A stretch of DNA of 64,000 nucleotides from Macrocystis pyrifera. Taxonomy: Eukaryota; Sar; Phaeophyceae; Laminariales; Laminariaceae. Positions within the stretch are counted from its first letter, which is position 1. The number at the start of each line of letters is the position of its first letter. The position numbers and the translations under genes were made by a program. Of the stretch, positions 1 through 64,000 are shown in pieces. A model generated the notes under the pieces. That model was not told the DNA's origin and made no database searches. It saw nothing but the letters and a program-made list of their open reading frames with translations. The stretch spans positions 6,563,054 through 6,627,053 of the forward strand of contig JASSKH010000016.1 in assembly GCA_031763025.1 (NCBI GenBank). Direction: 5' to 3'.

Positions 1-43
1 GGGATAAGGAATGCTTACCATGCTTACCATGATAGTTATGTTG

Positions 44-1957
44 TAAAACTGGATACGGAAAAACGAGTACGCACCTAGGAGATGGAGAGAAGGAGTAGTA
101 GAAGTAAACTTACTCAAGAAAGGAGATAAGGCTGACCCGGGGAACTATAGAGGGATAACGCTACTAAGCGCAGTAGGCAAAACATTTCGTAAGATTTTGA
201 AGGATAGAATGGGAACGATTTGGAGAAAGAAGACAAAATAAGCGAAGGGCAACCAGGGTTTAGGCCAAGCCGTAGCTGCGTAGACCATGTGTACACCTTA
301 GGTAAGATTATTCAAGGTAGGAAAGACGCGGGACTAACAACGTACTGTTTCTTTCTAGATGTGCAGAAAGCCTACGACACAGTATGGAGAAATCTATTGT
401 GGAAAAAACTGTGGGAAATAGGAAGCAGAGGAAAGATGTGGAGAATGATGAAAAAGATTACGGAATGTGCGAGAAGTGCTGTGATGCTGGACGGGGAAAT
501 ATCGGGGTATGTTGACATTTTACAAGGAGTTGCACAGGGATGTATGTTGTCACCCAACTTATTCAAAATATATATTAACGACCTGATAGTAGCAGTCGAG
601 GGAGCAAGGCAGGGAGTCACGGTAGGGGAAGATACGGTGTCGGGATTGATGTTTGCGGATGACTTCGTGGGGATATCAGAAACACCCAAGGATTGCAGAA
701 ACAAATAGAGAAGGCGCTAGAATACACCAGGAAATGGAGATGACGGCGAACGTCAAGAAATGCGCAGTAGTTGTTTGCAACGAAGATAAGGTAAACCCGA
801 TGAATTTCAGTTGGAAGTGGGGAGAAGATGAATTGCCGATCGTAGACCAGTTTACATACCTTGGCGTAGAGATTTCAAAAGACTGCTCTTGGGATACACA
901 TATAGCAGAAGTGATAGGAAAGGGTAAGGCACAAGTAGGCACGATGGATGCGATCCTAATAGACTCGAACATTGACACTAGGATTAAGGGATGTTTCTTG
1001 ATGAATGTGATAGTACCAAAGCTAGAATATGCAGGAGAACTATGGGAAGGGAACACGAAACTCGTAAAACAGTTGGAAACAGTACTAATGACAGCAGCTA
1101 AAAAAATCCCAAGATGCTCAGGTACGACTAGTAATACAGAATAAAGAGCAGAACTGGGAATGCGCCCACTCAAGACAAATAGAGACATGCGAAAGTTGAA
1201 CTGGCAATATAACGTAAGGAACATGACAAAAAAGAGGTTGCCAGCCATAGTTGATAGAGCTGTATGGGAGAAAGTAACAAGAGGGCGAGCTGGAATAAGG
1301 TGGGTTGGCGTAGTTGAGAAAGTATGGACGGATACAGGGGAAACCAAGAAGAGATGATGTCCGCCAGGAAGTTTGGGAGGTACAAGGCAGAAGTAGAAGA
1401 AAGGATAGAAAGAAGGGAAATGGTAGCGCTAGGAAACAAAGTGGAATCGGAAAAACACTTAGAGATATACGGGGGATTGAGGGAAGGAATAGGAACGAAA
1501 ACGTATTTGCATGGCCCAATGGACTTCGCGAAAACGCTGAAACTGCGCTTTCGTGTAGGGGACCTGGACATGCCAGAAAGAAGAAAGAGGTACTCCAGTA
1601 GCCGGGAGGAGGAGGAAGTGGACGCACAGATGTGCCCGTGTGGCAAAGCAATAGAGAGTAGAACTCACATATTCGGAGAATGTGAAATATACAAGGAGGA
1701 ACGGGATTGTATAGAAGAGGAGATGAGGAAAATAGACGAATGTGACACGGAGGAGTTTGATACACTGAATAGCAGCGAGAAAACGATCGTTATCCTAGGA
1801 GATAGATGGTGGCCACAGGAGGCCAAACAGGAAGGGGATAATATTAGCAAAAAGTCTCTATGTAATATATGGAAACAACGTAATGAGCGCCCAATTGTTA
1901 GTGGTGTCTCTATTATTAATAGGAGTAGGAACGGTGCTCCATCTCGAAAGGGATGAG
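44..1957 (+). mobile_element. Degraded non-LTR retrotransposon (LINE), 3' half of ORF2
   Basis: The stretch codes, in shifting frames, for a LINE reverse transcriptase and its C-terminal tail. In order I see the RT entry motif NYRGITLLS (near 143-169), GQPGFRPSRSC (near 250), LDVQKAYDTVW (near 355-390), GVAQGCMLSP (near 530), the catalytic FADD box (near 652-663), FTYLGV of the thumb (near 850-870), and a terminal CPCG...H...C zinc-knuckle (near 1630-1685). The reading frame changes near 215, near 690, near 740 and near 1335, and there is an in-frame stop at 1142-1144, so the copy is dead. The endonuclease half would lie left of the window or is lost. No poly-A tail or target duplication is visible. 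The RT and knuckle order is typical of L1/I-like non-LTR elements; I cannot assign the clade. Confidence 0.9.
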
Positions 1958-2538
1958 TGGTCAATGGTCAAATGACTAAGGCAAGCAACAAATGAGTATG
2001 CCCCCCTCCCCTGCAGGAAGGCTCGAAAAATAACAGTTTACCCAATCGTTTTTCGTGTGATTTGTGTAGCAGTAGTGAAAAAGTGCACGTCTTGTACTCA
2101 TGCAAATGGGTTGTTTTCTCTGCTCATGTACCTGGTATTTGACACGATATATATATGCCTGGTATATTATACCAGCTACTAATAGTCTTCTGATTTGCCG
2201 CTGGGTTGGGCACTGCGTCGTCGTGTTGTTAAACGAGTAAAATGCTACCGACATGCATATGCTGTAATTCAGATCAGTCGAAAGCCAAGCCGTCCCCAAG
2301 CTCGTTTCCACAGCAATGGCATATGCACGCGATATCTCCCTCCCCTTCGGCCTTCTTCAGGCAGTGCTTACCCAGCCAAGCCTGCCGACCCCACGGCTCT
2401 TCGGGGTCTTCTGGTCCACCTTCGAGCAAGCTCATGGCTCCTTTGTACCACTCACTGCTGCTGCAGTTGATGCAACTACGGAGCTGTGGCCTATAGGTCG
2501 CCGCCGCACAGTAGTTTTATAGTATTATGGAAGGCTCT
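1958..2538. other. Intergenic, no gene recognised
   Basis: This region may include the LINE 3' untranslated part, but no tail marks its end. It holds one copy of the over-represented word TACCTGGTA at 2129-2137. Open frames at 2195-2520 have no recognisable domain and no supporting composition. Confidence 0.5.
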
Positions 2539-2539
2539 G

Positions 2540-2736
2540 TATCAAGCAGAAGGGGGGAGGCTCTTTAACGTCCCTTGATTTCCCTTGGTATCAAGCAGGG
2601 AGGGGCGGCGGCTCTCTACCGTCCCCAGATTTTCATTCTAAAGCAGGGGGGAGGGAGCTCTCTACCGTCCCCTGCTTTCCCTTGTATCAAACAGGGGGCG
2701 GGGAGGCGGTTCTCTACCGTCCCCTGATTTTGGTTT
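2540..2736. repeat. Minisatellite, about four 45-52 bp units
   Basis: Four degenerate head-to-tail units start near 2540, 2589, 2640 and 2685. Each runs from TATCAA(G/A)CAGGG through a G-rich part to GGCTCTCTACCGTCCC and ends in a T-rich stretch. The units differ by small indels, so the array is old. Confidence 0.85.
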
Positions 2737-2817
2737 TATATAGGTACTGTTTAGGCGTAGAGAGAGAACGGTGTCAGCTACCTCCCCCCCAGGGCCGAAG
2801 TTGAATGATTCGACGTG

Positions 2818-3030
2818 ATCTTAAGGCCTTAGTCTGTTGCATTAAAGGTAAAAGGTTAACCAATTACCTACCCAATCTAAGCCTCACAACACTCTCCCCC
2901 CTTGGGAACAGCGGGGTTCTCGGTCTTCGTATGGGGCCTTAATACGTGCCTAGTCCGCAGTTCTTAACAATTTCCAGGGACCCCGGAAGAGCGTTTATCA
3001 GATTCTTGAGTGTGAATCGGGTGCCCTCGA
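2818..3030 (-). mobile_element. TRIM-A miniature LTR element, 3' LTR plus part of the internal region
   Basis: On the minus strand the LTR begins at 2891 with TGTTGTGAGGCTTAG and ends near 2818. It is directly preceded (2892-2905) by a polypurine tract read as GGGGGGAGAG. Further upstream on the minus strand (2906-3030) the internal part matches the TRIM-A internal region at 8500-8660, including the CCATACGAAGAC motif. It is non-coding and a partial, old copy. Confidence 0.75.
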
Positions 3031-3289
3031 TCCCCTTCATTATCTTCGCCCTTCTTTTTTATCTCTCCCTCCTACCTGGTATATAATAGTCATAAAAACT
3101 CAGACCCGTAGTCTGTTTACCCTTGCCTGGTCTTTCTGTAGGTATACGACATACAGTATGGGCTCGCCAACAAGAAAACCCCCATTCTGGGTAAGCCTGA
3201 AATTCTCATTGGGGCGCCATCTTCAAACAACGTTGGACATAGGCTAGTATATAGGATTTTGTGTAGAGTTCACCACTGAGCCGTTTTTC
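3031..3289. other. Intergenic, no feature seen
   Basis: Unstructured sequence. A copy of TACCTGGTA lies at 3073-3081. No coding or repeat similarity to the rest of the window was noticed. Confidence 0.5.
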
Positions 3290-3480
3290 CTAACCCAATT
3301 TTCTTAGCGTTCTCCGAAAAGTGAGCAAATTGTTCTTATTGGGCACTTTCTTACTGGCGGGCCTATACCGTACCAGGTATAGATGTAAAAGAGTGGTGGA
3401 TGTTGAAGCCCACCACGCTACGAGTACAGCATCAATGCTGATTGTTGGATGGCAAAACGAACACGACAGTCGAAACAATG
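3290..3480 (+). repeat. Interspersed repeat family D, diverged copy
   Basis: The first 110 bases (TTCTTAGCGTTCTCCGAAAA through GGGCCTATACC) align with the left part of the family D copy at 33235-33330. The right end carries the shared word TTGTTGGATGGCAAA (about 3438-3452), which recurs at 5480, 17010 and 22612. TACCAGGTA occurs at 3371-3379. No coding content. Confidence 0.5.
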
Positions 3481-4467
3481 AACATACTATTAATTAAATA
3501 CTGCGGTGTTGAAGGATCATCGATTTTCTCACAAGCCCGAGGCTCGAGCATGTACGATAAATACATTATCCGAGAGCAAAATGAGTAACATTACAGATAA
3601 CACAATAAAAATTAATGGTGTTCTGCCTGTATGAGATACACCAACCGGCACTCGACGTACTGCAGGCTATCTACGATGATACCGGTAGATACTAAGGGGG
3701 GGAGGGGCGTGCTCACTCGTGGCAAGATAAGTGCAACACAACCTCCGAAAAAATGGTTTTCTGATTATTTATTTCCCAAACACAGACACACACCAACTCT
3801 TTGAAATCTGTAGCTCCAGATTTTGTCTTCCTCGTGTACGGACAATATACCCTGCTTAAGACCGTACAAAACCCATACCGTAGTACGCGCGATCGAAGCA
3901 TGATGTTGATATCACATACTTACAGCTTGTTACGATGAGGTTCGACGAAATGCTCGATCTCACAGCCGTTGTTCGTTCATTTTACGAACATTGTTCAAAA
4001 TAATCTCTATATCTACAGCAGCATGCTCAAGCCACAAACAAGCAGCACGCACAGCATACAGCAAATTCTGCAGCAGTAATACGTTACGTACGTACACAAC
4101 GACAATCAATTTAGTTAGCGTTGAAGTAGCACAGCACATCAACCAGCAGACAAGTAAGAAACCATGACATGGTTGTACTATTACTGAACATTGATGGGGT
4201 CTATACGTACATACGTGCGTACGTATGAGTGGAGACATGTCATGCTATTTTCGTTTTCCTTTGGGGATGGGGATAGATATTGATGAAGGAAGGACATTGA
4301 AGCTCACTCATGCCGCCTGCACGTTCCCGGGTGGCAACACACATGATATACACATGATATCTCATACCGGTCAGTATTAAAAAAAAATATAATTGGAAAA
4401 GGCTGGAGGATGGCAGGCATTATTGTTTTCGTTTTGTTCTTGTTTTTTAACGGTGTCCTCCGTGCTG
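3481..4467. other. Intergenic, no gene recognised
   Basis: AT-rich sequence with short TACGTACG-type words (4080-4225). No open frame has a recognisable domain and no repeat family was matched. Confidence 0.5.
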
Positions 4468-4717
<250 letters not shown>

Positions 4718-5016
4718 GCTTGCCTTCGGACAATATAGCGTAGATTCCGTTCCTATATAAGCCGAATATTCTTCCCTAAATCAGTAGTATTCCTCATACA
4801 CCTCTCTGCCAGTCGTTTTTGTACCAGCGGGATCACCGACCAGCAAATGTATGCACATTTCTACTATTAATATGCTCTTTGCCCTATTGTAGATTGGATG
4901 ATGAGACGTACGATGCTCTACTCGTACAGCAGTATTACACCACCTGCGTGTTAGTGTTGGATATCGGATATCGGAATCGAGCTCGATACGATACCGATAA
5001 AAGGTAAGATCAAAGG
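4718..5016. other. Intergenic, no feature seen
   Basis: Plain sequence between the (TTA)n array and the TRIM-B element. Contains short inverted words such as GGATATCGGATATCGG near 4961. Nothing else supported. Confidence 0.5.
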
Positions 5017-5372
5017 TGTTATATTTAAGGATTGCCCTCTCCGCTGGGTAATCGATCGGTCTTTTACCCCTATAGCTCAGTAGGTAACACCTTCACATTT
5101 GGCGTCGTCGGCAGGACACGGGTATGAATCTCACTTCGAACGTTTCTTTTATAGAAACGCTTGCACGTGCGTCCCTAAAACACATCTATCTCCTCACTGG
5201 TTCCCCAGGTATTGAAACGAGGCGGGTAGGTCAGCGTACGGCCGTATACGGTACCGACGCCCCAAAGATCCTGCCGTTCAGAGGGGGGGGGGGAGAGTGT
5301 TGTAAGGATTACCCTGGGCTGGGTAATCGATCGATCTTTTACCTCTATAGCTCAGTAGGTAACACCTTCACA
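5017..5372 (+). mobile_element. TRIM-B miniature LTR element, both LTRs present
   Basis: Two short direct repeats, 5017-5097 and 5298-5372, both begin TGTT and end TTCACA, the usual TG...CA limits of LTRs. Both share GCTGGGTAATCGATCG and CTATAGCTCAGTAGGTAAC. The first is followed after two bases by a primer-binding-site-like TGGCGTCGTCGGCAGGAC (5100-5117). The second is directly preceded by a polypurine tract of G and A (5281-5297). The 200-bp internal part has no coding capacity. LTR-PBS-short internal-PPT-LTR is the TRIM layout, so it depends on another element's enzymes. No matching target duplication was found and the LTRs differ in length, so it is an old copy. The GCTCAGTAGG and GGGTATGAATC words also resemble tRNA A and B boxes, so a tRNA-derived origin of part of it is possible. 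Confidence 0.8.
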
Positions 5373-5827
5373 ATAAAAGGTAGCAGACATAGCAGATAGA
5401 TAGACCTTGTGCATAGGTTTCCTTTGTGTCCGGGGATTTCTTCTTTCAGGATTTTTAGGTCGATCAACGGTGAAGCTCAAGCTGCACATTGTCGGATGGC
5501 AAGCCTAAAAATAATGTATATATATATATATATATGTACATCGAAGCTTTCGTTTAGTGCCAGCATAAAAAGACACGGGGAGGTGGAGGGCAAAACACGT
5601 TCGATAAGATCGAAAGTTCGACAATTCGAAAGATCGAAAAAATCGGTACGATTTCCAACTAGGGTATTACTGCTATTAAGTAGCGCGATAATAATAGGGG
5701 TAGCGCAAGTTTTTGCCAAAAACATTTCCTTCGACTGATGACGGAAGACGTCACCCGAGGAAGCATGGCATCCAATCAATTTATATCGTTGGAATATTTT
5801 TTTTTTTCAAGTTTTTTACATATATTG
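5373..5827. other. Intergenic with short (TA)n and a recurring word
   Basis: A (TA)n run lies at about 5517-5535. The word TGCACATTGTCGGATGGCAA is at about 5481-5500 and recurs elsewhere. CGAAAGATCGAAAA-type tandem words occur near 5600-5640. No gene. Confidence 0.5.
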
Positions 5828-5848
5828 TTATTATTATTATTATTATTA

Positions 5849-5881
<33 letters not shown>

Positions 5882-5886
5882 TATTA

Positions 5887-5942
<56 letters not shown>

Positions 5943-6004
5943 TACTATTATTATTATTATTATTATTATTACTATTATTGTTATTATTATTATTGTTATT
6001 ATTA

Positions 6005-6066
<62 letters not shown>
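5828..6066. repeat. (TTA)n microsatellite, imperfect, about 240 bp
   Basis: Trinucleotide array interrupted by TTTATT and ACTATT variants, ending in a short CTT run. It is less pure than the array at 4468-4717. Poly-Leu, poly-Ile and poly-Tyr open frames over it are artefacts. Confidence 0.97.
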
Positions 6067-6068
<2 letters not shown>

Positions 6069-7556
6069 TTCTTCTTGTTATTCCTTTTGTCATCTGACAA
6101 CGTGCGACGATTATTCCAATCATACCATCTACATACAAACGGTAACTATTAATAGTAAAATTCAATGACGTAAAAAATAGAAGGTGCTATAGCATCAATC
6201 AGATTATTATTATTATTCTTGACATCCGAACAACGAGTACCAGGTATACTATGTACTATATCTATATACCATGAGCTTCAACGTTGACACTCATAAGCAC
6301 TCCGAAAGGAGAATACCACGTAAAACCCTTGAAAGCGTCCTTGTCTGTGCGCAAAGTCGAAATAACTATCTTCTTTTCATCTTGTATTGTTCGTTGTGTA
6401 TGTTGACCTACTGCTGTATACTGCTGTAGGCATGGGTTTCTTCACAACGACGGGTAAAGAATCGGACAGCTTCTCTCAAAGTCAGATCTTGCGATGAGGT
6501 ACGTATAAAAAATGTAGAGCCCGGCCTCGAGCGAGGAGGAGAACCTTACTGATGCTGCAAAAAAAAAAAAGATGCATATCCATCCCTATACGTACGATAT
6601 ACTCGTACCTGTAGTAGTAGCAGCATGCGTTCACGTGTCGTATTATTTTAGCCGATATTTTAGAGTACCTGTGGTAGCTATCATGCCGGTGTGTCACCCG
6701 TCGGTCGGCCTTGCCGTGAAGATAGACATAAATATTTTCTGTAAGAGACGTCACCAACAGACAGTCGGCGTTTCGTCGTGTTAACATTCGCGACCCCCCC
6801 CCCCCACATAACTGACCCCCTCACCGCCCCCCCCCCCGCCAACTTTGTGGGGGAACATTTCTGCAGCAGCAGGAGGACCATGTGGTGAGTTGTGTGTTGT
6901 TATGGTCTAGGGGTATACAAAGTGTCCCGACCTTGATCCTAACATGTACTCGTAAAGGACAAAAGGATTAGTTGCCATCTCGCAATGAATATTCTGCCAT
7001 GTGCATACCGGTAGTACTGCTGTACCAAGCATTCGAGAAGAAATTAAAAAATATGTGGTACAAGATACTACGTATCGTACACGTATTACCGTCTTCACGT
7101 ACGTACTGCTTATGACTAGATTGGGACAGGTCTATCTTACGTATAGTGGACCTAATATACCATAGATATATACATATATATTTCCCCCGCAAAGCCCCCC
7201 CCCTACTCCCCTCCACCCCCCCCCCCCCCGCTCCCTCCCCCTTGCACCCAAGGCGACAAGTAACTGAGTGTATTTCTCAAGCACCGATCGCCCCCTTTTT
7301 ATTCTGCGTCCGTTATATTTTAAGTAAATATTCCGCCCCTCTTCTTCTCGTAAAACGGTACCTACCTGCGTGTGTTTTCCCATCCCTTTTATATTCTAGC
7401 CCTTTCACGAGTAATGGGATTTGTCTGGTGAGAGCCTTTTGCCCGCAATGCGTCAGGACTCATCAGGTCCGGGGATCTCCGAGCAGCGACCCCCCCCCCC
7501 CCCCCCAAACCTCCGCCCGCTCACCGCGACGTACGGCCTAGTGAATGTCCTTCTTG
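6067..7556. other. Intergenic with several poly-C tracts
   Basis: Holds C-runs at about 6793-6805, 6827-6837, 7211-7229 and 7490-7506, and CT-rich DNA at 7185-7260. At 6911-6936 on the minus strand lies the word CAAGGTCGGGACACTTTGTA, which also begins the 270-bp direct repeats at 15943 and 16523. No coding region is supported. Confidence 0.5.
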
Positions 7557-7640
7557 TTTAACCCTTTTAGTGCCGCAGTCCCGTTTGGGGGCAAATTGCT
7601 TAGAATTTGACTTTGTCCCTAAAAAGGGAATGTAGTTTTA
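7557..7640 (+). repeat. Interspersed repeat family H
   Basis: Contains CCCTTTTAGTGCCGCAGTCC followed by a GGGGGCAAATTGCTTAGAAT-like segment. Similar stretches occur near 38720-38920, 39730-39780, 40515-40600, 60360-60450 and 61655-61720. Function and full length are unknown. Confidence 0.6.
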
Positions 7641-8189
7641 AAAGGATCAACACTGTTATCAACGTTCGTTAGATACCTAAGCCATCGGAGTAGATGGTGT
7701 GGGGCCGGGCTTTGGGTCGTTCTCACGCTTTCCGAAAAATCCCTGTACACAAAGTCGGTTGTTGGACCTTAAGTAACCTTAGAAAATGTACTATTAATAG
7801 GTGCTACCCTCGTCGTAGCGCGGGTCCAAATAGCTTGATTTTGGCAAAGCAATGATGGCCATACGAAACGAATAAGCAGCCCGACCTGCTGGGGTATATG
7901 TAGGGTGCGTTTTGCGAATTGCGTTGTGAAAAGGAAGGAGTTGTGCCACGTGTTATTGTATCCTCTCTAGCGTTCTGATTTGTAGCATGTGTCCCCTCAT
8001 CATGACCTGGCAGGCGGTGTCGGCTGCCTCGCTGATGAATGCCTCGCTGCTTGGTTCAGAAGACAACCGGCGAGCAAGAAAGCAACTAATACAAGAATGA
8101 TAACGTTCAAGCACCTTCTGGGAGTGACCAGAGCAGAGCCAGAAGCACTACATGCGTGGCAGTAGTCGGTCCGTAGGTCCATACTACCC
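7641..8189. other. Intergenic, no feature seen
   Basis: No repeat match, motif or credible open frame. The short minus-strand frame at 8000-8209 has no recognisable domain. Confidence 0.5.
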
Positions 8190-8731
8190 TTTACACTTGA
8201 CACCGGCATCGTCGGCAGGACATGGACCGCTGGGGGGAGAGTGTTATGAGGCTTGGATTGGGTAGGCGGTTGGTTAACCTTTTTACCTTCATCCCAACGG
8301 ACTACGCACGCACGGCCCGATACGAAGACTAAGGACCCCGCTGTTTTGAAGGGGGGGAGAGTGTTATGAGGCTTAGATTGGGTAGGCGAAATGGATAACC
8401 TATTACCAGTCGCCCAACGGACTAAGACCTTAACGTATGGCGTCTACCGGGAGGACATGGCTCGTTAGTCGTAACTTCGAATCTCACGTCCACCATGAAA
8501 ACGATTTTGAAAGAAAACTGAATATCCTCATGTCAAGGATCTGATAAAAGATCATTCCTGGGTCCCCAGATATTATCAAGAACATCGTACTAGGCCCGTA
8601 CGCCCTCATACGAAGACTAAGGACCCCGCGGACCCCGCCGTTCTGAAGCGGGGGAGAGTGTGATAGGGCTTAGATTGGGTAAGTGACTGGTTAATTTTTT
8701 ACAAGCAGCCCAACGGACCAAGACCTTAGCA
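8190..8731 (+). mobile_element. TRIM-A array with three LTRs in a row
   Basis: Three LTR-like units begin TGTTATGAGG, TGTTATGAGG and TGTGATAGGG at 8242, 8362 and 8659, each directly after a G/A polypurine tract. The middle and right LTRs (8362 to about 8435, and 8659 to about 8731) bound a complete 370-bp TRIM with a PBS-like TGGCGTCTACCGGGAGGAC at 8438-8456. A partial unit, LTR 8242 to about 8310 plus a shortened internal part, shares the middle LTR. PBS-like GGCATCGTCGGCAGGACA at 8204-8221 belongs to a further remnant on the left. Such tandem TRIMs sharing LTRs are known to arise by unequal recombination between LTRs. Non-coding, old. Confidence 0.78.
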
Positions 8732-8767
8732 CACGCGCGCGCGAGGTCATCATGGCGATACTTATTA

Positions 8768-8873
8768 TTACGGGGGGTCCATAGTTAATAGGACCAAATA
8801 TTGTTCGTAAAAATAGTTAAATATATAGGTTTTAATGTATACCATAGGTCCTATTAACTATGGACCCCCGTAA
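8768..8873. mobile_element. MITE-T, complete copy with TA target duplication
   Basis: 106 bp with long terminal inverted repeats: TTACGGGGGGTCCATAGTTA at the left and its near-perfect complement ending CCCCCGTAA at the right. It is flanked by TA at 8766-8767 and 8874-8875. The inner part is AT-rich (GGTTTTAATGTATACC). No coding capacity. Length, TA target and inverted ends fit Stowaway/Tc1-mariner-type MITEs. Confidence 0.92.
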
Positions 8874-8875
8874 TA

Positions 8876-9435
8876 GTGTTTAGCACGCCTTTTCGACAGT
8901 GAAAGGTCGACAAGATCGCATTTGTATCTTGTTTGTTCTAGGTCGTTTCACCTGGTCTCAAAAGGGTTCAATATAGCGCGACGAAGTTGGCACCACCATT
9001 AATAATTAATGTCGCTACTGTTTGATTGAACTCAACGAAACAACGCACCTCGCAGAAGTGTATATACACCTTGTTCCATCTCTGCTTATTTTAGTGTATA
9101 CGTGCGTATTTTATGTAGATGATTGCGATATTTTTTCTTGTCTATAAACTATGAGGAGGCTCGAAGGAGCGATTTCGCCCCTACAGCCTACCAGAGGTCG
9201 TCTCGGGCCTCTTGCGTCAGAAGCGTTCGCCTTCACGAAGGACAGAAGTGTGGAAACGCCGGCCAATCCTGAGATATGGAGGGGTCGAGGGAAACTTCGC
9301 TTTGCGTCCGCGAGAATTCGAGTCGCGCAGCGCAGTCGTGCATCTAGCGGCAGAGGCGGTTTGTGTTGGTTGGTGGCGTTGTGTCGTGTGCCAGACAATC
9401 GTAGTGGAGGATTTGGATTCGTCGGAGGCAAGCGC
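8876..9435. other. Intergenic, overlapping open frames without support
   Basis: From 9145 onward the sequence is GC-richer and has overlapping open frames on both strands (about 120-128 codons). None shows a domain, codon bias advantage or splice support, so I do not call a gene. Confidence 0.4.
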
Positions 9436-9745
9436 CGGGCCCTTGGCAATGACAACCTTGAACGAAACATTCCAGTTGATGGAGAGATTGCGCACACCTC
9501 GGATAGCTCATAGGTTCCCGGCTCATGACCTGCAGTGGACTTTTTCAGCGCAGATAGGATCCCCGGTCTGTGAGTGATCTAGATCTTTCAGGATAGCTGG
9601 GATCCCTTACCTGCGAGTTGATCGTCGGAGATCAGCTCCGGGCCCTTGGCGATGATGATGCCCTTGAACGGATCAATCCAGCCAGGGGAAATACATTCAC
9701 ATCTCGGGCAGGTCATCGATTCCCAGTTCGTGATCTAGATATTTC
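9436..9745. repeat. Two-copy tandem duplication, about 200-bp unit
   Basis: The segment from CGGGCCCTTGGCAATGA (near 9436) to the CGCAGATAG at about 9560 recurs from CGGGCCCTTGGCGATGA (near 9639) to about 9760, with CCTTGAACG, CATTC and GGCTCATGA-like words in the same order. Roughly 70 percent identical by eye. Confidence 0.65.
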
Positions 9746-9935
9746 AGGGCAATATAGAGCCCTGACATGTATGACCTACAACAGCTCATGTATCCGTGTG
9801 TGGGAACCGTGTAACCCGCATGATCTACAGTAGGATACGTTTCCTGGGTCGGATCTGTACTTTGTACAGATCTTGCACAACACCTTATAACGGCAGGCTA
9901 TGATCCAAAATGATCTATCTGTACCATAGATAAAT
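9690..9935 (+). repeat. Interspersed repeat family E
   Basis: Shares, in the same order, CATCGATTCCC, a GATCTA segment, TAGGATA(C/T)G, CCTGGGT(C/T)GGATCTGTAC and CAGATC(T/C)TGCACA with 44285-44560, and in part with the minus strand of 61130-61190. No coding capacity or terminal repeat was seen. Confidence 0.65.
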
Positions 9936-10615
9936 CGTAATCTGTCCGACGTTTGAAATGTTGGCGTAGAGAGCACAGCTGGGTTGTTTCTCAACACCTT
10001 GGCCGACAATAACGGCGGCAGCAGTGGTGTTGGTTTCAAATCCGCGCCCACCCCGAACACCACCACCACCAACAACAACAAAAGTGGATGGGACTGGCAT
10101 AAGGCGTTGATGTCTGGGCGAATTGCGACGCCCCAGGCGGAAGACGCGGCAGTAGCGGCGTGATGCTCGCGAGCGGTGCGTTGTGAGAGCCCTGTTGATG
10201 GCGGACGGCGAGGCTGCAGAGTTGCAGTGGGTCCGTTTAATGTGAAGAACACACCCAAACCATACGATGCAACAATACGTGTTACTTGCCGCTGTAACGA
10301 CAACCCATTCGTTTGGGTATGGTACGCGTGTCATACTTGTGCAGCATATATGCTGATATTTACGAATACGTAGTAGAGGTGACTCTTCGATTTCATGTCG
10401 GAAAAGATGGTCGAAGCTTAAAGTTGGTCTCGGTCCAAGCTATGATGCTCTGTCCTCCAGTACGAACGCCGTGAGGGGAAGACGTCAACGGCGGCCCATG
10501 AATGTCTTGAGGAGTATGTTGTATCTGCCACTTCCCCGATGGGGGGGGGGGATCCTGTAACTGTTGTTGTCGTCGTTCTTGGTATTTGTGTTGTTTCTGT
10601 CGCAAGGGGTATACC
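9936..10615. other. Intergenic, no gene recognised
   Basis: Contains a short ACCACCACCAACAACAACAA run near 10062-10081 and TTTAATGTGAAGAACACACC at 10236-10255, the end word of family D. Open frames on both strands are not credible. Confidence 0.45.
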
Positions 10616-10619
10616 GAAG

Positions 10620-11245
10620 CCCTGTTTTGGTGACAAGAGATGCAGAGCCTTGATGTATGTCGCTCCAATAGGTTATGAGCCTCGAGGAAAGGTCATCATA
10701 TTCTTTAATGCGGAGGGACTGCTCCAAGAATAGTTTTTAGAGTCGTGGGGGAGAGTTGAGATAGATGGGGGAGTTGGGAAAGAAGACTGTTTTCACACCA
10801 TCACAAATGGCACAGGAAAGGAGACTGCATTACGTTTCGTAACATGAAGAAAGTCGGAGAGAAGACTCTGTTGTCACAATCACGCGCGAACCAAGCATCA
10901 AGGCTGATTCCACGTTATCAGCGAGCCTGGCTGTTTTTTTTTGGAGTTTCCTATAAGGCGGCTGTTGCTTGCTTACTATTCTTGGGGGAAGTAAATTGGC
11001 CTGCTTGCTGTTTTCAAGGCTCATAACCTGCTGGAAACACATGCGTTGGAGCTCTGCATCTCGTATCACAGAGACACACCTTCACCTATTATACGTAATT
11101 CCAAGATTTTTGCCGTTGGCGGCTTGCTTAGCATTCTCGGGGGAAATAAACCCTGGCTTGCTCGCTTTGTCGAGGATCACAACCCGTTGGAAACATCTCA
11201 CGTGTCGAGGCTTTGCATCTCTTATCGCGGAGACAAAGAGCCGTG
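10620..11245. repeat. Repeat family F, one inverted and two tandem copies
   Basis: The core (GAGGCT, CATAACC, then GGCTCTGCATCTCTTGTCAC or similar) is present once on the minus strand at about 10620-10700 and twice on the plus strand at about 10995-11085 and 11155-11240. The two plus copies have a period of about 157 bp. The layout could form a hairpin in single-stranded DNA or RNA. Confidence 0.65.
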
Positions 11246-12410
11246 ACAAATCATTCTAGCGCTTTTACTGTTGGCAGGGATGAGTTGCAGTCAGTGCTAA
11301 AGGTCTTCCAGGGTGCACGTTCAGGCAAGGAGGAGTTCCAGTCAGCGTGGGAAGCGGGTGTTGCACCTTCCAACCTTGGCGACGTTCTAGAGTGCCCTGT
11401 GGTCGGAGTAGACACAGCACGATATTTTTTTTAGCGGATCACAAGGGATATATATACTTCGTACATGTATACAGTACGTGACACCATTTTAGAAAATTCT
11501 ATCAAGGGTCAGGCTCAAGTTCATATTATTATGTGACGCAGGGTGTGTCCTATCACACACTGATTCAAGAATAAAAAGACCTCATACCATGCTTCGTGCT
11601 AAACTCGTTTTTTTTTCTTCGTTAACTCCGAATCTCTTACGTCCTGTCGCATATCATAGCCACGGGAGATTATGTTTCATGACCCATACCGTGGTACCAG
11701 CCTCGAAATTGGAGTCGAGGGTGGCGCGGCTGATAAGACGACGGGGTGGACCGGCGGAGCCGTCCGGTTGTTCTTCGCTCGATCGAGGATGACGCCGAAG
11801 TCGTCGCCGCGGCTGGCAGTCGATTGGTAAGCGAAACAAGCGGAAAGGCAGGGATGATAAAAGTAAAAATCTGTCGACGATGGTCTGTCCCGGAAAGGGG
11901 AGGCCGAGATCGTAGTGGGACGATGAGGTCGCACGGAAGAGTTGTCGGGCGATGGCTTCCATGGCCGGCGTACGGGGGAAATATAGTGCCTTGCTTCGGA
12001 GAAAACACGTAGATGGATCGGAGCGGGCCCTTAACGTGTGAAGAAAAGTGAACAGACGCTCGACATAAATTACAGTGATACTGACAGAGAAGAAGTTAAT
12101 GCGTGCGTAAATACCCTGTGTCTCAGGTATAACGACAACGTACGTGTACCAGCTGTCCGAAGGAAAAATATGTTGACCTAATCCTCATTCCACTGCAAAA
12201 TTATCCCACTTTATATCCAAGTAGTTCATCATCCGAAACGTGGGTGCAATGCCAATGGGGTCATAAAAACAAGACCCACTTGCGAGAGAGATAAAAAAAT
12301 GAAAAAAGCGGAGAAATAGTTGAGAGCGTGCAGTAGACACCAGTCCTGCCCACGACGCCACTGAGCTGTAGATGTGGCGGTGGTACCCCCGTCCTGTGAG
12401 TCTCCGACAT
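11246..12410. other. Intergenic, no gene recognised
   Basis: No repeat match within the window. At 11650-12010 frames are open on both strands for 85-112 codons, without recognisable product. I read this as chance in GC-rich sequence. Confidence 0.45.
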
Positions 12411-12660
12411 CCTCGGGGGAGAAAATCTGGGAGGAGCTGCCTAAATCGGACCTCTTCCTCAGGAATACTGGGGGAGAAACTCCGGGAGGAACTCTCTAAC
12501 TTGGATCCCATTCGAAAATTCCTGGAGGAGTTGCTTAATGCGGACCGCCGTCCAAAAGTTCCGGGAAGAGCTACCTAGTAAGGGCTTCGTTCTCTCGCGC
12601 ATTGGGGGAGAAATTCCGGAAGGGGGTGCCCAATTCGGACCCCGTCCGCCGCACCTGGGG
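12411..12660. repeat. Minisatellite, about five degenerate units of 40-55 bp
   Basis: Units begin near 12415, 12470, 12522, 12562 and 12604 around the core GGGGGAGAAA(C/T)TCCGGGAGG and GCGGACC/TCGGACC. Short, variable and old. Confidence 0.8.
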
Positions 12661-14005
12661 GAGCGTGAGGTGGCACCTCCATGACATGTGTACGAGGAGG
12701 TAATAACGCAAGAAAAGTTGATGGCGGGCGTCGTCTCGGAAAGCTGCATATGTGAACCGACCCCCCCCCCTACCCCCTCCCTTGGTACAAAGATTAACGT
12801 CGAAAACCACACCTTACATACGATGAGGACCCGTAGTCAGGCCAAAAAATCATTAGAACGCCAACTTAATCTTACGAATGGACTGTCCAAGTAGGTCAAT
12901 ACATTGACGATACGTTGGGTTGGTTTAAGCTGGACAACGAGTCCTTGAAGAGACGTTTCCGGCGTGGTTTAAAAAAAAATGCACACCAGATGCTGAGGGG
13001 CGGGGAGGCCTGTCCACCTGGTGGGACAGAGCTATCCGCGCTGGGGAGTACGGCTCCTCAAGGAAACAGATCGGTGGAAGTGAGTGTTGTGTGCCGACAC
13101 ACGACGCCGAGACAAGCACATGATCAACTACTCCCCGAAAGCCCAATAAACACTGGTCGGTCAGGTCAATCGAGCCCGGTTGGGGAACGGCGAATTGCTT
13201 CCCAGGACCCATCTCCCCCGAGGCGGTACGCCCGCCGGGTACGAACGACTCGTTTGGGAGGACCGAAACCAAAGAGCTCGTCAAGGCCCGGCAACAGAGC
13301 CAGCCAGGATTGGGTTCTACTATCTGCTCGAGGGAGGGGCGCGTGGGCTCGCCCCCCGGTCAAACTGGCGCGGGAATTTAGGTACACCGGGCGGTGCTTT
13401 TCAGGGGAGGGAGGAGTGACCAAGGCTACGGTCGGCGGAGCACTTTTCGTTGTCTCAACGGCTAAGGGCCAATCGCGCGCGTGGCTGAGCCTATCTATTT
13501 GCCGTGCCCCGAGCTTCTGTTTTCACAATATATATGCACCATCATAAAATAATTTCTCGTGCATACGCTGCGCCGACAAAAACAAATGATATATTTACGG
13601 ATTTTGACGCGCTAGCGATCTTAGCCCCGCAGTGAAGATGAGGGTACCCCAACTACAAAAGCTCGGGTCGGGTTCCTGTTTCCTAATACTAGCGGCCAGG
13701 TGTGTGTCGCGGTGTAATAGGAGGTCGACATGCTGCAATGCCCGCTAAACAATGCCACCGAGTGCAGGCGCTAATTTGCGGACCAGCACCAGTCACACTC
13801 CCTGTGCTCCACGCGCGCTCTCCGGCGCCTTTCGGCTACTGTTGTTGTGTTTATCCGCCGTCAAATGTGGAAAAGGATGCGCGTCCTTCAGGGACCTCCG
13901 AATGGACGCCGCCATCGAGCCATGCTGTGCTGTGCTGTGCTACGGTTGGGGGTGGTTGCTCTCATGACCCCAAACGTTTCTCACCGACAGGCCGCCTCAA
14001 CTGAG
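12661..14005. other. GC-rich block without a recognised gene
   Basis: From about 12915 to 13547 the plus strand stays open for 210 codons, and other frames are open too. The translation has no domain, and a low-stop GC-rich stretch explains it. At 12820-12894 a short frame begins MRTRSQAKK, a word seen in some retroelement Gag proteins; that is too little to call. A C-run lies at 12763-12771. Confidence 0.35.
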
Positions 14006-14295
14006 ATGCTACCCGATATATGAAATATGTTTGGAGCTACTCGATATATTTGGGTCGGAGGGGCTATCCGATTCCACTTGAGTCCGAGGAGCTATCCAAT
14101 ATATTCTGGTCCGAGGTGCTACCCGATGTGATATCTTTGGTCGGAGAAATAACCGACATATTTGGGTCAGAGGAGATACCCGATATATTCGGGTCTGAGG
14201 AGCTGCGTACCCGACATATTAGGGTTCTTAGGAGAAAACCCGTTACCAGCGTAGGTTAGGGTCGGAGGTGCTATCCGACATATTTGGGTTTTGAT
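14006..14295. repeat. Minisatellite, about eight units of 30-36 bp
   Basis: Units carry GAGCTACCCGATATATT followed by TGGGTCGGAGG or close variants. Copies lie from about 14006 to 14290, with variable spacing. Confidence 0.85.
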
Positions 14296-15229
14296 AAGAA
14301 AACCAGAATCAGTGTAAGCTTGGGTCCGATGTGTGCTTCACAATAATATTATATGGCATATACACCTAGCTCATGGGATTGGGTTTTGGGCATTCTCTAA
14401 TAATTTGTATGTTTGAAGTCGGTTGCTGGGCGAGGTACAGAGCTCGTGAACCGAGGAGCTTCAGAAAACGAAGGTAGTTACCCGTGCCGTAGCCCGCGCC
14501 CATCCACAAGGCGAGCGCTTCAGAGACGCTAAGTATGCACGGTGCCAGAACATCGCAACAATGGGACGCTCACGCTCCTCGACGTCACCGACTTACATGT
14601 TACACAGACCCCCGATCGATGGTTAGCCTGCGTGCGGGCAGCCCATTCGGTCGTTGTTGTTGGGATGGATCAGCCGTTCCTACAAACAAACCGAGGCGTG
14701 CTCGGAACGGGGAAGGGGAAGGGACTGCGCCGCCCCTGCTCCCCAGCCTGTGCTAGTTAGCTATCAGGTATCTATATAACCTGGTTTTGTCGCCGCTCCG
14801 ATGGCTCTACGCTTCACACCGCCGGACGATTGCTCGCCTGCTTATTAGTTGGAAGTGCCGTTGCTCCCATTTGCTTCCTGTTTCCTTCCATCCTGGAGCC
14901 CTGCTCTCTCGTTATGATTCGCCCGTTGTAGACAGAGATAGTCTTACGGGGGCGAAAAAACGCAGAATCCACGATGATCCCAAAAAAACGTATATTTCTC
15001 TATATTTACGAATCGTATTGGGTTCTGATCACTCTGACATGCTATCCCGTAACAGGAGATTGCGGTTTGACGTCATTGATTAATCGCCCCCACACTAAAA
15101 CTAGTGTATCAAGGCGGAAAAAGGCCTTGACGCACCCCTAGAGACCGGTTTACAATAAACCAGGTAGCATAGTTGGCAAAGAATCTCCCATTGGTCTTGT
15201 TTAAAAACCCAGGGCTATTCTTGGGTCAG
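14296..15229. other. Intergenic, no gene recognised
   Basis: No matching repeat or credible coding region. The open frames at 14535-14760 lie on top of each other in two frames, which argues against coding. Confidence 0.45.
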
Positions 15230-15360
15230 GTAGAATCTCGCTTGTCAGGTCGGGTTGGATCGGGTAAGGGTGACCCGACCCGGTCCGTGAGCGTGTGAAG
15301 ACCTCCTGATCCGACCCGACCCGACCCAACCCAACCCAACCCAACCCAACCCAACCCATG
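15230..15360. repeat. (GACCC/AACCC)n array
   Basis: Pentanucleotide array: CGACCCGACCC units grade into AACCC units at 15310-15358, with a reversed-sense GGGTC part near 15230-15270. The two halves are partly inverted (GGTCGGGTTGGATCGGG against CCGACCCGACCCAACCC). Confidence 0.9.
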
Positions 15361-15940
15361 AGATTTCGACGAGTTCCTGACTCGACCCGCGGATTGGGGT
15401 CTTGACCGGTGAAGAACCCCATTGAAAACCACCCCGTTAGTCCCGTCCTTCAGCTGATTCATCTTTATACCCGTTTCTCCCCAAGCACCACGAAGATTGG
15501 GCCGCCTAAAAAACAATATTCTAGTTTTACTCGGTGGAACTGTCAAGAGCACCGCTCGCTACACTCCTCAAGATTCAACCCAGAGCATTCTAAGCGCTTT
15601 CTGAAGAATTTTCTCGCCTTTTTTGTTAGGGCTCCAACCTTCTTCAGGTTCTGCCTCACAAGCGATCAGCTTTCTCCCGGGGGATTTTTTCGTCATAACC
15701 GGGGGGGCGATAAATCGAATATTTGCTATTTTTGGGTAGAAAGCAGCACGTTCCAGGAACTGGCAACAATGACACTCAGCATATCAAGTATGTGGATAGC
15801 AGGTACAAGCGGAGGGCAGGTTGGTTTGGGCACCGCAGGGTGGCCTTCACGTCGAAGGAGGCGGTAGTGCTGGCCTGGCTCCACCAGCTTGTTCTGCACT
15901 AGCTCAACGTGAAGACGCTCCGGTTCGAGGCTCTGTTAAG
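15361..15940. other. Intergenic, no gene recognised
   Basis: The frame at 15409-15867 (152 codons) has no domain and no splice context. I do not call it. Confidence 0.4.
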
Positions 15941-15942
15941 AT

Positions 15943-16210
15943 CAAGGTCGGGACACTTTTTATCCCTGGACAGGTTTGTCTATGAAGTAGGTACTCGTTG
16001 GTACTCACGTGTGTTGTTTGCTTAGATATAGAAGAGCCGTTTTATTCCTTTCGTGCACGCGGAGACTGAGAGCCGAGCTCGTGCCTCGCTGGGAAAACCC
16101 TTGGTTTTCCATCAACTGTACGCCTCCCAAATACTACAAGTACGATCCTAATACTTGAAGTGAACCCAGGTAATTCCCGGGCTTTCAGCCTCATTCAAGG
16201 CAGTATCATA
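15943..16210 (+). repeat. 270-bp direct repeat, left copy
   Basis: Starts AAGGTCGGGACAC and ends TTCAAGGCAGTATCATAAC. It aligns end to end with 16523-16794, about 85-90 percent by eye, including GAGACTGAGAG(C/T)CGAGCTCG and GATCCTAATACTTGAA. The pair may be LTR-like ends of an unknown element or a local tandem duplication. TG...CA limits, a PBS and a polypurine tract are not clear. Confidence 0.8.
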
Positions 16211-16522
16211 ACACTAGCCCACTCTGATGAGCCGTATATGCAGAATCATGGGAAATTGACGGAAACCCCGATTCCACGAACTAGAACATGAGTCGAAGAT
16301 GCGGCTCCTCAAAGCGCACTCCCACACCTCTGAACGGCGAGGCAACGAAGCCGACAAGGTACGTCAAAAAAAGATAAAAAAAAGGAAGGCCCTAAGAGGC
16401 AGGAATAAATCGTCAACGAAAGCCATCACCATGCCACCCGCATCGGGGGGGAGGCGGCGAGGAAGTTTCATAGAAAAGCGAAAATTGAACACCAAAAAAA
16501 ATGTCCTGCCGTCGACGCCACT
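16211..16522. other. Spacer between the 270-bp repeats
   Basis: About 312 bp. Contains an A-rich part (16360-16400) and a G-run (16445-16452). A plus-strand frame at 16299-16655 runs on into the right repeat copy and has no recognisable product. Confidence 0.5.
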
Positions 16523-16794
16523 TCAAGGTCGGGACACCTTGTATATCCCTGGACAGGTGTGTCTACTAGGTCGATACTCGTTGGTACTCACGTGTGGTGT
16601 TTGCTTAGGGATAGAAGAGGAGCAGCTTTGTTCGTTTCGTGCACGCGGAGACTGAGAGTCGAGCTCGTGCCTCGCTGGGAAAACCCCTGGTTGTCCATCT
16701 ACGATACGCCTCCCAAGTACTACAAATACGATCCTAATACTTGAATCCAGGTAATTACCGGGCTTTCAGTCTCATTCAAGGTAGTATCACAATA
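16523..16794 (+). repeat. 270-bp direct repeat, right copy
   Basis: Right member of the pair. The word at its start (AAGGTCGGGACACC, then TATATCCCTGGACAGG) is also found on the minus strand at 6911-6936, so the end sequence is mobile or dispersed. Confidence 0.8.
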
Positions 16795-17500
16795 GCTCTC
16801 ATCATGGAGTACTCTGGAGAAACCGAAAACCAAAGTAGAAAGCTCTCGATAATCCCCAAAGCGGCATCCCGGGGAGAAATCGGTGTTTTGTACTGTCCCG
16901 CCGAGTAAAATGGGCATTTTGGGGGCTTGGAACCAGTTCTTGGCACCCGATTCCCCCTCCCCCCCATGGTAATTGGTTAAATATTTATCTATTTTATTGC
17001 TCATGCTGCACGTTGTGGGATGGCAAAATATCACTAATGAGCGTATTCAATCACAACACCCCAAACACGTATGCCAGGCAATATTGGTATGTCTAGTATC
17101 TGTGGTATGTAACATAATGACATAATATGTACACACCGACGGCGGTAGGAAATACAAAAATACGAACAGTACAAAAAAATACCGGTACAGGTACGTACTT
17201 GGCATAATAATGTATCTCGTATATACATACGAAGTATCACTGCTGCTCCTGTATACGTACGTATGTGGTACCTGGTAATTTAATTGTTCTATTTTATTTT
17301 AGACTGTTACCGTACATATATTGCCCTCTGACTCTGACCTCTGGCAATGAATGTCTATCTCAAATATCGATCCCTCAAGTTCATACATATCATGCATGCC
17401 TAAGCGATACCAGGTGGTATACGTAGACAACCCCCAAAAAACTCAAACAATAATATCGCTATTTTTTGCGACAAGGCGGTTGGTACCGTATACGTAGTTA
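16795..17500. other. Intergenic, no feature seen
   Basis: AT-rich; contains the word TGCACGTTGTGGGATGGCAA (17008-17027) and TACCTGGTA (about 17269-17277). No gene. Confidence 0.5.
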
Positions 17501-17614
17501 TTACGGGGGACCATAGTAAACAGGACCAAATATTGTTGATGAAAGTATGGAAACATTTATATATATACAAGGTTTTGTGGGTATCGTAGGTCCTAATTAC
17601 TATGGTCCCGTACA
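17501..17614. mobile_element. MITE-T, diverged copy
   Basis: Left end TTACGGGGGACCATAGTAAA after a TA. Right end holds GTAGGTCCTAATTACTATGG and a worn CCCGTA. Inner AT-rich part has ATATATACAAGGTTTTG. Same family as 8768-8873, older by its decay. Confidence 0.85.
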
Positions 17615-19000
17615 TTATTTGCATCGACTATTATTCTCTCCAGCCTAAAACCGATCGACTATCCCTACTGCCTGCTGTAGTGCTGCTGTTTGTTTCTTGC
17701 CACAGCAGTTGTTGGGCACAGTTCAGTACACATACCCGATACTAGTTGAGTTGTATTTTGTGTTTTGTTGCCCCGACAGTCGTTTGGTCTGTATCTCATG
17801 GTCGGATATGGTCAATGGTTTTGGTCCGTTCTGGCTAGTTGTAGCATACTGCTTTAGTATCAAGAGCAACTGCCGTGTTTAATAATAGTCGTCAGCAGTA
17901 CATAACAGGAGTCATATATTAATACTAGTGTTACGGTCCTGCTTCGGATGAGGCTGAAGTCGTCCAATTAGTGGTAGTAGTAGCGGGGGTAGTATTAATA
18001 GTGGTGTGTGGTGGTGATTTACAGAGCAGCACGCAGCGCACCTGAACAGACCCGGGGAAGTATTGCACTGAGCAGACCAGGGATAGTAGCAAAAGTGGCG
18101 TCGCTTGCTTGTCGTGCTAAATGACGAGCGCCCGCCTCCTCAACAAAAAAATACGGACATTCCACAGTAGTGGCGGTCCCTCTGTAGTGCCGGTATGTAT
18201 GCGCCACAGCCAAAAATACCGGCACTATATATAGCGGCAACCGGCATTAATTATTCCGCACACTACGACACTGGCTCATCCCATCTGTGCCAAGCGATTC
18301 CGCAGGCACTATAAGCGGGAAGCCGCCACTATACCGTACTCAGCCGGCACAATAGAGGGAACACTACTATACTCTAAAGCACCACTCTAACTCTACTATT
18401 AGTAGCAGTCCCTGCGCAGCACCGTGCAATGATTGCTCAATACCCCACCCCCGGTGTTTAAGACGTTTCGCGACAAATCGAACACCTGTTAGCGTACAGT
18501 TGACTCGGTGCTACAAGGGTTGCTTGCCAGTTTTTCGATGAAGGTGGCGGACGCACGCTGTGCACCAGACGAAAAATTATTATCCCTATCCCTAGCCCTC
18601 ACCCTATACAAGCCAATCAGAGAAACCCTAATCCTGACTCTAAGCCAATCCGGCCGACCAAATCTCGGATAAATGGTGAGCTCTATGGCCGAGGGCGTGT
18701 CGCCTACCTGGTAATTGTTTTGAGGCTCCTTCCTCACTTGAGGAGCTCTCCGTATGGCTCACCCAACAACCGACTTTGTAAAAAAAAAAAAAAACCCTTG
18801 CGGTACTGCGTTGTGCATGAAAAAAAAATACTTGGAGGTGGAAGTTAATGTAAGTTATTGTCTTGAATTCGTGTGAAATAATTAAATGAATCATCTCCAT
18901 AAACAAGGAAAACAAAACAATTTATGCTGCTCGTAGCTCAAGCACTACTAGTACATGCGTTATCCGTGGTGTTCCGCCATTATTTTCGATGGGGGGGTGG
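17615..19000. other. Intergenic, no gene recognised
   Basis: At 18160-18350 the word GCCGGCACTAT or GCCGGCA recurs several times in both senses. An A-run lies at 18780-18794. TACCTGGTA at about 18706-18714. No credible coding region. Confidence 0.45.
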
Positions 19001-19002
19001 GG

Positions 19003-19046
19003 GCGGGTACTCATTATCGTGCATGGCCGAAGGGGGGGGGGGGGGA
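19003..19046 (-). repeat. Family B end fragment with poly-C (poly-G on plus)
   Basis: The minus strand reads CGGCCATGCACGATAATGAG then TACCCGCCCCCACCCCCCC, the 3' end of family B. It is bounded on both sides by G-runs on the plus strand. Confidence 0.6.
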
Positions 19047-19749
19047 TGTTTGAGTCTAATTCCAACTGATTTGTCCCCAAAACGGGGGTGCGGTTCTAAA
19101 GAGGTTATGGCCGATATACAGCAGTCCCTTAATGGGATATAGGTATCGAACAAAAAAACAATTGTTAAAGCGTAGAGGGGGTCCAAACATATTGGGTGAC
19201 AATAACTCTTCGGTTGTGGAGCCTCAATCGGCGATAAATGTTTGGGGGCCCCGACGTGCAACCCTCCTACCGCAGCACGGCCCAGCTTTGTCCCGCAATC
19301 TGAGGATCATGGCGTCATCGAACTTACCTGGTATTATTTCTGTGGGCATGTTCCGCGCTCGACCCACTATTGCCGTGTCCGTCTTCTTCACAAACTTAAT
19401 GAATCCCCACTGCAATCACGACGACAGTAGCTCAAGCCATTCATTAGTTCGTTTTTATCCAACCCTGCAAGTCATCATTACACGTAGCGATAGCAGTAAG
19501 TAGTGTCAGGCAGGTATTGCGGGGGAGACCATGGCAATCAGGACCCATCATATACACAAAAACCTATACATCCCAGTATTTTTGCTCAGCATGTTTTTGA
19601 TCCTGACTAGTATGTAGCCCCCGTACATGCTGCAGGCGCATAGACGCGCGATGTGGCAAGGCGTGCTCAGGTGAGGAGCCACAGGAGATGGAGGTGCTAC
19701 CCTTTTACCTTCAGGTTGCGTGCATCCGATAGTATCCCTTCTAATTCGC
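19047..19749. other. Intergenic, no gene recognised
   Basis: Frames at 19132-19503 have no domain. TACCTGGTA at about 19325-19333. Nothing else supported. Confidence 0.45.
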
Positions 19750-20226
19750 TCACCGCTTTTTATACGCGGTGTTCTCGCCGTGTGCCTCGGTAGTTTTTTC
19801 GCGACCGGCTTCAGGTTTTTGGAGCAGCCCGTTGATCGCCTCGTGTAAATACCTGTCACCAAAGCGTTTTCGCCCTTTGCCGTTAGTCACACGCGTTTGT
19901 TTTTCTCGTTTCTCATAGTCCTGCGGACCCCACCGTTCATCATCACGGACGATTTCGTTGATGTGGTCATATCGTTGTGGGTTTCCGTTTTTTTTTGCCG
20001 TTCGTTGTAGTCCTGTCGAACCTTCTCCCTCCCGTTCATCGCCGGGGGCGATGTGGGTAATCTGGTCATAGTTTTGTAGGTTTTTGTATTCTGTCTTTTT
20101 CGACGACACACTTCCCCCCCCCCCCCCCCCCGCTCGCTGGGGATGTGTCGATACATTTCGAGTCCCTAGCGGGTACACTTCCTTTTCTGTCCAAATTCGA
20201 TAGGATGCTTTAGGAGGTTGCTGCAT
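19750..20226 (-). CDS. Uncharacterised open frame with two internal repeats (weak)
   Basis: A 158-codon minus-strand frame. Its middle shows two copies of a roughly 30-residue unit, one starting NLQNYDQITHIAPGDERE and one NPQRYDHINEIVRDDERW. The DNA is likewise a tandem duplication (about 19915-19990 and 20015-20100). The rest is basic and hydrophilic (RKRFGDRYLHEAINGLLQK). A poly-C run on the plus strand (20116-20130) becomes a Gly run in the frame. I do not recognise a family. It could be a fragment of a mobile element, an exon, or a chance frame kept open by the duplication. The start is uncertain. Confidence 0.2.
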   Translation of the reverse strand: MQQPPKASYRIWTEKEVYPLGTRNVSTHPQRAGGGGGGSVSSKKTEYKNLQNYDQITHIAPGDEREGEGSTGLQRTAKKNGNPQRYDHINEIVRDDERWGPQDYEKREKQTRVTNGKGRKRFGDRYLHEAINGLLQKPEAGREKTTEAHGENTAYKKR

Positions 20227-20529
20227 CCTCGCAGCTTTGAGGTTTAGGAGTGGGTTTAGAGGAACCGAATTTTCTGTTCATGTGCTCTAGATCGTGGAAC
20301 AGGCGCTTCCTTCGATCTACTCTATTTTTGCGTGTACGGCTGATCAGGGCGGGCTAGTGTTACGATATTGCCCTGGAAGGCCTGTAAAGGTCCGGGGAAA
20401 GGAATATGGGAATTGTTGCGTATTGCTTGCAAGGCCGTGTATTCGTGTATGGAACAGCAAATAGAGCGAGATACAACCGAAGAAACTGTTGAAATACTAA
20501 TGTGTCGAGCATATATAGACAAACGCGAT
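20227..20529. other. Intergenic, no feature seen
   Basis: No repeat match or credible coding region. Confidence 0.5.
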
Positions 20530-20574
20530 TGGATCCCGTCCTCCTCTTCCTCCCCCCTGCCTCCCGCCCGCTCA

Positions 20575-20642
<68 letters not shown>

Positions 20643-20712
20643 TCCTCCTTCTCGTCTTGCTCCCTTCCCGTCTTGCCCTCCCCCTTCTTCCTTTGCTCCC
20701 CCCCCCCCCTCG
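20530..20712. repeat. Pyrimidine-rich block with a 64-base poly-C run
   Basis: The run of C extends from 20576 to 20639, flanked by CCT/CTT-rich DNA on both sides. The poly-Pro and poly-Gly frames over it are artefacts. Such a tract can form i-motif or G-quadruplex structures, and its length is prone to sequencing error. Confidence 0.97.
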
Positions 20713-21564
20713 TCCTCATTCTCCTACACTGTATCGTAGCTCAGCCACTATGATGCAGAGTACCTGGTACATACGACTGCCATTAGCCCCCACTACACCG
20801 ATTCACCCCAAAAGGCGTGGTGGGTGCGGTTATAAAGTGGCCTATGTTCTCATTTATTTCTGTTTTCTATTTTCTACCCGCGTACGGCTGGACGGACAGC
20901 CCCCTCTTACCGCAAGGCCCAGACATGCTACAACAAAGAAACAGAATACCTGGTAGTATTATCAGGTATATGTAATCTCACATACCGAGTTGCATTAAGG
21001 ATCGTGGATCAAGATCATGAAACTGACAAAAAAAAACGTTGTTGAGAAGGACACAGCAAACATGTTTTAAATTGTAGACAGATTTATCTCGCGGTGGTCA
21101 AACTGGCCGCCATCAATAGTGAGGCCAGCAAGCGCGAGAAGCGCTAGCCTTCTTTTGATTCTTGATTTTCTAAAAAAAACTTTTTTTTCCCGCTATATCA
21201 TGAATGACATCTTCTTGTGGGAGTATACTAATAAAGGGTGAAACAAAACCCGATTTTTCCATAAAAAGATAGTGGGAGTGTTCGGGGCAATGGAGCGGTG
21301 TGCCCAAACGGCCCACAAAGTACTATGTGCTGCTGTGTTCCCCCCGTTGCGCGGACGTTTTGTGGCGATTCATACACTGGCAAGGTGGTCCCACAAATGA
21401 TCTCGTCGAGCAAACTCGGGCTTTTTATCAAAAACCCTGAGTATTTTCCCGACCTTTAGCGCACGTTCAGGCATTTTTTCTTAATTTGAGAAGTTGTCCT
21501 GCAATGAGTGTAGCTATTATTGTAGTGCTGGGAGAGAGTGAGGGGGTGCGCTATTCATAGCAGC
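20713..21564. other. Intergenic, no gene recognised
   Basis: Contains TACCTGGTA at about 20758 and 20947. No coding region or repeat family matched. Confidence 0.45.
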
Positions 21565-21722
21565 ATGGCGCATGTGCTATGTCTACCTGGTCGGTGAAAA
21601 TAAACCCGGCGTACTTGGTCCCGGCATTGCTGTAGGGATGGGAGGATCTATGGTAATTAATACGACTGACTGCGGCCAGGCATGATACTCGTACGTACTG
21701 ATAATGAGTACACCCCCCCCCC
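21565..21722 (+). repeat. Interspersed repeat family B, 3' part with poly-C end
   Basis: Matches the end of the copy at 48800-49085: CCTGGTCGGTGAAAA, CCCGGCATTG, GTAGGGATG, TCTATGGTAAT, CGGCCA(G/T)GCATGA, GAGTACACC and then a C-run (21713-21722). Confidence 0.75.
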
Positions 21723-22753
21723 ACCAGAGAAGAGAAAAACAAACCACAATCACAGCTGACGTATTTCAAAATTTATAAAATACCGCGGGTTAATATCCTA
21801 CCGAACGTAATTACCACGCGAACGAACTGTGGTTGGTTAATGATTCGTAAAGAGTCTATTTTTCTGCAGTGAACTTTGGAAGTTTGGGTGCTTGTTGTTG
21901 TTGTTGTTGTGGTTGTTGTTGGTGGTGCGGTGGTGTTGTTGTTGTTGTTGTGCACTCATCATCGTATGCATGCATGATACATGCGCACATGCGCACCGTA
22001 TCCGGAGTTATGTCTTACCAACCACAGCAGGACAGGAGAGAGAAGACGAGGGGTGGCTACCTGCTTTGGCATAGTAATACTCGTATTATACGAGTAGGCT
22101 ACGTATACGTTAGTAAGTAAGCGTGCTCACGCTTTGTCGCGTGTGGTGCCACCAGGTGTCGTGTGGATACAAGCCGTCCATTCTTCCTATATACGTACGT
22201 GTATACTTGTATACGAGTTGACATATACGAAGGACCCACACTATACAGCAGTAGTACGTAACCTCGTACCACGTATTTATTATTCTACTGATTGCTGGAG
22301 AGCACTCGTTCGTATACGCGAACGAGTCTGTCTACAGCCAATGCCACCACAAAAAGTTTGGTTTATTTACTGCTTCGATCCTCCCGCCACTACTACTACT
22401 ATTAATATTAATAACACTGCTGTACAAAAAAAAAAAAAAAAAAACGGTGGATGCTGGTGTCAAGATCAGTGCTGTGCCTCTTCTGCTGCTTGCTGCTAGG
22501 CTGCGGTGCAGCAAAAATAAATGCTGCTTGCTGCTGTGCTGTGGTGCTGCTGCTGCTGCATTTCCGAACCGAGCCGACGAATCTGCTCCTCAGTCTTTTT
22601 TGGAACAAAACTACACATTGTCGGATGGCAAGCACAACAAACAATAATTCATAACTGATGACGCATTTTACAGAGTGCATGCGTATGAGTCCGTTGTTAA
22701 ATACCCCTGGTATTAATATTAGGTCTATACTATAAAAATAGTTACTCGTAATG
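21723..22753. other. Intergenic with GTT-rich and GCT-rich parts
   Basis: A GTTGTTGTT region lies at 21893-21953 and TGCTGCTGC words at 22480-22560. An A-run is at 22427-22444. The word ACACATTGTCGGATGGCAAG is at about 22611-22630. Open frames over these simple repeats are not real genes. Confidence 0.5.
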
Positions 22754-22860
22754 AATACGAGGGACCATGTTAAATAGGACCAAATATTGTTAGAAAAATG
22801 AGATATGTATATAGGTTTTTGTATGTAGTGTAGGTCATATTTACTATGATCCCGACTAAT
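22754..22860. mobile_element. MITE-T, diverged copy
   Basis: Left end AATACGAGGGACCATGTTAA then ATAGGACCAAATATTGTTAG. Right end GTGTAGGTCATATTTACTAT then worn terminal bases. Same layout and length as the family at 8768. Confidence 0.8.
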
Positions 22861-23399
22861 AAATACTGTTTGTATTAGGATGGCGGGTGAGTAATTATTG
22901 TTCCTCTTGGGATCTGACTGACAGACTGGCGTGCGATTTCGAAGAGACAAAAAAAAAAGGAGACGAGGAGACCAACAACACGACAAACAAGAAAACCACC
23001 ATCACATCACCATCCTCTGCCACCATCACCACACCAGTACAACCCACACAGCAACCATGAGCAACCGACCAGCAAACAACGACAAAGACAACAACAACAG
23101 TCTGCTCGCCCCTCCTTCAGCACTAACTACTACTACTCGTACACAGCCTACACAATAAAAATATATACTACCTGGTAATATTATTATAAATATAGCGAAT
23201 GTGACATGCGTTTTTTCGACACGCGTGTACTCGCCGTATACACGGTATATACCAGTAGGTCCTGTGGTGGTTTAATAGGTAACGACCGCTGCTATTGTTT
23301 GTGCTGCTGCTTGTTGCACGAGTACACGGCAGCACCAGTAGTATCAACAGTACAACCAACGAATAACTAACTGCTACCAGGTACCAGGTATGTATGCAT
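22861..23399. other. Intergenic with CA-rich stretch
   Basis: An A- and C-rich stretch (22950-23110) rich in CACCA and ACAAC, and TACCTGGTA or TACCAGGTA at about 23169, 23378 and 23385. No gene supported. Confidence 0.5.
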
Positions 23400-23787
23400 T
23401 ATTATTATATATATTTTTTTTTAATATTTTATTATTATTATATTATTATTATTTTATTGTCCATCAATCACTTTTACTTTCCAGCCCACTCGTAGGAGGT
23501 TTTACCCTCGACGATCTTCTGGACAAGCCGTGGTCACAGGTGTCGTCCCTTCTCCCCCCCGGTACGTGCCTTTATTTTTTGTCGTGCATAGGGTTCAGCA
23601 TTCATTCCCACTGCTCGTCGATTTTCATCGAATGTAGCCAACTCACGCTTTCGCGCTTTCCGCTTACTATCAATTTTTTATGCAAGAAAAAGTCCCTATG
23701 AGCATGCACTCGGTGAGACTTGAACCCACGAAGAAATTGATCTTGATAGGCACGCGGACGACCTACCAAGCCACCGGGGACGCCGGC
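23400..23787 (-). mobile_element. tRNA-derived SINE (SINE-1), full-length copy
   Basis: Read on the minus strand, the head (about 23787 to 23705) resembles a tRNA: an A-box-like GGTGGCTTGGTAGG and, about 50 bases on, a B-box-like GTGGGTTCAAGTCTC. This is the internal RNA polymerase III promoter layout of SINEs. A unique body follows (CGAGCAGTGGGAATG, CACAGGTGTCG on the other strand). The element ends in an A/T-rich tail (about 23402-23455, (TTA)n and T-runs on plus). Related bodies lie at 28169-28419, 31470-31661, 39175-39390 and 39531-39725. The head is not a functional tRNA gene: its stems do not pair well. Confidence 0.85.
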
Positions 23788-24786
23788 TAGTAGGTATCGA
23801 CTACGAATCTTAATACTAGTTACTATAGCTGTTAATATTAATAATATTAATAGCATATATAGTTTTTAAGAGTATAATAATAGTACCAGGAAAGTAAAAG
23901 TATTATGGTACCTGGTAGTACCGGTATTATAGCCGCTGTACCTCTTCGCATCCATTCGTATAACGCGATCGTAGCTAGGACCAGCAGCAGTATAACGGCG
24001 ACCCGCTAAGCTGCAGCAGCAGCTACTGGTACACACAGACAGGCCCTTTGCGTTTCGCTGCGTTTCCGCGTGTAGGATTCTTCAGGATAGTTGGATGGAT
24101 TGGATCCTAGGGAAGTGATTTTTTCAGATTTTTCACCGCATCTCAAAGAAGCCGTACGGGAAAACCGGCATGACTACTTTTTTTCACTTTTTTTACTTGC
24201 TTCTTGCCTGCTGCTGCTGTTGTTGTTTTCGTTGAAGAAAAGAGCCATTTTCCCATGCTATATATTATTTTTTGGTGATAACGTTACGGTATCGATATCG
24301 CGATAAAGTAACCGCTGGTTGGTTGTGCTGCGTTGTTGTCCAAAAATCGACAGCAGCAGTACCGGGAGGAATCCTGGGTATTATTATTGTTATATTGATC
24401 ACAACAGCAGCAAGCAGCACAATCGAATATCTACATTCTCATTCCTGGTTCTATCCTGTGTGTCTTTGTCTGTGGCAGGTAGTTGGCCCGGGAGCAGCAG
24501 CATAGTAGTACCGCGTGGTTTGTGATATATACCTCACGCGCTTGCCTTCCTCACTCCTCTCGGCTGTGATGATACATACGCAAGTTACGTGCATCCAGCT
24601 AAGAAATAATAATTGTGGTGCGCGTATGATAGTCGTCGGAGAAGGTGCCCGCCGTATCGTCGAGCGCTTTTTCTTTTTCGCTCTCCCGTTTCGCTCGTCG
24701 CATCGTTTTTTCAACATGACGCACACACAAACACACTAGTGAAATCGCAGCGAAACAAAAAGCACAGACTTCATTTCAGGTAGTTA
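23788..24786. other. Upstream region, no gene recognised
   Basis: TACCTGGTA at about 23910. Scattered TACCGG and CAGCAG words. No credible coding region; it lies 0.5-1.5 kb before exon 1 of the EsV-1-7 gene, so distal promoter sequence is possible but not visible. Confidence 0.4.
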
Positions 24787-24945
24787 GTGCTCCATACCTG
24801 CACAGCAGCAGCAGGAGCACAGCAGCAGTTCCACTTACTAGGCAGTGTATTATGTGGCCTCCCCCTCTGCACTTGTCACACTCCCAGCAGCAGCAGCACA
24901 GCAGCAGCAGCAGCAGCAGCCAGCCGCACTTGCTGCTGCAGCAGT
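24787..24945. repeat. Imperfect (CAG)n region
   Basis: CAGCAGCAG runs at 24802-24832 and 24885-24925, then GCTGCTGCAGCAG. It lies about 400 bp upstream of the proposed start codon, perhaps in the 5' flank or leader. Confidence 0.85.
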
Positions 24946-25340
24946 CTTGTGCGAGAGAACAAAAACATTTTTGCACCAGGGTTTTGATTTTCAAATGTCG
25001 CGAATTTCATCAAGTTTTCTGTCAAATAATAACTCCGGTCGATTATTTTCCTCGAAATAATATATGGTTTTCCCTCTTTGGCATGTTTTTTTTGTTCTTT
25101 TTGCTTTTTTAGGGGTCCCTCTTCTTTCCCCTGTGCAATCACTTGCTTGTGTCGCACGCCATCAGATTGATCATTTTCGCTCAAACTTCCGCTTGGAAAC
25201 CAAAGAAACCAAAGGACATCCTGGGAAAAACGTGTCACAACCCATCTTCCCTCAAGAGCAACGGAGAGAGGCTGAACGACATGGCCCAGTAAATGACCAG
25301 CTGAAATAAATAAACAGAGACACACGAGAGAGTGCAAGAT
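24946..25340 (+). promoter_or_regulatory. Putative 5' flank and leader of the EsV-1-7 gene
   Basis: The sequence before 25341 has in-frame stops (TAA near 25308-25313), which favours ATG 25341 as the start. The GA-rich leader (25258-25340) is plausible 5' untranslated RNA. I see no clear TATA box or other element, so this is inference from position only. Confidence 0.3.
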
Positions 25341-26030
25341 ATGACCACAGCAGCAGTGACGCTCCCTCGACGCACGGGCAGACACGCGGCGGGACCCACG
25401 CCGACGGAGGAGAGCTGGGCGCCCGCGGCTTATCCCAGGGAAGACGCAGACCCCTTCCTACAGCCCAGGATCTCGGTGCGCTTTCCCGCCGCGGCGTCTC
25501 ACCCCGAGGCTACAGCGAACCCAAAGGGAAACAACGAAGACTCAGCCTGGTGGCAGGCGAGCCGGCGCTCGTCCTCTGTCGACGCGGACCAGACGCAGCC
25601 GCCGCAGGTCCAGCCTCAGCAGCAGCAACAGCAGGGGCAACAGGGGCAACAGCAGCAGCAGCAAGCGCAGGCTCATCCCCCGAGCTTCGCCCCAGGACGT
25701 GGCACGGTGTGGCCGGACGGGCCAGTCGGCCTCGAGTACAACAACAGCAGCACGATCCGAGGCGGTTCTCTGCCGGTGGCGAGCGGTAACATGGCGAAGG
25801 CGGGCTACATGTCGCAACCGCCGCCCTTCGACCCCGAAGATCGCCTGGAGATCTTCTCCAAAAGGGTCGGGGGCTTCGGCGCCGAGCAGGCGGCGCCCGG
25901 AGCCGGCGGCGGTGGCGGCAGTGGTGGTGGCGGAGAGAGACCGGCTGGAGAGGGGGACAAGGCACCCCGACTTCCGTCGCACCCGCCGCAGGGGGAGTTG
26001 GCCTCGAAGTTTGGCCATCATCATCCTACG
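25341..26030 (+). CDS. EsV-1-7 repeat protein, proposed exon 1
   Basis: Codes for 230 residues beginning MTTAAVTLPRR. The start is the first ATG after an in-frame stop. Composition is unlike the flanks: GC-rich with strong GC at third codon positions, as expected for a real exon. The protein part is disordered: a Gln-rich run (about residues 85-112), a Gly run (about 189-200), a more ordered PPPFDPEDRLEIFSKRVGG (about 166-184) and HHH near the end. The frame meets a stop at 26037. I propose a donor at 26031 (CCTACG then GTGGAA), phase 0, which is a weak-to-fair splice site. Alternatives: the stop is real and this is a separate small gene, or a stronger-looking AGGTACGG at 26138 is used in another frame. 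No family is recognisable from this exon alone. Confidence 0.6.
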
Positions 26031-26309
26031 GTGGAATAACCGATCCGGCAACCTCTACGGGCATGCCCTGGGCGAGGCCTGGAGGAGGAGGAGGAGGAGG
26101 AGGAGGGAGGGGGAGGGTCACACCACGATCTACGCCAGGTACGGGCCCTGCGCGAGAGCGATGTTGGCGTGCAAGAGAGATGCCTTGCACCTGGGTCGTG
26201 TGAAGGCGGTTAATTTTCCGAACTTCCTTGTTGTATGTTGTACTCGTACTTTTGTTATGATAGAACGAAGCCTGCGGCTGTATTTTTTTATGCTGCTCGT
26301 AAGGTAGTA

Positions 26310-28168
26310 ATATGTGCGTGCCTTTAGCTGGTGTTGTTGCTGCTGCTGTTGTTATCATGGCGAGAGAGGCAGATAAGTGGATATTGCACGAGAGAGACCC
26401 TCTTGCTTGTTGTTTATTTACTTCGTTATGTGTGGGGAGGGTAAAAAAGTCAAGTCTTGCGCGCAAATTGAAGATAGATGCTGTGCTCGTATGATACAGA
26501 GAAGGCAAACCATACGCAAACGTTCTTCGCGCGTATGGTATTGATTGTTGCTGCGCTCTCTGCACGTTCTTCATGATGAGCGCGCAACCGAGCGAGAGCG
26601 TCCAACCACCAGCAGCAGCAGCACCGGTAGCGTCAAGCTTCAAGTTTGTTATTTCTTCATACAGATACAGCAGCAATATATAGGTACCTGGGGTACGTAC
26701 TGCTATCAGACAACGATGCCTATCCATGCTATCTACCGTATCTATCACGCAAGTACCAGGTTGAACGACAACTTTTCGATAGTACTATTTTTTACCCGGT
26801 TTTTGTACATTACGTGGTGTAGAAGGTTCCCGCGGAACACTGCTGCTTGCTCCATTCTGTACTTACGCCTGCTGCTGGTGTTGCTGTGCTGTGGTGTGAG
26901 TGATGGACGCAACAAGTTATTCACTCAAGAATTGGTATGAAAACCGTGAGGAATACCCGTCGAGATACTCTCGGTCAAGATAATAATCAATCGATTTTTA
27001 CTATTTCTTCACAAATAGGCTCGCTCACTCACACCACGTGATCGCTCTTTCTTTTCCTCCTCGCTCTTCTGCTGCAAGCCCACACGAGGGATAAGCACAA
27101 GCAAGCGTGGCACAACTCGGCAGGACGCTACTGCAAACCCCTATACTTGCGTTCGTTCGGTCAAATATGAGGAGGACAAGGGCCGTATGCTCATCACCGG
27201 CCGGCATTTTGTATAATCTGTGGTGTATTCTCCTCGCGGACATCGCTCATCGCAGACCTACGTTTAATAATAATGCGCTCCCATGCATCGTTCACGGCAG
27301 GCAGCAGACCTGATTTGATAGATGTCTGGTCCTTTAAAATATTATTATGAGGCCCGCCCTGTAAAGGAAACGTAGAATGTTGAAGCACTATTAATAGTAA
27401 GGTATAGTGCTATCTATATATATATTGTAGATTTTGTGTCTCGATTTTGGGGCATTTTGACTCGAAAAAGGGTGAGCTCAAACGAATTGATTGAGTGGAT
27501 CTAAAATACATGCCGGAAAGCTCTTTTGACAGGAGTCCTGGAGCTTTCGAATGAGCCTATCAGAAGTATACAGCCGCTACTAAAATCACCGTATCTCAGC
27601 AACTACGGGCGATGCAGTCGAAAATCGCTGCAGATATCGAAACCCAGTTTTCACAGCTATTATTGTATGGCACCATACTCGTCCCCGAGCCCTTTCGAGT
27701 TGCAGTCTAAATTATCCAAAGAATAAAACTTAAAAAACGAAAATGTCTTTTAATTGTCATGCAAACCCCGTTGGTATGGGTTCAAAGTTCAAATAAATAA
27801 ATGCGTACTATCCTTGTTTTCGCCTGCTCACACCCCCCGTCGATACCGACTCCCCGAAACGAAAAATAGCATTGTCGAGAGCGCAGCTGCCAAAATGAAG
27901 TTTTTTTTGTTTCATCCCCTGCCCCCGGGAACAACGCCTAGAAAGTCCTGAACGAAAACCTCTAAAAATCTCCGAGGGACAGGTCAAATCGACACTCCCT
28001 AGCCGATACGATGGTGCCTGAACAAATCTTGTGTCGATTTCGATGTACAACTGTCAGCACTCTGTACGTAGAGAATTTTGATCAAATGAAATCCATTATG
28101 AATTGAGTGAGTTCCAACCGCTCAATCAAGTAAAACCACTGACACCAGATTTTAGCACCATATATACT
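26310..28168. other. No gene; unclassified block at 27400-28150
   Basis: 26310-27400 holds nothing recognised. 27400-28150 differs in texture (few TACGTAC words) and its ends carry a weak inverted match: TTGATTGAGTGG near 27489 against CCGCTCAATCAA at about 28119-28130. It could be a worn non-autonomous DNA element. Confidence 0.3.
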
Positions 28169-28420
28169 TGTGTATCATGAGGGTCTCGTAGTGGTCGTTG
28201 ATTAGCGGAAAGCGCGAGAGCGTGAGTTAGCTGTACATTCGATGAAAATCGACGAGCAGTGGGAATGCTGAACCCTATGCGCGATAAAAAATAAAGGCAC
28301 GTACCGGGGGGGAGAAGGGACGACACCTGTGACCACGGCTTGTCCAGAACATCGTCGAGGGTAAAACCTCCTACGAGTGGGCTGGAAAGTAAAAGTGATG
28401 ATAAAAAAAAAAAAAAAAAT
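28169..28420 (+). mobile_element. SINE-1 copy, 5' truncated, poly-A tail
   Basis: Matches the body of 23400-23787 in the opposite orientation: GCGGAAAGCGCGAGAGCGTG, CGACGAGCAGTGGGAATGCT, GACACCTGTGACCACGGCTT. It ends in ATGATAAAA then a 17-base A-run (28403-28419). No tRNA-like head, as in a truncated insertion. Confidence 0.88.
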
Positions 28421-28705
28421 CGTTGTCTTGCTTGGATGCAACACGGGGACACCAAGTAAGTGCACTTCTAATAATATATCTATCGCCATCACTAGACAGC
28501 ACAAATTATACCGCTCGCTGTACTACCGGCAACAGAGTAGTATGCATTCCTGGTAATGCGTACGCATTGCTGCTACTGTAGAAAGTGTAGTCCAGACTAT
28601 TACATTCCTGCAGGCAGTATGTAATGTACCATCAGGTATGCAATGGGTGTATGACGATCGGGTCTACAACAGCGAACAGCGCCACACTGAAAAAAGTGCC
28701 TTGTA
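28421..28705. other. No feature seen
   Basis: Short stretch between the SINE and MITE copies. Nothing recognised. Confidence 0.5.
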
Positions 28706-28809
28706 TCACGGAGGAGGTCCGTAGTAGGACATACGGTACACACAGAAACCTATATTTTCACGTAATTTTACTAACAATATTTGGTCCTATTTACTATGGT
28801 CCTCGGTAA
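28706..28809. mobile_element. MITE-T copy, reverse orientation
   Basis: Right end reads ACAATATTTGGTCCTATTTA and CTATGGTCCTCGGTAA before TA (28810-28811). Left end TCACGGAGGAGGTCC after TA (28704-28705). AT-rich core AAACCTATATTTT as in the family. Confidence 0.85.
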
Positions 28810-28811
28810 TA

Positions 28812-31369
28812 GTATATCACTCCCCTTAAGGTACAGCGCCCTAATCCGTGAAGTATTTTTTTTCCCCACACAATACACCGTTGTGTGCTTTCTTACCGTT
28901 CTTCTGCACATCCTTCGTATAAACGTATATACCCATCATAGACATCCAGCACAGCCAAGGTCGGATGCTTCATCCCATTGCTCGTACACTAGTAGAGGGA
29001 TAAGAACTCGCTGTGCTCTGTGGTATCAAACTACGAAACGAATACTATACACCAGGTATAGTCGTAAGAACAGCAGCAGCAGTAGGTAACGGGATTGGCA
29101 CTGCCACACGCCAAATAAGTAAGGATAATATAGTTTAGGCAATGAATGACAAACATGAATTGAAGTAAGCAACCAAAGCACACGCAGACAAACAACTCCT
29201 CACCTCCTGAAATAACCAGGGACGTACGTATTGCACTATGGTACCCATACGTACGGTATGGATGTGTATATTGCACTGCCCCCTGTTGCTATAATAATAA
29301 ATAGTGGTTGCCTCACCCCACTTTCCTGCTGAAGGCGCATCTACTACTATTAATACTATTATACTCCTACTACTATATGTATAAGTAGTACTACCTGCCG
29401 TATAGCAGTGGCTCAAGTAGTGAATAATACCGAACCGGGTTTTTGCTGCGTCCGAGATGTCTATCGTCTGCAGCTTCAAACAGGGTTGGTTGTTTTGGTA
29501 TCGTTGGTTAGAAAAAACCTACGTACGTACGGCCGGCGGTTAGATTGTGTGTGTGTTGGTGGAAGTCTGTTTGCGTACGCTCGTACGACACGGCACTACT
29601 TTATACGTATTTTTAAAACTATTATTCATACCTGGGGTGCCTCTTTTAGAGAATACCTGGTATTAATAGGAAAAATGGACGAACTGCTGCTGCCTCTGGT
29701 GCTTCCTACTTCTTCTGATGACGCTTGTTGTCCTACCCAACCCCACCTCCCGCACTCCGTTGCTGTACACCAATACCTTGTGGCCCCAGAGAGAGGTTAG
29801 TTAGTGTATACATGATGAGACTACTATCGCTGTGATGCTGCTGTTTGAAGTCATCACATGTAATGGTACTGCTGTAGGTTTTCTAGACGGCACCCCAGCG
29901 CGCGGCACTTCGCGGCACCACCACATGTATGTATATTATACAAACAGTAGTACACCTACGTACCAGGTATATATTAGTATAAGTACTATAGCTACTGTGG
30001 TTGGTTGTGGCAATTTTCAATTCCGACTATAATACAGTATTCTTGAACAAAGTAATACTTACTGCTCATTCATTACTGAGATTCTTGAAATACACCAGGT
30101 ACCAGGTATACATGCTACTGTTTGTACTACTATCTTTCTACACACCACTGCTTTACTATTACTACATATTCCTACTATATTAAAGACTGCATGCTGTGGT
30201 ATTGCAATCTCTCTCGGCTTCCCCCCCTTTCTTTTATCGGATACATCTAAAAAATTACCCGTCAGGTTAGGGTCGTGTGTGCACCAACAACTACTGCTTG
30301 CTGCGTACCTGTAGTACATGCATGTATGTTTACAAATTTATAAAATGTGCCATAATATGTACTATTAATACTACAGCTGTAGGTGATGCTGACTTGTTGC
30401 GAATTACAACAAGCACCATCAATAGTAGTGCCAATCTACATACGTATGTATCTGGTATATATATGCTCTACCAGGTTCGTACGTGTGTATGCTTTTTCTC
30501 CTTACTTTAGGTATTATTATACCAACCAACAGTACGTACGTACCAGGTACGAACCAGCATGTATGCACGTAAAAGTATTTCTTAATATGGATGTTCTTCA
30601 CATAAACCGAGTGACCACCAGCAACCAATGACCAGCTATTTGTAGGTACGAACAGCAGCACTGCTCTTAGTCTACTGGTATGCAGTGCTGCATAGCAGGC
30701 TACTTGTAATATCAACATTGTAGCCACCTATTATATCTACGAATCTACAACGGAGCCGTTATTGGCATTAGAATACGTGCCAACCAAAAAGAGTCTAGAC
30801 CAGAGCCAGCACGTATAGATTCCTTCTCCTTCTGCCAGCAGTTTGTAGTATCATGATGTAATAGATAGACACCGGCGATAGCGCGAGAAAGCGGAGTTGG
30901 TGCTTTGCTTTTTTTTTTTTTTCCATGAATTAACTTTTTCCTATATTTTCCCCTTTTCTTGTCCTTATGAAAGAAGTACTACATAGTGGGTGGGTGGCGA
31001 GCGTATTTTGGCCCACTCATTATTTCTCTTTTTACTTAGTTAAGTGTTCACCGGGATGCATATTATAGTTCCCTTTTTCCTTCTCGTTTCTTCCCCCTTG
31101 CACGTCCTTTTGGCTCATGCTCGGAGTAAGTATGTGTCTGAGCTTTGGCTTCCCATTTTATTTATTTAGTTGGGATTCTTCTCATTTTCTTTTTCTTTTT
31201 CTTTTTCGGTTTGGTTTCTTGGTTGCTTCTCTTTCTTTATGGTGTATTTTGGTTGCTGGCGTATGTATGTATGTTGTGTCGGCCGCACCTAGTGCGAAGG
31301 CATGGTATATTGCGTAGTAGGCTATTAATGCATTACGGTGTATTATCTCTGTGTCGTAGTCTGTGACCA
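28812..31369. other. Long stretch without a gene, rich in TACCTGGTA and TACGTAC words
   Basis: About 2.5 kb. TACCTGGTA or TACCAGGTA at about 29653, 29958, 30103 and 30539, and close variants at 29049, 30095 and 30475. Words such as ACTATTAATA and GTACGTAC are frequent. A T-run lies at 30909-30922 and (CTTTTT)n at 31187-31208. Open frames are AT-rich and without domains. Confidence 0.5.
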
Positions 31370-31462
31370 CAGAGCTCATATCTTTCTAGGGTGAAGAATC
31401 AGCACGGACACTGGGCTTGCTGGATGTCGACGAGTAGAAGAACGGTTTAATGTGAAGAACAC
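31370..31462 (+). repeat. Interspersed repeat family D, partial copy
   Basis: CTGTGACCACAGAGCTCATA, AATCAGCACGGACACTGG, TCGACGAGTAGAAGAACGGT and AATGTGAAGAACACACAC follow the same order as in 33380-33495. Confidence 0.75.
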
Positions 31463-31469
31463 ACACACA

Positions 31470-31662
31470 TTCGATGAACATCTACGAGCAGTGGGAATGC
31501 TGAACCCTATGCGCGATAAAAAATGAAGGCACATACCGTGGGGGGAGAAGGCACGACACCTACCTGTGACCGACCACGGTTTGTCCAGAAAAAGACCGCT
31601 TAGGGTAAAACCTCATACGAGTTAATCTGGAAAGTGAAAGAGATTAGAAAAAAAAAAAATAC
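31470..31662 (+). mobile_element. SINE-1 copy, 5' truncated, poly-A tail
   Basis: Body match from CTACGAGCAGTGGGAATGCT to CTGGAAAGTGAAAGAGATTA and a 12-base A-run (31648-31659). It abuts a family D copy at its left end. Confidence 0.85.
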
Positions 31663-33234
31663 ATATATATATTAATACATTCGTATTTCTCGGTTTGTTT
31701 TGGTTCCTACCTCGCAGCACGCCGAGTAGCATATTGGTCGGTTCACAATAATAGTAGTAGTGGTTAGCGAGGAAACACGTTTGCTTCAGTTGCTGCTGGC
31801 GCCGCTGCTTGCTGCGTCGGTTTATAGTTGCTGTGTTTTATTGTGTACAGCAGTGCTACTGTATTCCCCCCTTACGGGTATTATCTGCTACAGACATCAG
31901 GACGAGGCGACTGAGAGTGAGGCAACGGACGGTGGGCTTACAGAAGGGCCATACAGGACTTTTTCTCAGAAGGACCATACATACATTACATGCGTATCAC
32001 ACACACCACCAGTCAATCAATCAATGTTATAGGCATGTGGAGGAAAGTGTAAATATTGTTTCAGGCTAACTCTGTTGTGAAGGGTTTACTCTGGTGGGTA
32101 CACCTTTTTACCAGCAGTTCAGGGGTCTAGACCATTTTTTCGTACCCTCACAAAAAAGATTCAGCAATATTTACTACTTAGTCGTCGGCAATATTAATAC
32201 CAAGACATGAAAATATTAATTTATTTTACGAGGTCCTCATTCATTGCTATTACGTGGTAGGAATAATAATTAAAGCAATATAATAATCTAACATCGTTGG
32301 TGATAACGCACATGCCTCGTACGCCAGACAGTTTGAAGTTTGAGTGTAGTGCGCTGGAAATTATCCTGCCATAGGGGCCAATTTCGGACCGAACCGTTCT
32401 AATTTTCGGTACTGTTTTGTATTATTATTCTAAAGAAAGGTATGATCACGTACCAGGTTCATATTATACAATTAATTATACGTATTGTAGAAGTATTCAT
32501 ACACGTATAAATACTAATTATTGTTGTTTGCTTTCATTTATCGTAATATTATAGTTGTAATTGCATTTTTTTGTTATGTAAAAACGACTGCTGTTGATTT
32601 TTTTATTGTTATTATTCATGGTGAGGCCGTGCCTGTTGAATGCTATTGTTATTACGTACCTGGTAGTGTGGCAGCAGTGCCTGGTATGGGCGTATGCTAT
32701 TCGCGTATACGAATATATCCACACAGCAGCAGTACATATCTTGCTGGGCTCCCGTCACCAATAATAATTGCTCTTGATGGCTGCGGTGGACGATTGGTGG
32801 GGTGGAGTGGGTGGGTTGGTGAGTAGGTGGGGCGGTGGATACAGTTGATGGATGCTACCCTCGTCTTTCCTCGGGCCACAAAAATCAGCGCACACGAAAC
32901 AGTTCACGAACGGGGCAATAACATACGTGCCGGTACAGTCAGGGTCCACGAACAAGAAACGCCGCCTGATCTACAAGTACTATATACTGCTGTAAAAAAA
33001 GGCTTGAATCCTCGGTATGACACCAACTTTGAGCAACCTCGACCATTGCACTCGGATCACAAAAATGAGCTGTTGTTGTCATACCACCATTCTGGCCGGA
33101 AAAAAAAAAAAACTGTTTGGTCTTGATGTTTATACCCCAACGTTTCTTATTTTTACGTCCAGTGATAGGTACTGTAGTTAGTACCTGGTGGTTTATTGTA
33201 GTACAGTACGAAGCGCTCGCCGCTTGCACGAATT
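31663..33234. other. No gene recognised
   Basis: Contains TACCTGGTA at about 32656 and TACCAGGT at about 32448. A repeated GGTGGGTTGGTGAGTAGGTGG-type G/T stretch lies at about 32795-32835. No credible coding region. Confidence 0.45.
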
Positions 33235-33497
33235 TTTACTCCAAAATTCTTGCGTAGCGCCCCCGAGAAAATGAGCCTGACGTTCTTGTTAGGTTGTTTC
33301 TTATTCGTGGGCCTGTGTTGAATGAGTATCATGCCACACGCCAGTGTTACGTATGGTTCATGCATCTGCATCTCTGCGTCGTTTTGTTGTGACCACAGAG
33401 CTTGTCTCTCTGAGATTGAAGAATCGGCACGGACACTGGTTGTTTGGGAGATCGACGGGTACATAGAGAACGGTTAAATGTGAAGAACACACATAGA
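33235..33497 (+). repeat. Interspersed repeat family D, longest copy
   Basis: Starts near ACTCCAAAATTCTTGCGTAG and ends TTAAATGTGAAGAACACACA. Related copies: 3290, 31370, 46270 (minus), 47865 (minus) and 61200 (minus). No coding capacity. Whether it is a solo LTR, MITE or SINE body is unresolved. Confidence 0.75.
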
Positions 33498-34442
33498 CCG
33501 AAGTAAGGATGCCGGATGCCGAGCCATCGCATCCCCCAAGACCGATTTTCAGAGCCCGATTGCTCCACAGCTACAATAAGAGGCTACGAAAACCGACCGA
33601 CTCGCCTAAGCAAAGCCCTCAACGAGATGTTTCCACAGCCAACCTATTCTGCATTGGCACATTGGCACCCTCCGTCCGAGTTGTGGGGCAAATCGGGCAA
33701 ATCGGTCTATTTAAAAGGGGGGGTGCGATGACTCGCATCCTTACGGTATACATACCCGTGGTACCACTTTTTACCTTTTTGTCCGAACATGTAAAGTTCG
33801 TGGGGTCTTTAAAATGCCGAGTACAAATACCCGAACGGTGCCTAAATTTCCAGACAGAGTGGTGTTTATACTTGAGTGTCTCCTCCCTTCCGCCTGGAAA
33901 CGTTTCCCTGCATGCATGCACGATGTTGTATTTTTGCGGAAGATTCTATAGGCGATGGCGGTAAGAAATCTGAAGTATCACCGGCAAAAATCGTATGTAT
34001 TGACGTAGGGGTAGGCGTGCATAGAGCGTTTTTGATGGATCGAGAGCTGGGTGGCGTTCGTTGGAAGAACACGACGACTAAGACATTAGCTCGCCACGTG
34101 CGAAACTGTGCTTTGCTGTTAGCGCTTTCTTTTTGTCGTGCCTGCTTTGTCGTGCCTGCTTTGTCAATTATTGATAAGTCAGTGCTGCAGTAGTAGAATT
34201 CTTGTCGTTCTGTCTTTCCGTAATTGTGTCTACGCATTCAAGAATGAGTTGAGAGTGAATTAATGGATGAATGTATCCAATCACTGTGAGCTGAGAGTGA
34301 ATAAATCGATGAATGCATCTAAGCACCGTGCGAGCCTTCGTGGTACCTGGTGCGGTATTTCAATCTGGTCGTGAATACTCCGGATGTTCGGTGGGCGTCT
34401 ATTGTGTATAATTGTCCTTTTATTTGCCATCAGGCTTGTACT
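33498..34442. other. No gene recognised
   Basis: Frames at 33509-33964 and 33876-34193 lack domains. A tandem pair GAGTTGAGAGTGAATTAATG and GAGCTGAGAGTGAATAAATC (34245-34305) has a unit of about 57 bp. Confidence 0.45.
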
Positions 34443-35057
34443 TGTCAAGGTGTTGCCTCATATTGAGCTCTAGGGGTGAACGAACTATCGATCGATTACC
34501 CACCCTAGGGTAATCCTTCTGACACCAATCACTCCACACCAGAAAACAAATAAATTCATTCCAAACCGTCATCCGTTTCAAGTCCGCCTCGAAAGCAGCT
34601 CTTAGCAGGATGCAGCTCACACTTCATGCGACTTGCCCAACACCTCACGGCGCTTTGCGCTTGGTGCAAGCGGTCAATTCCTGCCTGGTCGATGAAAAAC
34701 GGACGTGTTGCATTCCAGAATTGTAGGGATGCGAGGGTCTATGGTAATACGACTACGGCCACGCATGACATGCAGCACACACACACACACCCTCTGAAAA
34801 GCGGGATATTTGGGACGTAGCGGTACCGTGTACGACTTACGCGTGGACTTACCAGCTTCGTTTTAATACATGGGGAACTAGGGAGACGTTCTTTTCGGAC
34901 GGCATGAGCAAGCGTTTAAGTAAAAGAAACGTACGAACTGAGATTCGAACCCGTGTTCTCGACGACGTCGAATGTCAAGGTGTTACCTCCCTGTTACTGA
35001 GCTACAGGGGCCGAAGCGAGTGGATCGATAACCCAGCCCAGGGTAGTCCTTGAAACA
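34443..35057 (-). mobile_element. TRIM-B copy with a family B repeat nested in it
   Basis: On the minus strand the 5' LTR is 35057-34973 (TGTTTCAAGGACTACCC ... CCTTGACA), followed by a PBS-like TTCGACGTCGTCGAGAACAC and an internal part matching 5118-5290 down to about 34786. The 3' LTR is 34524-34443, again TG...CA. Between the internal part and the 3' LTR, where the polypurine tract should be, lies a family B repeat. Non-coding; old by the difference between its LTRs. Confidence 0.75.
34525..34788 (+). repeat. Interspersed repeat family B, nested in TRIM-B
   Basis: Aligns with 48780-49040: AAGTCCGCCTC, GGATGCAGCTCAC, CACCTCACGGCGCTT, GCGCTTGGTGCAAGC, GTAGGGATGCGAGGGTCTAT, GGTAATACGACTACGGCCA. 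Here the C-run is replaced by (CA)n (34769-34786). It sits exactly between the internal part and the 3' LTR of the TRIM. Confidence 0.8.
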
Positions 35058-36470
35058 CAACAGGCATATGCTGCGTGCACCTTGTGGACGGACGCACAAC
35101 CTCAGTAGCGCGCGGGGGGGGCGAGGGGGGGGGGGCTGTACACTCCACGCTACCGAAAGCAAGGAAGGAATGTGGCACAGACGTCGATGGAGTTGAACCG
35201 GGGCCCTCCCCTCCCCTCCCGCTAATGTTAGCTTCACATGCTGATATGTTGATAGTGTGCACCTGAAGAAATTCGAGATAGATTCATAACTGCTGCAGCA
35301 ATGAACAACGAAGGCATGGCTTCTGTTGATACCACCAGTGTCCATACGATAATGGTGATTTGGCGATGCGTCATACGGGATGGGTTAACCCTGCCGACAT
35401 TAGTATACCTGGTACAGTGTCAGTAAGGGTGCGTAGATGGATGGTATGAAGGCCGGTATTATGATGATTGATGTGATACCAACAGAACAGTAGTCAAGGC
35501 TGCGTTGCAACACTCAATTATTTATTTGATGGAGATCTGGCACACGCAGAACACCGCACCACGTACGTACGCATATTAAAGTACTAATATCACATATACC
35601 AGGCACACTACCCGTAGAGCACGCGCGATCGAATTATCAACAAATCTCACACCAAGCATATGCAGAGATGAGCTTTGGGCAAAAATTCGATCTACCAGCT
35701 TTGTTTTCTTTTTCATCTTTTTTTTTCCGAATATAGCAGGTAGGTACGTAGCCCCCCTTTGATAACTAAGGGAAACCGATAAATAAGGGACCTAAAATTT
35801 CTGTGCACCGGTTTCGCCCACTATCAAGGACTATCCACAATAAGGGGACTGAGTCCCTTGTAGTGGGCGTAACGCTCAATAAGCGGCTGCACGTCCCTTG
35901 AAATGAGTCTCCCTGAACGCGCCCTGTCCCCCCACACGAGAAACGCCACGTAGATTGCCAGAAAAACATATGTGCTCGCCAACCTACCCCCGTGCCGTCC
36001 TGTCGTCCCAAATTTTGAATGATATCGTATTGGCCCTTTGCTACCAGACTTTCGGTCCCTTGAAAAATAGGGTCCAGTTTATGGGACGTCGATATATACG
36101 GGATCTCCGGTCCCGGCGCACTACCAACGCTTTCAGGACTGCAGTCCTATAAAAGGGTTAACAGGCTCCCTTTACATGTATCAGTATATATGTATCATAT
36201 ACTAGTCTGGACGGAAAATAAGCATTGTTTGGTCTTCAAAATTGTTATCCTCACGGCCCTTACGTTTCGGTCCGGAGTGGTGCATTAATATGATACCCTG
36301 GTAGTGTACTTTTGATTCGGGTGGACTCCGCGCCATATTTTCGAAACGATATCGCGATGACTGGCGGACGGGAGCACGGCACGGGCGTTCGTTCGCTTGC
36401 GTTGTCCTTGAGAAAAGAACCAAAGGGAACGGACGGGGGATGGGTTGCTGGCTACCTGGTTAGTTGCTCC
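35058..36470. other. No gene recognised
   Basis: G-runs at 35115-35134. TACCTGGTA at about 35406. A segment at 35770-36150 rich in GGGAC...GTCCC words resembles family H loosely. 36241-36290 matches the short family G (TTACGTTTCGGTCCGGAGTG). Confidence 0.4.
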
Positions 36471-36472
36471 TG

Positions 36473-36511
<39 letters not shown>

Positions 36512-36512
36512 A
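36471..36512. repeat. (CTG)n microsatellite
   Basis: TGCTCCTGCTCC then about ten CTG units. No coding frame is supported over it. Confidence 0.95.
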
Positions 36513-37425
36513 CAACAGCTGCAACAATAGCCGCAAGAATCAACAATGCCATCGGTTTTGTTGATGCTGTGTTGACCCGCTTGCCCTGCCTTTGTCGGTT
36601 GGTTTTCCACGGCCGGCTGGTGGATGCTGACGGTGTAATTCGATAGGTAGTTAGAAAGGTATTGCTCTATCCAGTTGCCCCCCCCCTCCATAGGATATCG
36701 AGTACACCCTCCACTCCCCCCCCTATGATCACAACAACAACAACAATAAAATAGCAACAGCTACAACAACAAGAACAACAACGACTACACCTAACAGCAA
36801 CATACAACGACAGGAACAGCAGCAACAGCAACATCATCCCCTCGTTTCGTGAGCAGCCAAGAGTTGGAATGGTGCCTGCGTAGACTGTTATGGTATACAG
36901 ACGTATCTACCAGGTACACACCACAGAAAGGGTTGCCGCCATCTCGTCGTAGTATTTAATAGTACATCCTGCTGTGCACTTGGTATAGTATTTGTAGTAT
37001 TTTTGCGTGTCAATATCGTAGTATACTGACGGCAGTAGTAGTAGAAGTAGTAGTTCGCATAGTAGAAGTAGTACTAGTAGTAGCAGTAGTAGTACTAGTA
37101 ATAGTAATAGTATCAAAATAGTAGTGAGGTGGTGTTAATATTAATAGTAGCAATGGCTACGAGTATTGCTGTTGCTGTTGCGCACCTAACCGTTAAAAGC
37201 GCGTTGATTGGTGAAATTTGTCACCGTAATACTCGTTAGAACTTGGTACGTACCGCTACACTTTAATGTCTTTTGACATACATATATATATATATATCGT
37301 ATTTACCGCTAGCGGGTTGGTTGAATGATGATGGCTAGATATGCGGATAGGTGGGTGGGTAGGTAGGTAGGTGGGTAGGTCCCCGCTTGCTCCTCCTCGT
37401 CGTCGAGTTCGCCCTCGGCGAGCAG
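36513..37425. other. No gene; triplet-rich sequence
   Basis: CAACAACAA-rich at 36730-36785 and (GTA)n-like at 37025-37115. (TA)n at 37279-37298. A G/T-rich GGTAGGTAGG stretch (37345-37378) and a pyrimidine-rich CTCCTCCTCGTCG tail precede the exon 2 acceptor. Confidence 0.5.
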
Positions 37426-37533
37426 CAGCAACAGCAGCTCACGTACACTGGTTCTTATCCCGTCCTCAACAGTGTGCCGATGCAAAAAAGTTTTGCTCCC
37501 TCGAAAATTGACGGTGACCGTGATGATGCTACG
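37426..37533 (+). CDS. EsV-1-7 repeat protein, proposed exon 2
   Basis: A short exon of 36 residues: a Gln start, then LTYTGSYPVLNSVPMQKSFA and SKIDGDRDDAT. The translated text is balanced and non-repetitive, unlike the surrounding triplet repeats, which is why I think it is coding. The acceptor is a tandem CAGCAG (37423-37428), so the exon may begin at 37426 or 37429, both phase 0. The donor is GCTACG then GTAAAA at 37534, phase 0. Both phases fit exon 1 (ends in phase 0) and exon 3 (begins in phase 0). It was found by frame and splice-site logic only. Confidence 0.5.
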
Positions 37534-38296
37534 GTAAAAATAATAATGATGATGATGGTGGTGATGCTGATGATGATGAGGGGCTTCCGTCTTCTCAGTT
37601 CTCAGCCTTCCGTGCCTTTTTTGCGCAGGAGGGACTAACATCGACGACAACTCACAGCAAGAAACAAACCAGGTACCTCAGGGTACCTGATGAATGTAAA
37701 AATACTACCCGCACGATGCGTAGACCCTGCTACAGTGCATACACAAATTAAATTGTGGTTTGTATTATTTCCTGATACATACGTATGTATGCACATACAT
37801 GGTATATTTTTGCCAGAGGTGTACGGGTAATACATAAATCTAGATACATATTTTCCCATTTCATATTTTTGCAAAAAAATATCCCACGTACATATTTCTG
37901 CTACGTCCACTACACTATTATAGTAATAGTAGTATTGTACACGCCCGTTCCTAAGGAAACATACACAGAATGCACCATTGCGCACACTACAAGTATAATA
38001 GTAATGTACAACCTCCACATGCCTCTTCAAGCAGAAATGGGAAGATCGTGGGGCACGTGGAGATGCAACGGCCTGCGTGACATATCACGCCCCAACAAGG
38101 CTCAGAACACTTTTTGATCTCATTCACAGTACCGGCACTTGCTATTAATACTATTTTTGGATCCTACTGCTACTGCTGCTGACTGTCGCCATTTTTCCGC
38201 CGATGCCCATACGACAGCAATGTGAGATACTGGTGCTAGATCCCGGGGTTTCCCTTATAAATCTTGGACTCCTCGGAATAGACACATCGCGCGAGG

Positions 38297-38352
38297 GTGG
38301 TGGTGGTGGTGGTGGTGGTGGTGGTGGTGGAGGTGGTGGTGGTGGTGGTAGT
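38297..38352. repeat. (GGT)n microsatellite
   Basis: GGTGGTGGT array with one GGA interruption; the poly-Gly frame over it is an artefact. Confidence 0.95.
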
Positions 38353-38705
38353 GATGATCGTGGTAGCGGTGGCCCCCGCCTAGATCTACATAACTGGTAT
38401 CATATCATACAAGCACCTACTACTGGATCACCTTTTGGCATGTATACATTGTTTCTGAAACACCGATATATTTCTTTCATTTTTTGTGCGATTTTTTTGT
38501 TTGCTGTGACCTCGAAAGGCGCCGCCCCCCGTTGGCCCTGCTGTAGGTTCGGGCTGGTGGGATGCCGGCCTTTCCCCCAACCCTTCTGAGCGATCGGCCC
38601 TCGGCTCCGCGTAGCACTGCTGTCCTCCCCGAGCGGCGTTTTCGAGAGGGGGCTTCGCGGTCGGCCCTTCCCCCCCCCCCGTCCCCAGTCAAGTCACCAG
38701 ACGTC
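38353..38705. other. No gene recognised; GC-rich part
   Basis: 38515-38700 is GC-rich and open on the minus strand (about 70 codons, basic) but has no domain. A C-run is at 38670-38680. Confidence 0.4.
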
Positions 38706-38925
38706 CCGTGTTCATTGTGGCTTCAGTTGCCCCTGTAGCACTTTACCCGCGTTTTTGGGGGAAAACGACTTGGAATTAGTGTAGTATCATTTGTGCAGCA
38801 CTGGTGAAAGTCTTGACCTCTCTAGGAATGCAGTCCCATTGTTGGGCGAAAAGACTCGGAATTAGACTCAAAATTTAGGTACATGTACAGCAGCGGTGCA
38901 GGACTAAGAGGGTTAACGCTCCACG
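38706..38925 (+). repeat. Family H, tandem pair
   Basis: GGGGGAAAACGACTTGGAAT (38757-38776) and GGGCGAAAAGACTCGGAATT (38844-38863) head two related units, ending in GGACTAAGAGGGTTAA. Confidence 0.6.
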
Positions 38926-39174
38926 CAAAGAGATACCTTCGAACCAGCCCCGCACTTTCCAGGCAACGTTACCTATGAGGACCTTTTTTTGGGTTGAAAT
39001 ACGAACATGCAAAACGCTCCTTGTACTTTCCGTATGGCAGTGTGACTAAATGTCATTATGATGTTTGTGAGGACCTTTCTGGATTATATACCAACATGCA
39101 GAAAGGTCCTTGTGTCTAGGGACAGAATGGTACATACGTAGCAGTATGACGATATTGTATTCCGTGTTCGTGGT
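38926..39174. other. Family G-like fragments
   Basis: Two facing words, GGACCTTTCTG (39071) and CAGAAAGGTCC (39098), form a short inverted repeat. Otherwise nothing recognised. Confidence 0.4.
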
Positions 39175-39390
39175 GTTTTTTTTTTTTATAGTAGTCGCTT
39201 TAACTTTCCAGCGGCGCTCTGGACAAGCCGTGGTGGTGACAGGTCTCCCCCCTTCCTTCCCCCCATCCCCTCCCGGTACCACTGTTGCCTTCATGCTTTT
39301 GCGCATAGGTTCCTTTCAGCATCCCCTCTGCTCGTCGGCTTTATCCGATTTTTTGCTAACTCACACTCTCGCGCGCTTTCAGCGTCATGA
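39175..39390 (-). mobile_element. SINE-1 copy, minus strand
   Basis: Starts on plus with a 12-base T-run (poly-A tail), then ACTTTCCAGC, GGACAAGCCGTGG, CAGGTC, GCGCATAGG, CTGCTCGTCGG and CTCACACTCTCGCGCG as in the family body. Confidence 0.82.
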
Positions 39391-39530
39391 GAAACAAAGG
39401 TGCACACAAGTAAATGACTTGTTTTTCGATTTGGTGACCCGCCGGGTGTCGTCGGACCCCTACCCCCATGCTCAGCAGAGGTGATATATATATAATATAC
39501 CTGGGTATATATATATATACGCATCGTTTC
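39391..39530. repeat. (AT)n-rich spacer
   Basis: GATATATATATAATATACCT and GGTATATATATATATACGC (39483-39522) between two SINE-1 copies. Confidence 0.7.
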
Positions 39531-39725
39531 TGCTTGCTGGCTCAACGCGTGGGAGGCTCTACCCTTAGCAACATTTTGGACAAGCCGTGGTCACAGGTGT
39601 CTTTCCCTCTCCCCGGCGCTCTGCGGCCATGCATGATATCGGGTGCCCCCTCCCCCCCGGCGCTTGTCTTCGTTTTTAGTGCGCATTGGGTGCAGCATTC
39701 CCACTGCCATGTAGCCCTCTTACCC
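39531..39725 (-). mobile_element. SINE-1 copy, minus strand, diverged
   Basis: CGTGGGAGGCTCTACCCTTA, TTTTGGACAAGCCGTGGTCA, CAGGTGTC and GTGCAGCATTCCCACTGCC follow the family order. No long T-run at its start. Confidence 0.78.
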
Positions 39726-40350
39726 CTTCGAAGATTGCACTCCTACTCATGGGGACTAAATAAACACTTGGAAATAGAGTAAGATTTGGGGTTTCTGCAC
39801 AGTGCAGAACTAAAAAATGGTTCATGGGTGTGTTTGTTGTTTCTGAACTACTGCATGTTGGCACTAATCTATACAGCATGTTGCTCCAGCTCGTCTGCAT
39901 CTTCGGCCTTTTTTTGGTTTTTGTTCTCCGGATAAAGAAACGCGAGAATCGAAACCCCCCGTTTTTCTTACAGCAAAGAGAGAGGAGGCCAGCACGGGCA
40001 GTCATTGGCTCGCGGTCCATAGTTGCGACGCGATCTTGAAGCGGTTTACCGGATTCACAGCAACGAGCTGCTGAGCTGACCGGGCTTCTGCTGCTGCCAC
40101 GCCGCAAAAGGAGGGACTTTATTTTTCCCCGCCTCCTCCCGCCGCGCCATATTTGAGCTGCGAGACGAACCGTGCGCGTCGTGGACTATTAATACTAGAG
40201 GGGCACACCCACCGCTATGGCTTTTCCGATAGTGAATTGATGCTTAGTCGCACCCCACCTTGTCCGTCTTGCTACTGCAAAGAGATTCCCACGAAAAATC
40301 GAAGTATCTCTTGTCCCCGAAAACGCGGATTCAGATAGATACCACTCCTG
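39726..40350. other. No gene; family H trace at the left
   Basis: 39735-39775 carries GATTGCACTCCTACTCATGG then GGGACTAAATAAACACTTGG, as in family H. The rest has no recognised feature. Confidence 0.45.
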
Positions 40351-40685
40351 TCGGCAATGTAAGGACCGTTTAGACATCAGCATGAAGACGGAGCGGTCCT
40401 TGTATTTCCGTCCAGAGATAGTACCAGGGGAAATTGTGAGTGGGGGGAACCCCGTTTTCTCTGCAGAAATGACCCCTCAATATTTCCACGTTATTATGTT
40501 GTACCCACGTCCCCGGAAACGCGGGTGCAGCTTTTAAACCCGGTGAGGGCTGCACTCCCGCTCTTGGGGACAAACTACTTGGAATTAGAGTGGATTTTAA
40601 AAGGCATGAACAAGCTACGTGTTAATCCCATTGGTCTTTGGGCACAGCGTTACTTGGAATCAGAGAGGGGGGGTCGTCCTTTGCA
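40351..40685. repeat. Families G and H, adjacent copies
   Basis: Family G word GGTCCTTGTATTTCCGTCC lies at 40394-40412. Family H follows: GGCTGCACTCCCGCTCTTGG, then GGGGACAAACTACTTGGAAT (40566-40585), and a second TACTTGGAATCAGAG (40651-40665). Confidence 0.55.
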
Positions 40686-41405
40686 GCACTGTCAAAAAAA
40701 CCGTGCTATTGAAAAAAAAAAGAAGTTCAATTTGGGGATGCGAAGCCTCGTGAATGCAGTCAAAGTTGTAGCTCGCTCGTAGAGCACGTGCCTGCGACCT
40801 AGTGCCTTGTGCGTGGGTGCCGATTACGCGCTACCTACGAGGTGAGCAACGAAGCATCATTCATTCAAATGGAAGATTCAGCTTCGGGTTCTCTGCGTGA
40901 ACCTCGAGCGGAAACTTCCCAGGTGGGACGCAAGCACGTGGGATAGTTACAAGACCCAACGAGGTTATCGTATGCACGGTTCATTTTTTCGCGCGCTCTG
41001 ATCCAAACGCGCCGCCGAAAGCGCGGACTTTTGGCTGCATACGAAGTACCGGGCACAGCTGGGACTGCGTGAAAAAAAAAAACGCGACACGCTTGGGTCT
41101 CGCGGAGAGGTGCGATTGTTTCTCGGTCGCTCGCTGTCCTCGACACTGGAGAGGGTGCCAAGAGTTGAAAACACACATTCGAAAAGCGCTTGACAATATT
41201 TTTTTCCGAAAGCACCCTGTTCGGCGTTGGCTAACCGTCCGGCTGTGGAAGAGTCGAGCAGTTAAAAAACGGTCGTACCCCTCGTACGAAACCATAGTGG
41301 TTGACGGTAGTCGGTCCTGTAACGCCGCGCCCTGCTCTATGAGCCGCTCCTCTCACGAGCGGATGCGTCTACTAATACTCTCACAGAAAAGTGATGAATG
41401 CCTGA
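40686..41405. other. No gene recognised
   Basis: At 40768-40835 a tRNA-like word pair (GTAGCTCGCTCGTAGAGCAC and GGTGCCGATTAC) is present but stems do not form; perhaps an old SINE head. Open frames on the minus strand lack domains. Confidence 0.4.
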
Positions 41406-41489
41406 GCAATTGTTTTTTTTTTTTTGTTTCCCCTTTTTTTTCGCACTTTTTTTTTTGGCGAGGGGGGGGGGGGGGGGGGGGGGGGGGGG
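41406..41489. repeat. T-rich tract followed by a 28-base poly-G run
   Basis: T-runs from 41413 to 41456, then G from 41462 to 41489. Poly-Gly frames over it are artefacts. Confidence 0.95.
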
Positions 41490-41794
41490 TCGTGCTTCTC
41501 CGGCGGTGACACGGGTCGATTCATGATTTTCCTTCTAGAATCGCGCGCGATAGGTTAATGTTTGTCGACGGAGCGTGCATCTCTCCTATCAACACACGCA
41601 CGCACGCAAAGCAGCTATCCCCTTTCTAGCAGCCGCCTCAGAATTAATTAAGCCGAGGTTGAACAACGACTGCTATACTGTAACAGCTACCATTCAGTAG
41701 CTGCTGCAGCATTTAGATCGTCGTGTCAAATAGAAGCCAACCGAGCCCCATTAGAACAACTAAATATAGCACCACGTAGCTACGTAGCTGTCGC
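41490..41794. other. No feature seen
   Basis: Intron sequence without recognised repeats; a short CACGCACGCACGCA run at 41594-41607. Confidence 0.5.
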
Positions 41795-41944
41795 ACCGAT
41801 CCCTGGCCTTACCTTTGTCTTGCCTTCTCCCTACCACACTGTGGTGGTCGTGGTCCGTCTGCCGCCCCTGTGCGATCCCTAGCCTTGTCTCAACTTCCCG
41901 TGTACCTCAACGGCTCTGTGGTGGTCGTGGTTGCTGTGGTGCAC
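41795..41944. repeat. Tandem duplication, about 78-bp unit, before exon 3
   Basis: CGATCCCTGGCCTTACC ... CTGTGGTGGTCGTGG (41795-41852) recurs as CGATCCCTAGCCTTGTC ... CTGTGGTGGTCGTGG (41873-41931). Pyrimidine-rich, just upstream of the exon 3 acceptor. Confidence 0.75.
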
Positions 41945-41965
41945 GTTTCTCACCCTGACGAGCAG

Positions 41966-43640
41966 GTGCACAACGAAAGGGAGCCTGAATCCGTTTGCGG
42001 GCCGTCCCAACGGCTCCATGAAATGAAGGAGTACTTCCGCAGGCACCAGAGGGCACCTCCGGGGTCACACGAAGACCACCGCTACCCTTTCTTCGAGAGC
42101 GCCGTGTTCCGATCGCGGACGGGCGCTAACGTCCACGACAGCCGCAGAGGGGAAGCCGCTCAGCAGCAGGGCAACGCTAACGGTAACGCGAACGGAGGCG
42201 GTAGTGGCGGCGGTGGGGGCGGTGAGGGGAGCAACGGTGGCAGCGCGGTGGGCGGCGGTAGCGGTGGTAACGGTGGCGGGGGCGGCGGGGGCGGCGGCGG
42301 TGGTGGTGGTGGTGGCGGTGGTGGCAGCGGAGGTGGCACCGGCGGCGCAGGCGGAAACAGGCAGGGCGAGCGCATGCCTTGGCATGAGGGCAACGACACC
42401 TACCCCCCTTCCGTTACAGCACCGGAACCTTCATCTGGAAATCCTCCGGCAGTCGGAATAGTTAACATTCAGGGCAGCGACGCGGGTGAGGGTGGCGGTC
42501 GGGCGTGGAAGGTCGGAAGCGGCGGCGGCAGTGCCGCCGCCGCGGTTGCCGCCGCCGCCGCCGCCGCAGCGGCCGTTTCTGACGTCGCCGGAGGCGGCGC
42601 TAACGGCGGCGGAACCGGCGTCGGTAACGACGACGGAGACGTTGCCGTAGAATTCGACCCCCAGGGGGACTGCAGGCCGGTACACACCGGGCAGGTGGCG
42701 CCGGGAGGCAGTCCCACGTCCTGGTGGAGAGACGTGCCCGAGCCCGTCGTGTCCACGTTCCCGTGGGACCTGCAGCTGCCGAACCCCGCGCCGCCTTTGG
42801 CGCTCTCGCACGCCCCGATCGACGTCCGTGAGCTCCCGGAGTCGACCGCCACGACCGCGGACCCGCTGTCGGCGGCGGACGCGGCCGGCTCTTCGACGTT
42901 CCGTGGGGACTGCCATTTCGCCAAAACGGCTGCCTGTGGCGGCGGTCACCCTCGTCATCGTGCCGCGGAGCGGCTGCAGCAACCCGGCGCGCTCGACATG
43001 ATGGACAACGGCGGAAACGGCGGCGGCGGCGGCATTCGGCCCGGGAGCGGCGCTGTGTTGATGGACGCGGCGGCGCGGGGGACGTATGGAGGTGTGCGGT
43101 GGGGTGTCAACCCGGCGCCCACTGCGGTGGAGGTTGCGTGGGGGCTTGGTGGCAGAAGTGGTAGCAGCGGCGGCGGTTACCTCGCCAACCGTAAGATGGA
43201 AGAGATGCACCGCGGAAACGCGCCGCCTTGCGACACCCTAGTCCCCCCCGGCCCTCACGCCCCAGCTTACAACGTCGTCCCCGTGAACCCGAGGGGCATG
43301 CTGCACTCGTCTTCCCTCGGAGGGGGCTCCGACCGCTTCGCGCCGTCCGACTTCAAGTCTCTCTCCATGTCTGGGAACAGTTTTGGCGCCGATGGGATGG
43401 CGTTCGCTTCCCGCGAGGCTCGTGCCAAGCGTGCCCGAATGACCAAGCGGGAGGGGGGGCACCTGGGCCCCGGTGGGATCGGCATGCTCGGCGGAGAGTC
43501 TGCGTTTGGGCAGCGCCTGGATAAGGGCGGCCGTGGGGAGTCGCGTAGGCCCGAAGGACGGGACGCGACGGGAGAAGGAGGGGCGCGCACGATGGTACGA
43601 AAGAAGACCCCGGCCAGCAGCCGGAGGTGCCGTCACGAAG
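41966..43640 (+). CDS. EsV-1-7 repeat protein, exon 3 (central part)
   Basis: Codes for about 558 residues (267-825 of the model). I start the exon at 41966 after CACCCTGACGAGCAG, a branch-point-like CTGAC plus AG, phase 0; a later start codon (LHEMKEYF) is possible if this were the first exon. Order: EMKEYFRRHQRAPP and YPFFESAVF near the start, a long Gly/Ser/Asn region (about 344-394), an Ala run (about 454-472), a Pro/Asp-rich part, then a basic stretch AKRARMTKR (about 750-760) that could be a nuclear localisation signal, and finally CRHE, the first half of an EsV-1-7 repeat. The donor GAAG then GTAAGAG at 43641 is a very good site, phase 1. GC content and third-position bias are strong throughout. 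The low-complexity parts predict a mostly disordered protein. No enzyme domain is visible. Confidence 0.85.
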
Positions 43641-43694
43641 GTAAGAGAACCAGGGTGGGGCAGAGAATATGTTGTGTAGCAGGGGATACCAGAT

Positions 43695-43860
43695 GAGAGC
43701 GGATAAGAGCAGGGTAGAGTCAGAGCATGGCAGAAGAGTAACAGAGAAAAAACAGTTCAGAGCGGAGCAGAACAAGCCAGAGTAAAGCAGAAGAACAGCG
43801 CAGAGCAAGAGCAGAGCAAGAGCAGGGCCAGAGCACAGCGAGAGCAAAGGACGAGCAGAT
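43695..43860. repeat. Purine-rich GAGCA/GAGCAAGA array
   Basis: Many GAGCAG, AGAGCAAGAGCAG and CAGAGC words in loose tandem order. No coding frame supported. Confidence 0.75.
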
Positions 43861-44269
43861 CAGCGCGCATCGGCTTCTTTTTAAGTTTTGCTTGTCCCCC
43901 CCCCCCCCCCCCGGGCTCCCGCGCTGTCTCTTTGGCCTATGCACTGTTTTTTTTTTTGGGGGGGCATGAACAACAAAGCTTGAAAGCTTGACTTTTGGAA
44001 GAAATTTAGTCAAGTATAAAAAAACTCGGGATCTTGTTGCGTGTGTATGAAGAATTCGCCAACCATTGTACATGGTAAGTACCCGTTGCCCTTGGGTCGC
44101 GGCTTGCCAAGCGAACGACGTTTTTGTGGACACAAGGCCGCGTATTGCACCAAAAGTACATGCCGCGAATTGTTTTCACCTCGGGCATGGTGATGGCAGA
44201 ATATGAAAAGAAGGACATGGTCAAATCCGAATGCGCTGCGCGTCCTAGAGGGGAAAGCAGAATGGAATG
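43861..44269. other. Intron sequence, no feature beyond a C-run
   Basis: C-run at 43897-43912, T/G-run at 43949-43964. Minus-strand frames at 44006-44291 have no domain. Confidence 0.45.
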
Positions 44270-44560
44270 CTTCACCCTTCGAACAGGCCATCGATTCCCT
44301 CTTCTCGATAGATCCCTGGTCTATATGATCTATATCTCAAGCTCAACGTTCCCTGGTGGGAGCCGTATAATCTCATGATCAGCAATAGGATATGCTCCCT
44401 GGGTTGGATCTGTACGCTGCAGATCCTGCACAGCGAATGTCACTCCGGCTGGTTAGGATCCAGATGATCTATCTGAACGCTAGACACATCCTGCACAGTG
44501 GATGTTATTTCGGCGGGTCAGGATCGAGATGTTCTACCCGGCGATCTATCCGATGTCGCT
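44270..44560 (+). repeat. Interspersed repeat family E
   Basis: CATCGATTCCC, GATCTATAT, AGGATATGCTCCCTGGGTTG, GGATCTGTACG and CAGATCCTGCACAG follow the order seen at 9715-9890. GATCCTGCACAG- and CATCCTGCACAG-type words occur twice, so the copy has an internal duplication (about 44425 and 44488). Confidence 0.7.
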
Positions 44561-46269
44561 TCATGTGAGGGTCGTAAGAGCAGACCAGAGAGCCTGTACA
44601 CGCGCGTTCGTTGGGACGATAAATCGGTGGACGTCGCTTTTTTTTTTCTTTTATTCGCATTTATATTCATGCAATAATCGTATAAAGACGCGTTTTTGTT
44701 CTTTCTGCCGTCACTAGTTCGGTGATGGCATCGAGGGTGACGTGGCAGGCTGGGGGGGAGGAGGTCGAGGAAAGCATCACGGAACAAACACAGACGACAG
44801 CCGTCGACGTAAAAGTCAACTCCCGTAAGAGCGAGTTGAGTCCGCAAAGGGATGTGTGCGATCGTTTTTTTTCAGCGCGCGATTTTTCCAGAACGGGTAG
44901 GTTAAGGTTGCCGATACCGAACGAACAGCATCAGGGGTTTTCGAAAAGATTTTTGGTCGAGAGAGAGCCCTCCGGAGATAGAATGTTCGACGTTTAGCCC
45001 TTTACCGTTGTCGAGATGATTCTACCGCTGAAAAACGATCCCACCCACCCCTGTCCAAACTCAACGGCTATTTATACACGGTGTTGCAACGGGACCTATG
45101 GGCTAAATTTGGCACACGATACGAAATTGGAACGTGGAAGTGTCGTGTAAGCTTTATTTTCACCAATCCGCCGGAGGATAAAACTATATATATATATACG
45201 GAAGTTTTTTTTTCTTTGTAAGGTCGGCCGATACAAACATTAGGGCACCTCGTCCTTTTTCGTTGTTTGGGATGCTCCTGTTAATAGCATGCGAACAGCT
45301 TCGACAGCGGTTGTTGCAGTCGGCCTTGCCGCCGCCCTCCCGTGGCCGCTGTCGCTGCCGAAGCGAAAACATGTTCATCCATGCCTGGTGTGCACGAAAG
45401 TGTACAATGCTTGACATACAGTTGCTGGCTCGTCAATTGAATGCAAACTTGATGTTTCGAACGGACGTGTTGTGTTCAGCGCGCGCCGTGGTAGCACAGT
45501 CGATTGCGGGCGGCCCCGACTTGCATATAGTATACCTACCATGGCCAAGACTGGCGTGCGCGGAGCCGAAAGCAGTCGTCAGCTCGCCCGCCACGGTGAA
45601 GCCCCCCTTGCGCTTGACTTATATTGCGGACTAAAGGGAGTTCGACCCTCGGGTGCATTCCGAGGTCCAGGCTTGTCAGCCAGACGGGCCCGGGATTGTG
45701 CTTTTGTTAGGTACACACTCCATACACGCCATACTCACTGAGCTGGCAGTCGGCTATACCAGAAGTGTATGTGTATGTGCTTCTCCCCGTTCCGCGTCGA
45801 TTCTCCTCTGCCCGGTGTTACACGGTGGAATTGTTTTTTTTTTTCTTGTGTTGTGCCGTTTTGTCCGCTTCCGGTAGGATGCCGTTTTTTATCCGTGTTT
45901 TAGCTGTTGTCCGTCCGCCCCTGGTAGGGTGCCTTTTTTTGTTTGTGTTTTCCCTGTCCTCGTGCTCTCGACAAGCTCGGGTGTGGGGGGGGTGCATGCC
46001 GTGGGGCGCCACGGTGACCTTAACATGCATGTGATCGCGAATGTTTAGAAGGTGTCGTGAGGTATTCACCAAATTAATAAAAACAGCAGCTGTGAGATCA
46101 AGGGGTTCATTCGGTCGAAACTCATGTTTACAAGCTGTGTGTCATGCTTCGATCGCGCGTATTATATGTTTTACATGGCCTCATGCAGTGAATATATCCC
46201 GTACATGAGAAGAACATAATCTGAAGCTGCTGAATCCAGGGAGCGTGTGTGTTGCCTTAACGTTAAATC
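44561..46269. other. Intron sequence, no gene recognised
   Basis: A GC-rich part at 45280-45700 is open on plus in overlapping frames, without a domain; an unrecognised exon there cannot be excluded. T-runs at 44638-44648 and 45834-45844. (TA)n at 45186-45197. Confidence 0.4.
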
Positions 46270-46375
46270 GTCCTTTCTACCCAGCTTAATCACTACACCA
46301 ACTGTCCGTCCTGACCCCTTAACCTAGCGAGAAATTGCTCTGTCCCATAATGCAAGAACCTGTTTTACACCATTT
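46270..46375 (-). repeat. Interspersed repeat family D, diverged copy
   Basis: CGTCCTTTCTACCCAGCTTA, ACTGTCCGTCCTGA and CTAGCGAGAAATTGCTCTGT follow the reversed order of 33380-33490. Confidence 0.65.
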
Positions 46376-47864
46376 GTTGAACCAAAGAGTGCACGTATTT
46401 CGGGACACAGGCTGTGAGGCAGAGGAAGACCGAAAACGAAAAATAGTCGCAAATTTATGGGTAAAGCAAGTGCGACGTAAGCGTACCGGGTACGAAAACA
46501 CAACAACACAAGCAAGACCAGGAAATAAAAACTAAAAAAGACAACTAAAAAAAATGGAATGAAACAGAATACAAATGACGCGAGAAGATCAGAAAGGCTG
46601 CTAGAAGGAACGCGTACGTATTCAAGAAAGACAGATAGCTGCTGCACGGACGAAGCAACGCGACGGAGAGGAAGATACTGGCAGTAGGACGGCGGGGGGG
46701 GAAAGGAAACGAAGGGAAATACAAGGCAAAAAGCAAGAAGGAAGAGAAAAGGGAGAACAGAGAAAATCGCACTCCAGGCGGTGATAGTAACATGGGTGCC
46801 CGTCTCTGCCAGAAACCGATTCGGAAACCTAGCCACACTCGTCACCGTCTCTTAACTCCTCTCGTCCATAGCAGTGTCAAGTGTCAGTACTGCCGCTATC
46901 ACCCCCCCCCATGGAACAACTCAACAAGAAAACTGCTAGAATTCAAGGGCTTGTGTGTGTCTATATTTAAAAGAAATATAAACGATTTTTCGGTGATTGC
47001 ACGTAGCTTTGCCACGAGTAGGGAAATCGTTAGGTGTTTATTTTATACCTGGTATTACTGTTTTATAACAAAAAAAGTTGTACACCATCCTCACTATCAA
47101 GTAATAAGAATGTGTGTGTATCTATATTTTTCAAAATAAAAAAATAATTTTCCCGTTTTTTTCGGTTTTTTTTTCTTCTGTTTCTTCAACTGAATAGCGT
47201 GAGGTAAAACATATGGACTACTCGTGTACTTTGGACTACAGTAATTCAATAAGTCACCAAAATCGCAGGCGCTTTTTTTGTAAAGCGCCATTATATATCC
47301 TTAATAACTCCGACGACAAATCGAAGGGTACACTAAAATTATACCCCGGACGGGTCAAAGGCTCCGAGGAGTTGATACAGCTGAACCGGAGGGGGCTTTC
47401 CAAGCAAACTACGTGCGCATTCGTCCCCCCAAACACGGCGGTGGTATTTTTTTTTTTTTCATGTGTGTTTAGTAGCGGAACAGAGGAGCTTTTGAAGCCA
47501 CTGTTCATCGCGCAAGTTCGTCCAGCGGTGGTTGGCTCGGGCGTTATTGTAGTAGCAGCTGCGAAGAGGAGTTTTGTTTCCCTGGGCGCTGATCGCGACT
47601 TAAGCCGCTCTCCCTTCGATGTTGTCGTACACGACGATCACGTAAGTATCAGATACATTTTGCCACGCGAACGAGAAAGAGCCCCATAAAAAAAAAAAAA
47701 CGTTCTTCTTGTTTTTCACGGAACGCTATGTATACGTACCAGGTATGGAAGTTTTGGATTGATGTTTCGTTCTCAACGGCGGGTGCCATACACGCACTAA
47801 CTCCACTCTACTGTACTGTAGCAGGAAAAGCAAGGACCGTTAGTTCATTTTTTTTTTTGTGCGT
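46376..47864. other. Intron sequence, no gene recognised
   Basis: 46490-46780 is A/G-rich. TACCTGGTA at about 47045 and TACCAGGTA at about 47737. A T-run is at 47448-47459 and an A-run at 47688-47700. Open frames lack domains. Confidence 0.45.
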
Positions 47865-47975
47865 GTTGTTCACTTTCAATCGTCCTTTTCTACCCAGCTT
47901 CAGTGCACCCAGTGTCCGTCCTGATTCCTTATCCTAGAGAGATGCTCATTTCTGCGGTCACAGACTGAGAGAGGA
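47865..47975 (-). repeat. Interspersed repeat family D
   Basis: TTCACTTTCAATCGTCCTTT, CTACCCAGCTTC, CAGTGTCCGTCCTGATTCC, TAGAGAGATG and GGTCACAGAC match the family on the minus strand. Confidence 0.7.
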
Positions 47976-48463
47976 GAAGACCAACAACCAAAAATAATGG
48001 CGAATTCAAGGGTCGAGCGAGCGAAGTGCCAGCCTACCGGGTAGGAGAACACAACACAAGCAAGACCAGAATAAGAACGAAAAGACAACGCAACAAAGTA
48101 ATTTCTGCAGCGAAACGGAATACAAATTTGTGGGACGCTATGTTCACGTATGAATTTTTCGGAGTGAAAAATCGTTCTCAGCGACGAGCGCTACACATAC
48201 AGTAACCCCACTCTGGCCGAAAAGTAAGGACGGGTTCATCCTCGTATACAGTGTTAATGCCCAAACCCGCCTAAAGCTACCTAAACGTTCTTTGTGTTTC
48301 GGTTCAGAGTGTAATGTAGTACCCCATGGGCAAGGGTGCTCCAGGTTGGTGTCACGATAAGGTTTAAAGCCTTCCTCAGGTTCGGTGCTTCCTCCCTACT
48401 GGCGTGCGCATTCTGTGTCACACGTTTCTAGAACAAACGGGGCCGAGGAAACGATATATTGAT

Positions 48464-48464
<1 letters not shown>
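47976..48464. other. Intron sequence, trace of family G
   Basis: 48286-48312 (ACGTTCTTTGTGTTTCGGTT then CAGAGTG) resembles family G. Nothing else seen. Confidence 0.4.

Positions 48465-48502
<38 letters not shown>
48465..48502. repeat. 38-base poly-C run
   Basis: Uninterrupted C followed by CCTCCCCTCCCC. Confidence 0.98.
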
Positions 48503-48505
<3 letters not shown>

Positions 48506-48769
48506 CCTCCCCTATTATTTATATATTATCTATGGGTTGGGTTGGCGTCGGTTGGCAACGACACTGTAAAACATGCCGCTCACTACGTGAGCTAGACATC
48601 CAGGGTACCGTTTTTTTTTATTTATTTTTTTGGCGGTCGCCCACAGCCGGTCGTCGAGTTAAATCATTTGTGCGAGGTAAAGAGCCTTTACTCTGCACAA
48701 GGGAATTGATCGTATCGCGTAGTGTTCAAGGTAAGGCACCCAAGAGGTAGTTACATAGTACTCCCATTG

Positions 48770-49044
48770 CTGTCTCTGGAAGTGACTACACCGGAAATTA
48801 AACTAACTCACTGAAGCTGTCATCCATATGAAAGTCCGCCTCACAAGCGGTTCTTAGTAGGATGCAGCTCACCCTTCATGCGACTCGCCGGACACCTCAC
48901 GGCGCTTCGCGCTTGGTGCAAGCAATGTCTGCCTGGTCGGTGAAAACCCGACATGCTCCGTCCCGGCATTGTAGGGATGCGAGGGTCTATGGTAATACGA
49001 CTACGGCCATGCATGAGATCGAGTACATCTCTCCTATCGAGTAC

Positions 49045-49085
<41 letters not shown>
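48770..49085 (+). repeat. Interspersed repeat family B, longest copy with 40-base poly-C end
   Basis: Body as in 34525-34788 followed by CATGCATGAGATCGAGTACA, a short duplication (TCTCCTATCGAGTACACC) and C from 49046 to 49085. The left limit is not sharp. Confidence 0.8.
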
Positions 49086-49086
<1 letters not shown>

Positions 49087-49319
49087 CCGCACGCTGCAAG
49101 GGGCATGTACGGACACGATGGAACTGGACCACGAACGTTGCGTACGCACAGTGCAGCTGCGAGGACACACGTACGCGGTAAACTGCCATATAGACCACGC
49201 GCGTCAACGCAGTATAGTGCGCACTGCTGTACAGGGCTCAGGTTCCGGGGGGGAAACATCCTGAGCTGTAAAACGCTTCCGCAGTTGATTTCACATTTTC
49301 TTGGGATGAAAGCCTGCGT
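49086..49319. other. Intron sequence, no feature seen
   Basis: Follows the C-run; no repeat or coding match. Confidence 0.5.
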
Positions 49320-49561
49320 GTACTGCAAAACAAAATGAAAGATGGAAGCGGTGGTGATAGTTGAAAAAAAAAATCCTGAAACATCTGAGTCCGTGCTATC
49401 CAAATGAAAAATGGAAGTGGTGGTGATACTTACCCCCCCCCCCCCCCCGCCCGCCTCCTGTGGTAGTACGTGGGTTTTCCCTAAATAGTTATTAATAGTG
49501 ACCGTGCTATCAAAATGCGAAAGGAAACTGGTGGTAGTATACCCCCCCCCCCCCCCCCCCT
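49320..49561. repeat. Three tandem units, two ending in poly-C
   Basis: Units at about 49320-49370, 49385-49448 and 49499-49560 share CAAAATGAAAGATGGAAG or a close variant and GGTGGTGATA. The first ends in an A-run, the other two in C-runs of 16 and 18. Confidence 0.8.
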
Positions 49562-49626
49562 CCGTATGACTACGGCCATAAGACTACGATCATGCATGAT
49601 AAGGAGTACCCCCCCCCCCCCCCCCC
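49562..49626 (+). repeat. Family B end fragment with poly-C
   Basis: ATGACTACGGCCATAAGACT, GATCATGCATGATAAGGAGT, then C from 49610 to 49626. It ends 43 bases before the exon 4 acceptor. Confidence 0.7.
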
Positions 49627-49669
49627 TCTACTCCTTCGTGCTCCTTGACACGCCCATTTTTGTTCCCAG

Positions 49670-50013
49670 GATGCCAATCCCACCCCAACTTCGGCGTGGA
49701 GGGGGACCGACGCGCGATCTACTGCGCGAAGCACAAGCTCAAGGACATGGTGAACGTCAAGGCCCCCCGCTGCAGAGAGCCCGGGTGCACCCGTAACCCT
49801 GTCTACGGCCACGCGGGGGACCCGAGGGCGACCTACTGCCTCTCCCACAAGAGCCCCCTCATGGTGGACGTCAAGAACCGCTGCTGCGAGCACCCGGGCT
49901 GCAAGCACCAGCCCTCGTTCGGACTGGTGGGAGACCGCCGCGCTAACTTCTGCTTCGCGCACAAGCTGCCGTCGCACGTCAACATCCGCCGCGCAAGGGC
50001 TAGGGCCAGCTAA
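49670..50013 (+). CDS. EsV-1-7 repeat protein, exon 4 with the cysteine-rich module and stop
   Basis: Completes three EsV-1-7 repeats, each exactly C-X4-C-X16-C-X2-H with 12 residues to the next. In the 938-residue model the key residues are C821/C826/C843/H846, C859/C864/C881/H884 and C897/C902/C919/H922. Conserved words include GDRRAIYC, GDPRATYC and GDRRANFC. The tail after H922 is basic (IRRARARAS) and the stop is TAA 50011-50013. The regular Cys/His pattern suggests metal binding; no structure or biochemical role is certain. Family knowledge: EsV-1-7 proteins are expanded in brown algae, also occur in their phaeoviruses, and include IMMEDIATE UPRIGHT, which acts in early body-plan development. 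I do not claim this is that gene; repeat number alone does not settle orthology. Confidence 0.95.
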
Positions 50014-50250
50014 AAAAGAGAACATGACTTATGGTTTGTGTCGTCGGGTGGGGGGGGGAGGGGGGGGGGGGGGGGGGGGGGGAGGGCAGGGCGGGGGCGC
50101 CGGTGGAGGTGGACGCGAGGGGAAGCTGGCGGGAAAACGGCTAGTTTGTATCCTCCTCCGAATTTGTCAGGGCGGGGGCGCGGACGGCGGTGGAGGCTGG
50201 CGGGGGCGGTTGACGGAAGCGGCTAGTTTGTATTCACCCTCCGAATTTTT
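50014..50250 (+). repeat. 3' flank: G-tract and an 80-bp tandem duplication
   Basis: G-rich tract at 50050-50082 (23 uninterrupted G from 50060), then two units (about 50089-50170 and 50171-50250) sharing GGGCGGGGGCGC, GGTGGAGG, CGGCTAGTTTGTAT and CTCCGAATTT. Probably in the 3' untranslated part or just after it. No poly-A signal could be assigned. Confidence 0.75.
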
Positions 50251-50690
50251 CCGTCGCCGGTGGTCGTCGTTGTCGCCGTTTTTGTCTTTGCCGCCGTCTT
50301 TTCCGTCTACCTCACCCACTCGCGCCTTGCTCGCTAGCTCGCTATCTAGCTAGCTAGCCCTGCTTTGCTAGCTCGGCCTCTACACCTTACGCTCCGTGCA
50401 CCCTTTTGTCCACAGAGATGCGCCGTGCCTGTCAAGGGGTGGGGAGTTCTCCGTGTTTTTTCGGCAAATTACGAGTGCGGGAATTATGCATGTTTTTTCG
50501 TGCGGAAGGGCACGCGTGCGGGAGGAAGGTTAGGGAGGTGAGGGGGGAGTGGTGGAGACGGGGAGTTCGTTGCCCCCCACATCCCCAACCCACGATAGTG
50601 GGAGATGTGTACCCGTGAGATGTATACCCTCACGTTAGTTTGGGATATATATACCACCACGGTGTGTGCCACCACGGCGGTTGTGGCGCG
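50251..50690. other. Intergenic, no gene recognised
   Basis: A CTAGCTAGCT-type run at 50330-50372. Nothing else supported. Confidence 0.45.
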
Positions 50691-51115
50691 CCGCGTAAGC
50701 GTAAGCTTCAGCTTTAGGGTTAGCATGAGCGTTGCCGCGAGCATAATCGAAAGCGTGAGCGTGGGTGTAAGTGTTTGGGTTAGCGTTTTCATTGGCGTTG
50801 GCGCTGTCGTTGGCGCTGGCGATAGCGTTGGCGTTAGCGTTAGCGTTGGCGTTGGCGTTGGCGTTAGTGTTAGCGTTAGCGTTAGCGTTAGCGTTAGCGT
50901 TAGCGTTAGCGTTAGCGTTCGCGTTCGCGTTCGCGTTAGCGTTAGCGTTCGCGTTAGCGTTAGCATTGGCGTTAGCGTTGGCATTGGCGTTGACATTGGC
51001 GTTAGCATTGGCGTTAGCATTGGCGTTAGCGATAGTGTTGGCGCTGACATGGCGTTGGCGTTGGCGTTGGCGTTAGTGTCAGCGTCAGCGCTAGCGTAAT
51101 TAATGAACTTACGCG
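50691..51115. repeat. GTTAGC/GTTGGC hexanucleotide array
   Basis: Most regular at about 50820-51070, where GTTAGC alternates with GTTGGC, GTTCGC and GTTAGT in one phase. The long frames across it (poly Val-Ser or Leu-Ala) are artefacts of a 6-bp period. The unit is one base from TTAGGG, the telomere repeat of many eukaryotes, but I see no TTAGGG run. Confidence 0.95.
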
Positions 51116-51340
51116 TTAGGTTAGCATGAACGTAACGTTTACTGGTATTCGTTCGCGGTAGCGTGATTTTGAGGGTTGGCGTAGCGCAAAGCGTAGGCGC
51201 GACCGTGAGCTTCAACGCTCAAGCGTAAGCTTGAGCATCAATCGTTATTGTGAACGTGAGCGTTAGCGTGACTGTGGGCGTTAGCTCGAGCATAGGCGGA
51301 AGCTCAAGCTTAAGCGTGAGCGTGAGTTCGTTTGGTTGGC
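51116..51340. repeat. Degraded margin of the hexanucleotide array
   Basis: GTGAGCGTTAGCG, AGCTCAAGCTTAAGC and GTGAGCGTGAG words continue the GCGTNA style with both senses mixed. Confidence 0.6.
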
Positions 51341-52639
51341 AGTGGCTGGTTAACGTTTTTTCGCTGAGGGGGCGCTGTCAAAGCGAAGACTGGGTTTTCG
51401 TCTTATCATGCGCCGCCTCCGCTACAACCAGCTTGTAGCTCCACCAAAAAGAAAGCCACTTGGAGGGGACGAGGAGTGAGGGGAAGCGTTTTGTACCATT
51501 CCCCTTTTTTTAGTCGCTTCCTTCTTCGCCGATATTTTAGTCGCTTTGTTTTTTCCTCCACGTACATCGTAATGATGCGCTGAAGTTTTTGGCGATTTTT
51601 GCACGAGACCCCCGCGTGTCGGGCACATTCCGGGTTTGCGTCGACGCCGCTATTCCGCCTACAGCGTGGAGAGGGGAGAAGGTTGGGGAGGGGGGAGGGT
51701 TAGAGCGTTTGTTGGACAAACAAAAACTGACGAATGATGAATGAAGTGTAGCACGTACTGTTGTTGGTTGCTTTTTTTTTTGCTTCTTTTTTGCGTTTGG
51801 TTTTGCCGGGTTTTTTGTATTTTGTGATTTGTGATTTTTGTTTTGTGTTTCTTTTTGGAGTTTTTTTTTTTTTCGTTTTTTTTTTTTTGTTGTCTCTTTT
51901 TCTTCACATCTTTTTCTTTGTTGTATTCAGAAGTCATAATCTTTTTTTGCTGGTACTTACGTACCGTTACGGTGAATATTTGTTGGCGTCTTGTGTGGGC
52001 GCGGCCCCCGTTACCAGGGCCTCTCATCATACCGGTTATTGTTTGGATGGGATGATAGTGAAAACGGCTTGCCGATATTATTTTTTTTTCTGTTTTTCAT
52101 GTTGTAGAGATGGTCGGTGGGAGCGAAAATGCTCGTGCTGTCTTTGTTTGGACGGAGGGGACGTTTGAAGTTGGCGGTTCCCGACCGTGTTACGTAGTTT
52201 CTCGTTGTTGTCTTTCTGCGAGTCATCGAGATGGGTATCAATCAGTAAAGGATCATGGCTGTTGTTCTCGGTTGACGGTGGGCGACAGGACGATATCGTT
52301 ACATTGTTCGGAAAAACGTGTGGGGGTCGATTATTCTTGTGGTAGCGGTGGTGTACAGGCGGGACTCTGCTGCAGGTTTTACTTGGTTTCTGTTGTTTCG
52401 ATGACGATTTACTTACACTGAAAAAAAAACAAATGCATTCGTCGTAGCGGGATACGATTGGCTGTACCTAGGTATCCAACGTTTCGTTTCGTTTTTCACG
52501 GTGGGTTCACACGCACAATAAACAAGTGCTCGCCATGTGTAGTATTACGGCAGTAAGAAGAGCTGTTTAGGAGGTAACTTTTATACGAGAAGAGCAGTCA
52601 AGTCAGGCGTATATTTGGCTCGTTGCACGAACTTACCTA
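51341..52639. other. Intergenic, T-rich part, no gene recognised
   Basis: 51768-51930 is T/TG-rich with T-runs. Phe/Leu-rich frames there are composition artefacts. No repeat family matched. Confidence 0.5.
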
Positions 52640-52765
52640 CGAGCCTAGCGGAGGGGAAAGGGGAGAGAGAGACAAAGAGAGAGAAAGGAGAGAGAGAGCG
52701 GTGAAGGCTCTAGGTTATGGTAAGTAATTCACTGTACGAGGTTTGAAAGGGGGGGGGGGGGGGGT
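52640..52765. repeat. GA-rich block and a poly-G run
   Basis: GAGAGAGAGACAAAGAGAGAGA-like purine block (52652-52700) and a G-run at 52749-52763. Confidence 0.85.
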
Positions 52766-53645
52766 GGATGGGGGGTTCTGGAGCTTCATTCTACAATGTG
52801 TCTTCCAACCGATGCCTTTTTTGCCCAGTCAGAGGGAGTGCGTTTCCTGTTGAACTCTTAAGGGACCGGACGGGGCGAGAGCGGTTGGTTGTTATTGAAG
52901 AGATGCTGCGCCGGTGCTTGGCTGCAGGCTTGCTATAACTACGTTTTGCGCGCTGCGAGAGAAGGGATTGCTACTTCCCTCGCTTCTGGCGTTTTCTTTT
53001 TTTTCTCGATGTATATCGATGTCACAACAACTCAATCCAGGAATTTTTTCGATATTTAATTACTCGTACTCGTAGCGTTAATGGGCATTAGGTTGAGGGG
53101 ATCGGGGTCCTGTATCCCCGCTACCAGAAGGGGCAATACCTATGAGCATGAATTGATTCAGCGTTTTTCATCATGGTGCGTTCTCCACCGCATATAATGT
53201 TGCACCTTTTGCGGAGTCGTCGTGGAGACATTAACTATGTCTTGACGTCCGCGGCTAATAATATTGTCTTCGATAATAATAGCGGAAAGTCCGATCTTGT
53301 CTGATCGAAAACTGTCCCTCCTCTCCCCCCAGTTCGGAGGCTCAGAACCTACGCATGTTTCCCAAACGGTCCCTAACGATTGACGCCCATACCGCGAGCG
53401 CAAATCGATGCCTGACACACGGGTGGTCATGATAGGCTCCGTGGTCTATTGGATCAATCTTCAAAGAGTTAAAATAAACTCATCGAAAAAGAGATATCAG
53501 GTATCTAATATCTGGTACCCTGTATTTTTTTAGGGTCACAGTAGATATCCGTTGAAACTAATAGAGCCACATTGCGAATATCGGGATAGTTAGGAGAGCT
53601 TTAATTAATTTTGGGAAGAGTTGCAACTATAAGTCGAAGAGAGAC
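52766..53645. other. Intergenic, no gene recognised
   Basis: A 90-codon minus-strand frame (53158-53430) is hydrophilic, without a recognisable domain. I do not call it. Confidence 0.4.
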
Positions 53646-53689
53646 GTACGTGGCTGTAGGAGAGGTAATCAAGAGTGCTGGAGGACCTG

Positions 53690-54140
53690 GAGTGTTAGTG
53701 TGTGTACCCTCCCAAGTTCAAGTTTATTTTCCGCATCTGAATTTCTCGCGGTTTCAGCGTCCTGAGCTTTTCCAGTCCTCAAGTGGCTCATTTCTACCGC
53801 GGGCATCTAACTAGCTGTTCACGTGCTCGATACAGTGTGTCAGCCCCGTCAGCCTGAAGACAGCCTACGTAAACTTTTGCAGATTACTGCGGGAGTCGAT
53901 GTTATCAATAGGATATGAGCCCCCGTTCAATTGATACTCTCAATAGTTCTGAGCCTCATTGTAGCGAGCCGCACGCATCGGGAACAATTGTGGACACGGA
54001 GCTGGAGCACTGTACCAGCACCAGCCTTTGCAGGTCACCGCGGGAATACTGTTCGGGTGTCCTCAATAGGTTCTGAGCCTCGTTTCAGCGCGGCACACGC
54101 AGCGAGAACCTTTGTGGGCACGGAGCTGGGGCAGCCGCGG
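53690..54140. repeat. Degenerate tandem repeat, about 115-120 bp unit
   Basis: Best pair: 53937-54050 and 54060-54138, sharing TCAATAG, TTCTGAGCCTC, CGCA(T/G)CG, GAAC and GGACACGGAGCTGG or GGGCACGGAGCTGG. An older trace with CAATAGGATATGAGCC is at 53908-53923. Confidence 0.65.
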
Positions 54141-55399
54141 AGGATTTCTTCAGTTAGCGCTGACTTCCAGCGGCTCGACACAGCTCGGTTCCGTGGCTGC
54201 AGTAGCCCAGCACAGGCTTGAGCGCGTGGTTTTCAATACTCCCGACAAATAATCGGGTTGGTGTAATACTGTTGTTGTTGCACACGTAGCGTCGAGTGGT
54301 CGCCATGGAAAACGTTGCGTGTAACAACCCCCGAAAGCGGTGATTAAAAACTGTCCGGTCATGACTGGCAGGGACAACGTCGCTTGACACGTACATAAAA
54401 GCATGCGTGTCGTCTGCCTTTCGCCCTACAGCGAACACGTCTTCCAGGCTTTTCAAGGCCCAGGAGTCATTTCTCTACTGCGGTCATCGCTGACACCACG
54501 ATGATACTCAGTGTCGTTTCCGAGCGGACGTGGGGACAAGCGAACCAGCACCTCAAGAGCGTTCTGTTTCTCTCCACATCCGGCTCCGGCAGCAACTTTT
54601 TGTAAACTTAGGGTAGCTCTCGCTATAGGAACTCGAGTTGGTACATATGTGCAACTGTCGTCAACTACCTGTTGTTCGTGCTGGGGGGAAGGTACAATAG
54701 CTAAATTTATTAAAATGGACAGTAGGAGCCTTCTTGTCGGACGGCGAAGATCTCTTTCTTCAGCTTTTCTGTACTCGTAGGGTTTCCGGCTTCATCCGGC
54801 TGAGAAGGAAGGCATGCCCCAATGTTTTAGAGGTAATGTAAATTGGCAACTCGCTTCGCTAAGAGAAACAAATTCGAGGCAAAGCTGCCGCAAAAGACCG
54901 AACAGCGTATGTATGTAAGAACACGTGGCTTGGGAGGCTTTGACGGAGCGGCATAATGAGCACACCAAGGAGACTAGACGCGTACCGCGGTAAGCTGGTC
55001 AACACAAAATATTGAAACCAGGGAATCGACAACATGCTTTTTGTTCTGGGTGAATGCTGTGACACTCTCAAGCAAATGGGGCAGACAGTGGCAATCCGTG
55101 GCACCGCTGCGCGTAGTTACTCGACATGTGGGACGAACACCGCCGACTGCCGTCTCCGCCTCTCCTCGCTTCTGAGTCAACCCACTTTTTCATGGTGACG
55201 CGCGTGCTGCTGACGGGGCCTATACTGGTACTCCTTCGCTTTCAGCATAACGAAGTCTTGCATGGCGCGTACGACGTCTTTGTAGTAGTTTCTTACTGAG
55301 CAATACGAAGACTCTTCCCTGCAGAGCACGAGTGTGTACGAAACGCCAGCTAGGAAAAGCGCGGCTTACGGGCTGGATGACATCCGACACATGGTACAC
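54141..55399. other. Intergenic, possible retroelement margin
   Basis: Several open frames on both strands, none recognised. The right part may already belong to the copia-type fossil that follows. Confidence 0.35.
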
Positions 55400-57706
55400 A
55401 CTATGGATGTCAGCAGCCCTTCACATCCTTCCAACACATAGTCGGACGTAGGTCACGGCATTGCGGTATGCAGGCGGTCGGGCACAACGGCAGCAACGTG
55501 CAGTGCAGTGCACACATCGCAATAGCTGTACAACCGACAGAAACCACTGTTTGCGCCACTCGCCCGTGCTACCCCTGCCTCCCTTAGTGCATGCACATGA
55601 CCCGCCTTTGGGCTACGAACCGAACACCCGATCTTCGTTACCGCGGTCAAAGCACTGCCGGAGGAGGAGGAGGAGGAGGAGAAAGAATGCTGGTCGCTCG
55701 ACACCACAAACGAACCAGTCGATACCAGCGGGCTGTACGGAGCCTTCGGCGGCGTCACCGTCGAAGAGACTTGCCGCTCGGCCTTCATGGCCGAGGAAGG
55801 TCCCGTCGAAGAAACGGGGACTTCGAGGGCCTACTACCGCGAGTCTAGCGGCTGATTTATGCTCTCGTGACAGTCGTGATACAACATCTATGACTCTCGT
55901 TTATCAGCTCCCTTTTATGGCCCGAGTGGTCTCAATGAACACCAACAAACAGTCCGAGTTTTTCGGCGGCCAAAACATCTAGAAGGACAAGTCGGCTCTC
56001 AAAACCGGTTCCACTACTGGCCGCGAAACGATGGCGGCATCGACACGGTAAATGTGCTAATAAGCAGTGGACAACCGAGACGCTGCTCGGACGATACCCT
56101 CATCCTCAGATCACGGGAGCACCTGGAAAACAACTACCAGGCGCTGGACGCGCCGCGAAAAACTCAACCGCTAGGCAGGGGGGTTAGACGGTGTCACGCC
56201 GGAACTTCTCCGTGGCAAGGTCATCGACGACACAGAAATCGCGGCGCGTATTCAAGCTTTGGTGCCTGGTTGCGCCTGCCCTACGGGGCAACATTTCCGC
56301 GGTGAGGCAGGTGGTCCGCAACAGTGCCGCAACCTTTTTTTAATTTGAACAGTCCAAGGCTGGAGGAAAGCAACTTCACTCTTCCACTGCAACAGCGGGG
56401 GTACTACATCTACTCTGTTCTCACTGGCTATAGCCGACGGGTGCGGCGCGCCGGAGCTGGCAGTGTAGGATACGACAAACACGACGCTGTGATATCGGCG
56501 ATTAGAACACCGCAACCGCAAGCGCTTGGGCCCCCTTAAGAAAATGGACAACAGTAACGTGAGCTTCGACCAACCCGTGGCAGACTGCGACTTGGGCGCC
56601 GCGGAGAAGAGTCGGCACCAGCTAGCCCATCCCGAGCCGGCCAACCACAAGGTGAAACACGCGTCCCAGCTGGTCTTCACAGACTTGATTGGATCTTTAA
56701 CGACAGTGGTGCTCAGGGCGGGCTACAAATACGTCAACAAAGTACGCCAGCAAGATCTCCGACGAGCGAACCAGGTGAACGGAGACCTATTCGCTGATTT
56801 TCTAGTATGGTGTTGTCGGCTCTCCTCAGTCATGCGCAAAAATATGTGGTGATTCCTAGTGGTTTCTGCGCCAATCGTTGACTGCTGACAAAGCAAGCGG
56901 GTTCATCGGAAAACTTACCCAGGATTACCTCCTGTACTTGAGAGGGGGGTATCGCTCGAGTATGCCAGCACCAATTCGCCGAAGTACATCGGTACCTGAT
57001 ATGTGCGAGCGCGTTGGAAGAACTCTCGGGCCTACAAATCGGTCCAGGCTTGCCGACAGCGGACTGTCAATGCTTCTCTTGGAAAGGTTGATGTTCAAGG
57101 CGGCGTTTCTGGGGAACAGGGTGCCGCACTCCTCCATCGGCACGCAGTCCCCGCCCCCGCATCAAAGATTCTACGCGAAGACCGATGGCTTGTTCAAGTT
57201 GACGGACGCCAGGGCCTTGTGTACATCAAGACGTACACCAATAACGTTTGAACTGAAGACAGTGGCAGGACTAGTAGTGAGACACAGCAAGCAACAACAG
57301 CAAGAGCTACCGCGTCTACAATCCAGCCCTCCGGCGCATCATGAGGAGCCGGAACGCCATCGCGCCTACTCCGACCACCGTCGGAAGAAACCCCATCCAC
57401 AAACTATTCGGTGGAACCACACGGGGTAGAGAAATACCACTACCGCTGACCACATCAACATGGGTGGGCTCTCAGCAAACCCATAAGTGGCTGAATCCAT
57501 GGCGGAGATCAGCGAGGTCACTAGGAGGGACATGCTGCGCGGAGGAGCTGCAGGACTGGCGCAGGAAGGAGATCCTCCCGCTGGAGCGCTGCTGGAGAGG
57601 ACCGCCCAGAGACTGGCACTCCGCAGGACGGAGCGTCGCCGGAGGGAGTTCTGTAGGAGGGCGTTCTCGAACCGTTGGAGCAGTCGGTGTCATCCGGAAA
57701 AGTCAG

Positions 57707-58051
57707 GTAGTCGCCGCTGCAACAGTGGGGGGCATTCGCACCTATAGAAGTGACGCCTGCGGTCACCCGTGCGGACACTGCAGCATACTCCTTCATGAGG
57801 CACAACACCAACAACCTTTCGACTTCCTCTCACCAAGCGGCGACCACCACGGGGCAGCCAGTGTCACCCAGAAAAGCCCCCCTGGATATTCCTGCAAGCT
57901 AGGTCGTCGCCGCTCCAACAACGGGGGACATTCGAGGCCTAAAGAAATGACGCCTGCGGTCATGCGTGCGGGCACTGCAGCATACTCCTTCATGAGGCGT
58001 AACGCCAACAACCTTTCGACTTCCTCTCACCAAGCGGCGACCGCCACGCCT
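57707..58051. repeat. 196-bp tandem duplication in the copia fossil
   Basis: TGACGCCTGCGGTCA, CACTGCAGCATACTCCTTCA and ACAACCTTTCGACTTCCTCT with TCACCAAGCGGCGACC occur at 57752-57845 and again at 57948-58043, almost unchanged. It is a younger event than most decay around it. Confidence 0.9.
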
Positions 58052-58159
58052 CTGGAAGCGCGCTGTCTGAGCTCCGAGAGGGGGCTGAAACTCTATATCA
58101 GTTCGACTCCCCCGATGTCTGTACGGAACGAAGCGTGCCGCGGACTAAGGGGGAGGTTA

Positions 58160-58300
58160 GCAGGTATCACTCTGGGATACCCTGGTACATCTGGCGGGTA
58201 CCCGAGTATATTCTGAGGGTGCCCGGGTATATACCCTAGTATAACCAAAACAACCAGGTTTGGTGCTGGGGTACTCCGGAGTATATTCCCCGACTAAACG
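58160..58300. repeat. Palindromic TACCC...GGGTA words
   Basis: GATACCCTGGTAC, GGGTACCCGAGTATATTC, GTGCCCGGGTATATACCC and GGGGTACTCCGGAGTATATTC in loose series. Related to 62978-63090. Confidence 0.55.
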
Positions 58301-58715
58301 CACCCCTGGAATAAGCTTACGCCGCCATCAACCTTCAAAGCTGTTCGGCAGAGGAGAAAACAGAAACTTTCCGAACGCGTTCAAGTTGGCGGCGTTCCTC
58401 GGATGCGAAATGGGGTGGAGACTCGGCAAGTATACGTATAGCAAGTCGATGTCCTCGTACGTACATATTTTGTCTTTTTTTGAAACGCTGCGGTGAGGTT
58501 CGAAGCCCTGCTGGAGGGGGCCGACAGCGCGGACCCCGATGGGGGCAAAGCTCGTGGTCGCGCTAACGACGGAGGAGGCGGTGTTCTGCCCAGACATGAT
58601 GAAGGAGCTGGGATTCCGCACGCACCTCGACCGCGAAACTAATTGTTTGTCGAAAACACCTCGGCTCTACACGTCACCGGAAATCGGACCTACACCTCCC
58701 GGGCCAAGAACGTAG

Positions 58716-59621
58716 AGAATCCCAGCTCTTTCATTATGTTTGAGCAGGGTAATCTCTCCCGAAGGTATTGGTTCCTTTGAATTTCGAGCTGGATTCCTTG
58801 TGGGGCTCTCTTTCGTAACCCGCAGGTTAAACAAAATTGTATGCAACCCATATAGCTGAAATAGCCGAAATCAGCAGAGGCACACGCGGAACGCTGAAGC
58901 ACACTACCTCTAAACCTAACCCCCAACCACGCCCTGAGATAGCTGCATATGCGAGGCATAATCTTTTATAGATTCAATACAACACGTCAACTGTGACTTC
59001 GACCGATTGAGTGGCTCACACTCAACTTCGCGATTATGCAGCTATGCTCTATGCAGCTATCTGAGGACACGATTGAGGGTTGGGGGCAGGGGTAGAGGTA
59101 GAAGAGGTGGTATATACGGCTATGTCATAGGGAGAGAGTTAGGTTAGAGCGTGCCTCTCGGGTCTTTCAGCTACATGGGATACCGGTACAAATTCGTGTT
59201 GTGCAGCCTGCAGGTTTTAAATACAATGGACCCAATCGCAAGGAGCATGACATCAAATTATATGTTAGACTAACCTTGGCCTTGTTCCGGCGGAGTGAGA
59301 AGAGGGTCGATTTATTGCAGTTTCTTATATTCGACCAGCGCTATAAGGCTACTTGCTTACTTTCGTATTTAAAAAAAAAAACATTTCTAGGCTACGTAGA
59401 ATTCCTCAAAGTCTTGTTTCGTTCGAGAGGGCCGATACTGTAGGCGGTGTCTCTGCCCCGTGGCCGCATTAAGAGCCGATACATAGCCACAGGCATACAT
59501 AAAATGCGTGTGGGCTCGTCTTCCAAGAGGTGTCGGGTGCACGACTACCAAACTACCCGGCGGGAGCGAGTAATACTTTAGGTGAGGAAGCCATCGTGAT
59601 ACTCAATATAGAGGGCGCGAT
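58716..59621. other. No gene recognised; inverted fragment next to the copia fossil
   Basis: 58714-58735 repeats, inverted, the GATGAAGGAGCTGGGATTCC word of 58599-58618, so a rearranged piece may follow. An 81-codon plus frame (59201-59443) has no domain. A-run 59370-59379. Confidence 0.4.
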
Positions 59622-60063
59622 TGTAGGGAAATGTAGACTAAAAATGTTACGCATCAAACGCTACATGAATTTAAGGCTTATAAACTCGATTTCCACCACA
59701 TTTTCCCTCACTAAACCTGACTTATCTCTTCTTGCGAGTAAGTCAGGAACCCCGATGAGACTCTGAGTATCCAAGTTTTACCTCCGACTTTTCGGTACTG
59801 GACTCAGTATGCAATGATCGCATTGCTCTCATCGTTCCTTCCTAGGTATTTTCTAAGTGAGCGAGTTTTACAGGTTCTTAAACATGAGATGTTCCCCCTT
59901 TTTTTTCTTTTTTCGGGGGATGAAGGCGAGAATCGAACCGCGGACCTCGCTCTTCATAATCTCACGTCTTGCCGACGACGTCATTGTAGGGAAATGTAGA
60001 CTAAAAATGTTACGTAACAAACGCTATATGAATTTAAGGCTTATAAACTAGATTTCCACCACA
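59622..60063 (-). mobile_element. TRIM-C miniature LTR element, whole, with target duplication
   Basis: Two 79-bp direct repeats (59622-59700 and 59985-60063) limited by TG...CA differ at about four sites by eye. On the minus strand the right copy is the 5' LTR, followed after one base by a PBS-like TGACGTCGTCGGCAAGAC; the left copy is preceded by a purine-rich AGTGAGGGAAAA. CGAT flanks both ends (59618-59621, 60064-60067). The 284-bp internal part is non-coding and includes a tRNA-B-box-like GGTTCGATTCTCGCC. It looks structurally whole and is younger than the TRIM-A and TRIM-B copies. Confidence 0.88.
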
Positions 60064-60067
60064 CGAT

Positions 60068-60354
60068 CCCTTCAGTATTGGGCCAGGCATGGAGGCGCGT
60101 TCTTCTCGGGACACGGGGTGAGACCCGTGCTACGGTAAGGTTTCGTAGCATCTTTTTTTCAAGAAGCTCCTCACTCGATTATAGTATAGAAGCTCCACCG
60201 AAGATTTTGATAAAAACGAATACCTACTGCAGCAGTAAGCCCGATACACACTCCTATGGATTATAGGTACCTTCAAACGAAGATTGCTAAAAACGTATAC
60301 CTGGCGTACAGTATATACATCGGACCCCGACGAGATAATAATGTTGGGTAGCGT
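60068..60354. other. Intergenic, no feature seen
   Basis: No repeat or coding match apart from short GAAGATTTTGATAAAAACG and GAAGATTGCTAAAAACG words (60198, 60278), a possible short duplication. Confidence 0.45.
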
Positions 60355-60460
60355 GTTCCCTTTTAAGACTGCAGTCCCGTTTTGGGCACAAACTACTCAC
60401 ATTTGAGCATTTTGTCCCCAAAACTGATCTAAAGAGACTGCAGTCATCCTCAAAGGGCTA
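60355..60460 (+). repeat. Interspersed repeat family H
   Basis: CTTTTAAGACTGCAGTCCCG, TTTTGGGCACAAACTACTCA and a facing CTGCAGTCATCCTCAAAGG; the two ends are partly inverted to each other (GACTGCAGTC). Confidence 0.6.
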
Positions 60461-60892
60461 ATGGGCTCCGTCCGCGAGAACTTTCGCGCTAAAAAGTGTA
60501 GGTGTGGAGGCGTGTTCTTCTCGGGACACAGCAAGCAGCAGTAGGTGTAGGATTGCCGAACCTGAAAGGCCGACAGAGGGCGGGGTGCCGCCGGAGCAAA
60601 AACCCTTTTCCGACTGTCGACTGGACTCGCGTTTTTGGGAACAGACGACTTGAATCTACACTATAGGACAATGTGTTGTGCCCGGTGTTGTTGCTGTAAA
60701 AATAGTAGTGGTTAGAACTTTACACAGACGTAGCGCTCGGCGTTCTCGGTGCATGTACACAGCGCCAGCAGCGACCGAGGCTGTTTCAATGGCGTGTCTG
60801 CAGCGTAGAAAGTTGAGACGTAATTTTACTGTTGTAGTTCCGACAGAAAATAGGCAAACGGGAACACGGTTGGACCGGCGGGACCGGGGGAA
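60461..60892. other. Intergenic, no gene recognised
   Basis: Frame 60678-60977 runs into the following G-run and has no domain. Confidence 0.45.
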
Positions 60893-60916
60893 GGGGGGGG
60901 GGGGGGGGGGGGGGGG
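60893..60916. repeat. 24-base poly-G run
   Basis: Uninterrupted G after GGGGGAA. Confidence 0.97.
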
Positions 60917-61129
60917 TCAAAGCAACCACCGTCTCAGCGTGAGAGTTATCCCATCCGGTAAGTTGCAAATTAGATAACTCGCTGGGGTGGTAGTCTGTGC
61001 CTGGCATCCTTTTTTTCGCCGTCGTTGTGTTCTCGGTGGATTCCACCTGTCTGTGGGGGCAACTTTTTTTTTCACTTTACGGCATAAATTGTACCCGAGG
61101 CACCACTTTGATTCAAAGTAAAAATAGTT

Positions 61130-61345
61130 CAGGTCACGACCTAGGAAATCTAGATCTTAACCTGCCGCTATGATATGTTGTGCAGGATCTGCACATACGT
61201 GTGTGTGATCTTCACATTATTAACCGTTATTTCTACCCGTCGACGTCCAGCACAACCAGTGTCCGTGCCGATTCTTCGATCCTACAGAGAGATACAACAA
61301 GCTCTGTGGTCACAAAACTACGCCACAGAGACACCACATTGTTAT
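61130..61345 (-). repeat. Family E fragment joined to a family D copy
   Basis: 61135-61190 matches family E on the minus strand (CAGATCCTGCACAACATATC). 61195-61345 matches family D on the minus strand (TTCACATTATTAACCGTTAT, CAACCAGTGTCCGTGCCGAT, AAGCTCTGTGGTCAC). Confidence 0.7.
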
Positions 61346-61654
61346 GCAGTAAGCAGAGCAGACAATGCAATGTCGTGACATCCTACTGGGTACGACAGAC
61401 ACAACATATACACATTCTATGCGAGAGAGAAAACGAAACTACTACCGTACTGCTGCACAGTACGTACATGTCCAACAAAGGAAACCTGTGCTACTGCTGC
61501 ACGCTTAATAATATCATGCAGATTATACGTCTCCCATCCGGCATCATGTGAGCTAAACCTGGCGCAAAGTACATCATACAGATCGGGAACCTGTCTGCCC
61601 TGAAAGACCTAGAAAATGGAGTAAGGATCGGCGCTCTGTCCGACGTGTGGAGTA
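61346..61654. other. Intergenic, no feature seen
   Basis: No coding or repeat match noticed. Confidence 0.45.
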
Positions 61655-61725
61655 CTCAGCCCTTTTAGTGCTGCAGTGCTGTTTTGGGGACTAACTGGTT
61701 TAATTCCAAGTGTTTCGTCCCCACA
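61655..61725 (+). repeat. Interspersed repeat family H
   Basis: CAGCCCTTTTAGTGCTGCAG, then GTTTTGGGGACTAACTGGTT and AATTCCAAGTG. Confidence 0.6.
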
Positions 61726-62870
61726 ACGGTACGAGTTCGTCTGCGAAGTATCGGGGTGCAATCAGTTTTAGTTGCATATATGGTGAACTACACGAGTATA
61801 CGTATAACGGTTCAGCAGGATACTAACAGCAGTTACTCTTCTTGTTGTCTGCGGGTACCATACTTGCGCAATGCCACTAATGATGTTGGCACCGCCTCAC
61901 CCCGAACTACAGGTGTCTATTAATCTATGGATAGGGCCTGCAGCATTGCAGTGGGCAGAGTATGGTAGCGCTGGACTAAGCAAGCAGCAGAAACTCTAAA
62001 CCGACGGATACATATTCATGGATACACATGTGTGTGCTGTGGATACCGTGGATACGTTGTGCCGTTGTGCGAAAAGGTTTGTAAAGGCATGGCAGGGGTT
62101 AAACAAAGGGGGAGTCAGTACTGGGACGCAACCACCGCTGACACTGTGTCCTGGTTCCCGGTTCCCGGAGTGGCCGCACAGTAGAAGTAGGAGATATTCG
62201 CGCGTCTGAAGCGACTCTTGCGTTTCGCGGGCTGTGATTGTTGGGGCGCTGGGGCTGCCGGATGCTCAATTGGTGCTCACAGATTCGGCGATAAATTTGA
62301 AATCAGGTGCGCTTTCCCTCCCTACGTATCAGGCGTCTTTATACAGCAGCAGTACCAGGTACCCTGGGTAGTTTCAGGGGCACTGATGATGCTGCTGCAG
62401 TGCAGGTCGAGAAGTTGAGGACAGAGAAGGCCCGTCGCGACCAGAATCCCACGCGATGGTTCTTGCTCGTTGTTAGCATGCAGAGTCGACGATAAGGCAG
62501 GCAGTTTTTGTAAGCTTGGCGTTGTCTGGCTCCTATTCTTTGTTTTCAAATTTTCAAATGAACGCTCTTCCTTCTCGTGCTCTTCTTACCTTCTCGTACG
62601 AGTACTATTAATACTATTAATAACTTTAACTTACGAGTACCCGGTAAAGCACCAGAGCACACAGCAGCACACGTTTTATGTCGTGTGTCGTGTGTTGATG
62701 CTGCTCGTACCTGCCATCGTGCGAGGCGTGCTGCTACATAATATCACCCGTATCATATATCACTTCTGTCTGTGGTCAGAAATATAAGGGTATTTTATAC
62801 ATCAATATTAATATTGAACGGACCTTACATTTCCGTCCGGAGTGGCATACCCGAAACTACAGTACCAGGT
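61726..62870. other. Intergenic, no gene recognised
   Basis: TACCAGGTA at about 62352 and 62862. A family G copy (GGACCTTACATTTCCGTCCG at 62820-62839). ACTATTAATACTATTAATAA at 62604-62623. Open frames lack domains. Confidence 0.45.
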
Positions 62871-62976
62871 ATTAACGAACAGGTACGAGTACGTACACCA
62901 TTGGAGAATACTCGTACAGCAGTATTAACGAACAGGTACGAGTACGTACACCATTCGAGAATACTCGTACAGCAGC
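62871..62976. repeat. Two-copy tandem repeat, 53-bp unit
   Basis: ATTAACGAACAGGTACGAGT through ACTCGTACAGCAG occurs at 62871-62922 and 62924-62975 with one clear difference (TTGGAG against TTCGAG). Recent duplication. Confidence 0.95.
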
Positions 62977-62977
62977 T

Positions 62978-63090
62978 GGTATACCCTGGGTACTCTGGGT
63001 ACCCCCCAAGTATACCCTGAGTATGTATTGATATTCCCTCGGGTATAGCTGGCTGGTATACCCTCGGGTATATTGTATACCCTCGTATGT
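62978..63090. repeat. Minisatellite of palindromic TACCC(T)NGGGTA units
   Basis: GGTATACCCTGGGTA, GGGTACCCCCCAAGTATACC, CCCTCGGGTATAGCTGG, GGTATACCCTCGGGTATATT. Each unit is close to self-complementary; a further TACCCTCGGGTA is at 63307-63318, beyond the MITE. Confidence 0.8.
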
Positions 63091-63094
63091 ACTA

Positions 63095-63306
63095 TTACGG
63101 GGGACCATAGTAAATAGGACCAAATATTGTTATTACGGGGGTCCATAGTTAATAGGACCTATGGCATACATAAAAACCTATATATTTGACTATTTTTACT
63201 AACAAAATTTGGTCTCATTAACTATGGATCCCCGTAATAGTAAAAATAGGGAAATATATAGGTGTTTGGGTGTACCGTAGGTCCTATTTACATTGGTCCT
63301 CCGTAA
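63095..63306. mobile_element. MITE-T, outer copy interrupted by an inner copy
   Basis: Outer element: TTACGGGGGACCATAGTAAA at the left and TACATTGGTCCTCCGTAA at the right, flanked by TA at 63093-63094 and 63307-63308. Without the insert it is about 105 bp, the family length. Its body resumes after the insert with GTAAAAATAGGGAAATATAT, as in the uninterrupted copy at 8768. Confidence 0.93.
63133..63237. mobile_element. MITE-T, inner copy nested in the outer one
   Basis: 105 bp, TTACGGGGGTCCATAGTTAA at the left, inverted to TTAACTATGGATCCCCGTAA at the right. TA at 63131-63132 and 63238-63239 is the duplicated target within the outer element. It is inserted in the opposite sense and is better preserved, so it is younger. 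Confidence 0.95.
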
Positions 63307-63308
63307 TA

Positions 63309-64000
63309 CCCTCGGGTAGTAGCCGTCATTCCGTCTATTATTGCTTGCCAGGTATTACGTACCATATGCAGGTCATATCGTGATGATGTTCTCACAGTAG
63401 CTCACTTCCCTGAAATCCTGCCTGTGGTCACCAAACAGGCTGTAACAAAATGCATCTCTTATGGCAGAAAACAAACAAATACGAAACAGTTCGCACGGCA
63501 GTACCATAGCAGTCCGTAGAGGGAAACGGCGCTAACGAACTGTGGTTTACCATCCCGTATCACTTGCAACCAAGCAACACCAGGAACATATCAATGGTAA
63601 TACATGTACACTAGAAAAAAATAAAAGGAAAAAAACCAACACGAAGAGGGAACGGAAGGGAGAAAAAATAAAATGAAGCTAAAAACCAAAAGGAAGAGAA
63701 ACGAAGCAAGTATAAATGCGCTCATTGCGCAGACCGAGTCCCGAGGACAAGGATGCTGTTTGCTGCTGCGATTTGTCCTGATGGACTTAACTTAAGGACG
63801 TCACAAGAAGACCAGACGAAAGGCAAGAAGGCAAGAAGAGGGTAGAGACAAAGAGCTAACAACATACCAAAAAACGATCAGTCCTATGTCCAGTTGGTGG
63901 GTCAGGGACGACACAACCGACACAAAGAGGACAGAGACATACGGACTAAGGGGGGGGCTAAAAATAATCGGAAAAAAAGGTAGAATAACAAAGGGTCCCA
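63309..64000. other. Intergenic, purine-rich right end
   Basis: 63600-64000 is A/G-rich (AAAAGGAAAAAAACC, GAAGAGAAACGAAG, GGCAAGAAGGCAAGAAGAGG). No coding region or repeat family matched. Confidence 0.5.

Follow-up and report, generated by a model that had tools for sequence, protein, structure and literature searches.

A three-repeat EsV-1-7 gene of Macrocystis pyrifera with a probable structure of three coding exons

EsV-1-7 genes are spread in the brown algae and are tied to the development of these organisms through IMMEDIATE UPRIGHT (IMM, Ec-27_002610). Their products carry cysteine-rich repeats with the spacing C-X4-C-X16-C-X2-H. According to passages of PMC12629598, the EsV-1-7 domain family counts some 90 members in Ectocarpus species 7 and is hypothesised to consist of zinc-finger transcription factors; a passage of PMC12477816 describes an N-terminal EsV-1-7 domain in an Ectocarpus Mariner transposase, and the part of PMC12853178 that deals with IMM gives this protein five C-terminal repeats. 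The gene described here lies in a window of 64,000 nucleotides of Macrocystis pyrifera (assembly GCA_031763025.1, contig JASSKH010000016.1, positions 6,563,054 to 6,627,053 of the forward strand) and is one more member of this known, very large family. Judged from its sequence, it is a genuine brown-algal EsV-1-7 gene with three exemplars of the repeat at the C-terminus. The best explanation of the locus, which is considered probable as a whole, combines a model of a nuclear kelp gene with three coding exons, predicted to encode about 940 residues, with membership of a lineage of three-repeat proteins that stands apart within the family both from IMM and from the nearest same-genome paralogues found. 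The exons of this model total 2817 nt, are separated by introns of 15.8 and 6.0 kb, and are as follows.

25341..26138, plus strand: coding exon 1 (798 nt), from the ATG to the donor CGCCAG/GTACGG, encoding the disordered N-terminal part; placed by the relatives' MTT and LRQ/V and by tblastn pieces
41966..43640, plus strand: coding exon 2 (1675 nt), starting with GTG and ending with RRCRHE plus the first base of a codon; aligned to P0003, P0004, P0006 and P0009
49670..50013, plus strand: coding exon 3 (344 nt), holding the greater part of repeat 1, repeats 2 and 3 in full and the stop codon; placed by the family profile PF19114

GT/AG borders are present at the pieces beginning at 25341 and at those of 41966-43640 and 49670-50013. 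At the place matching the start ATG, seven of the 11 relatives that cover exon 1 have MTT and the other four begin further in; LRQ/V is found at the donor after 26138 in nine of the 11, and the exon 1 of the relatives continues past 26030. In the predicted orthologues P0003 and P0004, exon 1 is joined directly to the equivalent of 41966, and both this acceptor and the junction 43640/49670 match these predicted proteins. The ORF of P0006 reads through the same exon-2 donor site (RRCRHEG/K), and reading across 43640/49670 is open into the three EsV-1-7 repeats. The initial annotation had proposed four exons with phases 0, 0 and 1; its start at 25341, its pieces at 41966-43640 and 49670-50013 and the junction between them were retained, but its end of exon 1 at 26030 and the following exon 2 were not.

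37426..37533, plus strand: proposed exon 2 of 108 bases, unsupported as a part of the gene

Homology to the relatives crosses the proposed splice site at 26030, so that the junction 26030/37426 cuts a conserved stretch, and it also continues beyond the stop of frame 3 at 26037. A gene of three coding exons agrees better with the relatives. It is very unlikely that the four-exon model, or a cassette form of it, is correct, with 37426-37533 as a genuine exon that might be restricted to kelps. The piece has an open frame and AG/GT borders, the ORF around it (37363-37635) has a somewhat raised GC3 (0.64 vs 0.53 overall), and as a cassette of 108 nt in phase 0/0 it could sit between 26138 and 41966 without a frame break. 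However, it is absent from P0003 and P0004, and its peptide has no match beyond chance among the 26 proteins fetched (best E 0.17, to a QQQQL run). The stretch 26031-41965 also holds 553 open AG..GT pieces of the same kind (60-300 nt, phase 0/0), with 573 on the other strand; after 3-mer shuffling the same count was 299-461 in ten shuffles. As for the 938 residues first proposed, the three-exon model reproduces this total, and the 2817 nt that encode it, by coincidence, since the 690 and 108 nt of the two earlier exons add up to the 798 nt of the longer exon 1.

Within that exon 1, two offsetting frame changes fall in simple repeats with a stop between them, in a region where relatives are open. 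As the window stands, frame 3 ends at this stop, giving 232 residues without repeats.

25878..25936, plus strand: first frame change, where frame 3 gives way to frame 2 within a simple repeat rich in GC; located by tblastn with P0019, P0021 and others
26037..26039, plus strand: TAA in frame 3 between the two frame changes; relatives read in frame 2 here
26081..26117, plus strand: second frame change, which offsets the first by returning from frame 2 to 3, within a GGA/G-run repeat (tandem repeat 26081-26116)

In tblastn comparisons, homology to the relatives runs in frame 3 up to 25877 and in frame 2 over 25937-26080. The frame-2 piece is 94% identical over 49 columns to P0019 of Laminaria digitata (E 4.4e-24, for a search of a 17-kb section of the window), and P0021 is matched in frame 2 as far as 26083 and then in frame 3 over 26118-26171. 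Exon 1 is open in P0019 of Laminaria digitata and also in P0021. The former, a partial product of 259 aa, is an orthologue of exon 1, with 86% and 94% identity in its two main pieces; unlike the window, it has an uninterrupted frame, and the protein ends inside exon 1. Most likely the frame changes are indels introduced by the assembly at simple repeats, and we regard such an error as more probable than a dead gene. A pseudogene or null allele, in which both changes and the stop were real, would agree with the end of frame 3 at 26037, but this is unlikely: both later exons (41966-43640 and 49670-50013) are conserved and keep an open frame, and the two changes cancel each other and both lie within simple repeats. 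In P0009, on another contig, the frame also changes at the end of the exon-2 piece, which indicates that indels of this type do arise in the GC-rich gene.

P0003 and P0004, which are EukProt predictions, share the three C-terminal repeats with the window and differ from it in being modelled with a FAD-binding domain in front. If these two models, which join PF01565 to PF19114, were taken at face value, the true protein would be a FAD-binding oxidase fused to an EsV-1-7 protein, a reading that is extremely improbable. The models leave the oxidase at two different points and enter at a shared point immediately within the conserved MTT start (...Q/VTL and ...S/VTL), as a chance acceptor in the start region would give, and in the window in-frame stops at 25290, 25302 and 25311 precede the ATG. 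In a search with the oxidase part, the best E in the window was 4.2, and the preceding 100 kb gave no hit at E <= 1e-3. The fusion was rejected for the window gene, for which these searches found no FAD-binding domain in frame upstream and where stops stand before the ATG. P0003 and P0004 are predictions with an apparent fusion error at the start, and in P0003 the latter half of exon 2 is largely missing. The three-exon model also shows public annotations of the gene to be incomplete in one case (P0019) and apparently merged with a different gene in two (P0003 and P0004).

The three perfect C-terminal repeats reported initially were borne out by the PF19114 profile, which matches three stretches of the protein (E 1.1e-41; 140.8 bits vs a cut-off of 25) and places it in the family. 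The C-X4-C-X16-C-X2-H spacing of repeat 1 spans a splice junction and is seen in the joined protein; the other two cores can be read directly in the DNA.

49771..49848, plus strand: core of repeat 2, C-X4-C-X16-C-X2-H, read as a pattern in the sequence
49885..49962, plus strand: core of repeat 3, C-X4-C-X16-C-X2-H, read as a pattern in the sequence

Relatives occur in other brown algae, for example Laminaria digitata (P0019) and Choristocarpus tenellus (P0005). Identity over the repeats is 89-90% to P0003 and P0004 and 68-69% to P0005, and all three proteins have three repeats. The same genome gave 201 EsV-1-7 matches; the next best has 53% identity and comes from an ORF in which a regex finds six repeats. 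In a tree of 15 rows that included only seven of the same-genome paralogue matches, these seven loci form a branch of their own (95/90), and the window groups with P0003, P0004 and P0007 (82/85); it is closer to these proteins, and more weakly to P0005 (62/16), than to the paralogues. Within a family that shares its cysteine-rich repeats, the gene differs in belonging to a group with three repeats and an N-terminal part of its own. IMM also has EsV-1-7 repeats at the C-terminus, and its membership of the same family and its long N-terminal part would suit a reading of the window gene as the kelp IMM orthologue. This candidate was rejected by repeat number, three here and in P0003, P0004 and P0005 vs five in the account of IMM in PMC12853178, and is highly improbable.

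The long, mostly disordered N-terminal part, of low complexity and rich in Gln, Gly and Ala, and the basic stretch noted earlier within the protein, were both confirmed, RAKRARxxKRE being present in all four aligned rows that cover it. Conserved blocks inside the variable part comprise FPWDLQLPNPAPPLAL, LHEMKEYFRR and AYNVVPxNPR. The N-terminal part of P0005 has no similarity to those of the window and P0004.

43421..43453, plus strand: basic stretch RAKRARMTKRE, a possible nuclear-localisation signal, kept in the window, P0004, P0006 and P0009

From these features we infer a nuclear, zinc-binding regulatory role, and the initial description of the protein as regulatory, perhaps nuclear, was a fair inference. 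The sequence suggests that it is probably a DNA- or chromatin-binding regulator: each C/C/C/H repeat would bind a zinc ion, DNA or chromatin would be the target of the repeats, the basic stretch would direct the protein to the nucleus, and the disordered part would recruit partners, so that the whole would act as a regulator of transcription or chromatin. This reading draws on P0002, in which EsV-1-7 repeats are joined to Tudor-like domains (PF21743), on the EsV-1-7 domain of the Ectocarpus Mariner transposase and on the zinc-finger hypothesis for the family. It may tentatively be proposed that this is an uncharacterised regulator retained since the early brown algae (Choristocarpus to kelps). 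It would then be present in single copy although its family is expanding fast; its N-terminus would be disordered and carry signals, its DNA- or chromatin-binding tail would evolve slowly, and its part in development would be separate from that of IMM. The strong conservation of the repeats and the distance from the closest same-genome paralogues make the gene a good candidate for functional work; knock-outs with Cas ribonucleoprotein are described, in a passage of PMC12853178, as now feasible in Ectocarpus and kelps. The structure modelled for the repeats has a mean pLDDT of 82.9 and a pTM of 0.50, the other four models reaching 46-79; at E <= 0.001 it matched nothing in the PDB.

The plus-strand gene at 25341–50013 is a real and conserved member of the known EsV-1-7 family (PF19114). 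The initial annotation had described it as four exons ending in EsV-1-7 repeats; the borders of the four pieces proved to be as described, joining them as given does yield the 938 residues proposed, and three PF19114 motifs were found at the C-terminus (E 1.1e-41; score 140.8 bits, cut-off 25). However, one junction of that description is wrong and one exon is unsupported. The corrected model joins 25341–26138, 41966–43640 and 49670–50013, a total of 2817 nt, which by coincidence equals the sum of the four original pieces.

The wrong junction, 26030/37426, lies at the end of exon 1. In translated searches, exon-1 homology follows frame 3 as far as 25877, then frame 2 over 25937 to 26077–26080; with P0021, a fetched relative, frame 3 resumes over 26118–26171 (HHDLRQVRALRESDVGV, 94%). 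The partial protein P0019 of Laminaria digitata matches exon 1 in two pieces, the first with 86% identity (E 1.5e-81) and the second with 94% (E 4.4e-24). Because P0019 and P0021 read the same parts in a single open frame, exon 1 of the window contains two frame changes that offset each other.

Features of the corrected model
within 25878–25936, + strand: first frame change, in a simple repeat (translated searches)
26037, + strand: frame-3 stop, between the two frame changes
within 26081–26117, + strand: second frame change, offsetting the first, in a simple repeat (translated searches)
15,827 nt and 6,029 nt, + strand: the two introns (from exon borders)

The donor is placed instead after 26138, where the window reads CGCCAG/GTACGG; homology ends there with LRQ followed by V in nine of 11 exon-1 relatives, the exceptions being P0026 (HQQ/V) and P0019, which stops earlier. 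Two EukProt predictions, P0003 (RQ/IQV) and P0004 (RQ/V), run on into the block found in the window from 41966. At the other end, MTT stands at the start in seven of the 11, and the remaining four start further in. Residues 2–53 of P0021 also match 25148–25300, upstream of the ATG, in frame 2 (E 6e-12), and the ATG frame has upstream stops at 25290, 25302 and 25311; the match is read as conserved leader DNA between near kin and not as coding.

The unsupported exon is 37426–37533, whose peptide found nothing better than E 0.17 among 26 fetched proteins. Its length of 108 nt and phase 0/0 would permit a cassette exon specific to kelps, a reading that is very improbable. Open AG..GT pieces of phase 0/0 number 553 in 26031–41965; ten 3-mer shuffles gave 299–461, and the reverse strand 573. 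The intron therefore lies slightly above its own shuffles and not above its own reverse strand. Restricted to GTAA or GTGA donors, the counts are 66, 28–63 and 49, respectively.

Protein searches at E ≤ 0.001 gave 4 matches among 109 candidates, 10 among 5157 and 11 among 7990 scored. The closest named protein is P0019, an unnamed partial product of the kelp L. digitata, which points to a kelp or near kin as the source of the window; P0006 and P0009 are near relatives of the large exon, and P0007 of the last. The repeats of P0003 and P0004 are 89–90% identical to those of the window gene, and those of P0005 (Choristocarpus tenellus) 69%. In the relatives P0012 and P0014, other sequence follows KAPRCR, suggesting an intron within repeat 2 in those sources, whereas the window gene has none there. 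Two unnamed proteins, P0008 and P0010, carry six EsV-1-7 repeats and a common C-terminal domain of ~180 residues that is absent from Pfam.

P0003 and P0004 are modelled with an FAD-binding domain (PF01565) in front of the EsV-1-7 protein. This fusion is regarded as a prediction error, since the two models exit the oxidase at different points but share one entry point, a VTL lying just within the conserved MTT start, and the oxidase part has no match in the window (best E 4.2) and none at E ≤ 1e-3 within the preceding 100 kb. It apparently arose via a spurious splice acceptor at the start codon, and such models might mislead surveys of domain architecture.

When the genome itself (537 Mb, 223 contigs, with the window at C196:6563054–6627053) was searched with the repeat tail (803 candidates, 150 scored), at least 201 matches were obtained at E ≤ 0.001, many of them clustered. 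The window gene scored 267 bits; next among the matches listed was locus L004 (113 bits, 53% identity), whose ORF contains six pattern-matched repeats. Judged by the repeat tail, the gene may be single-copy. Dense repeat clusters occur on contigs C133, C191, C194, C195, C206 and C222 of assembly G000, and one ORF, at L010, carries 11 repeats. In a 15-row tree, the seven paralogue loci included share one branch (95/90), and the window gene groups with P0007, P0003 and P0004 (82/85); P0005 joins these weakly (62/16), with 70% of the 200 bootstrap trees uniting them all.

The repeat tail is much better conserved than the remainder of the protein, where short blocks are conserved, including a basic stretch, RAKRARxxKRE, in all four aligned rows covering the region. 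A published hypothesis holds that EsV-1-7 proteins are zinc-finger transcription factors (PMC12629598), and in Ectocarpus ten of the family show generation bias (PMC6368402). A Mariner transposase of the alga has acquired an N-terminal EsV-1-7 domain (PMC12477816), and the relative P0002 combines the repeats with Tudor-like domains; both architectures would suit a DNA- or chromatin-binding role for the repeats. The AlphaFold model of the tail, made without the first cysteine of repeat 1, is fair (pLDDT 82.9, pTM 0.50), confidence agrees in only two of five tail models, and comparison of the model with solved folds gave no match at E ≤ 0.001.

Elsewhere in the window, 57281–58213 (+) weakly resembles a retroviral SH3-like domain (PF25597, E 6.6e-4, short of the cut-off) and is perhaps a retrotransposon remnant. 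Shortly past the gene, at 50779–50991, lies a tandem array of ~35 copies of the 6-base unit GTTAGC.
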